Below are positions 1-64,000 of a stretch of 64,000 bases of DNA, in pieces. The DNA is taken from assembly GCA_033439295.1 (NCBI GenBank), contig JAVTLE010000013.1, forward strand, positions 868,001 to 932,000, read 5' to 3'. A program made the translations under genes and the position numbers. Each line of letters starts with the position of its first letter. Position 1 is the stretch's first letter. This DNA is from Deuterostichococcus epilithicus (taxonomy: Eukaryota; Chlorophyta; Trebouxiophyceae; Prasiolales; Stichococcaceae). The notes beneath the pieces are model-generated. The model saw nothing but the letters and a program-made list of their open reading frames with translations, was not told the origin of the DNA and ran no database searches.

Positions 1-3000
1 GGAACCAGGGGACGCTGTTGCGTCGGTGCACGGCTTTAACAGCTTCAGTTGGTGTGTCAAGGGACAACAATGCGCAGGGAAACACTGAGCCGCCGCACCA
101 TTGCGGGACGGCCCCCGTGAGCGCGAAAATGTGGATGGCGGAGGGGCAGGGGTGGGGGAGGAAGCGGTGAAAACACACTGGGCGCCGCACCGGTGCAGGG
201 CAGCCTCCATGAACGTGTGCAATCGGGCTGCAGAGAGGGGCCCGGGGGGGGGGTTCAGGGTGCCGGCACGGACTGGACGCCGCACCGGTGCAGGGTGGCC
301 TCTGTGAGTGCGGGCACCGAGTACAGCTGTGGCGGCCAGCGCCGCAGCAGCGGCAGCAGCTGGTCGTGGTGCGCTGGCGACAGCAGGAACGCCGTGAGCA
401 CCTGCGCGCAGAGACGCCGCCCTGACGCAGACAGCCCGAAAGCGTCTTTCCGATGCTCCCAGATAGTCGGTGACCGACGTTATGATTGCACCGACCTGAT
501 GATTGCAGGCAGCCGAGCCGGTGGGCTTCAGGCTCTAGCACGAGAGCACAGCGCAATTGCAATTGCAGAAGACCACTCAAGTTTCCCGCCGACTTTGTCG
601 CTCGTGCGAGTCAGCGAGATGCCGTACCATCTCATATGCCTGCCGCCGCAGCTGCGGCGCCATGATGCCGATGGGGACGTGCGGCGCCAGCACCGGCAGC
701 TGCCTGTGCTGTGCAAAGATGTAGACCTGCCGCTCCCACGCCGCAGCGTCGTCCTGCGTGGCACGATAAGCAGACACTGGCCTGCTGGCTTCTGCCTGCC
801 TCTCACCATGTACCTGTCACCCAAGGGCGCCACTTCAAAGCAGCCTTCGAATCGGAATCACAGGATGCCTGAGATGGGTTTGAAACACGACGAAGCATCA
901 ACAGGCATATCGCGTCTCAGCCCAGTGTCACTCGCCATGGTGGCGCTGCTGCCGCCAAGTACAGGGCCAGCTTCAGGACAGGCACGCGGGTTCTGAATGT
1001 ATGTTGTCATTCACCGACCTTCAGCAGCTCGGGGCACAGCGCGGCGGCGTCAGCAAACTTACGCTGCCCCAGCAGGAACTGCAGGTACTGCATCGCCACC
1101 TGCGGTGCCCCACACGCAACACCCTCACGGTGAGCTAGGGCTCCAGCCTCCCCAGAACACATCAGCGATAGACCAACAGCGTGCAGAAAGGAGTCCTGGG
1201 AGGTCTGTTCAGCCACAGGTCGCATGCGCCACTGCATGGCTTGCACCACACAGCTGACACCCTGATATTCCCGGCGACTGATCGTCACACTCAGCATCGA
1301 CGAGACGCAGCCAAGACAGCTGAGCCAGGACCGGCGGCGCGCCCACCTGCTGGTGGTTGTGCTTGCGCAGGCTGCGGTCGGTGGCTGCGATGGCCAGCGC
1401 CTCCCGGAAGCGTCGCCGCTGCAGCAGCCACGCCACCCGGTCGTCCCCGTCGCGTGGCCGCCCCACCACCACGTCCTGTTCCGAAAGATGCATTCGCCAC
1501 CGTTCCTCCGGAATCTGGTCACCACATTCAGCTGCGCTTGTGCAGAAGGACCGGCTGGAGGTGCTGCATCTTCTCCCAACTCCTTTGCAGCTTTGTAAAA
1601 GTTCTGTAAAAGTTCGAACCGTCACGACAGTATGCCATGTAGCCATTCCCACCCCGCATCCGCCCGACTGCCCCACCACCACGTCCTGCCGCAATGAGAT
1701 ATTTTCGCAACAGGAATGCAGTGCTGCCGTCACCCCAAAGCACGACTGATCAAGCTCCACTTGTTGTGCAGTCGCCTGTGCAAACATTGAAGATGATGCG
1801 GCGCCGCGCATTTTCAACGTGCAGGTGGTGCCTGTGCAGAGTCCAGCCGGAATTGGCAGGGGCCGATCGCCTTGAGTTTAGAGTTGGACCAAGACCAGGG
1901 GCGCACGCATGGGGTGACAATGTAGTACAGTGGCTCGTAGCCACCAGGCCACCACTTGTACTCTGCCTTCTTCGGGGCGGTCAGCCGCCTGTCCGCCTGC
2001 AACGAAGTCCGACGAGATAGTGCCGTCAAGCCTCCACATTCGTATTCCAATGCGCAAAGCATGGATCACAGAGCTTTTAAATGTACAAGGGGGCAGGTTG
2101 GTGGCATTGACAAGGCGGTGGCAGTGGTGCTGTCCTCCTGGCACTGGCTGCGCCAAGTCGCAAGCCAAGTCGCATCTCTGCAGATATGTCACCGGGCGGC
2201 CTACCTGCAGGGTGCGCTCCTTCGACAGCGGATAGTAGGTTGCGAGGGACGCCGCGTGATCAGGGCCGCTGCGCTGCAGGCCGGCAATTGGCAGCACGTC
2301 CGACGCCAGGCCATCCCCCCGCCACGACAGGATCTTCAGCTGCACAACGACAGCGAAGCAGATGTGGGAGAAGCTTGAAGCTGAAGGGTCAGGGTGCCCG
2401 GGCTTGTTGCCAGTGCGACGGAACCGCAATTGCTGGCGCAACTCATGCCAGCCTTATGCAGGATGTTCAACTTTTGATTAAATTATTGATCAATTCAATG
2501 AGTGGTCGAATGCCACCTTCAGCATGGTTTGCCATACACATACCTCTGGGAAGGCCTCGTCGTCTGCAACGTCGTCTGCAGTCGCGCCCTCCGCCGCCGA
2601 GTGATGCAGCTGCGTCAGGAGCGCCATGTCCTGCCCAAAAGGCGCCACTCCCTGCTGGCACACGGGAGGCAGACCATTGCCAGGCAGGGTGGTGCTGGTT
2701 CCGAGTTCACATCTAGGCTCTCTGACAGCAGGATCCAGCTGTGCATCCAGCCGTTCAGAGCAGTGAAGGCAGTGTAAGCATTGTACCTCCACATACCTTG
2801 TCCCTGGCAGCGTCGGAGGTGCTGCATCAGGGGCACAGCACAACCGACGGCAGCAGGTGTTGCTGTCTTAGCCGGAAGATAGTATGTCCTGTGACGTGCT
2901 GAGCATGCACATCCTCCGGGTGTCGTACACCACCGGCTGTCTTATGGAAACAGGAAGGCTGTGATGTGCGGGAGGCGGCCAAGACAGGCCGCTGACGGGT

Positions 3001-5353
3001 GCATGCAGGGGCGCACCAGGATGCAGCCGTCAATGTCCAGCTGCACCAGGACCTGCATGACGTATGACTCCACAGAGCCGACGGTGCCCGGCTCTTCCAG
3101 CAGCGCCGTGCGTGCCACCTGCAGCAAGGTTCCTTTGGTATGCTTTTGCTTTATGATGACATACTCACACTCTTGAGTGCTTCCACCTCGCTGGCGGAAC
3201 CGCCGGCCTGGTGCACCGCCGGCGTCTGACTGGCGCCGTCCCTTTGCCTGGGCTGCAGGCAGCGGTGTTGCAACAGCTGGGCAGGTCTCCTCGAAAAGAT
3301 GCAGGCTGATCAGCTTCGATTCTCAAAAGATGGGTGGCACAGAACAAGGTGGCACGACAAGCAGCCCAGGCCAACCCCAAAGCTGCAGCACAGCGGCGGC
3401 GCCAGGCTGCGCCAGCGCACCGTGATGGTGGCGGCCCAGCCGACATACAGCAGGCTGTCGGACTCCCAGTACAGGTGCGGCTTGGCGTGCTTGGCGCGCT
3501 TCGCGCTGGCGGGCCGCTTGATGGTGAAGATGCGCTGGTGCGCCGCGGTGTCGTACACCTGCCAGACCAGAATCTGGGGTTTCCATTCCAGAATCTAGGG
3601 CTGCTAGGTAAGGATGGCTCACTCAGGCGTCATTGCACTGCTTCAGCTGCCATGGAAGTGGGCGTCGCGGCGAACCCCAACTGCACAGAAGGCGGCCCCG
3701 TCTGCAGCCTCACCTTGACGCTGACGGCGTTCGCCCAGGCGATCAGGCTGCTGGTCCAGCGCACCGACGGGATCGCGCCCTCGCCAGAGTGCAGGACGGT
3801 GTCCTTGATGCCCAGCCAGCCCTGCAGCGAGGGCCGCACTTGCAATTTTGCAGTCACAGCGTGCAGCGACACCTGGCAGCGCTCAGTGGCCGCATGATAC
3901 GGGTCTGCAGCAGATTCACAGTTGCATGAAGGCAGGTTCAGGCAGCCGCACCCTCGAATGCAAGACCAACTCGCCAGAGTCGCCGCCTGTCACGAACTCC
4001 CGCGTCTTCCGCTGCCCGTAGCGCGGGTCGAGCGCAATCGACTGCAGGCGCCAGGATCATTATGTCAGGACTGTGCTTTGCTGCCACCTTACCCTAGCAA
4101 GAATGCAAAGCTGCCTCCGCATGGCATATCTTCAGGTTCCTCTCAGATGCTGCTCCTCACCCTGATGGGGTAGCGGTGTTTGAAAGCCGTGCTCTCCTCG
4201 CTGTACATGCCGGAAATCTGCAGAGGGGAGCAGCGCAATTCATCAGAGGATCTTGAAATTCACTTCCGCTTAGCTTCCAACTCTTCTGCTGGGATTCGAC
4301 ACAGACTCGCAGCGCACCAGGACGCTGCCGTCGTCTGCGCAGGTGGCCAGATTGTCCGCTGTGCCGTCGAACGAAATGTCGCAAATCGCAGACTGGTGCG
4401 CAGCAATCTGCCTGACCTGCAGCCAACAGGTACCCACGCACTTTGTTATCACTCGTCTTCCAGTAACAGCGCTCGTACTCAGCCTTGTACACTCGTTGTG
4501 TAGGCCCAGTGCCGAGGGGCTGGTTATTCCTCCAAGAGCTGCTGTTGTCTCTTGCCAATCGTTTGGTGCAGGCCAGGCACTACCACTGACCTGCCGAGCC
4601 CCTCCAGCACATGCATGCCGGCTTCCCGTCCCCGCCGGAGCCACTGGCTTGATACCACTAACAGCTGCGGACTGGGTCAGATGGTCTTGATGGAGCCACA
4701 GCTAATCTCACCTGGTTGCCCTCGTAGTCCAGCAGGTGCACGGTGCCGGAAGAGGTGCCCAGCGCCAGGACCTTGTCGGAAACCGCCAAACATGCCGCTG
4801 CCGCGGAGGCCAGCAGGTCCGCCAGATCGCACCCCAGGCGCTGATATTTCAGCCGCGGCTCCTCCTCCGGCGACTGCTCAGCGTCCGCCGCTGTCGTCGG
4901 CGGAGCCGCTGCAGCGCCGTCTGGTGCTGTTCTGCTGTGCGGCGGTGTGCTGCCCACTGCAGCGGCCGCAGCGCTGGAGGGCGCCGCCGCAGCATCCGAG
5001 GCCTGACGCGGCCGGGCAGGCATCAGGCGGGCCAGGTTGCCTGACGCGGATCTGCTGGCACTCTGACAATCGTCAGCAGCGTTTGCGAACGGCGAGTCGC
5101 GGTCGGTGGGCATAGGTGGCGAGGTCCCAAAGTTCGCCGCAGCGACACCACCACCAGCCTGGATGTCCGAGCCCGGCGCAGCAGATGAATTGTTGCCATC
5201 GTTCGAGGGTTTCAAAGCAGGTGCAATTCCTCCAGACCCAGCTGCAGCGTCCATCATTGATGGCTCACCGCCATGCACGCCGCTCTGCGGCTGAGCGTGC
5301 GGTGATGCGCCGCTGCCTGTGCGTGCGTTGCTGTTCTCTTGGGCCTCGTGCAT
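1..5353 (-). CDS. VPS41: VPS41-like HOPS complex subunit, partial (3' end beyond left edge)
   Basis: Vps41 is a core subunit of the HOPS tethering complex, which acts in late endosome/vacuole membrane fusion. Exon 1 (4712-5353, 214 codons from the ATG at 5353) is Ser/Ala/Pro-rich for about 160 residues. It then reads RLKYQRLGCDLADLL and TVHLLDYEGNQ, the family's entry into the WD40 propeller. Exon 2 is 4318-4416 (FDGTADNLATCADDGSVL). Further propeller pieces lie near 3960-4050 (YGQRKTREFVTGG), 3690-3840 (IPSVRW, LIAWANAVSV), 3420-3560 (LYVGWAATITV), 2990-3130, 2290-2360 and 1920-2030 (EPLYYIVTP). The clathrin-repeat region follows at about 1350-1475 (DDRVAWLLQRRRFREAL), 1025-1110, 600-760 (WERQVYIFAQHRQLPVLAP) and 286-425 (RRWPPQLYSVPAL). 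The rest of the repeat region and any RING end are off the window. The upstream in-frame TTG at 5398 is not needed. Middle exon ends are approximate. It is divergent from phytoene synthase. Confidence 0.88.
181..217 (-). repeat. Diverged copy of a VPS41 exon 3' end with its donor site
   Basis: The stretch repeats 281-315 at an offset of 95 nt with few mismatches. 281-315 carries the 3' end of a VPS41 exon (EATLHR, donor at 285/284 on the minus strand). The copy reads EAALHR and keeps the same CACCG/GTGCGG donor context. It lies downstream of the real exon in transcription order. Confidence 0.7.
1665..1695 (-). repeat. Diverged copy of a VPS41 exon 5' end with its acceptor
   Basis: On the minus strand the VPS41 exon entering at 1475 begins CAG/GACGTGGTGGTGGGG (DVVVG). 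The same CAG plus DVVVG block occurs at 1685, 210 nt upstream in transcription order, and is flanked by a related GCGAA...ATCT tract. After DVVVGQSGG the two sequences diverge, so only the exon edge was copied. Confidence 0.65.
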
Positions 5354-5825
5354 GGGCCCAGTAGCGTTCACTTGCTCAGGTAGATCCGGCGGGTCCAAGA
5401 TTAGGCATGCTCGCTGATACGTTACAACTCCGGAACAACGATCTCAGCTGTAGGCAAATTTGAACACGACAGCTCAGCATGTTCGATCAGACCCGACAGA
5501 CCTGTACGAAACCTTGCAGGGTGCTTCATAAGGTGATTGGCGATGGCAGCATTGCTGAATGCGCATTGACGATTGACCTGGCGACGATGGGCATGTAGCT
5601 AGTGTGATTACGGCCAATCAGATTGGATAGGGACTCAGACAATGCTATCTGTAATTTCACAGGTGCTAGGTTTTAGTTGTAAGACGTGACCGAAGCAGAT
5701 CCTGCGCCCGGAGCCAGTCGCTGCGACCCGAGCGGCAGCCCTTTGATCGGCGAGTGCGCGGCCCAACCTCTTCGTGAACACATGTCGTGATTCACGTTGC
5801 ATCCTGTTGACGGTCCGGCGACGCC
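5354..5825. promoter_or_regulatory. Divergent intergenic region between VPS41 and PSY
   Basis: These 472 bases separate the VPS41 start (minus) from the phytoene synthase start (plus), so both promoters should lie here. The middle (about 5400-5690) is noticeably more AT-rich than the flanks. I see no convincing TATA box or other named element, and no gene. Confidence 0.5.
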
Positions 5826-8800
5826 ATGGCGCTCAACATGCGCCTGTCCTCAGCCGCTGAAGCTTCGTCATCGGCCATGGACACTGTGTCCTGCATGGCC
5901 GGCGGCCGCGGGTGAGTTGTGCGGCAGGCTGTCTCCTGCTTGCCGACGGCGTGACGAACTGTTCGAACCGTGCGTATGGAGCAGATGATTGGCCCGTCAG
6001 TCAGCGAGGGAGGTACACAGCGAAAAGGGCAAAAGCATATGCTGGTGTTATCCAGTGTCGCTGTGGCCACCTCGGTTCACGGCGCGCCTCTCATGCGTCG
6101 CCAGCTGGCGAAGCGATTCAGCGTTCATTGTGGATCGCCCGCCACGCCGTTTCTGCCTGTCCTGGCGACACGTTACTCTCCGATGCAGCTGTCCGTTTGT
6201 GGCTGCAAGAGCAGTAACTCCTCATTGGGTGTCCAGTCTCTGGCACCCTGATTGTTGTAATCTGCCTTTGGATGGACGTTCGTGTTGTTGCACAGTCGCT
6301 GGGCAGGCTCGGCGCTGTGCTGCTCACACTGGCGGCATTTGTGTCGGCGCTCGCGGGCCTGTTGCCCCCGATCGACTCAACACCTTCTGCAACTGGCGGC
6401 ATCACGATCGGCAGGCCTCAAGCCGCTTATGTCTTGTCGTGCAGGCTACAACACGACCATCACAGCGCAGCAGGCTGCGGCAGCCGCTCCAGCACATTTT
6501 TCTCGCCGCGGGCGCCGTCGCTGCAGGCGCAGCGGCGCCAGCGGCGCGCAGAGCAGCAGATCTGCAGCGCCACGGCGCTTCGCCCCCAGCGCTCGGCACA
6601 GCAACAGCAGCAGCAGGCAGAATCGCGGCTGCAAAACGCAGCCGCAACACCGGCCACGGTGCTCCAGCCGGCACGGCAGCGGACAGCCACAGTGCCGGAT
6701 GAGGGGCGAGATCAGCGTGTGCGTGACCGGGAGGAGAGGTGTGTGAATCATGAGGCATGGGAGGGAGTCAATAAGGCATGGGACCTCACCTCGGATGCAG
6801 CCTTGCAGATGGCTGCACGCCTGTGCCGGACTTGTGCTGCGCATCGTCTTCTGCGCAACGGAAGCGTCACAAGTCTTCTGCACAGCATCCCTGTGCGTCA
6901 TGCTGCTGTCGTCTAGCATGGTGTGCCGTGGCCCAGCATCGTCGGAGGCTGCCAGCCGACTCGGCCGCGCCTGACGGGCACCACTGCCGGGCCTTCGCAG
7001 GCAGGCGCGCGGCGGCTTCGAGGCAGAGGCGTACGCCATGCAGCAGTGCGTGGCGCTGCACGAGCAGTGGCTGAAGGACAAGACGCCCTCGAAGCGCAAT
7101 GCGCGGTGGGAGGGCGGCGTCCTCGACGACGCGTACAGGTGCGCAGCTCCCCGCCTCAGGCCGACCACGACAGTTCTGTGACTCGTCCGGAGGCGGCGCC
7201 GGGTCAGCAGTGTCATCAGCGGCTGGGCCTATGGCAGCGCCCCTCGTAGCCGTCCTCTGAGGCTCTGGAGAACCTCAGCCTCCCTAGGGTGTCCGCTCCC
7301 CTGCTCGGACTTGTAGTACTGGACGTTGCAGGCACGCCGTGGTGTTTAACGGATCCAGAGAGTCCTGCTGCCTGCGCTTTTGTCTCTCGGCTTCCTGGCA
7401 CCCCGAATGTCTCTCGCCCATCACAGGCGCGCCGGCGTGGTGACGAGCGAGTATGCGAAAACTTTCTACCTGGGCACCAAGCTGATGACGGCAGAAAAGG
7501 CGCGGGCGGTGTGGGCTATCTATGTGTGGTGCCGCCGCACCGACGAGCTGGTGGATGGCCCCAACGCCTCACGCATCACCCCCGAGGTGATGGCTGCCAC
7601 CCTGCGGCGCTCCCATGTCAATGCAAGATAAAACAGCATGTCCTGCCCCTGCTGCCGCATCTCATCGCGCTGCAACCCTGCAATCGGCGTCGTGTCTGCG
7701 CGGTCGGTTTTCTGTCTGCAGACAGGAGACAGGCGCGCGGTCTGCTTCCCCCTTCATGCTGTCATGCTTTGTATCAATGACAGGCGCTGGAGCGGTGTGA
7801 GGATCGGCTGGAGGGTGTCTTTGGACTTGCAGCTCGGTTAGTTGAAACAGAGTCCCAGATGCTGTGTAAACCACCCTAAACCTTTAAACCCTGTCGGCAG
7901 GCATTGGACCGGTGGGAGGAGCGGCTAGAGGGCATTTTCGATGGCCGGCCGTACGACATCCTGGACGCGGCGCTGACAGACACCGTGAGCCGGTACCCGG
8001 TGCACATCCAGCCCTTCCGCGACATGATCGACGGCATGCGCATGGACCTCGTCAAGTCCCGGTGCGTCACAAACTGACATTTCTTCATGCCGCGCTGGAT
8101 GCGGCAGAGGCTCCAGCTGCCACAGGCTTGCGCGTGAGGTGTCTCGTGCTTTGAGCCAGCACTGCCCCCGGGAGGTGCTTTGTTGTGTTTGCTGCACCGC
8201 TGCACGCCCAGCGGTCACCCCAACCATGCACATGCGGACGTATGCGGCGCGTCTGATGGAGGGCGCGATTCAGGGTGGTCCACCGCGATCGAGGGAGAAT
8301 GCCATCTCGACTGACACTCGAGCCCTGACCGAGCCCACTCCTCACCCTTCGACCCGGCAGGTACAAGACGTACGATGAGCTGTACGGCTACTGCTACAAG
8401 GTGGCGGGCACGGTGGCGCTGATGACGACGCCCGTCATGGGCATTAACCCCGAGTACACGGTGCCCACCCCCCCTCTTTTCCTCCCGTTCGCGGCGGCAG
8501 CCCTTGATATACGAAGATAGGTGCTTGCTTTTGGGGGCATGGGCGGCACTGCCCTGGCAGGGACACAAAGCGGCAGTAGAGCCGAGGTTGTCCAGGGAAT
8601 ATCAAGATCAATTGAACTTGGTCTCCCCTGTGTTGACCAAGCACAGCTCCTGCTGGCGTGAGGTGCTTCTGCCCCCTCGCTCGCCTGGAAGCCTTGCCCT
8701 GCTTGCCCAACTCTCAGGCCCCACCGAGAGGGTGTGTCAAAGGCGGCGCTGGCGCTGGGCACTGCAGGTCGTTCGTGGGCGCGTAAGGTGTACGTAAAGA

Positions 8801-10096
8801 GATATTCAGATGGAGTGTAACTCCAGGCTGCACCTGCTTTCAGGGGCCGCTGGACAGCGTGTACAAGGCGGCGCTGGCGCTGGGCACCGCCAACCAGCTG
8901 ACCAACATCCTGCGCGACGTGGGCGAGGACATCAACGAGCGCAACCGCATCTACGTCCCCCTGGACGAGCTTGCCGAGGCGGGCATCCAGGAGACCGACG
9001 TGAGCCCCGCCCCCGCCCCTGCAGCTTTCCAGTTGGCTGCAATTGCTGTCACAGATGCGCTCGGCCGGCTTCTTGCCCGCCCGGGGCACCACCAGTGGGG
9101 ACTGCTGACTGTCGCGCTTGTGCGGTCTGCATGAATGGTCCACCTGGAGGCATCATGACGCAGAATGGCTTGCTATGCTGAGCAGACTGGCTTGCATGTG
9201 CAGATCGTCAACGGCGGCATGTTCTCGACGACGACGGGCAAGATCGACGACCGGTGGCGCAAATTCATGACCGCTCAGATCCGGCGCACGCGCGACATCT
9301 TCGCCGGCGCAGAGGCCGGCGTTGATCAGCTGGCGCCTGACGCACGGCTGCCCGTCTGGTGCGTTCTACGGCATCTAAAATGTAGGGATCCAGGGTGGAG
9401 AGCTCCCCCCCCTGCGACATGCGTGAGCTGGTCGAGTTTATCAACCTGCTCCAGCCCGCGTCGTGCCGCAGCAGCATCTGGCGTCCGGCTGCCCTTCTTG
9501 TGGTGCGAATTTTGCTTGCGGCAGAGCGCGTGGTATGCTTCCAGAATTCTCTTGTGGTCTGCTCAGGCTCTCGTCATTTTCTTCAAACAGCAAGCCTGCA
9601 CCATCCAGCAAAAAGGTCATGCGACCGCTGCACACGCCTTCCTCTGCAACGGAGGGGTAGCGAGCTAATGTATCTCGTGATGATGCGCGCAGGTCCGCGC
9701 TCATTTTGTACCGCCAGATTCTGGACTCCATCGAGAAGAACGACTACAACAACTTCACACAGCGCGCCTATGTGCCCAAGTGAGTGTGGCATCCGCGCCG
9801 CCGGCAGTATGTCAACGTCCCTGTGCTCAAAGATGTTGTGCAACTTGCAATGGTCAAAGATGTTGTGCAACTTGCAATGGTCAGCATGGCAGCTCCGGGC
9901 AAGCTGATGATGCTGTCGAGCCGCATACCTTCTGTCTGATCAGTCAAACCTGCACACAAGCAATGTTGCAACGGTTTGTGGCCAGGCACTGACCCTTTTC
10001 ATGTCTGCCCCCCTGGACAGGTACAAGAAGTTCCTCAGCCTGCCGCAGGCGGTGCTGCGTGCCCAAAACCCCACCAAGGCGCTGCTGCGGCGCTGA
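5826..10096 (+). CDS. PSY: Phytoene synthase, 9 exons, 372 aa
   Basis: The enzyme condenses two geranylgeranyl diphosphates to phytoene, the committed step of plastid carotenoid synthesis. Exons, all phase-consistent: 5826-5911, 7001-7138, 7427-7586, 7901-8061, 8361-8460, 8844-8999, 9204-9358, 9693-9779, 10021-10096. Both Asp-rich diphosphate/Mg sites are present: DELVD in exon 3 and DVGED ([18 protein letters not shown]) in exon 6. Other family blocks are [39 protein letters not shown] and [20 protein letters not shown]. Exon 1 encodes a short Ser/Ala-rich leader that could be a plastid signal; it was chosen because its ATG and GT site join exon 2 in phase, and it is the least certain exon. 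Total length is slightly short for the family. Introns 3 and 5 each carry a diverged copy of the start of the next exon. A TGTAA at 10511-10515 is a candidate algal poly(A) signal. Confidence 0.95.
7781..7838 (+). repeat. Exon-4-like relic inside PSY intron 3
   Basis: Starting at 7784, directly after a CAG, the sequence translates [14 protein letters not shown]. The real exon 4, 117 nt further on at 7901, reads [14 protein letters not shown]. About three quarters of the first 41 bases match, many differences are synonymous or conservative, and the acceptor AG is kept. After about 45 nt the similarity ends. Confidence 0.75.
8712..8768 (+). repeat. Exon-6-like relic inside PSY intron 5
   Basis: After TCTCAG (8712-8717) the sequence follows the opening of exon 6 (8844 on). 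It includes a 24-base identical run coding AALALGT in the real exon. A single-base indel around the GTGTAC codons puts the copy out of frame. The copy begins 126 nt before the real exon. Confidence 0.8.
9827..9880 (+). repeat. 27-bp perfect tandem repeat, two copies, in PSY intron 8
   Basis: The units 9827-9853 and 9854-9880 are identical. They sit 48 nt after the exon 8 donor. The repeat has no coding role. Confidence 0.85.
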
Positions 10097-11175
10097 GCAT
10101 TTGCCAGCACAGGATGCTGTGCGTCGAGCTTTTGCTAGCACAGAGATCGTTGCCGCGCTGCGGCGGGGTGCCGGGGCAGTTTTCAGAATGGAATGGCAGG
10201 CGAACCATCTGACGGTCCGGCTGGCGGAGGCGGGGTTCGGGCCCGTCAAGCCTGGATCCGTCCGCTGTACAAGTTCAGCTGGACAAACATGTTTGTAGCC
10301 GTAGCATACGGGGCATTGCGGTCGCACTCCTGAGGTTTGGGGGTGGCCGTTCTCTAGGGCATTGCGTGTCGTCAGGTCTTTGGCAATTCTTCCATTGGAA
10401 ACTTGGTATTCAGGAACTGCTTTTCTGGCTTGTACTGCCACCATTCGAACGTACTGGAAGACAGGAGACTGAGAAGGGCTGCGGGCGAGGGAAACCCTAG
10501 CCTATAACGGTGTAAGGCTCGGAACCGACCAATCATCGGCTCAGCTACAAAACTCCAGGACTCGTCTCCTCAACCATCCTCATGCAAGACGCTTCAAAGT
10601 TCGAAGGCTGCCGGCGAGAGAGAAGGTTTGTAGAGATGCAACACCAAAGTAGTTCCAGCGTGCAGCAGCCGTCAGCTTGGCAACGCCGTGGTCCCTAGGG
10701 GCGCTCCACCTTTGGAGCACGGATGCATGCTACCCGCACTGCGATGTGCCTTTGCATGACTGAAACCTGCTTGCACACCGTCCGAGATCCAGCTTCTATC
10801 CCCCACGCGCGGTGTGCTGTCGAACTCCCATACGAGTAACCCATCTCCGCCTTCGGAGCAGGGCTCCAACCTCCTCGGCACCGTCGTCATCGTTTCACGT
10901 CGCTGGTCCCCAGGCATATGGATCGCGCTGCGGCGGCCTGTGCGCCCACCTGTGCCATGGCACCAGCGTGTGAAGGATTGCTCGGTGACGCAAAGGTGCT
11001 GCGGCAAGCACAGCGACAGCGCGCTGGGCGGTTCAGGCCCTGGGCGGATGGTGGTGCACGGCAATGCCAGTAGATCTGCCGTGTACGCGCACGGCAGGGC
11101 GGCGAAGGTTTGCAACCCGGCATCCACCGGGCAGCTGCTGCGATCATGTAAAAGCCGTGCGCGAAGCGACAAAGC
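10097..11175. other. Convergent intergenic region, PSY 3' side and SET gene 3' side
   Basis: The region holds the 3' untranslated sequence of two converging genes. A minus-strand frame stays open for about 165 codons at 10672-11172, but it shows no family motif and follows the SET gene stop. No gene is called. Confidence 0.5.
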
Positions 11176-14100
11176 TCACAGTTCAGCTCCTACCTCTGCG
11201 GCCTGCTGGCGGAGGCGCTTGCGCAGGGCAGCAGGCGCTGTCTCGGCGCGCTCTAGCAGCAGCTTGTGCAGCAGCACCAGGAATGTGCAAAGCTCCGGCC
11301 GCGGCGCCGGGCCTGTGACGAGTCAACGACGCCCATGAATGACAGCCAGAAGGAGGGGCCCCCGTCCCGGACTGGCAGGGGCCTTGAGGGTTTAGGCGCT
11401 CGAGACACGGGATGCGTCGATGCCGGCGCGTCGACCTGCTCCGCAAGCTGTGCTGCGCGCCGCGCAGCTGCGCGTTGGTCGTGGGCTCGGCTCCAGGTGC
11501 TTTGTGCTCGGCGCACCAGCGGCCGACAGGGAGCACACACTTGCAGCTGCAAGAACCTCCAGAAGACGACTTCGAGGTGCGATGCCGCACGCGTCCCCGC
11601 GATGCGCCTCACTCCCTGCGCAGCGCCCGCTGCCGTGCTCCTCACCCCGAGTCACTCAGGCTTGCGTTGGGCGCAGGCCCACGAAACCGGAATTGCAGCA
11701 GCGCACCCAGCAGCGCTTCCATGGCGCGCACGAGGGCGGTGAGGTGTGTGACGGCGCCTTTGACGTCGCCGGCGGCCTGGCAGCAGTTCAGCAGCGGCGT
11801 GCGGCAGTCCACCGCGTGCAGGTGCAGGCCGTGCGGCTGGCCCGGGCCGCCGCAGCCGGCCAGCACTCCCTCCGCCTGGGTCCGCGCGTCCGCCCACCGC
11901 TGCGCGCGGGTGTGCGGCAGGGTTGGGGGCTGAGGGTTGAGGGTTTCGAGAGCTCCTTTCCGGGCCCCTGCCCGATGCGTGAGCGGTTCGAGGCTGCAGG
12001 CTGGTATCGCTGGCAAGGCGGCGGCGGGGGGGCGCCCGGCCGCCGGGGACGTGGGGGAGGGTCTGCGGCACCGCCATGCCGGCAGGCGCAGTGCCGGCAG
12101 GCGGCGCGGCGGCCACGGCGTGACTGCCTCGACGGCCTGCGCTCGAGCACTCAGACATGCCAGCTGCTGCGACTGCCTCCGACACTGGACCCTACGTCCA
12201 GTGGAGTTACCATGGCAACGGCAAGCGAGACAGAGAGGCGCGGCGCGCACCCCCGCCTGTGTGAGCGCCATGACCAGCTGCCAAGCCTGGCCCGCTCTGT
12301 CCACAACGTCCTGGCAGCCGCCGCCCTGCGGCGTCCGCGCCAGTTTCTGCCGCCCGCACTCGCAGCACGTCCACCGCTGCGCCGCCGGCGCCGCCCCGCA
12401 GGCGCCGGCGCCGGCGTCGGCGGCCGGGCGCGGCGGCGCGAGCATCACGCCGCCGCAGCTCGCCTTCTCGCAGCACACGCCCTGCGCGGGATCAGGCTGG
12501 CAGTCTCATCGCTGCTTACAAAACCCCAGGTCGAGGCTGTTAGCAATTTCAGATAGTATGCAGATTGCATCTCCCACCGCAGCATCGCACAGCAGCAAGG
12601 AGGAAAAGGTTCGATTGGGTGGAATGTGTCAGTCCAAACTGCCAGCCAAACGCCACATGAGGGCTGCACCTCCAAACAGCGGTCCCCAGCACCAGCAGAC
12701 ACGTGACAGATGAGGAGCAGTCCGGCTAAGGGTATTTAAGTATCTCAAAACCCCTAGTCCGGCTTGGGGAGGGCGGACCTCCAGGAAGCGGTCTGGGGAA
12801 TAGGCCAGCGGCGCGGCGCAGCGGGCGCAGGCGCACGCGAAGAACTTGGTCTCCGCCAGCAGGCGCCCCCGCACCGCCCGCGGCTCCAGCAGGTTGATGT
12901 ACTGCGTGGCAGGGGGTTACAGGATGTTGCTGCTCCGCCCACTTCTCCTTCAGTGGATCAGGGAGTTAGGGAGGAGAGGATCTGTCTTGCATCTGCCGTC
13001 GCAGGCAGCTGAAGAGAGATGTGTGTGTGCGTGTGGCTGCCCAAGCCATGCTGTGGCTGCCCAAGCTATGCTGTGGACGCCTTTGTGCGCATCAAAAGGG
13101 TTGCATTCCATGCCCACCTGCACGGACAGCTCCTGCTCCTTTTTGATGGCCTCCACCGCCCGCACCTCCATGACGTCACCTGCGACCAGCAAGGTGGTTC
13201 AAGCATCAGCCTTCTGCATTTAGCATTCAGCATTTGCCAGCGCGTGCATGCAGCAGCCCCTGTGAGCTCTCACACCCTTCTCATGCAGCACGACCCGCAG
13301 CCGCCCTGATGACATAGCAGAGGATGGCGTTTGACCTATCCACTGTTTACCATGCCCGCTGTGTCAAACCCCACACTGCCGCCTGATGTCCAGTGAGCCA
13401 AGGGGAGGGGGGCACCTGTCGACACGTAGCAGCAGCTGGGCGCGCACGAGTGGTTCAACATGCTGAGTGCCTGCGCATGGAAAGGAGCCACGCCTTCCAG
13501 GCCCGATACACGCTCGATGTACGCCTGGTGGGCGGCCAGACCAGCTTCGGCAGGTTGTAAGGGCCTCCCATGCAGCTGAAGGTACTTGCCCCTGAAGATG
13601 TGGTTGCTGTTCGAAGAATCAGCAGCCGATGCCAGCATCCGGCGTGGCTGCGGCGCAGCATCAGGTGGAGCCTTGTGAGGACCTGCGAAAGCACCCAGCA
13701 AGCCCAGGCGCCCCGCACCGGGAACATGCCGAAGCCCTGGTCGGTGTTGGCTTCGGCGGCGGCGCCCACGCCGTGCGCATTGCCGTTCACGGCTGCCGCC
13801 GTGCGCCGCAGCCGGTCCGCGCAGCCCGGCTCGAAGGCGCCAGCCTGCTGCACGGCCTCGTGCAGCTTGCTGCGGGGACATTTTCGATCAATCGTTTCAG
13901 CACGACTAACGGACGCCTGGTGCATGGCCTCGTGTAGCTTGCAGCGGGGCGCCCCGGGCAGGCAGCCAGATTCTGGACATGGGGCACGCCTGCTGGCACC
14001 AGTGAAACAAGCGCCGGCTGGAGCCGGCGACCGGGAAGAGCTCCCAACTTGCAGGCAGCTGAGATGGAGACAGGGGTGCATGACGCACGCATGCCCTTGC

Positions 14101-15584
14101 GGTTGCAGGACTGCGCGTCAACCACACCCAACAGGCGCCTTCAGCCGGCGCCCGAGGATGTAGCCTGCCACGCCGATTGGAGGCCAATTGACATGAGCAA
14201 GAAGATACCTCCCATCCGAGAGCCGCATCCAGAAAGCGTCACCTGCAGGCCAGCGAGACGCTGTCGCGCCACGCGGCAGGCGTGCGCTCCCAGTGGTTCA
14301 GCAGCGCATTGATGTCTGCAGCACCGCAGTGCACCGTTGGCACCCGCGCCGCGCCGCCGCTGCCGCTTGCAGCGCCCGTTGTCGTGCCGCTGACCGCACC
14401 CGCTGCGACACCGGCCTCGCCACGGCCGGCATCGGCCACCCCGACCTGCAGAGCGTCTGCCGCCGTGACCTCTTCGCCGCCGCCATTTGCCTGGCTGCTC
14501 GGCGATGCGCCGCCGCCGCCGCCACTGCCACCTCCGTTGGGGACTGCGTCACTGTTGCCACGGCCTGCAGCCTCCTCCTCCTCCAGGCTGCGCCGTGCGT
14601 CCAGTTCCAGCACGATGCGCAGCAGGCCGATGTCGCAGTCGGCCGCCTGTGCGATTCCCGCCAGTGTCGGCAGCACCGGACCCGTGCGCGCATCGACGGC
14701 GGCGCGGCTGTCGCAGCAGGCGTCACTGCAATACCGTGGATCCAAGTCGCCTGGCGGCCCGGCAGCGCTGCCTGCGGCGGAGACCCAACAGGAATGCTGA
14801 GGCACGCAAGAGGCCGGCCCTGGCTCGAGTACACCGCTCATGGCAAATGCCTGGGAAAGGCAAGGCGCCATGGACCAGGCGGATTGCTGTGCATGGGCGC
14901 TCTCCTCGCTTCTCATTGGTGCAGTGTTCGGCAGGCAGTGATGCAGATGATGTCCTGAGGGGTGCACCTGGGAGGGGCTTGAAGCAGGCGTGGCAGATGC
15001 GTGCCATGTACCTCGCCCGCGGCAGCGCCGCCACCGCCCGCTCCCGCAGCACAAGCTCGCCTGCAGCGCGTCGATGTGCGTCATATTGCATGCGATGGAC
15101 CATTGGGGAGGCACAGGCTTTTCAGCGCCTTCACGAGTCTGCTGCAGGAGCCGAGGCAGCCCGATCCCACTCCCTCACGTGCAGTTGCACGGGGGATGCG
15201 CCTGAGCCTTGCACCCAGCCTACCGGCTCCATGGCTGCTGTCCCTACCTGGTGCAATGTCGCGGGTGGCCATCACGTGGCGCCCCAGCCGCTGGCTGAAC
15301 GCGATGCTCCAGGGCACGGCATTGCTGGCGACCAGGGCTTCGACCGCCGGCAGCGGCACAAACTCCTTCTTGGCCTGCACGGCTGCAAGACGGTTAGCGA
15401 CACGATCGCTTGCCACCCGAGGTCTCGCCCAACGATCGCACACATGCCTCAGAGGAAAAACTCCCAGCAAAGTTCACCTTCTTCTTCTTGTTCTTCTTGG
15501 CAGACTTCGACGCTGCTGGCGCAGCCGCCGCGCTCGGCTCATCCGCGCCGCCACCACTCGCGGTCTCTGCTTTGGTGACCACAT
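11176..15584 (-). CDS. SET-domain protein with split MYND-like zinc region (SMYD-like methyltransferase)
   Basis: This is a predicted protein-lysine methyltransferase. On the minus strand, a Lys-rich leader (15470-15582) leads to RLGRHVMATRDIAPG (about 15240-15390), the start of a SET domain. Next is a block at 14960-15060 with CHACFKPLP, then a long exon (14240-14800) with PRYCSDACC, a low-complexity Gly/Ala insert and INALLNHWERTP. Further on come GFGMFPVRG (about 13700-13885), ALSMLNHSCAPSC (about 13420-13560; the NHSC cofactor/active-site motif), VRAVEAIKKEQELSV (13110-13190) and a Cys-rich post-SET part (FFACACARCAAPL at 12755-12905; CCECGRQ near 12380). Helical, TPR-like sequence runs to the TGA at 11176-11178. 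MYND, insert, SET, Cys-rich tail is the SMYD order. The first ATG is not certain: the open frame near 15582 begins without one, so an upstream exon is possible. Exon ends are approximate. Confidence 0.78.
13844..13949 (-). repeat. Tandem echo of a SET-gene exon start
   Basis: Bases 13916-13949 repeat 13844-13877 with about 31 of 35 matches, offset 72 nt. On the minus strand the real exon starts at 13869 with SKLHEAVQQA. The copy upstream reads CKLHEAMHQA in the same open frame, but its acceptor CAG has become CTG. Confidence 0.75.
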
Positions 15585-16218
15585 TCCCTTCTCCTACGAT
15601 ATTCGAAGCATCAGATCAAGATCGCAACGGCGCCAATTCTGGACACATTGTGTATGATGCATCAAATGAGGATGGCGCCAATGTCGCTCACTGGCGCACC
15701 ATCCTTCAGGTGCAGGGCGTTGATATCATGCTGGAGGCCCCCAATCTTCTCAGTGCGCTTGCCCATCCTGTCGCAGTTGAGCTGTTACAGGCTCTCCCTG
15801 TGTTCACATATCCTGGCAATCCCCTCCGTAAGTCTGAGTCGGATTCGCAAAGACGCCGTGCCGCGTGGCACGGCTGGTCGGTACCAGAGATACGAATGGA
15901 GGGTTCAGGACTGCCGGTCTAGGCTGATGGCAACGTGTGCAGGAGAAAGCTGTGCAAGAGTGCATGATGTTGTGCATGGTTCCCACATGCAGATGAAATG
16001 TTCTGCAGGAAACACCGCAATTGCCGTCTCTGTGCAGCTACCGGCCTGCACGAGTCCATTAATTGAGAAAGATAGCCAATCATCGGGCATTGGTGCGCGC
16101 TGCTACAGCCGACCACCACCAGGCCTTGCCACCTGCGCAGCGGCAGACGCAGCTGGCGGCTGGCTTGCGGGATGTTGGATCGAGTGGTTTTGTTGAGGCT
16201 CTGAAGACATCTTCTGAA
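15585..16218. other. Divergent region between SET gene and DET2-like gene
   Basis: This should hold the 5' ends and promoters of the two divergent genes, and possibly an unrecognised first exon of the SET gene. I see no family motif on either strand. Confidence 0.4.
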
Positions 16219-16398
16219 ATGCGCTTCGTCTCTCTGGAATCCCTTAGCTGGGGCATGGTGGCGTGTGGTACCGCGGCTTGCGCCAGGCTGGCATCAGGCG
16301 CCATGCGCATGCGCTTCGTCTCTCTGGAATCCCTCAGCTGGGGCATGGTGGCGTGTGGTACCGCGGCTTGCGCCAGGCTGGCATCAGGCGTCACCGCA
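16219..16398 (+). repeat. 90-bp tandem duplication covering the DET2-like start codon
   Basis: Units 16219-16308 and 16309-16398 are nearly identical. Each begins with ATGCGCTTCG. The unit is exactly 30 codons and stays open through both copies, so the upstream ATG would give a protein with a doubled N-terminal hydrophobic segment. Confidence 0.92.
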
Positions 16399-17532
16399 GG
16401 ATATGGACGGTATTCACGTCGTGGCTGGGGCCCGATGATTGGTGCTCGCACTGCATGGATGGTGCGTCCGAAGATTCCTGTGGCTCCTGCAGCATTTCCT
16501 TCCAGTTCATGGCTCAGACGGCGCGTCAAAATCGCCGCACAGGCGCAGGAGATATGGAGTCTGCTGGTCCCAATGACGCTGCTGGTCACATCAGACGGTC
16601 AGACGCTTCAAAATTGCCTGTCGGCACAGAAGGCGCTGCTCCTGGCGATGTTCTGCACACACTACATGTACAGGTATGGTATGCACTTGATGTGTGACCA
16701 CACAGTTGGTCCAAGATCCGCCACTTACAGCGCCATCAGCAGACGCGTCCATGTTCACAGCCAAGACCGTTTCGGCTTCTGTGCAGGAGCCTCATCTACC
16801 CTCTCAGGATTCGCGGCGGCAAGCCGACCCCTGCCGGCATCTGCCTCATGGCAGCGGCGTTCTGCACCTATAATGGCCTTCTGCAGGTGATGCCGAAGTG
16901 TGATCATTGATGCGGGTTCTCTCTTGTTGCAAGAATGACGTGTGCATCACTCCTCAGGTGCTAACACAGCCACATGCAGGAGGCAGCTGCCAAAGATGCA
17001 ATAACACTTGTCCCAGGGCTGGTGGCTGTTGCGGGAGCCGGCTGTGGGCGGCGGGCTGCACAGCGCAAAATTCTGGGCGGGCTTCGTCTGCTGGGCAATT
17101 GGCTGGGGCGTCAACATGCAGGCGGACGCCACGCTGAACACGCTGCGAAAGCCAGGCCAACAAGGCGTGTACAGTTGAGCCAACCGCGCCGGATACTGCT
17201 TAAAGTGTGCAGGCAGCGAGTGCATACAATCAACGCTATTTATGCTACTGGGACCTGCATGGCGATGAGGGTGCAGTTGCATGTGCTGCGCAGGATATTT
17301 TATACCGCAGGGGGGAATGTTCAGGTATGTGTCGGGAGCCAACTTCTTTGGCGAGATATTGGAGTGGAGTGGCTGGGCACTCGCGGCACGGCGGCTGCCG
17401 GCTGTGGCGTTTGCAATTTTCACAGCGTGCAACCTCGCGCCACGCGCCTGGCACCACCACCAATTCTACATCCGGCGGTTTGGCAGCGCTTATCCGCCGC
17501 ACAGATGCGTGTTAATACCGTTGCTGTGGTAA
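16309..17532 (+). CDS. DET2: Steroid 5-alpha-reductase, DET2/SRD5A type, 5 exons
   Basis: The family reduces the delta-4 double bond of 3-oxo steroids with NADPH at the ER membrane; in plants it acts in brassinosteroid synthesis, and in algae probably on sterols. Exons: 16309-16461, 16549-16673, 16787-16886, 17017-17173, 17294-17532, all in phase, giving 257 aa, close to the usual 260. Motifs in order are YGRYSRRGWGP, LLLAMFCTHYMYR, SLIYPLRIRGGKPTP, NTLRKPG, IPQGGMFRYVSGANFFGEI and WHHHQFYI; the last three form the diagnostic NADPH/C-terminal block. Several hydrophobic segments fit a membrane protein. The start was set at the second ATG of a 90-bp tandem repeat because it gives family length; the ATG at 16219 would add 30 residues. 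The donor after exon 1 could shift slightly. Confidence 0.93.
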
Positions 17533-17920
17533 ACTTACACAGGCTGGCATTGCTCAGGACCACTCGAGCAACAATTCAGGTACAAAGCAAGCAGTCCCTT
17601 GCTCAAAGTTCAAAATCAACCGTCAGCGTCCTCCTACAACAATGGTACATGTCTTCTCGGGCACACTCCTTCTCTGACACGCCGCTGGAACATTGCCAAG
17701 AAGCCAAAACAGCAGAAAACACAAACGAAAGTTCCGGATCGTCAACCCTCACCACCACACCCTAGCATCCTAGTATCGATACCCATTGAGCGAAGGAGGA
17801 TCCATCATTTGCGGTGCCTGACATCAGGCGCTCGCAAGGATCCGCAATCTTCGTGCAGCAGTCTCGTAGAGTTGGCGCAGCAGCATGATTGCTGGCTTTC
17901 CCTTTGGATGTTCGAGAAAC
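17533..17920. other. Convergent 3' region between DET2-like gene and a minus-strand gene
   Basis: No gene is seen. A minus-strand frame at about 17824-17920 (FLEHPKGKPAIMLLRQLYET) looks protein-like. It could be an alternative C-terminal exon of the neighbouring minus-strand gene. Confidence 0.35.
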
Positions 17921-18816
17921 TCAGCTGTGCGCACTCGCGTCGTGAATCCGCTTGACGTCGTCAAGCGCGTCGCTCCACATGGCCGCGATCTCGTTGAAGG
18001 GCTGGGGCAGGTTCCAGAAGTTGGCCTCGTCATCGTGCATGTCGTCTGGGTCCGTCGCATCGTCGTCTGCAATTGACCATAAATTCGTCGGCTGTAATTG
18101 ACCATAAAGCAAGCCATTGAGAGTGCCGAGGCTCACGGGTGGGGGTGCGTGCGGGGGTGAGGCAGGCTGATGGTGCAGGCGTGCGACAGAAGGCCCTGCC
18201 ACGCTCAAGCAGCACGGTCGAAAATCCGTTGGAAGGCACGCACTAAGGCCATGAGAGAAGGGTGCGCACAGGGTATGTCGAGTGCTGCCTCCAGCTTTGC
18301 AACCGTTGCAAAGTTTTTCCTCGTCTGGCTGCAGTCGAGGCCGAAGACGAGGAAGCACGCCTCGGCCTCTTCACCCTCCAGCCCGTTGCAGGCCTCGATA
18401 GCGTCCCTGTGCAAGGGGTGGTGGAGCCATAAGCGCTGGAGCTGTTGGGATGCTGACTTGTGTCAACTTCAATGCTGCTGCAACAGCACTGTACGCAGCC
18501 AGCTGATGTCGCTGCTCATGAATATTGCAGCACGAGACCTCGCATACGGGACAGAGTCGTCTGAATGATTCTGAGATGGTTTGGCGTTTCAAGCGGATGG
18601 GCACCTTGCGCTGAACAGGTCGACCTCGCCGCAGGGTGGCATGCTCTCGAAGACAGGCCTGTCAGGCTGCTCCGCCTCGGATCCGAAACATCTGTGGTAG
18701 GCCGCAGTCGATAAGCGCGCATTGCGGGGTTTCACGGAAAGGCGCGAAGTCGAGGCAGAAAGTCGAGACACTGGCCGCAGCAGACACCGCGACACCGCGA
18801 GACAGCCGTGTGACAT
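17921..18816 (-). CDS. Protein of unknown function with probable mitochondrial presequence
   Basis: I do not recognise the family. The ATG at 18816 opens a 40-residue leader rich in Arg and Ser with no acidic residue (CLLRPVSRLSASTSRLSVKP), typical of a mitochondrial presequence. It is followed by EQPDRPVFESMPPCGEVDLF. The frame rejoins in phase (AG/G) near 18405 with AIEACNGLEGEEAEACFLVF. It continues through KLEAALDIPCAHPSLMALVR near 18250-18320. A further exon entering at 18066 gives DDEANFWNLPQPFNEIAAMW, and TGA is at 17921-17923. The conserved-looking Cys residues and acidic, helical composition suggest a small soluble matrix protein. The intron before 18066 has a duplicated acceptor. 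Exon ends between 18200 and 18420 are uncertain. Confidence 0.55.
18061..18110 (-). repeat. 25-bp tandem duplication across a 3' splice site
   Basis: Bases 18061-18085 and 18086-18110 are near-identical. On the minus strand each contains TTTATGGTCAATT followed by a CAG, so two equivalent acceptors lie 25 nt apart. The one nearer the exon (entering at 18066) gives the open frame. Confidence 0.8.
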
Positions 18817-19294
18817 GGTGACTCGCCAGTTGCACCGGTAAATACGCGCAGAAAGTCAGATCTGAGCACGGAGTGTGTGCCTTGTCACGGCGTTCCCTGG
18901 TAGATCTTGACGTGATGCCCAAGATCTTCTGAACGATTTGCACAAATGGCGTGGATGTTTACGAAAATTTACTGGATTTTACAGAGGACATGCAGATGGC
19001 AACGCAGAAGCCTGCAAAGACAGGGTCAGAGGTGCAATGAGAGGTTTACACAGCACGTCCAAAGCCGGTGCTCGTTGACCCGCCACACTACAATCGAATG
19101 ATTGCGGTGCCAAATAACTAGATACCTCTGAAACAAGGTCTACAGCAAGGCTGCACAGCAAAGTAATTTCAGGCCAGCGTCATGTCGTGACAAGCTGCTC
19201 GGTGCACAGAACATCGGGACCCCGCGCGTGTCATCACGCTCCCTCAAGTCAAGAGCCGTCAGCGCCGGATGCAGGCAGACTGGTTGGTCGTCGA
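18817..19294. other. Intergenic region between LACS 3' end and the mitochondrial-type gene
   Basis: Both neighbours are on the minus strand, so this holds the LACS 3' untranslated region and the promoter of the downstream gene. Around 18930-19000 it is AT-rich. No gene is seen. Confidence 0.45.
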
Positions 19295-22200
19295 TCACCT
19301 CCGAATCTTGTTGTACCTGCAGCGCGACCCGAGCAGCATGTGAGCATGGCGCCACTGCATGAGGGCCTCGATGTATGCCGTGGTAGGCGGGACATGTGTC
19401 CCCAAGCACATCCTCGAGTGACGCCGCATGCTTTTCTGATGCCAGAGCTGCCTGCAAGACTCACAGTGCGTCGATCTCCTCCTGGTACTTCTTTTGCAGC
19501 TGCGGCCGCTTCAGCTTGAAAGTGGGCGTCATCAGGTCGTCCTCGATGGAGAACTGCTCAGGCTCCACCAGCACGCCCTTGATCAGCTCGAAGCCCTGCG
19601 TTTGCGGGACACAGCCTCTGGACATTGCCGTGAATGATTCCAGCGGCACAAATGCTGGTAAATGCACAAGCCAGCAGCGCAACACGGTGCTCCCTGGCTC
19701 AGCAGGGAGCAGGGCCACAGCAGCGGCCGTGCCGAGGGGGCGACTGCAGGCAGCCGCCGGCCGGGGCTGCAGCCGCCGGCCGGGGGCGGCCGAGCACCTC
19801 ACCTTGAGCTTGCCCTCCTTGCCGGTGGTGTTGAGCTCCTTGAGCAGGAAGTCGCTGGTCTTGGCGTCCTTGCAGATGCCCGCCAGGTCGGTGGCGGCGA
19901 CGCCCACGCCCTTGGCCCACTCCTGGATCTTCGACTGCGGGTTCGAGACAGGGAGGGGCCTCGCATGTCTGGCCGGAAAGAAAGGAAAGAGACGAGCCCT
20001 CCTCTGCGGCGAGCAGGCGAGGAGGCCCGCCGATTAGTTGCCTGGACGTGTATGCAGGACCCCCAGGTCGACGTGTCACATGACTTGAGGTCACAGAAGC
20101 GTAGGCCAGATGAACCAACCAACGCATCGCAAGTAGCAGGAGAATGATGGTTCGCGGGCAAAGGGCATTCGAGCAGCACCTGGCTGGGCACCACCACGGC
20201 GACCAGCTGGCTCTCGTAGCTGTTGCCGTACACCCAGATTTGCTCTACAAAGGAGTTCTTCTTGAACACCGCCTCCACCTTCTCCACCGCAATGTACTCG
20301 CCTGCACATGATGGTAGTCCAAATCAGAGTGCCATCGGGATAGTCAGGCAGCAAGGCAGTCCGGCAGCCCCGAGGGGCGGCAGCGTGCCGTCCCAGCACC
20401 GCGAGGGTGTCGCTTTCTCCAGAGGGCCAGAATGCAGCATCACCAGGCAGCGGCACCGGGACGGCTGGCGCTCCGAACCGTCCGGCGCAGTCGCATTGGG
20501 ACGCACCCTGCGACAGCTTGAAGATGTTCTTCATGCGGTCGGTGATGCGCAGCGCGCCGGCCGGCGTGATCTCGCCAATGTCGCCGGTGTGGAACCAGCC
20601 GTCCGCGTCGAGCACCTCCTTCGTCTTGTCCTCCTGTTTGTAGTAGCCCGAGAACACCGCCGGCCCCCGCAGGCACACCTGCAGGTCAGCAGGCCTTGGC
20701 ATCGAGACAGATGCACTGGCATGGGGCAAGCATGCAGCGCCTGTTCATGATTGGCATTCAAGAAGCCTGGCACCAGAGACCACGAGCACCTCCCAGCACC
20801 AGGAGCAAACCCTGCTCCTGCGCCGCTGACTGAAAGTGAGTCATCTCATGTCAAATTACGGCCGAGCGGCGCAGCGCCGCAGGCAGCGTGCCATGACAAG
20901 CGCACCTCGCCGCGCGGCGGGCTGGCAGTGGCATCGTAGTTCATCTCTGGCACGCTCTCCAGCCGCACGCCCAGGCATGGCATCGGCGGTCCCACCGTGC
21001 CGGCTTGCTCCTGCGGCATGGCACACAGTGTTTCAGGCAGTGTTCGAAAGTGCCGAAAGAGCTCTGATGATGGGTTGTCCCTCCCCTACAGCGATGCACG
21101 CCCACATGGTAGTAGGGAGGAGAGGTTGAGCTGCAAGAGTCCAGACTTCACATTTCACGGGACCAGGGGCACAGCGCCGTCAGCGCACCTGGGAGTCGGG
21201 CACGGCGATGAAGGAGGCGGCGCATGTCTCTGTGAGGCCGTAGCCTTGCACCACGGGGCAGCACATGGTGACCTTGAGGAAGTCCTCGACGTGGCGCGCC
21301 AGCGGGGCGCCGCCAGTGACGATCAGCTTCACGCGCCCGCCCAGCCGTAGCTTGATCTTGGAGAACACCAGCTTGTCGAAGAAGGGCGCCGCCTGCAGCC
21401 CACCGACATGACAGGGTTTGGGCATGGCAATCTGCATGTGCGCTATATAGCGACCTTGGAGACGGCGCCGATGACAGCTTTTGAGCAGAAATCACTGAGC
21501 AGAGAGGCGGCCGCCGCTCTGCCTGCCGGTACGAGGTGCTGCTGCTGTGCCTGCAGCGGTTTTGAGTGCTGAGCACCTGGTCAGGGCTTTGAAATCACAC
21601 ATGCGCCAACAGGTGTTTGAGCAACTCAAGGAAAGTCAAACACACAGGGAGGTGGCGCTACTCACTGTGTGCTGCGGGTGGCCGGCCTCAATGAAGTGCA
21701 GCTTGCGCTTGAAGCCCCAGTTGAACAGGAATGCCTTCAGACCGCCCGCTTCCTGCATGCAACGAGGCAGTCGCTCAGCTCTACGCAACCAAAGCAGACA
21801 GGTTGGCAGGCCAGCTGCTGCGGGAATCAGGACGCATCACGCATGTCTGCTTTGGCTGCACAGTCAGGCGAGGCAAGCGAATGCAAGCCTATCATGGCAA
21901 AGACTCCCACCTGGATCTTTGACAGCACGCCGGAGTAAATGCGGTCGAAGACACGTGGCACGCCGATGAAGATGGTGGGCTTGAGCGCCCCGATGTCGTC
22001 CACCAGGCCCTTGATGTCGCCACGCCAAAACCCTATCTTGGCGCCCAGGTACAAGAAGGTCTCCTCAGCGGCGCGGTCGAAGATGTGCGCCAGCGGCAGG
22101 TAGGACAAAATCGCGTCGTTCTGGTTGACAGATTCGCCGTTGCCGACGTTGGGCGCAATCTGGTCCAGGAACGCGACCGTGGCCGCCACCGTCGCCACAA

Positions 22201-24043
22201 CTGCCCGGTGCGTGATGAGCACGCCCTGCGCGATTTCCAGAATTTGGCATGCATGCCAGCAACAACTCGAGCATGATACACATCGTGAGGATTGCGGCCA
22301 CACAGCAGCATCGCGCGCAGCTGCGGATGTCCAGCTCCCTAGTCCATGGCGACTGCATGTTCGTGGTGCCAGAACGTTTGCAGGGCAGCAGACACGAGAC
22401 GAGAAATGCAATTCGCACCTTGGGGTCGCCGGTGGTGCCGCTGGTGTACATGATGGTGCAGTAGTCCTCCGCCTGCGGCGGCACCGGCGGCGCCGGGTGC
22501 GCCTTGCCGAGCGCCAGGAACTCCTCAAAGGCGTACACCTTGATGCTGCCCAGCTTGGCGATCGCCTGGCGGCGGCAGCAGCGCAAGCTTTGTTGACGAG
22601 TCGGTCTCAGATGGAAGGAGGCACGCTGGCACTGGCGGCGTGGAGCGTCAAGCCGCGCTTGTATCGGAAGGAACATTTGAACAGCTCTCCAAGAGCGGAA
22701 AGGGCGGCTGGCGCCCAGCTAATGCCCTTAGTCTGATGCTGCAGCTGCGGACGACAATTCAGTCCTGCAGCCAGCTCGGTCGCCCACCTCAGCGGCGGCC
22801 TTGTCTCCATCGCCCCAGTACACCACCGTCTTGACAAGCTCCAGCACATGCGGCAGCGCCGCGGCCAGGTTGCCCAGCTTATCGGAGGCCGCAAACACGA
22901 TGCTGGCCTCCGAGTGGCTAATGATGAACTCGATGGCGTTCTCGCCCAGCGAGTCGTAGAGCGGGACGCAGTAGAGTGACATCCGGTTGCACGCCTGCAG
23001 CATCGCAGCACACGTGTGATGTGTGCTCCTCAACGCACAGCACTCGAGGTCGCTCCAGCGGTACACATCAGGCAAACACCAGGCAGACAAATGAATGTCG
23101 CCTCGCAAGGTTCGCAGCTGCTTGGGGCGGTAACACCCCAAGGACGCCTGCGCTCCAGAAGGGGCGCTGCATGCAGAGTGGCGCCGGCGCTACCTGCATG
23201 GTGGTCATCCACTCCGGGCTATTGGCGCCGAACACGCCGACCCGGCCCTGGGGCTTCAGGCCGACGTGCGCCAGGCCGGACGCGATGCCCTCCACCTTTG
23301 CGGCAGTCTGCGCGTACGTCAGCCACTTGAAGGGCCCGGCATTGCCGTCCTTGTCGGTGGGCCGCCATCCGAGGCATTCGTTGTTTGGGTACTTCTTCAC
23401 GCTGCGAGCACAGAAGCAGGAATGCTCGCCACGAGCGTGCTGCAGGTAGCGATGCAAGTGCACACTCAATACCCTCCCTGGTAGCACAAGCGACGGTCAA
23501 AGTTGCAAATCGACAGCTGACAACACATGTGTGATGCAAAATGATGCAAGCAAACTGACGGACAGGTCCTGTCGATGGACCTTTCAAGTCCTGCACCCTT
23601 CGACGATCTGACCATCACACGGCACCACTGGCCCTGCATGCACCCGCACATGAGCGTGCTCCACTGTAAATTGCTCAAACACACCTGTTCTGGAAGCTCT
23701 CGTAGAGTGTCGACACGCCGTCGAGTTTGGCAAACCCATCCTTGGCAACGACGTTCCTGAACTCAGGAGATGTTGTCTTGCCATTTGGCCGCGTCTCAGC
23801 CGGAGACACCTCCACAAGAAGGTTGCCGATCTTGTTCTTGGGGTGCCCCATGGAGGCCGGCTGCAATAGGAGGAGTGACGGGGGCCAAAATGGCAATTGT
23901 GTGAAGTTGTGAAAGTTGCCATTGCCAGCTGGTCCGATCACAATTCTTACCTGATGGCTGATGAGGAATTTCTGTTTGGGAGCTGAATGGCTGAAATGCT
24001 TTGCAGATATGCGTTGCTCAGAGAGCGTGCGGAGATAGGGCAT
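19295..24043 (-). CDS. LACS: Long-chain acyl-CoA synthetase, 14 exons, 706 aa
   Basis: The enzyme activates long-chain fatty acids to acyl-CoA through an acyl-AMP, feeding lipid synthesis or beta-oxidation. Exons in transcription order: 24043-23951, 23860-23685, 23401-23194, 22994-22788, 22565-22419, 22225-21911, 21752-21666, 21392-21189, 21010-20906, 20678-20507, 20301-20180, 19934-19803, 19595-19465, 19316-19295. Every junction is GT-AG and every phase closes. The P-loop is [11 protein letters not shown] across exons 5/6. Other motifs are [16 protein letters not shown], the adenylate motif QGYGLTET and the FACS motif [12 protein letters not shown]...LRITDRMKN. The product ends [20 protein letters not shown] plus a few basic residues; the last exon is only 22 nt. 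Length matches plant and algal LACS (about 660-720). Exon 1 is short, with Ser, Arg and His; a peroxisomal PTS2 signal is not evident. Confidence 0.96.
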
Positions 24044-24389
24044 GGCTGCTGCTGATGATCACGGCCGCCTGGTGGTCCACTGCCGCACCCCCTCCCACTG
24101 TGGTGTGGCGGCAAAACCCCTGCTGCACCCTCAGCTAGCTAGGACCTCGCCGCGTAATCAAATTCGCCTGATCGGTCCTTGCGGCTGTGATAGACGTGCG
24201 TGTGCGTCGTGATAGGTGCAAATCCAGTGGGTTCCCATCGGCATCGAAAGCGCCATGCCGTCCAAAGTTGCAGGACAAATCATGCGCAAATTAAGTTCAG
24301 TTGACGGTCAAGTAATATTCGCGGAACAAAGGGGCTCCGCATACGTGTGTCCGGCACACAAGCCGAGGTACGAGCCTACCGCCGCTGCC
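24044..24389. other. Intergenic region upstream of LACS
   Basis: This holds the LACS 5' region and the 3' end of the coiled-coil gene, both minus strand. No gene is seen. Confidence 0.4.
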
Positions 24390-27044
24390 TCAGTCCGGCT
24401 GCAGCTGCTGCAGCTCCTGTTGCCGCTGCCCCGCCGCCTCCGCCGCCGCCGCCGCGGCTGAAGCCTCCGATGCAGCCCTCTTCCACCGCCCTACCTCCAC
24501 CTCCAACTTGCGATTTGCCAGACTCCACTCCTCCAGCGTGCGCCGCAAACGCGCGTTCTCTTCCTGCTGCTGCTCTTTGCTCTCCTGCGCCACGCGAACG
24601 ACAAGCTCTCATAAATCATCTGCACTTCAGAGTTTCTCGTCTCTGAACTCGGCCAGTCCTGGAACCTCAGTCGCTGCAGGCCGGGCCCCAAGATACACAG
24701 CTTCACAGCTGTCCAGCAGGTATGTCCTGCAGCGTGACTCGAATGGATGAAAGCCTGTGCATACAGTACACCAGGCGACTGATGTGCCCGGATGTAACCT
24801 GCACGACATGGCGGACTCCCATCGGGTCTGCAAGCATTGACAAGAAGATGCTCGGACAACTACCAAAGCACCGCCAGCTGGTGGACACAGCGCCCCTCCC
24901 GCCCTTGCACCTCGAGCTGCTGGATGGCCTCCTGCCGCTCGTCCAGCATCTGCCAAGTGCTCCGGTTCTCCCGCCGCAGCAGCTCCGCGGACGCAAGGGC
25001 ACGCGCCTCCGCCAGGTGGGCAGCCTCCGCGACGCCCGACTGCGCGGCCTGCGTGTCGGCGGCCGCCAAAGACTCGCCCCCGCGCCTGCGCCCAGACACA
25101 CATCGTGGCCTCCTGAGCATTGCCGAGCAACAGCGCCAGCGGCAAGCTGCCTCGACCAGCAGGTGATGTTCTGTGGAGCCATGCCAGCTGCTGCGCATCC
25201 ACCGCGTCGGGTGGTGTGCCCGGCTCCCGGCGACCTATGCATGACGCCTCAGAAGTTACAGCGCAGGACAGCAAAAATCGAAACTCCCCACCTCTCGAGC
25301 AGCACGTTGAGGCGCAGCACCTCCTGGCTGAGCGAGTCGCGCTGCCGGTGCAGATACCTGATCAGCTCCGCCTGCTGCGCGCTGCCCTTCTCCCCGCGCC
25401 TGCAATCACAGGGTTGCATACGGAGTTCTGAGAGTCTGTGCAGCAGCCAAAGCATGTTGAAAACAGACCGAAGAACTGGTGGCGTCGTGCTTGCTGGAGC
25501 CTGAGAGGCATTGGTCTGTGTGAGAGTTAGAGTGACCCGCTGGTGCCGGGCCATGCTCGGCAGTGATGGCATGGCGGTCGCGGTGAGCGAGACGCCCGCT
25601 TCACGAGCCTGCAGTCGCATGGTCGGCGTTATGTGCAGATGGCATCTGGAGGTGGCATTCGATCAGATCCATCCATTACCGCCTGCCCATGTGGTCCCAG
25701 GCGCTCCAGCCGTGGCGGAGGTCAGTCTCCGCGTCGGGCCAGCCCTCGCCGTGGTTGTGGTGCCACACGCGAACGCTGTAGATTGTCGCCCACACTGCTG
25801 CCGCCACCGCCTGTGAGGGTTTGTGTCCATAAACGTGTGTTGATCATGTTTCCATTGCCATATCACTCGCATAAAACCAGTGAACAAGCGTGAGCATGTC
25901 CTGCGGATGCAGATCGCCAGAGGTGGCAGCGCGCACCTGTGCGCAGGCAATGCCCGCCAGCAGCCGCCACTGCTGCACCAGCCAGAGGTGCTGCTTTGGC
26001 CAGGCGCTTGCCAGCATGAAGGCGGCGGTCGTGACTGCAGCAATGCGGAATGGGTACCGCACCAGCCCCTTTGTGCGCCTGCAGCCAGAGCCGAGCATCA
26101 TCAACTGATTGGCGGCCATGACTGCCACACTCAAGATGCGCATCAGAGCAGCGACACGACCATGCTCCTTGCGGTAATTGCTGCGTCACGTGCTGCGAGA
26201 GCATCGGCACTGCTTCTTGCTGTGCGGCAGGGAGCTGCATCGTTTGCAGCGAGTACAGTGACACAGCTGTGCTCCAGGTGTGAGAATGCTGTGTCAGGTG
26301 CAGCGAGAGCGGGAACACCAGTTTGCCCCTTGTGAGGCGGCTGCCTCATCAGGTGCCTCATTAGGTGCAGCGAGGGCAGCGACACGGCTGTGCCCTCTGT
26401 GAAACAGGTGCAGCATCAGGTGAAGCGCCAGGTGTGCCACGCCGCCGACCCAGCCCAACAACACACGCACCTATAGACCTGCAGGTGGCCATCGGCGCGG
26501 TGCCGCCTGTGCACATGCTTCAGCACCAGCTCCAGCAGGAAGGCCAGCGCCAGCACCAACACCTGCACTACACTTGGCCAGACTGGGGGGACCCTGTCAT
26601 CGGACATAGCAGCCTCGGTGTTAAAAAAGTGCTGATTTGTGCACGAAGCATTGATGCTGTCCTGCCGCGCCTTGGGAAACACAGCGTCACCTGTGCCGAT
26701 ATGGCCGCGCTCCACTTGCCGCGGTGCGAGCGCCAGTCGTAGCGCGAGCTGAGCACCGCGAGCGCCACCGCATACGCGACCGTCGCCGCAAGGAACGCAA
26801 GCGCCACGAGGTAGTGGTTCAGCCGCCTCGGGCGCCGCTCGGGCGTCCCCGCCTCGGCATCGGCATCCGCAAAGCCATTGTCGTCGGGCACCACCGCGCG
26901 GTCCAGCAGCAGCCGCCCATCGTACCGGCTCAGCTGCACACTGTGGGGGTCCGCCGCCGGCGTGCCGGGCCCGCGCGTGGGGCTGCGCGGTCGCGGCGAG
27001 GGTGTTGGCGCACGCGGCGAGGGCGCCATGAGCGGCACCTCCAT
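24390..27044 (-). CDS. Membrane-anchored coiled-coil protein, family not recognised
   Basis: The ATG at 27044 opens a Pro/Arg/Ser-rich cytosolic head (about 75 residues), followed by a strong hydrophobic segment (YLVALAFLAATVAYAVALAV, coded near 26740-26810). A second hydrophobic stretch (VLVLALAFLLELVL) lies near 26540-26580. A third region (YPFRIAAVTTAAFMLASAWP) is near 25990-26060, and an aromatic piece (VWHHNHGEGWPD) near 25730-25780. The C-terminal third is heptad-rich: QQAELIRYLHRQRDSLSQEV near 25330-25380, ENRSTWQMLDERQEAIQQLE near 24915-24975, and QQEENARLRRTLEEW near 24525-24570, ending LQQLQPD and a stop at 24390. The layout suggests a multi-pass membrane protein with a long coiled-coil tail. 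I do not assign a function. Exon ends are approximate. Short GTGCAGCGAG...CAGCGACACG repeats lie in the intron around 26145-26400. Confidence 0.6.
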
Positions 27045-27737
27045 GGCGAGCGGGCCGTCAGCCCAGGCAGCGCATTCGAGGATGGTACGTGCCTGTTTGC
27101 GGAGCTGTCGCTGAGGTTTTGGGCGTCAGGAAGGTGTGACGGGTTCAGCTGCCGACCAGTGCTACTAGCAACCGATTTGAATCAGCGCAAGCTGAAGCAC
27201 CGAGCTCCGATTGCATAGGCTGCAACGGCAGGATGTACTTTGTCGCCGCAAGTCTGGTGGGGCTGCAGACCGCACGTGCTGCGACGCTGCTCAAGCTTGC
27301 CGCAAGTGTACGGCAACGTTGCACAAGCGACAAAGTGCAACTCATGTGTGGCGCTGGACGTCTGAACGCTGAAAGTATTGCTTGGGCATCATCTCAATGA
27401 ATGTATGTAATCAAATGGCGTTTGCACACTCCGTGCTCGCATGGGTTCCGGAACAATTCCGGAACATGTGCAGATCGTTACTCGTAGACCTCCCTGACGC
27501 CGACCACTTATTGCAAAGCAAATGCGACCACCTTTTGGTCGCGAGAGCTGGCCTGTTGCTCCAAAGCGCAACAGAGTTCCACTGAATGTGCATCATAGCC
27601 TGAGCATGTTGAGCCGGCAGCGTGTTCTCTAAGCGGCTGGAGTTCCTCCTGGACATTTGAGATTGCTATACGCCTCGCGAGAAGATAAGTACCGATCTCA
27701 GGCGCGCGCATTCCGGGCGGGCCAGGGGCGCAGCCTC
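27045..27737. promoter_or_regulatory. Divergent region between the coiled-coil gene and DDX31
   Basis: The 693 bases hold the promoters of two divergent genes. AT content rises at 27370-27480. The inverted motif GGTTCCGGAACAATTCCGGAAC occurs in part at 27447-27466, with repeated TTCCGGAAC half-sites. No gene is seen. Confidence 0.45.
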
Positions 27738-30700
27738 ATGGCAGACGGCGACGGCTTGCTGCTAAACTTTGCCACTGCTGATGTCTCGAGGCCCGGCAAC
27801 GCCAAACGACGCGAGAACCCGAAGTCTAAAAGCTTCAAGAAGCATGCACGTGCTGATGCGGTGAGCGCACCTGCTATCTGGCAGGAAGTGCAGAGGCCGC
27901 AGCCTGCGACACCACACCGTTCGCGGGTCCTGTTCTGACGCCGTTCGCAAGGTCGACGGCCTGCAACCAAATCGCACGCTATGTGTGCACGCCTGCAGAA
28001 GTCCAAGGGCGTGACCTACCGGCCGCAGAAGCCCAACAACAAGCGGGCCAGGGCGCCGCCGCCGCAGGCCGCGCCAAATCGCAGCAGTCTAAAGGGCTAC
28101 TCGCTCGGGGAGGAGGGTCCGCCTGCTGCTGCAGCAGCCCCGGCAGCCACGGCAGCTGCAGCAGCAGCTGACAGCGCACCGGCTACCAAGCCGCAGCAGA
28201 AGGCATGGCCTTTCCAGAATGGCGGCAGGCTGGCGGCGAAGCCGCAGGGGGCTGCGCAGCTCAGCCAGGACGCACGGGCTGTCGAGGCATTACTGGACGA
28301 ACGGGAGACAGGTAAGCTGCATCGCAAAGGAGGACACCTTGCCCAGTCTGATCGATTGTGGCCGAATTTAGCGCTTTCAGAGTGATGCACAGAGGGTCGC
28401 TGGACTGCAGGTGCTCGGGACCTTGCCAGCGATTCAGAGCCAGCTGCTGCAGGCAGGAGCCGGAAGCGGGGCCCGGCTGCAGACCTGGGTCCGGCAGGTC
28501 AGTCTCATCTGCAGTATGATGGCAGGACGCTGCATCAGACCACACGAAGCCATGCAGCGCCTGAGCCACTGTGCCAGCATGCGTGTCAAGCAGCTTGTCA
28601 CTGCGACCTGACTGCTGCGCAGACGCGCCAGCAGAGGCCGCCGACGCCAACGATGAGGCAGACATCATGGCGGCGGTGCGCCTCGTGCGGCAGCGGGACG
28701 CCGCCGTGCAGCGGGACCTGCCGGTAAGGGCACTGTGCATCAACACAGCTGTGTCAGGTACCAGCAAGTGAACATCGAGGTTGATACTGTGCTTGGAGCC
28801 ACACTGAGAACAGCAGCACTGTGACGCCAGCCGACATGACGTGACATCGGCGCATCGCTGCAACTGTGTGCATGTTTCCCGAACAGCACGCGCACCCAGA
28901 GGAGGAGGAGGAGAGAGCGAAGGGCGTCGTGGTCTTCAGCACGGACGCCCGGCCGGTCAAGCGGCGGAAGTCGCACATGGACCGACAGTTTGAGCGCATG
29001 TCGGCGCAGCAGGTGAGCGAGCTCATGAAGGATTGTGTTTCATTTTGCTGTCATACTTATTCTCATGAGTCAGCGAAAGACACCACTTCAGGGTTCCCTC
29101 GGACGGCGCTTCCTCAGTGCCGCTCCACCGAGGCATTGCCAGCTGCTGGCGGCATGCTGGTGGCCTGTCGGCGGCAAGCTGATGCGCATCGACTTTCGCA
29201 ATGAGCCGCTCCGCAGGAGGCAGCCGAGGCAGAGGCGAAGGCGAAGCCGCCACCGCGCGCCAAGGTGGCGCGCCGGGCCGGCGAGACAGCGGCCGCAGAC
29301 ATGCACACGCCCGCCGCCACGCGCGCCGACCTGTTCGGCGCCGTGGACAGCAGCACCTTCGAGGGGCTGGGCCTGGCCAGCAGCCTCTCAGACCATCTGG
29401 AGGGTGCGTCAGATGCGCAGAATAAGCTAGGACGGAGGGTGCACTGCCTGGGCAGGGGCAAGGTCGACCATGCGCTGCAGCATGCGCGCTGCAGAGGTGT
29501 GGGCTGTTTGCGAGAGCAAATTTGCATCAAGGAACCTAAGCTCCTCAGGAGATGGCCTCATCGCGACACCAGCCTGTGTTCCCAATCGCTGGCTGCGCCC
29601 TCGCTTGACACAGCGTAGTGCCTCCCTGCGCAGCCATCAACTTCTCGGTGCCGACGCGCATCCAGCAGGCGGTGCTCCCGGTCATGCTGGGCGGGCGGGA
29701 CGTGCTGGCCAGCGCGCCCACAGGGTCTGGCAAGACGCTGTCCTACATCGCACCGGTGGTGAACCACATCCAGGTGGGTGCCCTCTGCCTTCATGAACAG
29801 CAATGTTGGCTGGAGACTTGCCTGTGAAGTGCCAGGTGATCAACCACGTGGTGGGTCCTCTCTTGCCTGTCTCCTTGAGTGGTTGATCCGACTCAAACTG
29901 AATTTCAAGGGCTGCGGTCTGCGATTCTCAACAGCGCCCGCAGGCCACATCCGCTCATGATTTTGCCTCCATGATGCCAGCCCCAGCTGTCGCTGCAGAG
30001 CATGCTGTCATTACTGTCCCATCCGACATGCCACCCAGCCACACTATGGTTTAGTGAACCTCGCGTTTCCTGTGCTGGTCTCTGTAGAGCATCACGCCTC
30101 GCGTGACGCGGCAGTCGGGCACGCACACGGTGATCATGGCGCCCACGCGGGAACTGTGCATCCAGATCTACGACGTGCTCAGCCTGGTGCTGCGGCGCTA
30201 CCACTGGGTGGTGCGCCCCTCGGTCCCCGCTCTCGTAAATCTCGGACGACCTGGGTCTTTCCAGTCCCATCGACCATCGACCATTCAATGATCGACCATT
30301 GATACACGTTGGACTGCTCAAGGCTCCCCTTGACACTGCCAAGGGCCGCGCAAGCACAGATCCCACGAACATGTCCAAAGCCGCTGATGGTGTCTGCAAC
30401 TTCCTCGCCTCCTTCGCAGGTGGCGGGCACAGTGTACGGCGGTGAGAACAGGGACAAGGAGAAGTCGCGCCTGCGGAAGGGCGTCAACATCCTGGTCGCC
30501 ACTCCCGGGTGCGTAGCACAGGTTTAGGGTTAAGGCTGTGGTTCTGTGTCAGAAAGCACAGCTTCGCAGTCTTGTGAGGAGCGTCCGATGAGCTGACCTA
30601 CGAGCCACGCCTTCGTGCGGGCTGCATCTGCAGCAGCACAGGTGTGGTCGCCAACTTGATGTCCATGTCACCTCCGCCAGCACTGGCTCTGCTGAGCTCA

Positions 30701-33700
30701 GCAGTCGAGGAGCCGAGGCTGTAGCTTTCGCGGCATGACATGTACCGATGGATCCGGGTTCTCCACAAACTGTCAACCTGTCCTGAAGCGTGACACCGCA
30801 TCCACACCCCGCAGGCGGCTGCTGGACCACCTACAGAACACAGCGTCCTTTGACGTGAGCCCGCTGCACTACCTGGTGCTGGACGAGGCGGACCGCCTCC
30901 TGGATCTGGGCTTCGAGCAGAAGATTGGTGCGCGCGGTTTGAGCCCTGCTGTTTGGGAACCGCCTGATGTCGCCGTTTGAGAGGGGCGGGTCATTGCGGT
31001 AGCTGCCAGGCGGGACTGCGGCGCTCAGGGCTCGCTGAATGGCAGGCTGCAAGGGGCTGTCCGTGATGCTACCACGGAGGCGAGCACGTGGTTCCATGCC
31101 TTTGCGGATGCGGCGCGCCCAGCTCGCCACAGGAGTTCCACACCTGGCTTCCCCTTGGTGTCTGACAGCGGTACTGCCGACCTGTGGTCTGACATGGCGG
31201 ACATGTGCCACGTTACGTTGCAGCGGACATCGTGCACATGCTGGACGACCGGGCCACCTTCCCTCGCCACACGGTGCGTTGAATGGTGCACGTGATGAGT
31301 GACAACTGCCAAAGGAGGCGCACCGAAAGATGGCTTGCGCGCTCTTGTCTGTCCTGTCACATCGGGCTCGCTGCCGCACGACGGTGGAGTGCTCAAAGCA
31401 GGTCCCATGTAGTGCCGCCTGATCGACGCAGGCGCTGTTCTCTGCCACGCTGCACTCGAAGTTGGGGGCACTGGCCACGCTCAGCCTCAACGACCCTGTC
31501 GCCGTGGGCTTCAGGTGATTCGCCTGCTTCTCGACGCGCAACCGTCTTGCTGACCTGCCACATGTGCAGGCCCTGGACGCACAGCCAGTCCTCGCACGCA
31601 TTTCGTCCCTGGAGCAAGACGCTGGAGCTACTAATTGCGGTTGTGCACTGTGCTCGGTCGGCGACCGACGTTGGGGAAACTCGAGACTCAGCCACAATCC
31701 CTCGGTCTACCACTTGCGCAGCTACACAAGAAAGGGGCGGGAGCTGATCGTGACGGGTGCCACTTCAGAAGCGGCGTCGGATGACGAGGACGGAGCGCCG
31801 CGCCAGTTCGAGCTGCCGAAGCAGCTCAAACAGCACTACCTGGAGGTGCGGCCCACGAGACCAGAGGAAGCACCCAGCAAAGCATCGAGCCTGCTCACAG
31901 GCGCTGGCGCGGCTTGGCGTCTTGCGCAGCTGTGCATCTCCTGTGAGATGCGAGGCGCCATCTTCCGTGCGTGCCCTGCGCAGGATCCTTGAGCAGCCAA
32001 GTGCCGCCAGGCTGACGCGCACGTCCAGGCAGCAGCATGGCGCGGCGTCCAGCTCCTCGATGGCAAGCTTGTGACGTTGAGACGAATGCCCATTTCAAGA
32101 CCCCTTTCGCCTCGCTCGCAAACTCAGGTGCCCTGCAAGCTGCGCCTGCTGGCGCTGGCAGCGCTGCTGCACTCCAAGGCGGCGGCGCGGCGCGGCGGCG
32201 GCCCCGACTCCGGCGGCAAAGTGGTGGTCTTCCTGTCGACGTGCGCCGGCGTGGACTTCCACTACGCTCTGCTGGCTGGCGTGCTGCCCGCCGCCGCCGG
32301 TGCGCGGCTGCCGGGCAAGCTTTTCAAGCTGCACGGCAACCTCGCCCAGGTGCGGCTTTCCTCGCTGCTGCAGGCTCGATTGGAGAATCTTTCCCCCCGG
32401 ACATGTCGCACAATGCTGTGCATCACGGCGGCAGCTGGTCGTCATTCGTCAATGCCCACGCTGTGTGGCAGTCGATGCGCAGGAGATCGCGCGCTGAGTA
32501 TCGAACGCAATGCCGCTCACAGGCAGCTGGGCGTCGGCCGCATGCGACTTGAGAATCGCTATTTTGTGAACCATCTGACTTTTCCGCCACCAATGAAACC
32601 TACAGTCCGCGCGTACACCTGCAGGCAGAGCGCACGGCGACATTCCTGGACTTCACCAAGAGCAAGTCGGGCGTGCTGCTGTGCACCGACGTGGCGGCGC
32701 GCGGCCTCGACTTCTCCGCGGTGTCCTCCATCGTCCAGTACGACCCGCCGGGCGAGGCTTCCGAGTGAGCGTCTCACCCCACAGTGCGGCCGCAGCAGAA
32801 CCCTTAGCCCGCCCGCCTGCATGAGAATGCGATGCCTCAGAGCCTCAGGGCCGCAATTGGCATCAGCCAAAGGCCCCCACAGCCTTGGCATTGCGCAGAA
32901 CGGGGCCAGTGTGCATCCGCAGACACTCAGACACTCAAACCCTGCTGCCGGGGCGCAGGTACGTGCACCGCGTGGGGCGGACGGCGCGCATGGGCCACGC
33001 CGGCGAGGCGGTCCTCTTCCTGCTGCCCAGCGAGGCCCCCTACCTGCAGCTGCTGCGCGGCCACAACGTGCATCTGCAGCCGCTGCCGCTGGACCCGGTG
33101 CTGCGGCAGCTGCCCGACGCCGAGGCCGCCTCGGTGGGCCTTGTCACTGCGCCAACCGCTCGCGCGGCGCCCCTCGCTGCTCGAGCGTTTGCAATCCGAT
33201 GTGGCCACGGTAGCATTGCCCTGTGCTATGGTACATGCATGCTTCATCACGGGATCAATCATGTGTGTGGGGTGTGGTCAGAGGAGGGCACGACGCAGAG
33301 TGGCTGCTGCCAGCAGCTGCTGCGGCTCTAGAGAGCTTTTCGATGAACCCCCTGCCAACATGGATACAAAGGACAGCCGTGGACAATCATTCTTCACCCC
33401 TATGAGATCATACAATTATTTCCACCCGCAGGGCGCGCTGATGGACGCGATCGATGCTGACAAGGATCTGCGGGCGCTTGCCAGCGCGGCTTTCCGCGCC
33501 TTTGTGCGCGCCTACGCCGCGCACCCGGCCTCTGTCAAGGACGTCTTCCACATCAAGAAGCTGCACCTGGGCCACGTTGCCGACAGCTTCGCCCTCAGGT
33601 GCGCAACATGCGACTTCGGGCATAGGCTCGCACCTGACAGCAGCCCGATTTTGCCCATTATGTGCGCGACAGTTTCGCCCTCAAGTGCGCGCCTCGCATT

Positions 33701-34051
33701 GCTTCGTGCACAGTGCAGCATGGAGGCTCCCATGCGCAAGCAGCAGCAGCAGCAGCTGCAGCAGCAGCGGTGGAGGCGTTGGCGGCGGCAGCAGCTCTCT
33801 GGACTCTTGAGCCGCTGTGATCGGCGCTTGATTGCTGCCCAGCAAGGACGCATGCCCCTGGTTCCGTGGCACAGTCGGGTGGGTCGCAGCTCTGACAGTA
33901 ATAGCCTGCATTTTGCTGCCGCAGGGACTCGCCGGCCGTGTTTGGCAAGGAGACTCGCCGGCCAGCCGAGAAGAAGAAGTTCAAGGCCGGGCGCAAGGCC
34001 AGCAAGCCCGCTGGCAAGCCTTGGAATGCCAAGCGAGCGGCGTACTCGTAA
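27738..34051 (+). CDS. DDX31: DEAD-box RNA helicase, DDX31/DBP7 family, 17 exons, 800 aa
   Basis: The family works in nucleolar assembly of the large ribosomal subunit. Exons: 27738-27860, 27999-28311, 28623-28723, 28887-29012, 29217-29403, 29634-29773, 30088-30210, 30420-30508, 30815-30927, 31224-31273, 31432-31514, 31722-31845, 32128-32349, 32625-32764, 32959-33133, 33432-33598, 33925-34051, phases consistent throughout. Motifs in order are Q motif ([11 protein letters not shown]), I APTGSGKT, Ia PTRELCIQI, Ib [50 protein letters not shown] and [14 protein letters not shown]. The N-terminal 240 residues are basic and Ala-rich ([16 protein letters not shown]). The C-terminal domain has [17 protein letters not shown], a DBP7-type block, and a Lys-rich tail ([18 protein letters not shown]) fit for nucleolar retention. 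The spacing GYSLGEEGP before FSVPTRIQQ also suits DBP7. Exon 12 could start 9 nt later at an alternative AG. Confidence 0.95.
33652..33698 (+). repeat. Copy of the DDX31 exon 16 3' end in the following intron
   Basis: Bases near 33667-33692 repeat 33581-33606 at an offset of 86 nt, with about 25 of 29 matches. They cover the last codons of exon 16 (DSFAL) and its donor. In the copy CAGGTGCGC has become CAAGTGCGC, so the donor context is weakened. Confidence 0.65.
33736..33775 (+). repeat. CAG-repeat tract in the last DDX31 intron
   Basis: An imperfect run of AGC/CAG triplets lies between exons 16 and 17. It is intronic in the model. Confidence 0.7.
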
Positions 34052-34572
34052 GAGCTTTGTGCCAGGCATGTGAATCGACTGATTATGATTCAGCGCGGCA
34101 CCCAGCCGTACCCTGGCTGGCGAAGGGGTACTCAGACGACTTGTGTTTGTCACAACAAGCAGCTGCGTCCAAACGCTAATGTTCATTGAGTTGGGTGATC
34201 ATGTGTACACCACATAGATGGTATGTGTGTTACACCACATGGATGGAACTCGAACAAAAACCCAAGTGCGAACACATTGCTCTGTCTATGGTACAAAGCT
34301 GGAACGGCTATCAGAGGAGCACTGCACCCTGGTCGTCATACTGCTGCGCCCAGCTGAAAAGTCTTTGTGCCGCAAATCAAAGTTTCTGGCGTGCCAACAT
34401 GATGGGGACATGTCCTCACGCGCCTGTTTGCGGCGCTGTGTCACTGCAGCCGTGATGGAGTGGACCCTGCTGATCGGCCTCAGCTGAGTGCCGCACGACC
34501 TCCAACGTCACCACGTCAGCCTGCTGCTTGTTCAACCATGCAGCGCCTGCAGCTGCCGGCCCGCGCCGTCGC
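34052..34572. other. Convergent 3' region between DDX31 and the deaminase-like gene
   Basis: No gene is seen. A short imperfect repeat (CACCACATAGATGG / CACCACATGGATGG) lies at 34209-34244. Confidence 0.45.
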
Positions 34573-35071
34573 TCACTTGCGCGCCTGCGACTGCCCCTGC
34601 CGCTGGGGCCTGCCCTCGCAGGAAGGCTTGACGGATTGCCGCTGCGCGTAGGTCAGCTTAGCGGGCGGTGCCATGGCGTCCGACAGTCGGCCGTGCCACC
34701 ACTCGGAGGCGGACAGCGGGCAGTGAATCTGAAAATCGTACACCGCCAGCGTCTTGACGCAGAAGACGCAGGGAGCCGCGCAGCCGAAGCTGCCGTCGCA
34801 AAGGCAGCGCCAGATGAGCAGGTGGCTGCCCATCTTGCGCCGGATCCAGGTGGCCATGCGCGCCGGCCGCACGCCGTGCCGCCGCGCCTGGTCCTCCCAC
34901 GTCTGCAGCAGGCGGCGCTCCGCGCAGCAGCGGCCATTGGAGTTGGTGGAGGCGTCACCCTTTCCCTTTGGCTCTTTCTTCGCCTTTCGCCACCGCCAGA
35001 GCGTCCGCCGAGCCCTTGGCCGCCACCGCGTGCACCGTCTTGCCCGTGTGGGTGGTGCGCTTGCCGCCCAT
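34573..35071 (-). CDS. Small protein with cytidine-deaminase-like zinc signature
   Basis: The conserved frame on the minus strand reads RCCAERRLLQTW, then ARMATWIRRKMGSHLLIW, CAAPCVFCVKTL, YDFQIHCPLS, WWHGRLSDAMAPPAKLT and a basic tail to the stop at 34573. CAE followed about 45 residues later by PCVFC fits the (H/C)xE...PCxxC zinc and catalytic signature of the cytidine deaminase fold, with Cys replacing the usual His. That assignment is inference from the motif. The conserved frame has no early ATG. The best model starts at the ATG at 35071 (MGGKRTTHTGKTVHA) and removes a roughly 60-nt intron with donor GCG/GTGGCG and acceptor AAAG, giving about 150 residues. Otherwise a frameshift must be assumed. 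The gene is convergent with DDX31 and divergent from the MBD4-like gene. Confidence 0.6.
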
Positions 35072-35768
35072 GGAGGGCCGGGGGTGCGGGTAGCTTGTCG
35101 GGATGTGGCAGTCACTCTCGAATCCGCTCAGCCGGTTGCGGCAGCGACTGCATGTAGACAGGCAGCACGTTGAAGATGCAACGAATTTCTTTGTGCGTCA
35201 GGCATGCTTGCGACATGCCGCGATGCACCTGCAGGGCAAGCACGAGGTCGGATGGCTCGGCGCTCAGGCCGCATCGGCGCACCTCGAGCTTGCAGGGCTT
35301 CGCGACTGGCTGTGAGGGCTGCGGACGCCTGCTGCAGAGGGCCGTAGTTGTGCGCGAGGGGCTGATGACCGCCACGGCTCCCGGGCTGACGTCTCAGTCA
35401 GCAAGGGGGCAGACCTGCCATTGGGGGGCCAGGCTTCTTGGGCGCAGCACGAGGACATGCGTACAGACAGCAGCAAGACCCATCCACCGTGCTTCGCACC
35501 CAGATCGTCACCATTGTAGATATTTGGTGCATCGGGTCAGCGTCGGCCTCATGTGAATGGCTGCATCAATTACATGTGATTGAAAGTCGCTCCTTGCGCT
35601 GCATAACGGGGAGCACAGCAGGCTAGTCAACATGGCTTTCGGCTGCGGCAGATGCAGATACAGGTCCGGAAATATACCAGCAGTCGGCGCACGCATGCAT
35701 GACCCCGTGTGAAGCTTTGTTGCGGCGCTGGGCCACTTACCGACAGCTTAAGTTGTCCTGCACTGCAG
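35072..35768. promoter_or_regulatory. Divergent region between the deaminase-like and MBD4-like genes
   Basis: This should hold the promoters of both genes and perhaps an unseen first exon of the MBD4-like gene. No coding motif is recognised. Confidence 0.4.
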
Positions 35769-38700
35769 TCCGAAGGGCTGCGCAACGTGCAAAAGCGCGG
35801 ACTACAAGCCAACGCCCGCATGCCTGGCGAAGCGCGCAGAAAATGGCGGCAAACCCAAGCGCCACTCCCCCAAACCGCCCGCCGGCAGCCAGCAGCCGGC
35901 TGCGCCAGCCGCCGGCTCCGCCTTTGCAGTCAAGCAGCCGCGGGCGGCCAAGGACTTCGTGCAAGAACCTGACGGATCAGCTCCGGCTGCGCCATCTTCA
36001 GCAGACGCGGCTCCAGTTGTGACCGCCATCGCGTCTGCCGGCCAGAATGCGGCGGGCGGTGCTGCGCCAGCCGCAGCAGCAGCCCCGGCAGCGCAGGCGG
36101 CGCCGGTTGACAGCGCGAGCAGCGACAGCGGGGACAGCGGTGACGGCAGCGACGTCGGCACCTCTGGCCCTGGCAACTTGGATCCGGCGCTCATGGCGCA
36201 GAAGCCGCGCTACACCTACTGCAGCGGCGCTTCGCCCCTGAAGGCTGCGCAGGGACTGGCCAACATGCGCACCTCGATCAAGGCCCTGGGTAACAATGCA
36301 GCTTCATAGCTCCTCCCTGTAGAAGCCTGAGGGCTTAAGTTTCAACTTCCTACCACAGAATGCTCAACAGTGTTCACGAACAAGGCACAGGTACAGCATA
36401 CTTGCCAACATGCGAGAAAGAAGGCACTGAATCAACATCATCGTTCCGTCGGACAGGCAGACAGCTGAGCGGCAACACAAAGGGACCAACCCGATATATT
36501 CGTGTTGCTGAGCAGGCAGGGAGCTGAGCAGCGAATGGCTGTGCACCGTCAGCGAGCTCGGCCACCTTGTGGACGTGTGTTACAACCACATCCCGAAGTC
36601 AGGCATCCGTAACAGGGGCTGTCGCACTGTCGCCGAGGTGCGCGTCACGCGTGGCAGCGCCTGGCGCAGGCATCCATGAGGCTCTATGGCTCAGTGTGGG
36701 TGCTTCGATCTCCAGCATTGGAGCAATAGCAAAACCGAAGCGACCTGCTGTTGGTTTTTGCTGCTTCAGCATGTGTCAGACTTTACGGACCTGGGATTGC
36801 AAGCGAGGCCAACTTTGCCCGATACCTCTGCGAGCAGGTTGTGGCGGTGCTGGACGAAATCGCAGCTGCGAATGTGCCTGCAGACGCCGCCGCAGCACCG
36901 GCAGCGCCTGACCCGCCGCCTTCAGCAGCCAACGGGGCTGCGCCGGCTGTGGCGCAGCCATCGCAACCGCAGCCGCAGCAGTCGCACCCGCCGGCGGCAG
37001 GCTGCCGCATGGCAGCCGGACAGGAGGCTGGGACGGACGCCGCTGCAGGCGCACCCTCCGAACGGAGGCTGGGCGGGCGCAGCAAACCGGAGAACAGGGC
37101 TGACAGGCAGCAGCAGGCTGCTGCGGCAGAGCAGCAGGAAGCAGAAGGGGACACTGGCGCAGTCGCCCGGCAACCAGCGAGGCGCCAGCCGGGGTCTCCC
37201 CGCAAGACGCCAGCCAAGCTGGCGGCGGCGGGGCAGCAGGACGCGCAGGCGGGGCTGCAGGTTGCTGCGCAGGCTGCGGCCGCGCCGGCAAAGCGGAAAC
37301 GCGGTCGGCCCAGCAAGGCGCAAAAAGCGGCAGAGGCGGCCGCGGCTGCCGCGGAGGCGGCTGCGGCTGCGGAGGAGGCGAGTGGACGCAGCAGCAAGCG
37401 CCAGAAGGTGGATGGCGCTGGCGCTGACGCCAAGGCCGGAGGAGCAGAGGCGGTGCTCGCTCCACCAGCCCAAACGAGCTCAATGCTGCACAGGCGGGTT
37501 GCTTTCAATGCACGCTGTGCTCCTGAGACAGCAGGGAGGAGCGTGCAGTCCTTTGGAATGCGTTCCTCAGAACCGACCATGTCGATCCGGCAGTCCACTT
37601 GCCACATGTGCACCTCAGCCATCTGACCTTGATGAGTGATAATATCACAGTGCCGGCGCCGGTCCCTCCGCCGTCACCCCAATCTCTGGCCTGGACGAGC
37701 CGCTGCTCGGGCTGCCGACCAAGGAGGCCATCAGCCCGGTCACTGCGGGGGGTGGACCCAATGCAGCCGCTGCGTACGACTTCGCGCCTGGCGGCGCCGC
37801 CGCCGGCATCGTCGGCGGCCGCGGAGGCAGCGCCGCCGGCGGCATGGGGCGGGGCTCGGGCGGCGCAGCGGCTGACGGAGAGCAGGCTGCGAGTGACGGG
37901 CTGGCGACAGCAGCCGCAGCCAAACAGGCGCCGGCGGCAGCGGAGGCGGCGGAGGACTCACTCAGCGCTGGATTCTCTGGCGCCTCCGTCAGCGACCTTT
38001 CGGGCGGCGCCACGACGCCGCTTCGCGGCAGTGCTGGTGGCACGGCAGGCCCAGCCGCCGCAGGCGGCGCCGTCTTCCTGTCCAAATTGCAGGTGTGGCA
38101 CCCTGACCTGCGCCATTCCTTTTTGGCCTGCAACAGCACCTGCAACAGCAACATGAGCTATGTGCTTGCGGCAAACGTCCGCCATCCACTGCAGACATTC
38201 AGTTGCTGCTAGCATTCCGACTTCCGCCCCAGCTTCCCTGCAACATGCCGAGTGAGGCAGACGCTGCCACGGTTCGGTGCAACGCAATAGCTTCCTGGCT
38301 TACAGCATGGTGCACTGCATGGTGCACTGTAAAACCTAAACCCTCACTTGCGGCTCGTTCCCGGCCGCAGGAGCGCATGCAGCAGGTGCGGGCGGAGAGG
38401 ACAGCAGCGCCTGCGTCGCCATTGTGGGCCACGTCGGCGCTGTCGTCTGGGCGCGTCAGCCGCGGCCGCCGCATGTCGCAGGCCGGGGGGCTGTCCGTGA
38501 CCGGGGACCCCCGGGTGAGAGCTCGTGCAGCGACATGCAGTTGCGCTGGGCACAGGATTTCGGCCAGTGTCGCCTGGCTGCATCGTCTTGAAGGCAAACA
38601 GACTGGCCTTGCAACCCTGCAGGCTGGCGCGAAGATCCCGACAGCAGCGTCAGACACCGGCGAGGCCTGAAAGGCACCTGAAAGGCACAAATTCGGACTG

Positions 38701-40171
38701 CAGGTGGCGGTGTGGGAGCCGCCGGCATCGCCCTTTGGCCTCATCGAGGAGCAGCTGTACCCGGACCCCTGGAAGCTGCTGCTCGCCTGCCTGCTGCTCA
38801 ACAAGACCACCGCGCAGGCCGTGCGCAAGGTGTGCGTCCTTTTGGGCACCCTGGGTCGGGTCGTGGAATGGCCAGTGCACCGGTATGTGGAATGCGGGCA
38901 CTTGTAGTTTGAAATGTGAGGTTACGCCTGCAAGGCGGGCTGGGTGATTTGTAACGACTCGCGCTCTGTGGAGTTGCTGGCCATCTTTGCTGTTCGATGC
39001 CCGTTTGCGAGTCGTGTCAACGCATTAAACTGCAGGTCATCTGGTCGCTGTTCAAGCTGTGCCCGACGCCAGAGGCGGCTGCGGCCGCGGACGTGTCTCA
39101 GATCGCCGCCATCATTGACTGCCTGGGCTTCTACAAGCGTGCAGCTGCAGTGCAGCGCTTCTCCCGCGACTACATCGACAAGCAGGTGATGTTCCGAATT
39201 GCCGTTGAAATGTCGATTGCATGCTGGTAGAACATATGTTGGAAGTTGACCAGCGCTGTTCAGGTTCAGAGGTGTTGACGACGACATCAAGCATGGGGTG
39301 CAGCAACTGTAGGACATGTCTCAGGCAGCTTCCCTACGGCTTTGCGCGACAGCGCGCCCGCCAGGCACTACTGACGGCCAAAACCCGGTGGCTGCAGTGG
39401 AGCAACCCTGAGGAGCTGTACGGCATTGGGAAATGTGAGTAACCCCGTGAACCCGGCCTCAGATACGTTGCAAGCCAGAAAAGTTGATCAGCTCCTGCAT
39501 AGCTATACATGACAGTGTCGCTACATCTGTATCAAGTTACCTGGTCCTGCACATAATGTGGGTGTCGCCCTGGTGCCGGCGCGAGATCTGAATGTGTCCT
39601 GCAGACGGGGCGGACGCCTACTTCATGTTCTGCCGCGGGGAGTGGCGCCGTGTGCAGCCCAAGGACAAGGACCTGCTCAAGTGCGTCGGCAAGAAGTTAG
39701 CAAGCTCCATCAAAGACGCTTTCCGTTCATATGGAACCACCTTGCCGCCCTGCAACCTCGTCACGTGATGTCCAATGCAATTTCGCACAGCTGCTCAAGA
39801 GGCGCATAAGTGCCAGGGTTGCATGAACATCGCGCGGGCTCACCGTGCCCCACCGCTGCAACCATGCAACAATGGTGCCAGGTCTGCGAGATGCCCAGCA
39901 GCACCTTTGACTGAGCAGGTACAAGATCTGGCTTGAGGAGACAGATGGCGAGGGGCAGGGCCTGACGCGCGACCCACTGCCGCAAGGCGAGCCGGCGCAT
40001 GGGCAAGAAACCGCCGACACAGCGTCACAGGCGCTGCGGCAGGGAGGCGGTGCTAATGGCGCGGCAGTGGTGGCGGCGCAGGCGGCCGCAGGAGCTGCAG
40101 ATGGCGATGAGGCAGACACCATGACGCAGTCGCAGCCCGCCCGGCGAGCGGCAACTGCCCCCGGTGAATAA
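35769..40171 (+). CDS. MBD4L: MBD4-like HhH-GPD DNA glycosylase with long low-complexity N-terminus
   Basis: The C-terminal part matches the glycosylase domain of MBD4, which removes thymine or uracil from G mispairs. Reliable exons: 38704-38829 (ASPFGLIEEQLYPDPWKLLL, LLNKTTA), 39036-39185 (IIDCLGFYKRAAAVQRFSRD), 39398-39434 (WSNPEELYGIGK), 39605-39680 (YGADAYFMFCRGEWRRVQP; Asp in ADAY is the expected catalytic residue) and 39919-40171 (KYKIWLEE then an Ala/Gln-rich tail, TAA at 40169). Phases agree. Upstream exons at 37651-38092 and 38371-38514 are Gly/Ala-rich. An exon about 36780-37480 carries an AT-hook-like KRGRPSKAQK. Pieces at about 35770-36289 and 36525-36624 (SELGHLVDVCYNHIPKSGIR) may be further exons or a separate gene. 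I see no methyl-CpG-binding domain. The true start and the 5' exon joins are unresolved. Confidence 0.82.
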
Positions 40172-41627
40172 AAGATGAGGCATTACTCGCAGGTGCACGC
40201 AATGGAACAATGAGTAAAGATTTTCAGTAATGTCTATCGCTTCTGGTCTGTTAGACATCGCTTTGAAAGCCCAGATATAGCTGGTGGGATGAGCGAAGCC
40301 GCAGGTGATGACACAATCCGGTGCACGTATGAATGATAAAACAGTAATGTTCCCAGGTGATCAGACCTGATTTTGATTGTAGTCGATTGGCTGTCTGTAT
40401 AGAACCCTACACGGCTCAGTGCTCATGAGCAAATGTGGGCACAGCAGGGGTAAGGCGTAGTCGTGGCAATTGAATGTAAAGAGCAAGGCCTTCCATGCCT
40501 AAGCAAACCGCCTAAGTGCATCCCACCCGCCTGCGCATTGGAGTTCGTCTCCATTATCGTGGGAACAGCGACTCAACGAGTACAGAGCAAGGCCAGGCGG
40601 CGGCAGGCGGCTTTACCACTGCGCCAGCACATGCCCAACAGGCAACCGATATGCAGCGGAGGGTCTGCCTGGATCCTGAGCGATACTTCCTGTATACGGT
40701 GGTGCCAATGAGGCATAGCCTTCATCACCAGGACTAATGATGAGGAGCTCAAAGTCGTTATCGAATACCCGCTGCCGCCGCATGGCTAGGCTGCTGCCGC
40801 TGCATGTGTGCCACTATGATCAGCCCCGCTTGAGTGCATTCTACTCATTTACTTCATCGGGGTCGTGCTTCAGCGTCGCGAGGACAAGAATACCCGCTGC
40901 CGCTGCTGCTTCCGCCGGCACTCTGTTCTATTTCATTATATACCCCTTTCAGGGCTTGAAGATGGCACCCTCGCTCTGTGTCCTTGCGAAACCGCACCGA
41001 GGGAGCGCTTGGCTTCCGGAGGAACCTGGATAGGGCTTGGGCTTGATCCGCTGGCAGCGCTGCGAGGCGGACAAACTTTGGGTGAGCCCAAGTGACGTGC
41101 CCTGGACAGCCGAAAACTTCTGCCGCAGCTCGACACCCTTCCAGACTGCCTTGCCAAGACTGTGGTGCATGTCGAATATCGCTGCCATTCGGCACAGGCA
41201 TCCTGACGATATCCCACGCCCTCCTGAACCCAGCTTCGAACCACTGCTGCTCGATTGCTGGATCTTGGCCATGTCCGATGCCTGCTGCGTCCTGCACCCA
41301 GCACCATCTGGGCGTCCCACACAGTGCCATGCGGATGCTGCGTCATTGATGGTGACCAGCTCACGTCCACGGGTACACGAATGCCTCCACTGGACATGCA
41401 GACCTCCCTCCGCACTCCGCACTCTGCGCTTTGCAGCGCTATGACTAGGGCACGATGGTTTTTTATTAATGCTAACTCCTGTGCAGTCAGTGGCTCCTGT
41501 CGAGACAACCCAACGCAGTCGCTGCTCATGCGCAGCTTCTATGCAAAGACAGCTGTGCCACATGCGAAATTTGCAGCGTGACATGCCGGACCTGCTTTGC
41601 AGGCGGGCAGGGCAGGGGGCGCTGTGC
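40172..41627. promoter_or_regulatory. Upstream region of the BRM gene
   Basis: About 1.45 kb separates the MBD4-like stop from the proposed BRM start. The first half is AT-rich for this window (40170-40480) and should hold the MBD4 3' UTR and the BRM promoter. Open frames of up to 270 codons on the minus strand at 40854-41767 show no family motif. A noncoding BRM first exon is possible here. Confidence 0.4.
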
Positions 41628-44600
41628 ATGGTGTCAAACAGCACCAATGGAAGTGTATCGCCTGGCGGCCAGGCAAAGGGGCTCAGCGTGCCGCAAGCAC
41701 AGGCCTTCACAAAGCAGCAGCTCCAGCAGCAACCAGTCTCGCAGGTGCACCTGCGTAAGACATACACATATTTACTCCTACTCTAATGCCTTGTATCGCT
41801 GGTGCGACTGTTGCCTCTGCAGAGCGCGCTGAATGTCAACCCTGATTCCTATGCACACAGGTAATGCCAGGCATGTCGGCGATGCCAGACCCATACGCAA
41901 ACCGCCCAGCGCTGCAGGGTGGGCAGCCTATGGCTGGCGCCATCGCCAACGGCGGCGCGGTGCCGCGGCAGCCCACCGCAAGCCCGCAGTCCGCCGCCAT
42001 GGCTGCTGCAATTGCGGCACTGCAGGTGCGGCCGATGCAGCAGCAGCCACAGCCGGTGGCGGCAGTGGCGCAGCCTGCGGCAGGTGGCGCGGCAGGAGCC
42101 TCGCTGCCAACGGCATATGGCTTCACACCAGCGCAGCTGGCCATGCTGCGCAACCAGATCATGGCCTTCCGCCGCCTCAAGGTTGAGAGCCGTCTTGTCA
42201 AGAATACTATCGACATAGACTCGCCAATAACATCGTTGCATCTTCCGTGCTGTCTTCGTCACAACAACTGTCACGATGTGCCGAGCCTGCCCTGTCGCTG
42301 TGCGCCTGTCTGTCAATCCCTCCAGCTGAATGTGCATGATGTCACCAGCTGACCCTGCCATGCCTGCACACCATCTGCAGAGCGGCAAGGAGGTGGAGCC
42401 AGACGTTCTGGCAGCCATCAACACCGGCGGTGCGGCCGCAGTTGCGGTGCAGCCACGCCAGCAGCTGCAGCCGCATCAGCTGCAGCCGGCGCAGATGCGG
42501 CCTGGCTCCCTTGCCTCACCGCTTCCGGCGGCTCGGCCGGCGCTAGCGCAGCTGCCGCGGCCGGCGGCACCGGTGCAGCTGACGCCGCAGCAGCAGGCGC
42601 AGCTGCAGGTGAGCTGCACGGCTGGCGATGCCCCCCACAGCATCATTGAAGCCGTCTGTTCGTGATCAGAAGATCCAGACTCAGCCTGGGTGTGATGTCG
42701 TGCCTGAACAGGAGCGTTTCAGGCCTGCCGCATATGCAGCGGCCTGGCGCTGCACTCTGCTGATTTCCTCGACAAGTGCGTGATGATCTGCAGGCGCAGC
42801 GGCTGCAGCAGCAACAGCAGGCAGCGGCGGCGGCCCAGCGTGCCGAGATGCTGAAGCGGGAGCCGGCGATGCACAGGCCGCTCACGGCGCCGCTGTTCAG
42901 CACCCAGCCGGCTGCACGGGCTGCGCCGCAGCAGCCGGCGCGGCCCGGCATGCCGGCCCCGCCACAGCCCCTGGTGCGTCTGGAGGCGCCGAGCCAGCCA
43001 GCAGCAGCCTGCGTGCAGGAGTCAGCCGTGGCACACAGGAATGCCGATCAGTGGCAGAAGCAGAGGCTGGTCTGTTCAGATCATGCGGCGCTGGTGACAA
43101 TTCACGACATGTCGCTCTCTCACACATTGCAGGATTACAGCGCTGCAGGTGGCCATGCATGGGACCCCGTTTCCTGCACTGACATAGCCTGTGCATGCGT
43201 GCAGACGCTGAACTTTGATATAGCGGGGCTGATGGCCGCGGAGCACCACAGGGTCGTCAGGCGCGCGCGCGCACTGCGACAGGCGGAGCTGGAATCGGAG
43301 CTGGCCGCCATCAAGCACGACCCCCAGGTGCCAATGAAACGCTCTGGAATGCAGATTGGGGCACAGACATGTGTGGAGACGGTCTGCACGATGCTGCAAT
43401 CCGCTGCGCCGAATGGTGAAAGCCAGGCGCGCACTCGGTGCTGCGCGCACCGCGCATGCTGCAGCTGCGGAGCGAGCTCCCTCGAGCGTTGGCGGCGGCA
43501 CATCTTGCACCGAACCTGGTTCGCCTGATGCGCAGGGCGCGACGCGGCGGCTGCAGCTGCAGATCGAGCTCCGGGGGCTGCGCCTCATCGGCGCGCAGGC
43601 GGCCATGCGCGCCAAGGTCGAGGCCAAGCAGGTAGGGTGCATCCGGCGGCCCACCCTCCAGCAGCTCGCCCTCCGGTCCCCGTCCCAATCCTGTGCGCAC
43701 TGCGGACACCGTCCCCAGGGCAGGCAGCACCTTCCACAACCGCCTGCATCCCCTGCGCTGCCCCCTCACACAAGTCGGTGTGCCTCCACAGCAACCGGAC
43801 ACCTCCACAGGCAGTCGGACACCTCCACGTGCCGCCACCTCAACATTGTGAATCTGGCCAATGTCGCACGTCGCAGGAGGAGATCCTGCGGCAGAACGAC
43901 CGCACGTACCGCAAGTTCCTGCGCTTCAATCTGCGCCAGCGGGTGGACATGCTGAAGGCGGAGGAGAAGGCCCGGTCGCAGCGCGGCTCCGAGCGCGCCG
44001 CGGCAGTCAAGTCGATGCGCTCGGAGATGGGCGACCGCGCCAGCGTCCTGCGCGAGACGCGCGCCGCGGCGGTGCGCGCCTCGCGGGGACAGGCCCTGGC
44101 ATCGTCCGCCCTTGCTGCCATTCGGCAGTAGACTCTAGAGAAAGCCTGGGACGGCGGCGGACGTGGTGGGGCTGCAGAGCTGTGCCCTCTGCGCGGGACG
44201 AGCCCGCAACGGACGGGCTCGTCAGGGGCGCGGCAGCTGGCTGCTGCTTGCAAGCACGAACAGCAGCGCCCCGCGGCCCCTGCATGGCGGGATCAACTGG
44301 GAGCTGAGCGCAGCGTGCCTTGAATCTCAGACACGAAAGCAAGAGCAGAACGAGAGGAGAGCCCTCGCTCGCGCGCAGGTGCGAGGCGTGGAGAAGGCGC
44401 ATGCGCGCCTGGCACGGGAGGCCAACAAGGCCGCCGACGACATGCGCGCACGCCGCATGGAGGCCCTGAAGGCAAGCGCTCCTTGCATCCTCCACTGTGC
44501 TCAGCACTATCAGACGCGCGATGCAACACCTGGCGTGGTTCCCCGTTCGGAGCGGGTGTGGAGCGCCTTCCGCAATCCACCTCTGCTGGGCCTTCGTCAG

Positions 44601-47600
44601 CTGTCCGTAGACAGGGCTCCAAAAATGATGTTGCAAGCGGAACAGCACATCAGAGGGAGACGATTTCACCTTGACCGGCTGTGCGACGTCCAGGCGCACG
44701 ACTTTGAGGCGTACCAGGAGCTGCTGCGGGAGCCGGGCAGCACCGGCGCCTCTGGCGGCGCGGGCGCGGACGAGCGCTACGAGGCCGTCTCCAAGTTTCT
44801 GGCGGACACGGAGGACTACATCCACAAGCTCGCCGGCAAGGTGGGGGGAGCTCGGGAATAGGTCGCAGCGTCGCAATACTTATGCATCCAGTACCTGGTC
44901 CATGTTTGACCGATGCAGGTGCGGAGCGCCATCCATATCCATGCGGCAGACACGGTCATGGGCTGCAAGTGGAAACCACGGCTGTCCTTGGCGCTGGTGT
45001 GGGCATCGCATGTTTCCGCACCACCCCTCACCCGGCTGCTGGATGCGCCCGCAGGTGGCCAGCGTCAAGCTGGGGCAGGAGGCCAGCGAGGCGGCGGCGG
45101 CGGCTGTGCTGGAGGCGCGGGCGACGGGCGCCTCCGAGGAAGAGGTCCGGGCAGCTGCCGCCGCAGCGGCATCCGAGGCAGCCTCCAAGTCGGAGCTCAT
45201 GTCGCGCTCGAGGCACCACGTCGGCGACGCCCAGAGCCGCTACTACAGGTGGGGATCGCAGGATCGGCTGGCGGTCCTCTGAGTTGCGCACTCCGCATGC
45301 TGCCCTTGCTGCGGCTGCTGCGACCTCGTCTGGCAGCTTGAGGGCAGGCCCTGCCAGGAGCCCAGGCGCTGTCTGTGCAAACCAGCTGCTGCCAACATGC
45401 CAGCGCCAAGAATGCTGTTGTCAGGCGCTGCCTCGCGCATGCCGACCGACCCCAGCCCGAACCCGACATCCCACACATACGCATGCATCTCACGCACCGC
45501 CCCCCGCCCCCTCGTGCAGCCTGGCGCACAGTGTGGGGGAGGTCATCCAGGAGGCGCCGCGCACACTAGTGCCGCCGCCGGGCGCGACGCTGCGGGAGTA
45601 CCAGATGGTGGGCCTGCAGTGGATGGTTTCCCTGTACAACAACCACCTCAACGGCATCCTCGCCGACGAGATGGTGCGCTCCCACGAGCTTGTTGCATCA
45701 AGATAGGTATCAAATTAGTCCACCCATCCGCTCGTGCATCGTTCTGTTGCTGAGCCCACAGAACTCATGCAGACGGCTTGCCTTGGATTTTCTGTGTGCT
45801 TCTTTGGCGCTCCCCCACCCAGCTGACGCAAAATCTGTGTCGGCCTGGGCTGGAGGCAGCAGCAGCAGCAGCAGCAACAGAGGCTCTCGATTGACTGTGT
45901 GCTGCTCTCTGCGCAGGGTCTCGGCAAAACAGTTCAGGTGCTTCCTTGCCTCCTACACTGGCGGCGCTGATGCTTTGATGATCTGGCTGAGCATGGCATG
46001 CATGCTGACGTGAGCAATCTGCTGGCCAAGCCGCCTGCACACGCCTGCATGGCAGCCGCGCCAGGCAGACGAAAGCCTTCAGAACCCTACACCCCGGCGC
46101 AGGTCATGGCGCTGATAGCGTACCTGATGGAGAAGAAGGGCAACTATGGCCCGCACCTCATCATCGTGCCCAATGCTGTGATGGTCAACTGGAAGGCGGA
46201 GCTCACGCGCTGGCTGCCCGGCGTGCGCTGCATCTACTATGTTGGCACGCGCGAGGTGCTGACCTGATGCCGTGCAGCATGTATTGCCCCCTCGTGCTGA
46301 GTGCTACTGGCTCGCCTTGGTGAGCAAGTCCCACCTGTAGGACAATAAGCCGGTACTGCTGCCCTTGCCTGGTGCTGCACAGCAGTTGGAAAGCCTGCGG
46401 CCAGGCTCACGTCGACTGCCAGGCTGTCGGGAATGTTGGGGCGGTCCTGCTGCTGGCAACTGCCCCCATGTGCAGATTCCCCACTGAACACGTGCAGGTG
46501 CGGGCGTGCATGTCCACGGCGGAGCTGGCGGCACTGCAGTCAGTTGCTGTTCTAAGTTCGGACAGTCGTCGTCGCCTTGCCCTTGACCCAAGAGGAGTTT
46601 TGACCTGAGTCGAGTGGAACTGTGGCACAGGTGCGGGCGCGCATGTTCACGGCAGAGGTGGCGGCGCTGCAGTTCAACGTGCTGGTCACCACCTACGAGT
46701 ACATCATGCGCGACCGCGCCCGTCTGTCCAAGGTGTGCTTGGCCAGTCTCCCCGTCAGCAGCAGTCCGAGCTGATGTCGCGCTGCGCAACGTTTCTGCAC
46801 TGTATGACCCAGGTCCTGCAGGCCAGACGGGATGATTCACAGATAGTGATGAACTCCGACCTGCGGATGCCTCTGGAACGACTCGCCTCCCCGCCTGACA
46901 TGCAGACATTTGCGGCGGCGAGCACACCGAGGTTCGTGGTGCATGCACCAGAAATCCTGTGTCTGATTATGAGGAGGGCCGAAACCCCGCTTCGCTGCAC
47001 CGCAGGTGGAGTGGAAGTACATCATCATCGATGAGGCGCAGCGCATGAAGGACCGGCAGTCGAAACTGGCCAAGGACCTGGACCGGTTCACCGCAGCTCG
47101 GCGCCTACTGCTGACCGGCACGCCTCTGCAGAACGACCTGCGCGAGCTGTGGTCCCTGCTCAACCTGCTGCTGCCCGCGGTGCGCCGGCCTGCTTTCATG
47201 CACCTCCTGTGCACACACGGCTGAAGCACAATGAGTTAAATCAGTAAGAAGCCTGGAGTAAAGACGGAGATGACGCCGGCATCTGCAGCAGAGGCATCTG
47301 CAGCAGAGGCATCTGCAGCAGAGCGCATTGGCCTGTTAATTCTCTGAACCTGGTGGCTGCCTTGCTGGCAACTTCTGCAGACTTGACTTTATGCTCTGCG
47401 GCTGCTCATGGCAAGGTCACGGTCATTGAATCGCAGGTGTTCGACGACAAGTCGATGTTTCACGACTGGTTTGGCGAGGCCCTCGGCGCAAGCGACAACG
47501 CCAAGGCGCCCGGCGGCGGCGAGGTGCCCTATTTTCATATCCCCCCTCCTTGTTCTCTCAGGTGAAATGTACACATCGTCCGCGCAGATGGGCATGCACC

Positions 47601-50600
47601 AATCCTGGGCACGTTCCCGCCGCCTGACTGATCTATACATCTGCAAGCAGCAAGGAGTAGCTGTCGACGGAGAAGTGGGTGGTGCTCTTCTGGTGCTGCG
47701 CCTGCTACCAGTAGGGGAACGCCAAACTGTGCGCTGGTAAACAGCCGCGCATGCTGTCCTGACTCTTTTGAAACCTCTGTTTGTCGGCGCAGGAGTGGCT
47801 GGCGACGGAAAAGCGGGTGGTGGTCATCCACAGGCTGCACCAGATCCTGGAGCCCTTCATGCTGCGGCGGCAAGTACAGGATGTGGAGTCACGCCTTCCT
47901 CAGAAGGCGAGCCTGTTTCCTCTGACGCACCCTGGCCATTCTCCACTCACTGCTGTGACTGCGTTGCCTTTTTGTGGGTTAAGGGCATGTTGCATCGCTG
48001 GCAGGAACTCATGCCAGCAAAGAGCAGCGGCACTCCCTGTTGGCGGGGGTAGCCCATTAGGGCATACTGTCTCGCTTGTCAAAAAGTCTTACATCCGCTG
48101 CGGCACAGGTGGCGGTCGTGGTCAAGTGCGCCATGACGCCGTACCAGTCCGCCATCTACAACTGGGTGAAGGTGCACCCCGCACCACCGCGCCCCTTTCC
48201 TTGTTGCTTGCCCTCTACCTCCACTGCGCATCACCATTGCTGCCACCTCCTCAGGGCTGCTTCCTGTCCATCACCCCTGCAGCATGCCCGATACCTTGCA
48301 GGCGCTGTGTGTGCACATGTCCGGTTCAACAACCATCCTGGCGTCTGGCGTCTGCAGATGACGGGCACGCTGAGGACCGACCCGACGCAGCCGCTACCGG
48401 GGCGCCGGCGACCCTTCCTGCCGCTCAACAACAAGTGCATGGAGCTGCGCAAGGTGCTGCCAGGCGCTTGCATCCTTGTTTCCCCTTTGCCTTGGTGCCT
48501 TGCAATGCAGCGGCTGGCTGAAACGACGCTGCCCACTTCAGGGCAGGCATGCACAGGCAGTGCGCAGTCAGAGATTGGTCGAGTTGCTGCATTCGGCCAC
48601 CATCAAGCCTGGGACAAAGAGCCGGCCTGGCAGTGGGCTGAGTGTCCAGCAGGACCGCGGGCTTGCCGTCATGCTCCTCTCAACGCAATTGCGCAGCACG
48701 CTCATCAAAGCCCCAGTGTTGTGATCGCCCGCCTTGTTTCCTGCGCCCCCGCAGCTGTGCAACCATCCGATGCTGAGCTACCCGGCGGTGCCCGGGGCGG
48801 CGCTGGATGCGGCGTCCATCGCGTGCGAGTGCGGCAAGCTGATGGTGCTGGACCGGCTGCTGGTCAAGCTGCGGTCCGCGGGGCACCGCGTGCTGCTGTT
48901 CTCCACCATGACGCGCCTCCTCGACCTGCTGCAGGTGCTGCTTCCTGTCTTCTGCCTCCTGCGACACCATCTTGCTCGCTTGTGACGGCTACGACCCGCC
49001 CCATGCACTCTGCTCCCCACCCTGACTCGGCTCTCGGACTCGGGTGCCAGTTGCGGAGTTGCGGTACCATTGTGTGACTCTCAAATGCATCATGTGCACA
49101 GGCGTACCTGGCGGCAAGGGTGCTGCCGAACGGCGACACCATGGCCGCGCTGCGCATCGATGGCTCGACGTCCCTGGAGGACAGGTGCGACGCAATCGGT
49201 GCATGCCACGCAAGCGACCATGCACATCGTGCACCACTCGCTCGCTGCAACTGCCGATCCTTGTGGACCGATTGAATGTTTGCCGGCATTTCCTGAGCAC
49301 AGCGCCACTGGAGTGACTCCCAAGGCCCTGTCCGACCTCCCGCCGGCAGGTTCCTCCATGTGCACTGAGCAGAAACTGATCCCTTATCGTCCCCAATGTT
49401 CCGGCACACAGGGAGACAGCCATCCAGCAGTTCAACGCGCCAGACAGCAAGGCATTCATCTTCCTGCTGTCCATCCGCGCGGCGGGCCGCGGCCTCAACC
49501 TGCAGTCGGCAGACACCGTGGTACGCATACCTTGTCATACAACTCTGCCGTCTTAGCCTGCTGAACTCTGAGCGCCTATACGCAGGGACTTGCGGTCCCT
49601 TCCGGCTGTGCTGCCCCCCCTTCCAGCAGGGCTCGGGTCTGGTCTTGCCCAGAAGCGCCGACCAAAGCACATCCGGTCATACCTGACATCTGTGTTGACC
49701 AGCAATCCGGTTTCACTTCCCTATCTCGTCGAACCACGAAACTTGCCGCAGGTCATCTACGACCCAGACCCCAACCCAAAGAACGAGGAGCAGGCCATTG
49801 CGCGGTCGCACCGCATCGGCCAGACCCGCGAGGTAGGTGGTCGCGCCTCTCGCTGTTCCCCCTTCGCATTTGCAGGGTCCAGGGGGTTGGGTTCAGATCC
49901 GCCGGACGGCTCTGCAATGGCTAGCCAGTACTGTCGCGCTTTTCCAGGAGGCTCGGGAAGGGTTATCACTGTGACAGAACACCATTGCCTCTGTCACTTG
50001 ATGGCGGTCTGACTGGATGCTGAGTGCCTGCTCTCAGGTGAGGGTCATCCACCTGGAGGCAGTGGCGGACGCAGATGCCTTTGGTGTGGTCAACGAGGCC
50101 GACGGCCGGCCGATGTCGCCGCCAGAGGTGCGCTTTGCCTTCCCTGGGTCGCATTCAAGTTGCACGCCAGCCACCACCGTGCCTGATGACAGGCCCAATA
50201 GCAGGCGACCCTCAGCAACACTGGCACAAGTCCCACACTTTTGAAGCAACACTCTGTTGCAATAAAAACAAACCCCCGCAATGACGAACGCACCCTTGGC
50301 AGCAGGTGACGGCCGAGGGGCAGCGGCTATATGCGGACAGCATCGAGTCGCTGGTGCGGAACAAGATCCAGGCGCTGAAGATCGACATGGCCAACGAGGT
50401 CATCGATGCTGGGCGCTTCGACATGCAGACCTCGATGGCGGAGCGCAAGGAGACCCTGGAGCAGCTGCTGCAGGCGCGCCTCGAAACCGAGAGTGCTCCG
50501 CAGACCCTAAAGGCACCCTAATGGGCCCTGCGAAACCGCATTCCGGACTGCGAACATCGGTTGAAGGGAGACTCAACCAAAGCTGCACGTTTCTAGCCAC

Positions 50601-52152
50601 CACCGTGAGAGACGGCTTTGTGCTCTTGCCATCAGATGGGGCGCTGCGCTTGCTGTGTTCAGGGCTGTCCAGACTGGCGGTGATGCTGGCCCAACCCAAA
50701 CCCCCAGCTTGGCATCGACCCTTCGCCTGACTCCTTTCTGCCCAGTTTCCTGTGGCAGCCAATGGAATAGCTCTGGTCCCCCCGGCTGCGCAGGACGAGG
50801 ACCGGCTGAAGCAGGCGGTCAACACGGCGCCGGACCACTCGACGCTCAACGCCATGATCGCGCGGGGCCCCGAGGAGGCCGCGCAGTTCGCCGCCATGGA
50901 CGCACGGCCGGAGCTGTGGCTGCCGCCGCCGGCGCTGGCGCAGGCGGTGCCCCGCTTCCTGCGCTACGAGGCCGCAGACGTGCGGGAGGCCATCACCGCC
51001 ACCAGCAAGCTGCGCCCCGACCAGGCGAGGCTTCCAGGGAGGGCTTCCGGTTGCGATCAGGCAGGAGCTCAGCTGCCAGGCGGGCGCCGCCGTACATTAA
51101 GGGTCCAGGCTGACGCCTGCGCTGCAGGGCGGTGGCGGTCCGGGGGGCTCCGCTGCGTGTTCGTGCAGCAGCGCTGCCCACCAGCATGCCTCCGCATCCA
51201 GACCGCACCTGAAAAGGCAGCTTGCTGTGCATTTGCTGGCTGCCTGAATGCGTGCCGCGTCGGGTTCCGACCACAGGTCACTGAGCTGGCGGCGCTGGCG
51301 GGGCAGCCGGGCCTGTTTGGCGAGGCGCCAAGGCCTGGCGCGCCGCGGCCCAAGGCGCCGCCGCCGCCGGAACTGGGCAAGCGCCGCACCAAGCGCCCGG
51401 CCTCCTACGCCGATGCCGGCGACCTAAACTCCTTCCTGGACGGCTCGGACGGCGACGACGACGGCGCGGCGGCCGCCGTCGATGACGCCGACATGGAGGA
51501 GGAGGTCGTCGGTGCGCCAAGCTTTTACTACCCGAAGCAATGACCATTGCACCTCTCCTGAGACATGTCTCTTAACCATTTCCGCCCGTGTCGTGCCTGC
51601 GCAGATGGCAACATCCTGCACGTGGACGCTTCCACGTCGCAGCATGGCGATGACAGCACCCGCCGCTCGGCCCCCAACAGCGCCTCCAGCAGTCCCACCC
51701 ACCAGGTGTGGCTGCCGCATGGACCAGCTGTAACTACTACAGAGATGAATATGGTGCTAATTCATGCCAATCCATGCTTCTTGCGGGCCATGCCGGAGGT
51801 CTCGGCTGTTCTGCGTCAAGCTGTCGTCCACAACCCTTTCCTGGCGGCTGCTGTCTCCATTTAAACGTCGAAATGCGATGCCGACCAGCGCTGAGCTCAC
51901 TGGTGCTCCTGCCCCTGTTGCGTTCAGGGGCCGGGGCTGAGCGGTGGACAGCGCTTCCAGCGGAAGCCCTCGCTCAGCAGCCTGGGCCTGCAGCATCAGC
52001 AGCAGCCCGGCGACCTCAGCCCGGCTGGACTGCAGGCAGGACATCGCAGCAAGCAGCAGCAGCAGATTTTGCCGGATGTCACAGAGAATGGCCAGCCGCC
52101 GCCCAAGAAACGGAAAACTGGGCTGGTTGTCAAGTTTGGCCGCAAGAGCTGA
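41628..52152 (+). CDS. BRM: BRAHMA-type SWI/SNF chromatin-remodelling ATPase, 29 exons, 1402 aa
   Basis: Catalytic ATPase of a SWI/SNF complex. The first exon is 41628-41744; 29 phase-consistent exons run to TGA at 52150. The QLQ domain is [20 protein letters not shown] (exon 2). A helical region has [15 protein letters not shown] and [11 protein letters not shown]...[20 protein letters not shown], as in plant BRM. The ATPase carries [32 protein letters not shown] (exons 45520-45673 and 45917-45937), [69 protein letters not shown] and [12 protein letters not shown] SnAC-like stretch ([23 protein letters not shown]) follows. The C-terminus ends [15 protein letters not shown]. No bromodomain is seen. 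Four introns begin with GC instead of GT (44472, 47907, 50474, 51025). The start codon is provisional. Confidence 0.95.
45917..45937 (+). other. 21-nt microexon encoding the BRM Walker A loop
   Basis: The sequence between GCGCAG and GTGCTT codes exactly GLGKTVQ. It completes LADEM from the preceding exon to the SNF2 motif I. Both flanking junctions are phase 0. Confidence 0.9.
46492..46545 (+). repeat. Exon-like relic before BRM exon 14
   Basis: From 46498, after CAG, the sequence reads [14 protein letters not shown]. The real exon, 133 nt later at 46631, reads [14 protein letters not shown]. About 38 of the first 43 bases match, the acceptor is kept, and similarity ends after the CTGCAGT. 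Confidence 0.8.
47279..47323 (+). repeat. 15-bp perfect tandem repeat, three copies, in a BRM intron
   Basis: Units GCATCTGCAGCAGAG at 47279, 47294 and 47309. Each contains CTGCAG and so adds a possible acceptor upstream of the exon at 47437. Confidence 0.9.
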
Positions 52153-52791
52153 TGCCAACGCCAATGAATAGGACAACAGTTGCACCCCAATTTCGAGCCG
52201 GCACCTCCGCACAACGGGAGTGAGGAGACCGACACATAGGTGAAGCTCACGCATCAGGGTCAGGAGGAACCAGTAATTTGTTGCAAACAATAAGTGCACC
52301 TGAACCTCCTGACTACCAACCAGCGAAGACTGAGCTGTTCACGTCAGTGCACAAAGAGTTCGCAGGAATTGCAAGGACAATAAATACGGTAGCAAACGTT
52401 CCCCTAGCATGTTCTGTACAATGAAGTCAGGCAGGCCGCAGCCGCAAATTGCCCCGGCCTGTGCAGCAGGCGCGGCTCAGCGTGCGCGACGGGGGTGCAG
52501 ATTATGCATGCACATTGATGCCCTGGGCGTCCGTCGTCATAGCCTTCAACTGTACATCTATATTTGATCGATCATAGCTAGAGCTTGTTACCGAGAGCTA
52601 GGGCTCACGGCTGTCTGACAAACATGCTGACGTCATACTCGTGACGAGGATCTCTAACAGCCCTCTGCCGCCCTCGTCAGCTGCGAGCTGTTGAAGTTTG
52701 CTCACTAGTGCTGACATCCTATCGTGGTGTTTTCCGTCGGCATCGTTCCCAGCGTGGCTGCATCTATCCAGCCATCTCCACTTTTTCAGTC
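52153..52791. promoter_or_regulatory. Intergenic region between BRM and the ACT-domain gene
   Basis: This holds the BRM 3' UTR (AATAAATAC near 52379) and the promoter of the next gene. The palindromic stretch TTTGATCGATCATAGCTAGAGCT lies near 52561-52584. No gene is seen. Confidence 0.45.
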
Positions 52792-54595
52792 ATGCAGCTT
52801 TCATACTCGCTTTCAACTCGGAGCAGCGGCCCATGCGTACCCGCTGTGCGCGGCAGCAGGACTCACGTGTCTCCGGCACCTTTCAGCTGTCAAAGGTCAT
52901 GTGCCTCCGCCGCGGCGTCATCCACGCCGCAGCTGGGCATTTTGATCGCATGCCGCCGGTGCTGTGACCTCGCCTGTCAGGCGGTGCCTGCAGCCCTTTC
53001 AGAAGCGGTTCCATCGACGTCTGCCAGCCAGGCCGAGGAGGGAGAATATTGTTTACCCCCGGACATCTCCACAGACAACGCGTCACACGCCGAGTACAGC
53101 ATCGTGAAAATTGAGGTGCCTCCGACCGCAGCTGACATGCTTGGCAGCAATCGCGATCATCATGTCCAACTGCGTTCTCAAATGATGCATGCATGCTTGC
53201 GGCACAGTGTTGGTGCCGCCATGTCGCTCTGCCGCTGCGCCCACCGGACGACGCTGCGTCGGAGAATCCAAACTTTGTCTGGGCCTTGCAGGTATGCGGA
53301 TATCCCGGAATGTTCAGGGTCATCGCTTGGGTGCTCAGTGGCCTTTTGCTAGATGTCCACAATGCCACTCTCACAACAGATGACGAAGGCCTCGTCACCA
53401 ACACATTCTGGCTCACGGGTAGGCCGCTTCATCTCAGAACTGTGTGTTGGGGGCATCTCAGGCCGTCCGCTGCCGAGGCTCGGCCGCTCGGCGCCATTCG
53501 GAGTTGGACTGACAGCAAAAGTGCAACGTGCATGATGTTGTACGCAGAATGGCACCGGCAGCGTCCTGCAGTTTGCCCCGTGCAGATATTCGCGGCGCAA
53601 AGCTGACAGACTCGGAGCTGGAGGCGACAGCCGACCGCCTGACCGACTTCGTCATGTACTGTCAGCCAGACGAGTCCGCGCGGAGCGCCGCCAAGTTCAG
53701 CTATGGGCCCATAACTGTAGGTGGGGCTGTTGCAGTGTTTCTGGAATCTGCCGTTGACTTCAGGTGATGCACTAGTTGCGTGCAGCAGGTTCTGCATCAG
53801 CAAGTAGTGGTTCACGTGCGGCACCAGGTGCTGCATCAGCCGATGCATCTGTTCATGCGTGCGCAGCAGCCTAATATCTGTGAACTCCGACACACACACC
53901 TTCAATGTGAACCATGCAACGACACCATGCAGCATCCCACAGACGGACTCGAACCTTGATCATGCAGACAATTCTCTGGACGATAAGCTGTCGGTCATCA
54001 CCATCTTCGCGCCGGCGCAAGGGCAGGCGCGGCTGCCGCGGAACGCGCTGCTCGAGATAGCGAGCACTGTCAACGGCTGTGGAATCAAGATCTCAAGAGC
54101 TGTCATCCAGTCCTGCTCCGATTGCGGGGTGCGCTGCCAACAGGACTACGAGTCATGCTCGAAGTCACGCCCAGGCCAATGACGTGCAAGTGCTGCGTGC
54201 CCAGTCGAGCAGCATAGGGAACGCTGTGGATGGTTAATTCACTGCGTAAAGCATCTGGCAGCATGCGCGAGGCTGCGCGGATGCATACAGAGAACGCGTG
54301 CACGTCCGTCATGCTTGATGCAGCCCTGCCTGGTATGCTCTGTCCCACGACGTGAGCCTGCAGCAACGTGCACCCCAATGACATGACTGTCGGTGTGGGT
54401 CAGGTGCCCATCAGCGAGGACGAGGACTTTTCGCGTGCCCAGAGGGGCGGCCGCCTGTACAAGATTTGGGGCACAGACCGCGCCAACCACAAGCTTGACT
54501 ACGGCCGCGCCTCGGCGCTCATCTACACCATGAACCTGCTGTTCGGCGACACCGCGCGGTCCGGCAGCGTCACCGTGCCGCGCCCGCTGATCTGA
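52792..54595 (+). CDS. Plastid-type protein with two ACT domains, 5 exons, 319 aa
   Basis: ACT domains bind amino acids or other small ligands and regulate metabolism. Exons: 52792-53115, 53292-53418, 53586-53716, 53943-54128, 54404-54595; phases close exactly. The ATG at 52792 opens a Ser/Arg/Ala-rich leader without acidic residues (about 50 residues), which suggests plastid import. The first ACT domain spans exons 1-3: SIVKIE/VCGYPGMFRVIAWVLSGLLL, VHNATLTTDDEGLVTNTFWL, DRLTDFVMYC. A second related segment in exon 4 (LSVITIFAPAQGQARL, LEIASTVNGCGIKISRA) has the same beta-alpha-beta pattern. The C-terminal exon (GGRLYKIWGTDRANHKLDYG, ALIYTMNLLFGD) is strongly protein-like. No catalytic domain is present, so a sensor or regulatory role like plant ACR proteins is inferred. 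Confidence 0.85.
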
Positions 54596-55860
54596 GCGGC
54601 GCCAGGAGGCGGAGAGAGGGCAGATTGAGGGTGTCGAGATGGTCAGCGAACTGCCTCGTGTCGGACACAGAGCTGCAGAGTTTCAGCAGGGTTGCTGAAC
54701 GAGCATTGAGCTAGGTGTGGCACAACTCGAGGATGAGAGTTTTCACTGCGAGATGACTCGGAGCTTAGTGCGAGCAGGCCATAGACACTTCAGTTGGGGC
54801 TCGTGACTGACGATTGAGGGCTCTGCGCTTTGATTCTGTGCAGCAGCAGTGCCTCTCAATGACTGAGCGGCTAGTCCATGATACCTGAAATGCACCTCGT
54901 TGACAATTCTAAGCAGGTGTCTAAAAGTAAGCTGACATAAATGCTGATGGGCGGCGCTGGCAGTGATGAGACCCGATCATGTAATGAACCTGCAATGCTG
55001 GAACAGTAACGCCCTCCATCACTCGTACTCTGGCAAGTCTCGTGTCCCCCAGTGCAGTTGCAAGCACACCCCAACGTCACCAGCCTGCGGGTTCCTCCAA
55101 CGGGCACTCCTCAAACAGGACGCATGCTACCCAGCGCAGAACACAACGAATCAGCCAGCTCATCCGCTGGTTACAGGTTGAGAAATGCCACTGCTGCGGG
55201 CGCCATCGGCGCTGGCCACTGAACCCCGCCGTGCGCCGCCGCCGTTTGCCAAGCCGTTGTGCACCGCCAAAGCCTCTGCCACGGCCGCAACTAGCTGACG
55301 CGCCGCCAGTCGAAATGCCTTCCGCGCCAAGCCGGCTGTCGAAGCTTGCCGCGCTCACCATGCTGCCGCTCCTGCTGGGCGCCAGCCACGGCGCCGCTGA
55401 CGCCCATTTGCTGATCCTGGCTGCCGCCCTGTCGGCTGGGTTGCGACATGCCGCGGCATGTGCTGTGCCTGCTGTGTGTCCCTGCGAGGGCAGTGCGCAC
55501 AGCAGGAGCATGGCATGCATGAGCACACAACCGACCGAGTGAGCATCAAGATCTTGAGCACAGCAACTTGCAGGATGCACATGCAGCGGCAGAAGCATGC
55601 AGCCAGCGGACTGTGCACCACTCCAACAGGCCTTGGGCATAGCTGGACCAGTGCGTGCGCAGCTCGGGTTTTTCACGAGATTCTCCAGAGGTGCATCGAG
55701 AAGATCGTATATTACAGAGCGACCTAAGAATGCAACGGGACCTTTTCGACGACGACATGAACCAAACTGCTCTGTTGATTGTGCCTCGAGTTCGATCGCC
55801 GGCTCAACTTGCTGGGCTTGGGCAGGCACGAATGCTGCGGCCGTTAGTCCCCAAAGCGGT
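54596..55860. other. Gene-poor stretch downstream of the ACT-domain gene
   Basis: A minus-strand frame is open for 250 codons at 55077-55829, but its composition is Arg/Cys/Ser-rich with no motif and I do not call it a gene. Short protein-like plus-strand stretches near 55715-55890 are not supported either. Confidence 0.4.
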
Positions 55861-56268
55861 TCACCAGGTAGATCTGGTGTTCGTAACCAGGTAGATCTGG
55901 TGTTCGTAAAACGCGAGCTCCTGTGTCCTCTCCGTCAAACGCTCCTGTAGTGTGGCCTCCAACTTGTCCAGTGCCAGCCACACGGCTATCGCCGTGTCGG
56001 TCCTATCCAATGTTGGTTAGCTGAGTGCTGCCGCCAGCTGCGCAGGCATCTTCTTCAGAACTTCCTGCGGCAAATGAGCTAATAAATTCTGAAAGCCGGC
56101 TGGATTGTCATCGGCTGAGGCGTTCAAGATGGAGGAGCCGGCAAGAATGCACACCTGCACAGTTGGCTCCGGATCCGGGTGCATAGCCGCAGTCTGTGCG
56201 CGGCGTAGCTGGGCGCCAGCTGCTTTTGACACGCCGGCTAGCCTGCCCGCTGCCAGGCGTGCTGCCAT
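55861..56268 (-). pseudogene. Small paralogue interrupted by an in-frame TAA
   Basis: The ATG at 56268 starts MAARLAAGRLAGVSKAAGAQ and runs 83 codons to TAA at 56017-56019. After the TAA the same frame continues with PTLDRTDTAIAVWLALDKLE and LTERTQELAFYEHQIYL to TGA at 55861. The plus-strand neighbour at 56655 has LSRPTLDRTAVV at the equivalent place. The stop therefore replaces one codon in the middle of a conserved block. It may be a pseudogene, or a gene now coding a shorter product. An intron with donor GTGTGC after TVQ and acceptor CTTTCAG is also possible within the first part. The family is not recognised; it is Ala-rich and helical. Confidence 0.6.
55863..55908 (-). repeat. 23-bp perfect tandem repeat at the 3' end of the broken paralogue
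   Basis: Two identical units at 55863-55885 and 55886-55908, each with a BglII-like AGATCT core. They lie at the end of the post-stop reading frame and add a few codons to it. Confidence 0.9.
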
Positions 56269-56654
56269 CGGCCTCGCGTCAAGCAGAAGCGCGCGTATTG
56301 TGAACGGAACCGACGACTCAGTCAGGCTCCGTGAATGCCATCGTCTGTAGTAACAAAAGGAGACGAAGACGAAGAGGAGGTGGAAAGTTGAAAAGTGACC
56401 CCGTATCCGCCGAGCAGTTCGTGAATCAAGCGACTGGATCCCCAGTTGCAGGGTTTGCTCCAACTCGTGTCGGTCCCGTTCGTCCTCGTTTTAGCTGCTT
56501 ACCCTTTCGGAGTCCTTTCTCACTTGCTTCACAAGCCCCTCTCTCCCCGCCCCTCTCTTTGCGAAACAGCAACTTGACGCGGTGAGACGCGAGACCGTCG
56601 CATTGTGGGACCGCTCTCAGCAGCGCACCCCTACTTGACTCTCTTTCAGCGCAG
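56269..56654. promoter_or_regulatory. Shared upstream region of the inverted paralogue pair
   Basis: The 386 bases between the two divergent ATGs should hold both promoters. A CT-rich tract at 56500-56560 and CTCTCTTTC near 56640 sit just before the plus-strand start. Confidence 0.45.
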
Positions 56655-57064
56655 ATGGCAGCGCGCCTGGCAGCGCCCAGGCTCGCGGGCTTGTCTCAGG
56701 CGGCCGAAACCCAAGTGCGCCGCGCCCAGACCGCGGCCACGCACCCAGCAACGGAGGCTGCACTGAGGGTGCGCGTCGCCTCCAGATCCTCCAGCTTGGT
56801 CATCATGCCGTTGAGAGCGTCAAGTCAGCAGTGTTCCGGGACTCACGGGCAGATGTGCTGCAGATCATCTTCGAAGACATGCCAGCGCCGCTGGTGACAG
56901 AACTCAGCCGCCCGACGCTGGACAGGACCGCCGTCGTGCTTGCCGCGGGGAAGGCGCTGGAGGACCTTGAGGCCCGCTTCAGGGAGCGCCTTGCGGAGAC
57001 AGAGCGGCAGATCGAATCGTGCAAGCGCCTGCTGCAGTCCGACCGCCACGAGGACGGTGCATGA
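56655..57064 (+). CDS. Small Ala-rich helical protein, paralogue of the broken minus-strand copy
   Basis: The ATG at 56655 gives MAARLAAPRLAGLSQAAETQ and RRAQTAATHP, closely matching the minus-strand copy. The second block is in another frame: ILQLGHHAVESVKSAVFRDS from 56786, then VLQIIFEDMPAPLVTELSRP, TLDRTAVVLAAGKALEDLEA and RLAETERQIESCKRLLQSDR, with TGA at 57062-57064. The blocks could be joined by an intron starting at GTGCGC (56769), but no acceptor in the right phase gives a normal intron length, so a frameshift is possible. The second block is a coiled-coil-like helix. Downstream pieces at 57310-57460 (YAKLSKQLHRRE, VETLDKLLDDTK) look similar and may be further exons. The function is unknown. 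Confidence 0.55.
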
Positions 57065-58169
57065 GTTTCAGTACCTGGTGAGACTGCACACGTGGCATGT
57101 CATGGTCGCTGGGATTTGCTCGTGCCGCCAACACCCATCATGGTGTGTCCAGCACCTCCAAAGCAGCTGCCGCCACACGTGTTCAAACGTGTCTCTGCAC
57201 CTAGTGAGCATGCATACGTGGCACCACCACAGCGTGCACAACTGCTCGTCGATACCAATTCAGAGGACGCATGTCTCAGGTGGCATGCTTGGCAAACATT
57301 GACTGCCACTCATGTGCTGTATCAGGTTCGTCGCCACCTATGCGAAGCTCTCTAAGCAGCTTCACCGGCGCGAGGCCGTCGATTAGCAGACTGCAATGGC
57401 ACAGGTGGAGACGCTCGACAAGCTGCTGGACGACACGAAGATCAATTGCCTTTGATGCGCCCTGACATATGTGACTTTTCTGCTGTATGTCCTACGTACG
57501 TCAATAGAGTCCACACTGGTGTCAGACATGTTCACTGTGCGTGCTGCGTCTCACTTCACATATGTCATGCACAGCTGGTATAAGCTGGCACCGTACGTCT
57601 GACAACCTGACTCAAGGTGCGGTAACATGTGAGCAAGACCCTGCATGGATGGCTGCCCTGGTGGTGCATGATATATCGGCCCAGTCGGCAGGCTCGCTTC
57701 CGGGAGCCACACCAATTTTACGTTGCATTGGCTGCAGGATATGGAGGATCTTTTCGATTTCGTGTGGTCCAGTCATAACTCGAGTGTCTCGACATCAGCG
57801 ACTCGAAAGCTAATCATGGACTTGAAGATGGTGTTCAAGTGCACGGTACAACAGAATGCTGCCGTTTGCAGAGAGTGCATGGCACTGGTGGTATTTACTT
57901 GGATCATCGTGATGAGGGTAGCAGGAACATTGCCAAAGCGGAGGCGCCGTCACAGCCTCGTGTAAATGACTGCGCGATCGCACAGATCGACAGTGCTCGA
58001 GTGCGCGTTGGCACTGCCCTGGCGCAGGACTCGAACATCGTTCACCATCTCCTGCGTGGCAGTTCATTTTCACTCACCGTGCGCTTTGCTCTGCTGCCCT
58101 CGAAACTCCAGGGACAACCCGCAGCCTGCAGTGGACTGGGCCTTGGCAGGCGCATGGATTACGTGCCAT
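57065..58169. other. Region between the small paralogue and the RecQ-like gene
   Basis: Helical, protein-like stretches occur at 57310-57460 and at about 57726-57830 (MEDLFDFVWS, RKLIMDLKMVF). They may belong to the plus-strand small gene, but no complete model closes. The repeated motif ATACGTGGCA / ACACGTGGCA lies at 57088-57225. Confidence 0.35.
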
Positions 58170-61100
58170 TCATGGATTGAAGCAGGTCACTGCACGCTGA
58201 CACTGCGTCCGATCAGAGATCAGGCTTGCCTGCAGTGCGGCCTGAAGCCGCCCCCGCCCATCTGCGCCGCCGAACACCGCCAGCAGCTGCTGTGCGTTCG
58301 CGCCGCCCGGCCGCCTCTGAAGGAATCCGTCCACGCCGTCCTGATGCAGGAGGCACGGTACTCAGTCTGGATGATTGGAACTGCATGTGCCAATGCTCGT
58401 CCACCCCTCAGCGACATCCAGGCGCGGCCAACGGGACACCGCAGCTGCCGGAATGACCTCCAGTCATGCACACGTCTCACGCAGGCCGGCGCACGGCATG
58501 CCAGGTGAGAGATCCGAGGTACCACCTGCAACAGCGCCAGAACCTCCGCTTCCGTCAGGCCTGCATTCGCCGGCTGCTGTGCTGGCTGCAGGGCCGGTCC
58601 TGCCGCAGGCTCGCCCGGCGGCCAGCCTGCTACGTTCTGCACTGCATCGGACGCAGGCTCCCGAGCCGCATCCCCGCTCGCCGCTCGCCCCGTAGCCGCT
58701 GCTCCCATCGCCGCGCCGTCCATGCCCGCCCGCCAGGCAGCCGCTGGCGCCGACTGCCGCCGTGCCGCCGCCTGCGCCGCTGCGTGCTGCGCCGCCTGCG
58801 GCACGTCTGTGCACGCCGCCGCCACGCCGGCGCCCTGGCCGGCGCCGGACTGCGGCACCTCCACCAGCGCTGGGCGCTTGGCGGCCGCGGGATTCGGCAG
58901 CGGCGCTGATGCGCGCTTGGCCTGCTTCCAGGCGCCCGGCGCACGCCGCGCCGGCACCACCCTGATGCCCGCGCCGGCCTGCACCCCGCCAGACGCCACT
59001 GGTGTGGGCACCAGGGTCTGCTGCGGGCCAGCCCGTCGGGACCCACCTCAGCGTGCGGCAGGGGACGCGTGACGCACAGACGACACCAGCTCCATGCAGT
59101 GCTTTCTGGCGATGCAGTTGCAGCCCTCACCAGTGGCGCAGGCTGCTGCTGCTGTGCATGGCCGGGCGCCGGCGCCTGCTGCAACATGGGGTCCGGCGCT
59201 CGGGCGGGCTGCGGCTGCTCCATCAGCGCGGCTGCCTGCTGCGAGTGACTGGCCGCTGACTCGTAGGACTCCCGGCCTGCTGCCAGCACGCACATACACA
59301 TGCTTCAGATGAAGCGTCTGCCAGACTTTGAGGCACGGGCTCCCTGATGGCAGACGCCTCTGCACACTACGGGCCACCCCAACCTCGTCACCGTCGATCG
59401 TCACGAGCACGCATGTGCTGCTGAGCTGTCGCTTGCTACGACGCTGCCAAAACATTTACGAACAGCAAGACATGGCGGGCGCGCCTGCAGTGGTGCAGGG
59501 CGGCAGGCCGCCACAGTCTTGCGAGGCGTCGCCGCCGCCGCAACCCTGCGATTGACGCTGGCCTGCCCAGTCGCCCAGCGTCAGCGCCATGTCGAAGTCG
59601 CCATCATCATCATCCTCCTGTTCATCCACCTGCATGTGGCAGCTGTGCGGCGTCAGCAAGCCCTGATGCACTGCACCGGGTCGAGCGTGCTCATCAGTTG
59701 GAGCACATGGTAATTGAAGAATTGCGACATCAGAAATGAGGGTGCCTTCAAATGCTGACCGATCCCGAGCAGAGTGCACACAGGTGCTCTGGTGCGCAGG
59801 ATGAAAAACCTTCAACACAACTCACGCATGCAAAGATGCCGCTCGCTGCAAGCGGGGTGGCCGCCGTCGGCTGTGAAGCACCTGACACCTGCGGTGCAGA
59901 GTTGCTGTCTCTCAGATGGACCGAGCAGATGACACGAACCGACTGCACTGCCATGCACAACGCTATTTGAGCAGTTCCAAACTGAGCTGTGGACAGGGTG
60001 GGGGAAGTCGCTGCAAACCAGGGCTGCTTGCCAGTATTGATGCACACCTTTGGCACCGCCGGCGCAGCTGCGCCGAACCACGCGGCGCCAGTATGCATGA
60101 GGGCGGCCACCACCTTGACCTGGCCATAGCTGACGTCTGCCGGCAACGACCGCTTGACGGCTCCGATGCCGCTGTCGCCCTTCTCACGGATGGCTGCAGC
60201 CAGGCAGAGCAAATGATTTGGGATGGGTGGACATTCGAATGCATCGCCTGTTCCGTGCATACACGGCTGAGGGCCCTTTCCGATGCTTCAACCCGGCGCC
60301 ATCGAGCTGCATTGTGTCACTACGCGGCTACGCTCCTCGTCGCCCCATCGGATGTGTAGTCCCTCCATCGTTCATGAGCTGCGCAGATGCAGCACAAGAC
60401 ACAAGACCGGCATGGCCCGGCCTCTGTCACTGCGGCTGGCAAGCGGGCGCACCTGCGGCTATGGTCTCCGCCTGCTGCTCGCACAGCTGTGCCTCGGCGA
60501 CGAGGCGGGGCACGTCCACCAGCAGCCCGCCCGCCAGCGCGTCCGCCAGGTGTCCCGTCACCGTCGCCTCCTGCGGATCGCAGTTGCCGGGGTTTGTCTT
60601 TGAGGGTTGCAGGTTTCAGGGTTGCGAAGGTCGTAGCCTGCGAATTCCTTAATGCCAGCCCTCGTAACGCAGTCTGCCAGGCACCAGCATGAGGTTGCCT
60701 CTCTTGGAGCACAACAGACTGCATTCATGCGGTGTCTTGCCTCTTATTATGCAGTGTCTTGCCTCTTGTTGTGGTGCACAGCGAAGCTTTTCGCTCAGAG
60801 CTACTCGACAGTGCGGGCCAGGGATGATGCGGTGGCAGCAAAGAGTCCGCTCCCACCTGGATTGGCTTCATGCGGTCCTTGGTGGCGATGGACGCGACGC
60901 TCTCCCCGGCGGCGAACCGCAGCTGCGATGCCACCTGCGGCTCCTGCAGAGAGGCAGAGGTATCACAATGGGTCAGGAAGGTAGGAAGGCAGGCACACTG
61001 GACACCTGATTGACTATGCGGCTGGCGTGCATCTGCAGATGGCGCTGATTAACGCAGCCATACGAAGCAGTGTGCGATCACCAGTGCGCACCTTGACTTC

Positions 61101-63980
61101 GCCCAGCAGTCCCGGCGCCACTGGAGTGGCCGCACCCTACAGATAGCACCACCATACTCGGTTCCGGCCTTGCCATGTGGTCGCAGGCACACATGTCATG
61201 CAGCTGCCGCAGCGACACCATCTCGTCGGCCGTGCAAACTAGGCATTCTCATCCTGCACTGCTCGGCAGGCAGGCAGGCCCACCGTGTTGCGGAAGCGGG
61301 CCCAGTCGCTGCTCGAGCGGTGCGCCGTCCGCCACTGCGTGCCCAGTGCCAGGCCTGAGGCGGCACAGAATTCCTCCACTGCCTTCACGAACGCCTGCAA
61401 GATGTCAGCTTCCACCAGTCTCAAACCGCGACCCGCTGTCGGACATTGTCTTCACCGTCTTGAGATCAAGCTTGGTCATGATACATCTAACAGCAGCGGT
61501 GGGGATGCAAGTTCCTCAATCCACATATTTGTGTCCGACTCAGCGATCGAGAGCCCCTGCAGTTCCGCACACAGGGCCCCATCTGCCCGCCGATGCGCAC
61601 CTCGCCATGCTGGCGCACAAAGGCATCGGAGCAGCCGCCGCAGGACTTGAGCTGCCCGATGGTGCCGGGACGCAGCGATGCAATGGAGGCGAGAGTGTAG
61701 TCGGACGCCAGGTGCGTTGGCGGCACACCTGTGCCGTCCGCCAGCTCCTGTGCAGTTGGCGACGAAGATAATCAGGGTCATACTTTACATTTAGGATATA
61801 GATTTTAGGAGCACACTTAATTGAGTTTCGCGAAGGCGGCATGCGCCTGTGGCGCATCTGGTTGTGGCAGGACGAGAAAGGCAGGGCCTTGCACGTTAGT
61901 TCAGCTACAAGCTCTGCCGGATCGCAGTTTCCGAGACTGGCGCTGGCCTCACATCCCTTGAGGCTGCAGACTGGGCACGCAGGTCTGATGGCCAGACAAG
62001 AGTGTGTGATACGAAGATGCAGCCCATGCGCCTGGCGCACCTGGCGCATTTATGATGTTCCCTGTTCGTGGCGATGCTCCGTTGAGCCTGGGATGTGAGG
62101 ACGTTAGTAGCAAAATCAGCTGCGCACCTGGCGCAGCTGCTGCAGGCACTCGAGCAGCTTCTGCTCCTCGCCCGAGCGAGCGTCGCGCAAGGCGCTGCGC
62201 GCCGCCTCGCGGTGCGCTGTTGCCGCGCTCGACGCCGCCGCCTGGCCGACACACAGGCGGCAACATTGGAGCAACACATCTGCAGGCCACACTGATGTGT
62301 GTACTGCCTGTAGGTCGCTGCCAATGGCCGGGCAGCCCAGAAAGTTCTGCTCCAATGCCGAGGTCGGGCCGCTGATCGAAATGCAGCTCTGTGCAGGCCA
62401 GCAGCGCGATGGCTGGCAGCTGTTGCCCAATGAGGTAAGGTGCAGGAGGTAAGGCAGCTGTGCCAGCGAGACGAGCAGGGACGCACCTGCTGTTCATCCT
62501 TCTCCATGTCGGCCGACACATCGAACATGAGCGGCGCGGACGACCGCAGCTCTGCAGCACCCTGTATGCGGCAAAACGACACAGCTGGCATGACAGCAGC
62601 GAATTGCCGTTGCGGCCTTAAGTTTCGAGGGACGTGTCGCCGTGTCTGCAGATTTTCAGACAGACTTTGGCATGGAGTCCGTCAATAGTGCTCGAACTGC
62701 GGAACGGCCCCACGTGCAACAGCAGGGGCCGGCCCATCTGCATCAGGAACACGCCCAGATCATCTTCCAGACCATATGCACCAGCACCTGGTTGGTAAGG
62801 GTGATGCTGCTGTAGGAGCCACGCGCGCCGGACTTCGACACCATGGCCACCAGGCCTCGCTCCAGCAGCATCCCCGACAGCGCCTGCACGAGTCTCACAA
62901 AGAGACAGTGATGCAATGTCACAGTTAGAACCGTGCATTTGTGATCTCGCACATACTTGCATGGCGCTAGCGGGCATTGCCCTGTGGTTGAGCTGCAGCA
63001 GGGTTGCAATGCCTAAGGTGCTTCAGCGGAGCGCCAGCGGCTTTGCCAACGCGCACCTTCCACCAGTCGGCGCCATGGGCCTTGCCGGCCCCGTGCAGCG
63101 ACATGCCGTCTGCAGCACGCAGCTGCGGCCAGACCACATGTTTTCAGCCAGAATGCAGACACACAGCAGGCCACCATATCTCGCGTGGAAAAGCAACATC
63201 CCTGCTTGTCTTTCTCGTCGTGCCATGCTCCGATGCACATCTGATGAGGACAGCCGGGCTTGGTGCTACATAATCATTTCCTGTGCACCTCCAGCATCCA
63301 GGGCAGCATGTCCTTGGCGGTGGATCCGCGCAGCAGGGCGACCGGCTTGCCGGCGCCGTAAAAGCCCTTGAGCGCCGCGACGGCGCCCAGCAGCAGCCGC
63401 GCCGGCGGCCCGAAATCGCGGCGACGGACCTGCCCGCTGGCGCGCCGGTCGCACGAGTCGCAGCCGCCTCTGCAGGCCGGGAGCAGCAGGGTCCAGGTTG
63501 CCAGCGCATTGCACGAGTGTAAAACAGGCACAAGTGTTTAGACAGCAGATGACAGCATTCTGGTCATCGGCTTCAGCGGCTGCTCTGCTCTGCTCGTGTA
63601 CACATTCTGACAATGAAGCTCATGCCCATCTGCTTGTTCGTGACCCGGCGCGGGCTTGACAACAAATGAACTGGTGGAAACCATGCTCACGTGCAGGACT
63701 GGCCGTCGGGCATGCTGCGCGGCGCGAAGAAGTTGACGACCAGACCATGGCGGCAGGCGGAGCTGTGGCAGTAGCTCTGCATGCGCTCCGAGCCCTCCTG
63801 GTACAGCCGCGCCGCTGTGCCGCTTATGGTGCCGATGCCCTGCGTCAAACGGGCGCCGGCATTTGCACTGGTCCGTACGATGTGACGTCACCATGCACCT
63901 CGTCGCAGGCCTGGCGCACCGCCTTCCAGACTCATTAAAGCTGCGCCAGTCATTCCAGCCAGTCAAAATGGAAGACATAC
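58170..63980 (-). CDS. RecQ/WRN-like DNA helicase, C-terminal half (RQC, HRDC, HTH), partial
   Basis: RecQ helicases unwind forks and recombination structures. The helicase core lies beyond the right edge. In transcription order: WKAVRQACDE near 63930; RLYQEGSERMQSYCHSSACR (63692-63836) and CDSCDRR (about 63290-63480) make the four-Cys RQC zinc site, with ARLLLGAVAALKGFYGAGKP and VALLRGSTAKDM. The winged helix is HGADWWK (about 63070) and LLERGLVAMVSKSGARGSYS (62800-62890). The HRDC domain covers EEQKLLECLQQLRQ (about 62130) and GVPPTHLASDYTLASIASL (61600-61755). A WRN-type C-terminal HTH runs SQLRFAAGESVASIATKDRM (60850-60940), TVTGHLADALAGGLLVDVPR (about 60460-60580) and KRSLPADVSYGQVKVVAALM (60100-60170). 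A Gln/Ala-rich linker (58500-59290) leads to AQQLLAVFGGADGRGRLQAA and a stop at 58170. Exon ends are approximate; the part after 59456 is less certain. Confidence 0.85.
60728..60771 (-). repeat. 22-bp tandem repeat in a RecQ-like intron
   Basis: Units 60728-60749 and 60750-60771 differ at three positions. They have no coding role. Confidence 0.8.
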
Positions 63981-64000
63981 GGATGCCAGGACGACACGCT

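Follow-up and report, generated by a model that had tools for sequence, protein, structure and literature searches.

Intron lengthening is usually credited to transposons, and introner elements form a multi-copy intron family through which intron sequence has been gained in many genes. Transposon-derived introns have been reviewed (PMC3443670), and intron gain by tandem genomic duplication has been described for a potato RdRp case (PMC4974935) and for cases in Drosophila (PMC2891723). In the examined parts of the genome of Deuterostichococcus epilithicus, the borders of exons appear to be copied into the adjoining introns, which lengthen as a result: an echo, the term used here for a diverged copy of an exon edge in the adjacent intron, is still visible in 44 of 544 introns from a self-trained gene finder, about one in twelve. 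Such echoes are not described in the titles and abstract openings of the top-ranked literature results, and earlier mention in other papers is possible. Every such event leaves a scar that can be dated and counted, so that the lengthening of introns, neutral decay and competition between splice sites could be measured in one genome. Because echoes resemble true exon edges, they also endanger gene prediction and the alignment of RNA reads.

Exon-edge echoes in the window

The window, meaning the whole stretch of 64,000 nucleotides analysed, contains nine exon edges with echoes and ten copies in total (Table 1), which bears out the initial annotation that exon edges recur in diverged form beside the real exons. 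The genes named there were also largely recovered, with echoes in VPS41, PSY, the SET gene, DDX31 and BRM, while a "mitochondrial-type" gene could not be pinpointed. Pfam supports VPS41, PSY, SET, DEAD-helicase and SNF2 genes at the echo loci; the names DDX31 and BRM, for which Pfam gives DEAD-helicase and SNF2, are kept from that annotation. In the BRM-like gene, the echo with a spacing of 133 nt had been reported before and those with spacings of 92 and 138 nt are added here; the acceptor of the first outscores the real acceptor. The donor of the DDX31 echo had been called weakened, fairly so, since its GT is intact and the G before it is altered. At the VPS41 donor edge the intron is putative, because the gene model breaks off there. 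The gene finder placed a 9-nt exon, apparently false, on the VPS41 acceptor-edge echo.

A further case assigned to DET2 is probably a 90-nt tandem repeat at 16219-16393. No Pfam match was found in six frames tried within 16.0-18.4 kb or in one at 15.6-16.2 kb, and no coding signal in any frame over the repeat. A coding signal is present in two short minus-strand frames (17923-18159 and 18556-18780).

Table 1. Exon-edge echoes and their real copies in the window
Feature	Position	Strand	Spacing (nt)	Identity	Real copy and remarks
VPS41 exon end and donor, real copy	272..312	-			exon 286-401; gene model, Pfam Vps41
VPS41 donor-edge echo 1	177..212	-	95	86% over 36 nt	
VPS41 donor-edge echo 2	91..125	-	187	77% over 35 nt	
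VPS41 acceptor CAG and 16 nt of exon, real copy	1460..1478	-			gene model
VPS41 acceptor-edge echo	1670..1688	-	210	19/19 nt	
PSY acceptor-edge echo 1	7781..7815	+	117		real copy 7898-7932; exon start 7901
PSY acceptor-edge echo 2	8734..8765	+	125	29/32 nt	real copy 8859-8890; exon start 8844
SET-gene acceptor-edge echo	13915..13949	-	72		real copy 13843-13877; exon edge 13869; AG changed to TG
DDX31-like donor-edge echo	33667..33690	+	86	22/24 nt	real copy 33581-33604; exon end 33598
BRM-like acceptor-edge echo	43440..43480	+	92		exon start 43536; AG changed to TG
BRM-like acceptor-edge echo	46495..46540	+	133	38/43 exon nt plus CAG	
Real copy of the preceding echo	46628-46673	+			exon 46631-46732
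BRM spacer, echo to real acceptor	46541..46627	+			genome match at own place only (query 46538-46630)
BRM-like acceptor-edge echo	47653..47690	+	138		exon start 47793

Controls and extent

Exon-edge echoes are confirmed as real and extend beyond the window. Across the window and a second contig, exon heads are echoed in the preceding intron in 24 of 425 cases and exon tails in the following intron in 18 of 415, all in direct orientation, against 1 and 0 inverted; the controls (exon middles, other introns and inverted matches) gave 0-1 each, with 0 of 76-89 per test for exon middles. Strong matches of exon ends to their own flanking intron numbered 11 and 18 in 461 introns, against none in 40 length-matched control pairings. 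Near matches scoring at least 16 numbered 18 in the window, against 0.25 expected from far-offset controls. On 50 kb of a third contig, where the gene finder was run without retraining, echoes were found at 5 of 82 and 1 of 80 edges, in the same pattern. Chance and base composition are ruled out by the swapped-intron, far-offset, inverted and exon-middle controls.

An exon-blind scan, with exon-exon pairs set aside, gave 75 repeat pairs spaced 70-200 nt. In 62 of them one copy touches an exon while its partner lies outside, where uniform placement would give 46% (binomial p 6e-11, a value that is too small because some pairs share one array). Simple repeats were filtered out ahead of counting in the scans, and since the filter apparently also dropped the true DDX31 echo, whose score would pass, the scan counts are somewhat low.

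Intron length

The median intron is 417 nt with an echo (n=42) and 241 nt without (n=500), the accounting covering 42 of the 44 echo introns, with two left out whose length minus spacing is 20 nt or less. Of the introns shorter than 300 nt, 6 of 375 carry an echo, compared with 38 of 166 of those of 300-999 nt. Subtracting the repeat spacing brings echo introns to the lengths of echo-free ones (KS p 0.13), also within genes (median difference 10 nt, Wilcoxon p 0.57, n 39), whereas subtracting the echo alone leaves a misfit (KS p 1e-12). Statistically, then, echo introns have apparently gained the whole repeat spacing, roughly 120 bases, a result that could be inflated if long introns simply keep echoes better. 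The same caveat applies to the rejection, by this accounting, of an exon snippet inserted alone into an existing intron.

Origin of the echoes

The echoes are considered, with slightly better than even confidence, to be relics of local duplication at exon-intron borders, involving the gain of a repeat period and neutral decay of the outer copy. This reading draws directly on the copies themselves, their direct orientation, their position in the adjacent intron, their even decay and, statistically, the added length. Each event would lengthen the intron by about one repeat period, mostly 80-140 nt, made up of a spacer and a 20-70 nt copy of the exon edge that in most cases includes the splice-site core. 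The edge adjoining the exon, presumably the spliced one, would remain in use under protein constraint, and the outer copy would be dispensable and decay neutrally. The step behind it may be one of replication or break repair, such as slippage, or a staggered break filled in so that filler lies between the copies. This reading does not explain why copying mostly halts at the splice site rather than continuing into the intron. An unlikely extension is that duplication is tied to the splice junction itself, copying the exon edge to the splice-site core and growing introns in steps of about 120 nt, with long introns largely so built; an example of such a process would be repair at splicing-linked RNA-DNA hybrids, with ends set by bound splicing factors. 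To our knowledge, none of the break-repair pathways is tied to splice sites.

On average, similarity has dropped to near background by about 8-15 nt beyond the exon edge. On the intron side it breaks off earlier still than on the exon side, a feature absent from the initial annotation.

Plain tandem duplication across the junction, with neutral decay on both sides, exon constraint and purging of duplications within exons, would account for the direct orientation, the adjacency, the added length (the gain of one full period being seen statistically over 42 introns) and the arrays that are alike beyond the exon part. It is nevertheless improbable as a full account, and unlikely to be the only process, because similarity on the intron side reaches p<=0.05 in 4 of 41 echoes (2 of 39 with another shuffle), where simulation of plain duplication with neutral decay expects 29.3-39.3. 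Of the eight echoes with a length of 40 nt or more and an identity of 85% or better, none reaches p 0.05, against 7.7-8 expected. Some trace of it may be seen in the 13 of 41 echoes with intron-side p below 0.13, against 5 by chance, although few pairs spaced 70-200 nt lie wholly outside exons (13 of 75). In the exon-blind scan the non-exon part does not exceed 8 nt in 51 of 74 exon-touching pairs and the exon part is that short in 1 of 74, an imbalance for which faster intron-side decay accounts in some measure. Repetition of the complete unit with its intron half is confined to a minority of cases, for example in the block of the second contig (C1 block) at 197206, 18950 and 129698. Of the habit of local tandem duplication at junctions first proposed, a recurrent process of local duplication is supported, its copies being direct, adjacent, in excess of the exon-middle and swapped-intron controls and present on two other contigs; simple tandem duplication as a complete account is not supported, because the intron half of the unit is absent where it would be expected to remain legible.

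Three-copy arrays with similarity beyond the exon part lie at 18950-19595 and 197206-197781 of the C1 block, and a five-copy array with a spacing of 123-131 nt at 132380-132980. Equal spacing within arrays was not significant (p 0.10, 8 cases). At 18950, similarity is 86% over 69 nt between two echoes and 78% over 51 nt between the two spacers, and the spacers are therefore not far ahead of the echoes in decay; hypermutable introns are countered by this one clear case. The comparisons at 197206 and 98691, in which echo and spacer are mixed, are barely informative.

Older tandem duplications, in which repeated exon-to-echo gene conversion kept the exon half alike and the intron half drifted, would account for similarity ending at the exon edge. 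The echoes of the five-copy array are nearer to the real exon (0.73-0.92) than to other echoes (0.58-0.70), the third of five being the most similar. This explanation is quite doubtful: neutral copying from the exon would look much alike in that array, and mismatches are not patchy but spread evenly along the echo (Fisher p 0.93, 34 of 48 echoes testable). A length of 40-60 nt is short homology for gene conversion.

Mismatches by codon position amount to 14.1/10.8/17.3% over 48 echoes and, with their even spread, match what a neutrally decaying copy of a constrained exon would show. The splice site of the echo had been described as usually intact; 24 of 42 echoes keep the dinucleotide at its original position (31 if a 2-nt shift is allowed), without excess over the neutral expectation of about 32 (0.76 from identity alone). 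A kept decoy function, as also suggested earlier, is therefore unsupported, decay being even and splice-site survival no better than neutral. That echoes are selected decoys or alternative edges regulating splicing would fit median site scores, taken as the best within 2 nt, of 2.8 (donor) and 2.9 (acceptor), against medians near 0 for random intronic GT and AG (top tenths 3.1 and 4.5), and the 7 of 39 echoes that equal or beat the real site, but is highly improbable given mismatches over all codon positions and a higher real site in 32 of 39.

Candidate sources of the spacers were also considered. Four of the 41 spacers were searched and none matched elsewhere in the genome, and hence no mobile element was seen. 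Inverted or displaced spacer copies in the same intron were not above chance in 39 cases. Hairpins at p<=0.05 occur in 4 of 39 spacers and 2 of 78 controls, and fold z-scores are not different (p 0.57). Telomere-like repair filler is not claimed, because its 143 intronic heptamer matches are exceeded by the maximum of 244 among shuffled motifs (mean 87).

Comparison with known systems

Like introner elements and transposon-derived introns, echoes involve intron sequence gained in many genes. Unlike introner elements, echo spacers show no repeated family; the four searched match only themselves, and matches farther than 3 kb away were found for 14 of 465 introns of the window and C1 block (E<=1e-3), which does not indicate an introner family. 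Template switching would leave copies in both orientations, and here the direct copies (24 and 18) stand against 1 and 0 inverted. Tandem exon duplication and mutually exclusive exons likewise place an exon copy beside the exon, as in one case (C1 block 78382-78554), whereas the other listed echoes are one-sided, partial and mostly 20-70 nt rather than whole exons.

Break repair with filler resembles the echoes in leaving direct repeats around filler that matches nothing else in the genome, as seen for all four spacers searched of the 41. The echoes differ in that their repeats are 20-70 nt long, lie at splice junctions already present and extend introns already there, and in that position is not independent of gene structure, 62 of 75 pairs touching an exon against the expected 46%. 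Tandem genomic duplication shares with the echoes a direct, local repeat of exon sequence that carries splice signals, and copies that later diverge. The mark of intron gain by this route, donor and acceptor flanks alike at a repeat spacing equal to the length of the intron, is seen in 1 of 549 introns (C1 block 138663-138797): tandem genomic duplication makes a new intron, whereas the echoes lengthen an existing one.

Gene models

The genome comprises 46.8 Mb in 21 contigs, and the window lies at C11:868001-932000, with a G+C content of about 62%. Its genes, phytoene synthase and VPS41 among them, suggest a green alga. A small hidden-Markov gene finder that we wrote, trained on the window and on 200 kb of contig C1 (C1:500001-700000, the C1 block), converged on 43 genes with 463 introns, all exon edges being predictions; the splice signals of these introns are clear (donor CAG/GTGCG, acceptor YGCAG/G, the slash marking the exon edge). 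A Pfam scan of 9 of the 12 window genes (all except 34573-35071, 56655-57064 and 58170-63839) matched Vps41, SQS_PSY, SET, DEAD with the SPB4 extension, TMEM192, AMP-binding, HhH-GPD and SNF2, and among these nine the gene at 53549-54595 had no Pfam match.

Recurrence and placement of echoes

Decayed copies of exon edges (echoes) are found in flanking introns well in excess of controls. Near-diagonal matches scoring at least 16 at spacings of 25-500 nt numbered 18 in the window against 0.25 in far-offset controls, and 110 against 4.3 in the C1 block. Comparison of exons with their own flanking introns gave 11 + 18 matches (upstream + downstream exon) scoring at least 40 in 461 introns, whereas exons set against introns from different genes gave none in 40 control pairings, which agrees with the initial annotation that such copies are recurrent. 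Of the 29 strong matches, 26 come from the C1 block, outside the DNA on which that annotation was based, and at scores of at least 34 the window, with 1 + 6 matches among its 131 introns, is poorer than the C1 block, which has 22 + 19 among 330.

With 60-nt probes from the window and C1 block, exon starts (heads) matched the preceding intron in 24 of 425 cases and exon ends (tails) the following intron in 18 of 415, whereas exon middles gave 0, so that the proposed excess at junctions over exon interiors is borne out. The remaining combinations gave 0 or 1 each, and inverted matches numbered 1 (heads) and 0 (tails). In a previously unused 50-kb stretch of contig C3, to which the gene finder was applied without retraining, heads matched at about the same rate (5/82) and tails at a lower one (1/80), with 0 for all other combinations.

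Relative to uniform placement, the 117 merged repeat pairs of the window and C1 block are enriched in exon-intron (52, expected 35.7), exon-intergenic (8, expected 3.3) and exon-exon pairs (23, expected 16.6), and depleted in intron-intron (21, expected 32.5) and intergenic pairs (13, expected 27.5). At spacings of 70-200 nt, excluding exon-exon pairs, one copy touched an exon in 62 of 75 pairs from the window and the C1 and C3 blocks against 46% expected, a count in which members of one array (several echoes of one edge) are not independent. Introns also hold ordinary-looking short tandem repeats at spacings below 70 nt.

The missing intron half

Simple doubling of a unit spanning the junction should leave the intron half still matching. 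Intron-side similarity was present in 4 of 41 echoes (2 of 39 with another shuffle), whereas simulated neutral decay, matched to the identity of each echo, leads one to expect 39.3 of 41 at an indel-to-substitution ratio of 0.1, 35.9 at 0.3 and 29.3 at 0.6. For the eight echoes that are 40 nt or longer and 85% or more identical, 7.7-8 were expected and none was found at p 0.05. The mean match is near background about 8-15 nt beyond the edge (12 donor-side and 20 acceptor-side echoes). Since intron-side p was below 0.13 in 13 of 41, some echoes may retain weak similarity. As edge-limited echoes occur alongside copies including the intron side, two processes may be at work, or a single one that mostly loses the intron half or fails to copy it.

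Echoes and other repeats in the window and C1 block
Region	Positions	Class	Observation
C1 block	130628-131351	Stops at edge	41/42 exon bases; aligned similarity ends at GTGG
C1 block	35503-35968	Stops at edge	50/54 exon bases
C1 block	182352-182870	Stops at edge	58/64 exon bases
Window (BRM)		Stops at edge	38/43 exon bases
C1 block	197206-197781	Includes intron side	
C1 block	18950-19595	Includes intron side	
C1 block	129698-130110	Includes intron side	
C1 block	98691-99035	Includes intron side, probable	
C1 block	79390-79949	Includes intron side, probable	
C1 block	132380-132980	Includes intron side in parts of array only	Exon start in five copies, spacing 123-131 nt, adjoining first predicted exon; CAG at acceptor position in 5/5; each echo nearer to real exon than to fellow echoes
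Window	16219-16393	Tandem repeat	90 nt, 83/85 nt identical; both copies within open reading frame
C1 block	78382-78554	Exon repeat	75 nt, 91%, repeated 98 nt on; spans whole predicted 62-nt exon and acceptor
C1 block	138663-138797	Intron with like flanks	135 nt
Window	55929-56272 / 56651-56999	Inverted repeat	About 350 nt, 67% identical; partly within predicted small gene
C1 block	from 153018	Intergenic tandem repeat	Period 153 nt; identity about 93% across 301 nt

Intron length

Echoes scoring at least 34 occur in 44 of 544 introns of at least 60 nt: 6 of 375 below 300 nt and 38 of 166 at 300-999 nt, three introns above 999 nt falling outside these bins. Two echo introns in which subtracting the spacing left no more than 20 nt were dropped; the other 42 have a median of 417 nt against 241 in 500 echo-free introns. 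Subtracting the spacing gives a median of 274 (KS p 0.13 against echo-free introns), and subtracting the echo alone gives 376 (KS p 1e-12); introns with at least two echoes (n = 12) go from 562 to 296 after subtraction, and a within-gene difference of 10 nt is left after spacing subtraction (p 0.57, n = 39). Because subtracting the spacing restores the echo-free length and subtracting the echo does not, the added piece is about one period (the distance from echo to real edge) long, not the length of the echo. Better retention of echoes in longer introns may also be a source of the length difference.

Possible origins

With moderate confidence we favour local duplication at exon borders, leaving neutral relics. 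The initial annotation had suggested short tandem duplication at splice junctions; the excess over controls speaks for this, but plain doubling alone does not explain the absence of the intron half. Mismatches at codon positions 1-3 (14.1, 10.8 and 17.3% in 48 echoes) are compatible with a neutral copy to which some silent exon change is added, and not with a copy that is translated. Break repair with insertion of filler would account for the unique spacer (the sequence between echo and real edge) and for the added intron length, although by itself it leaves the tie to splice sites unexplained. Four of the 41 spacers, searched against the whole genome, matched only themselves, which speaks against mobile elements, a lack of matches not being proof of rarity. 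Gene conversion of older duplications would explain the splice-site tie but is not supported, as mismatches are evenly distributed along the 34 of 48 echoes that were testable. Selection for decoy splice sites is likewise not supported, the splice dinucleotides being intact in place in 24 of 42 echoes and within 2 nt in 31, against about 32 expected (6 of 48 were dropped as low-complexity or more than 25 nt from the edge). Real splice sites score above echo sites in 32 of 39 cases, the BRM echo being among the exceptions.

Other repeats and known systems

The 90-nt tandem repeat in the window, which has neither a Pfam match nor a coding signal across it, is probably the case initially assigned to DET2. 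Telomere-like heptamers (CCCTAAA or TTTAGGG) appear in many cases to sit 5-25 nt from an intron end in window, C1 and C3 introns, where their total is not above that of the highest shuffled motif. CCCTAAA-like sequence also stands in the intron between the copies of the repeated 62-nt exon, whose gene we take from its appearance to be a putative mitochondrial carrier.

The available portion of the Coccomyxa genome report gives a mean intron of 240 bp and does not describe exon-edge repeats of this kind (PMC3446292). Mechanisms of intron gain include break repair in which gap filling produces direct repeats (PMC3443670). Intron gain by tandem duplication is treated in two further papers (PMC2891723, PMC4974935), and the pattern expected for it, donor and acceptor flanks alike across the intron length, is seen in a single intron of 549, the 135-nt intron of the C1 block.
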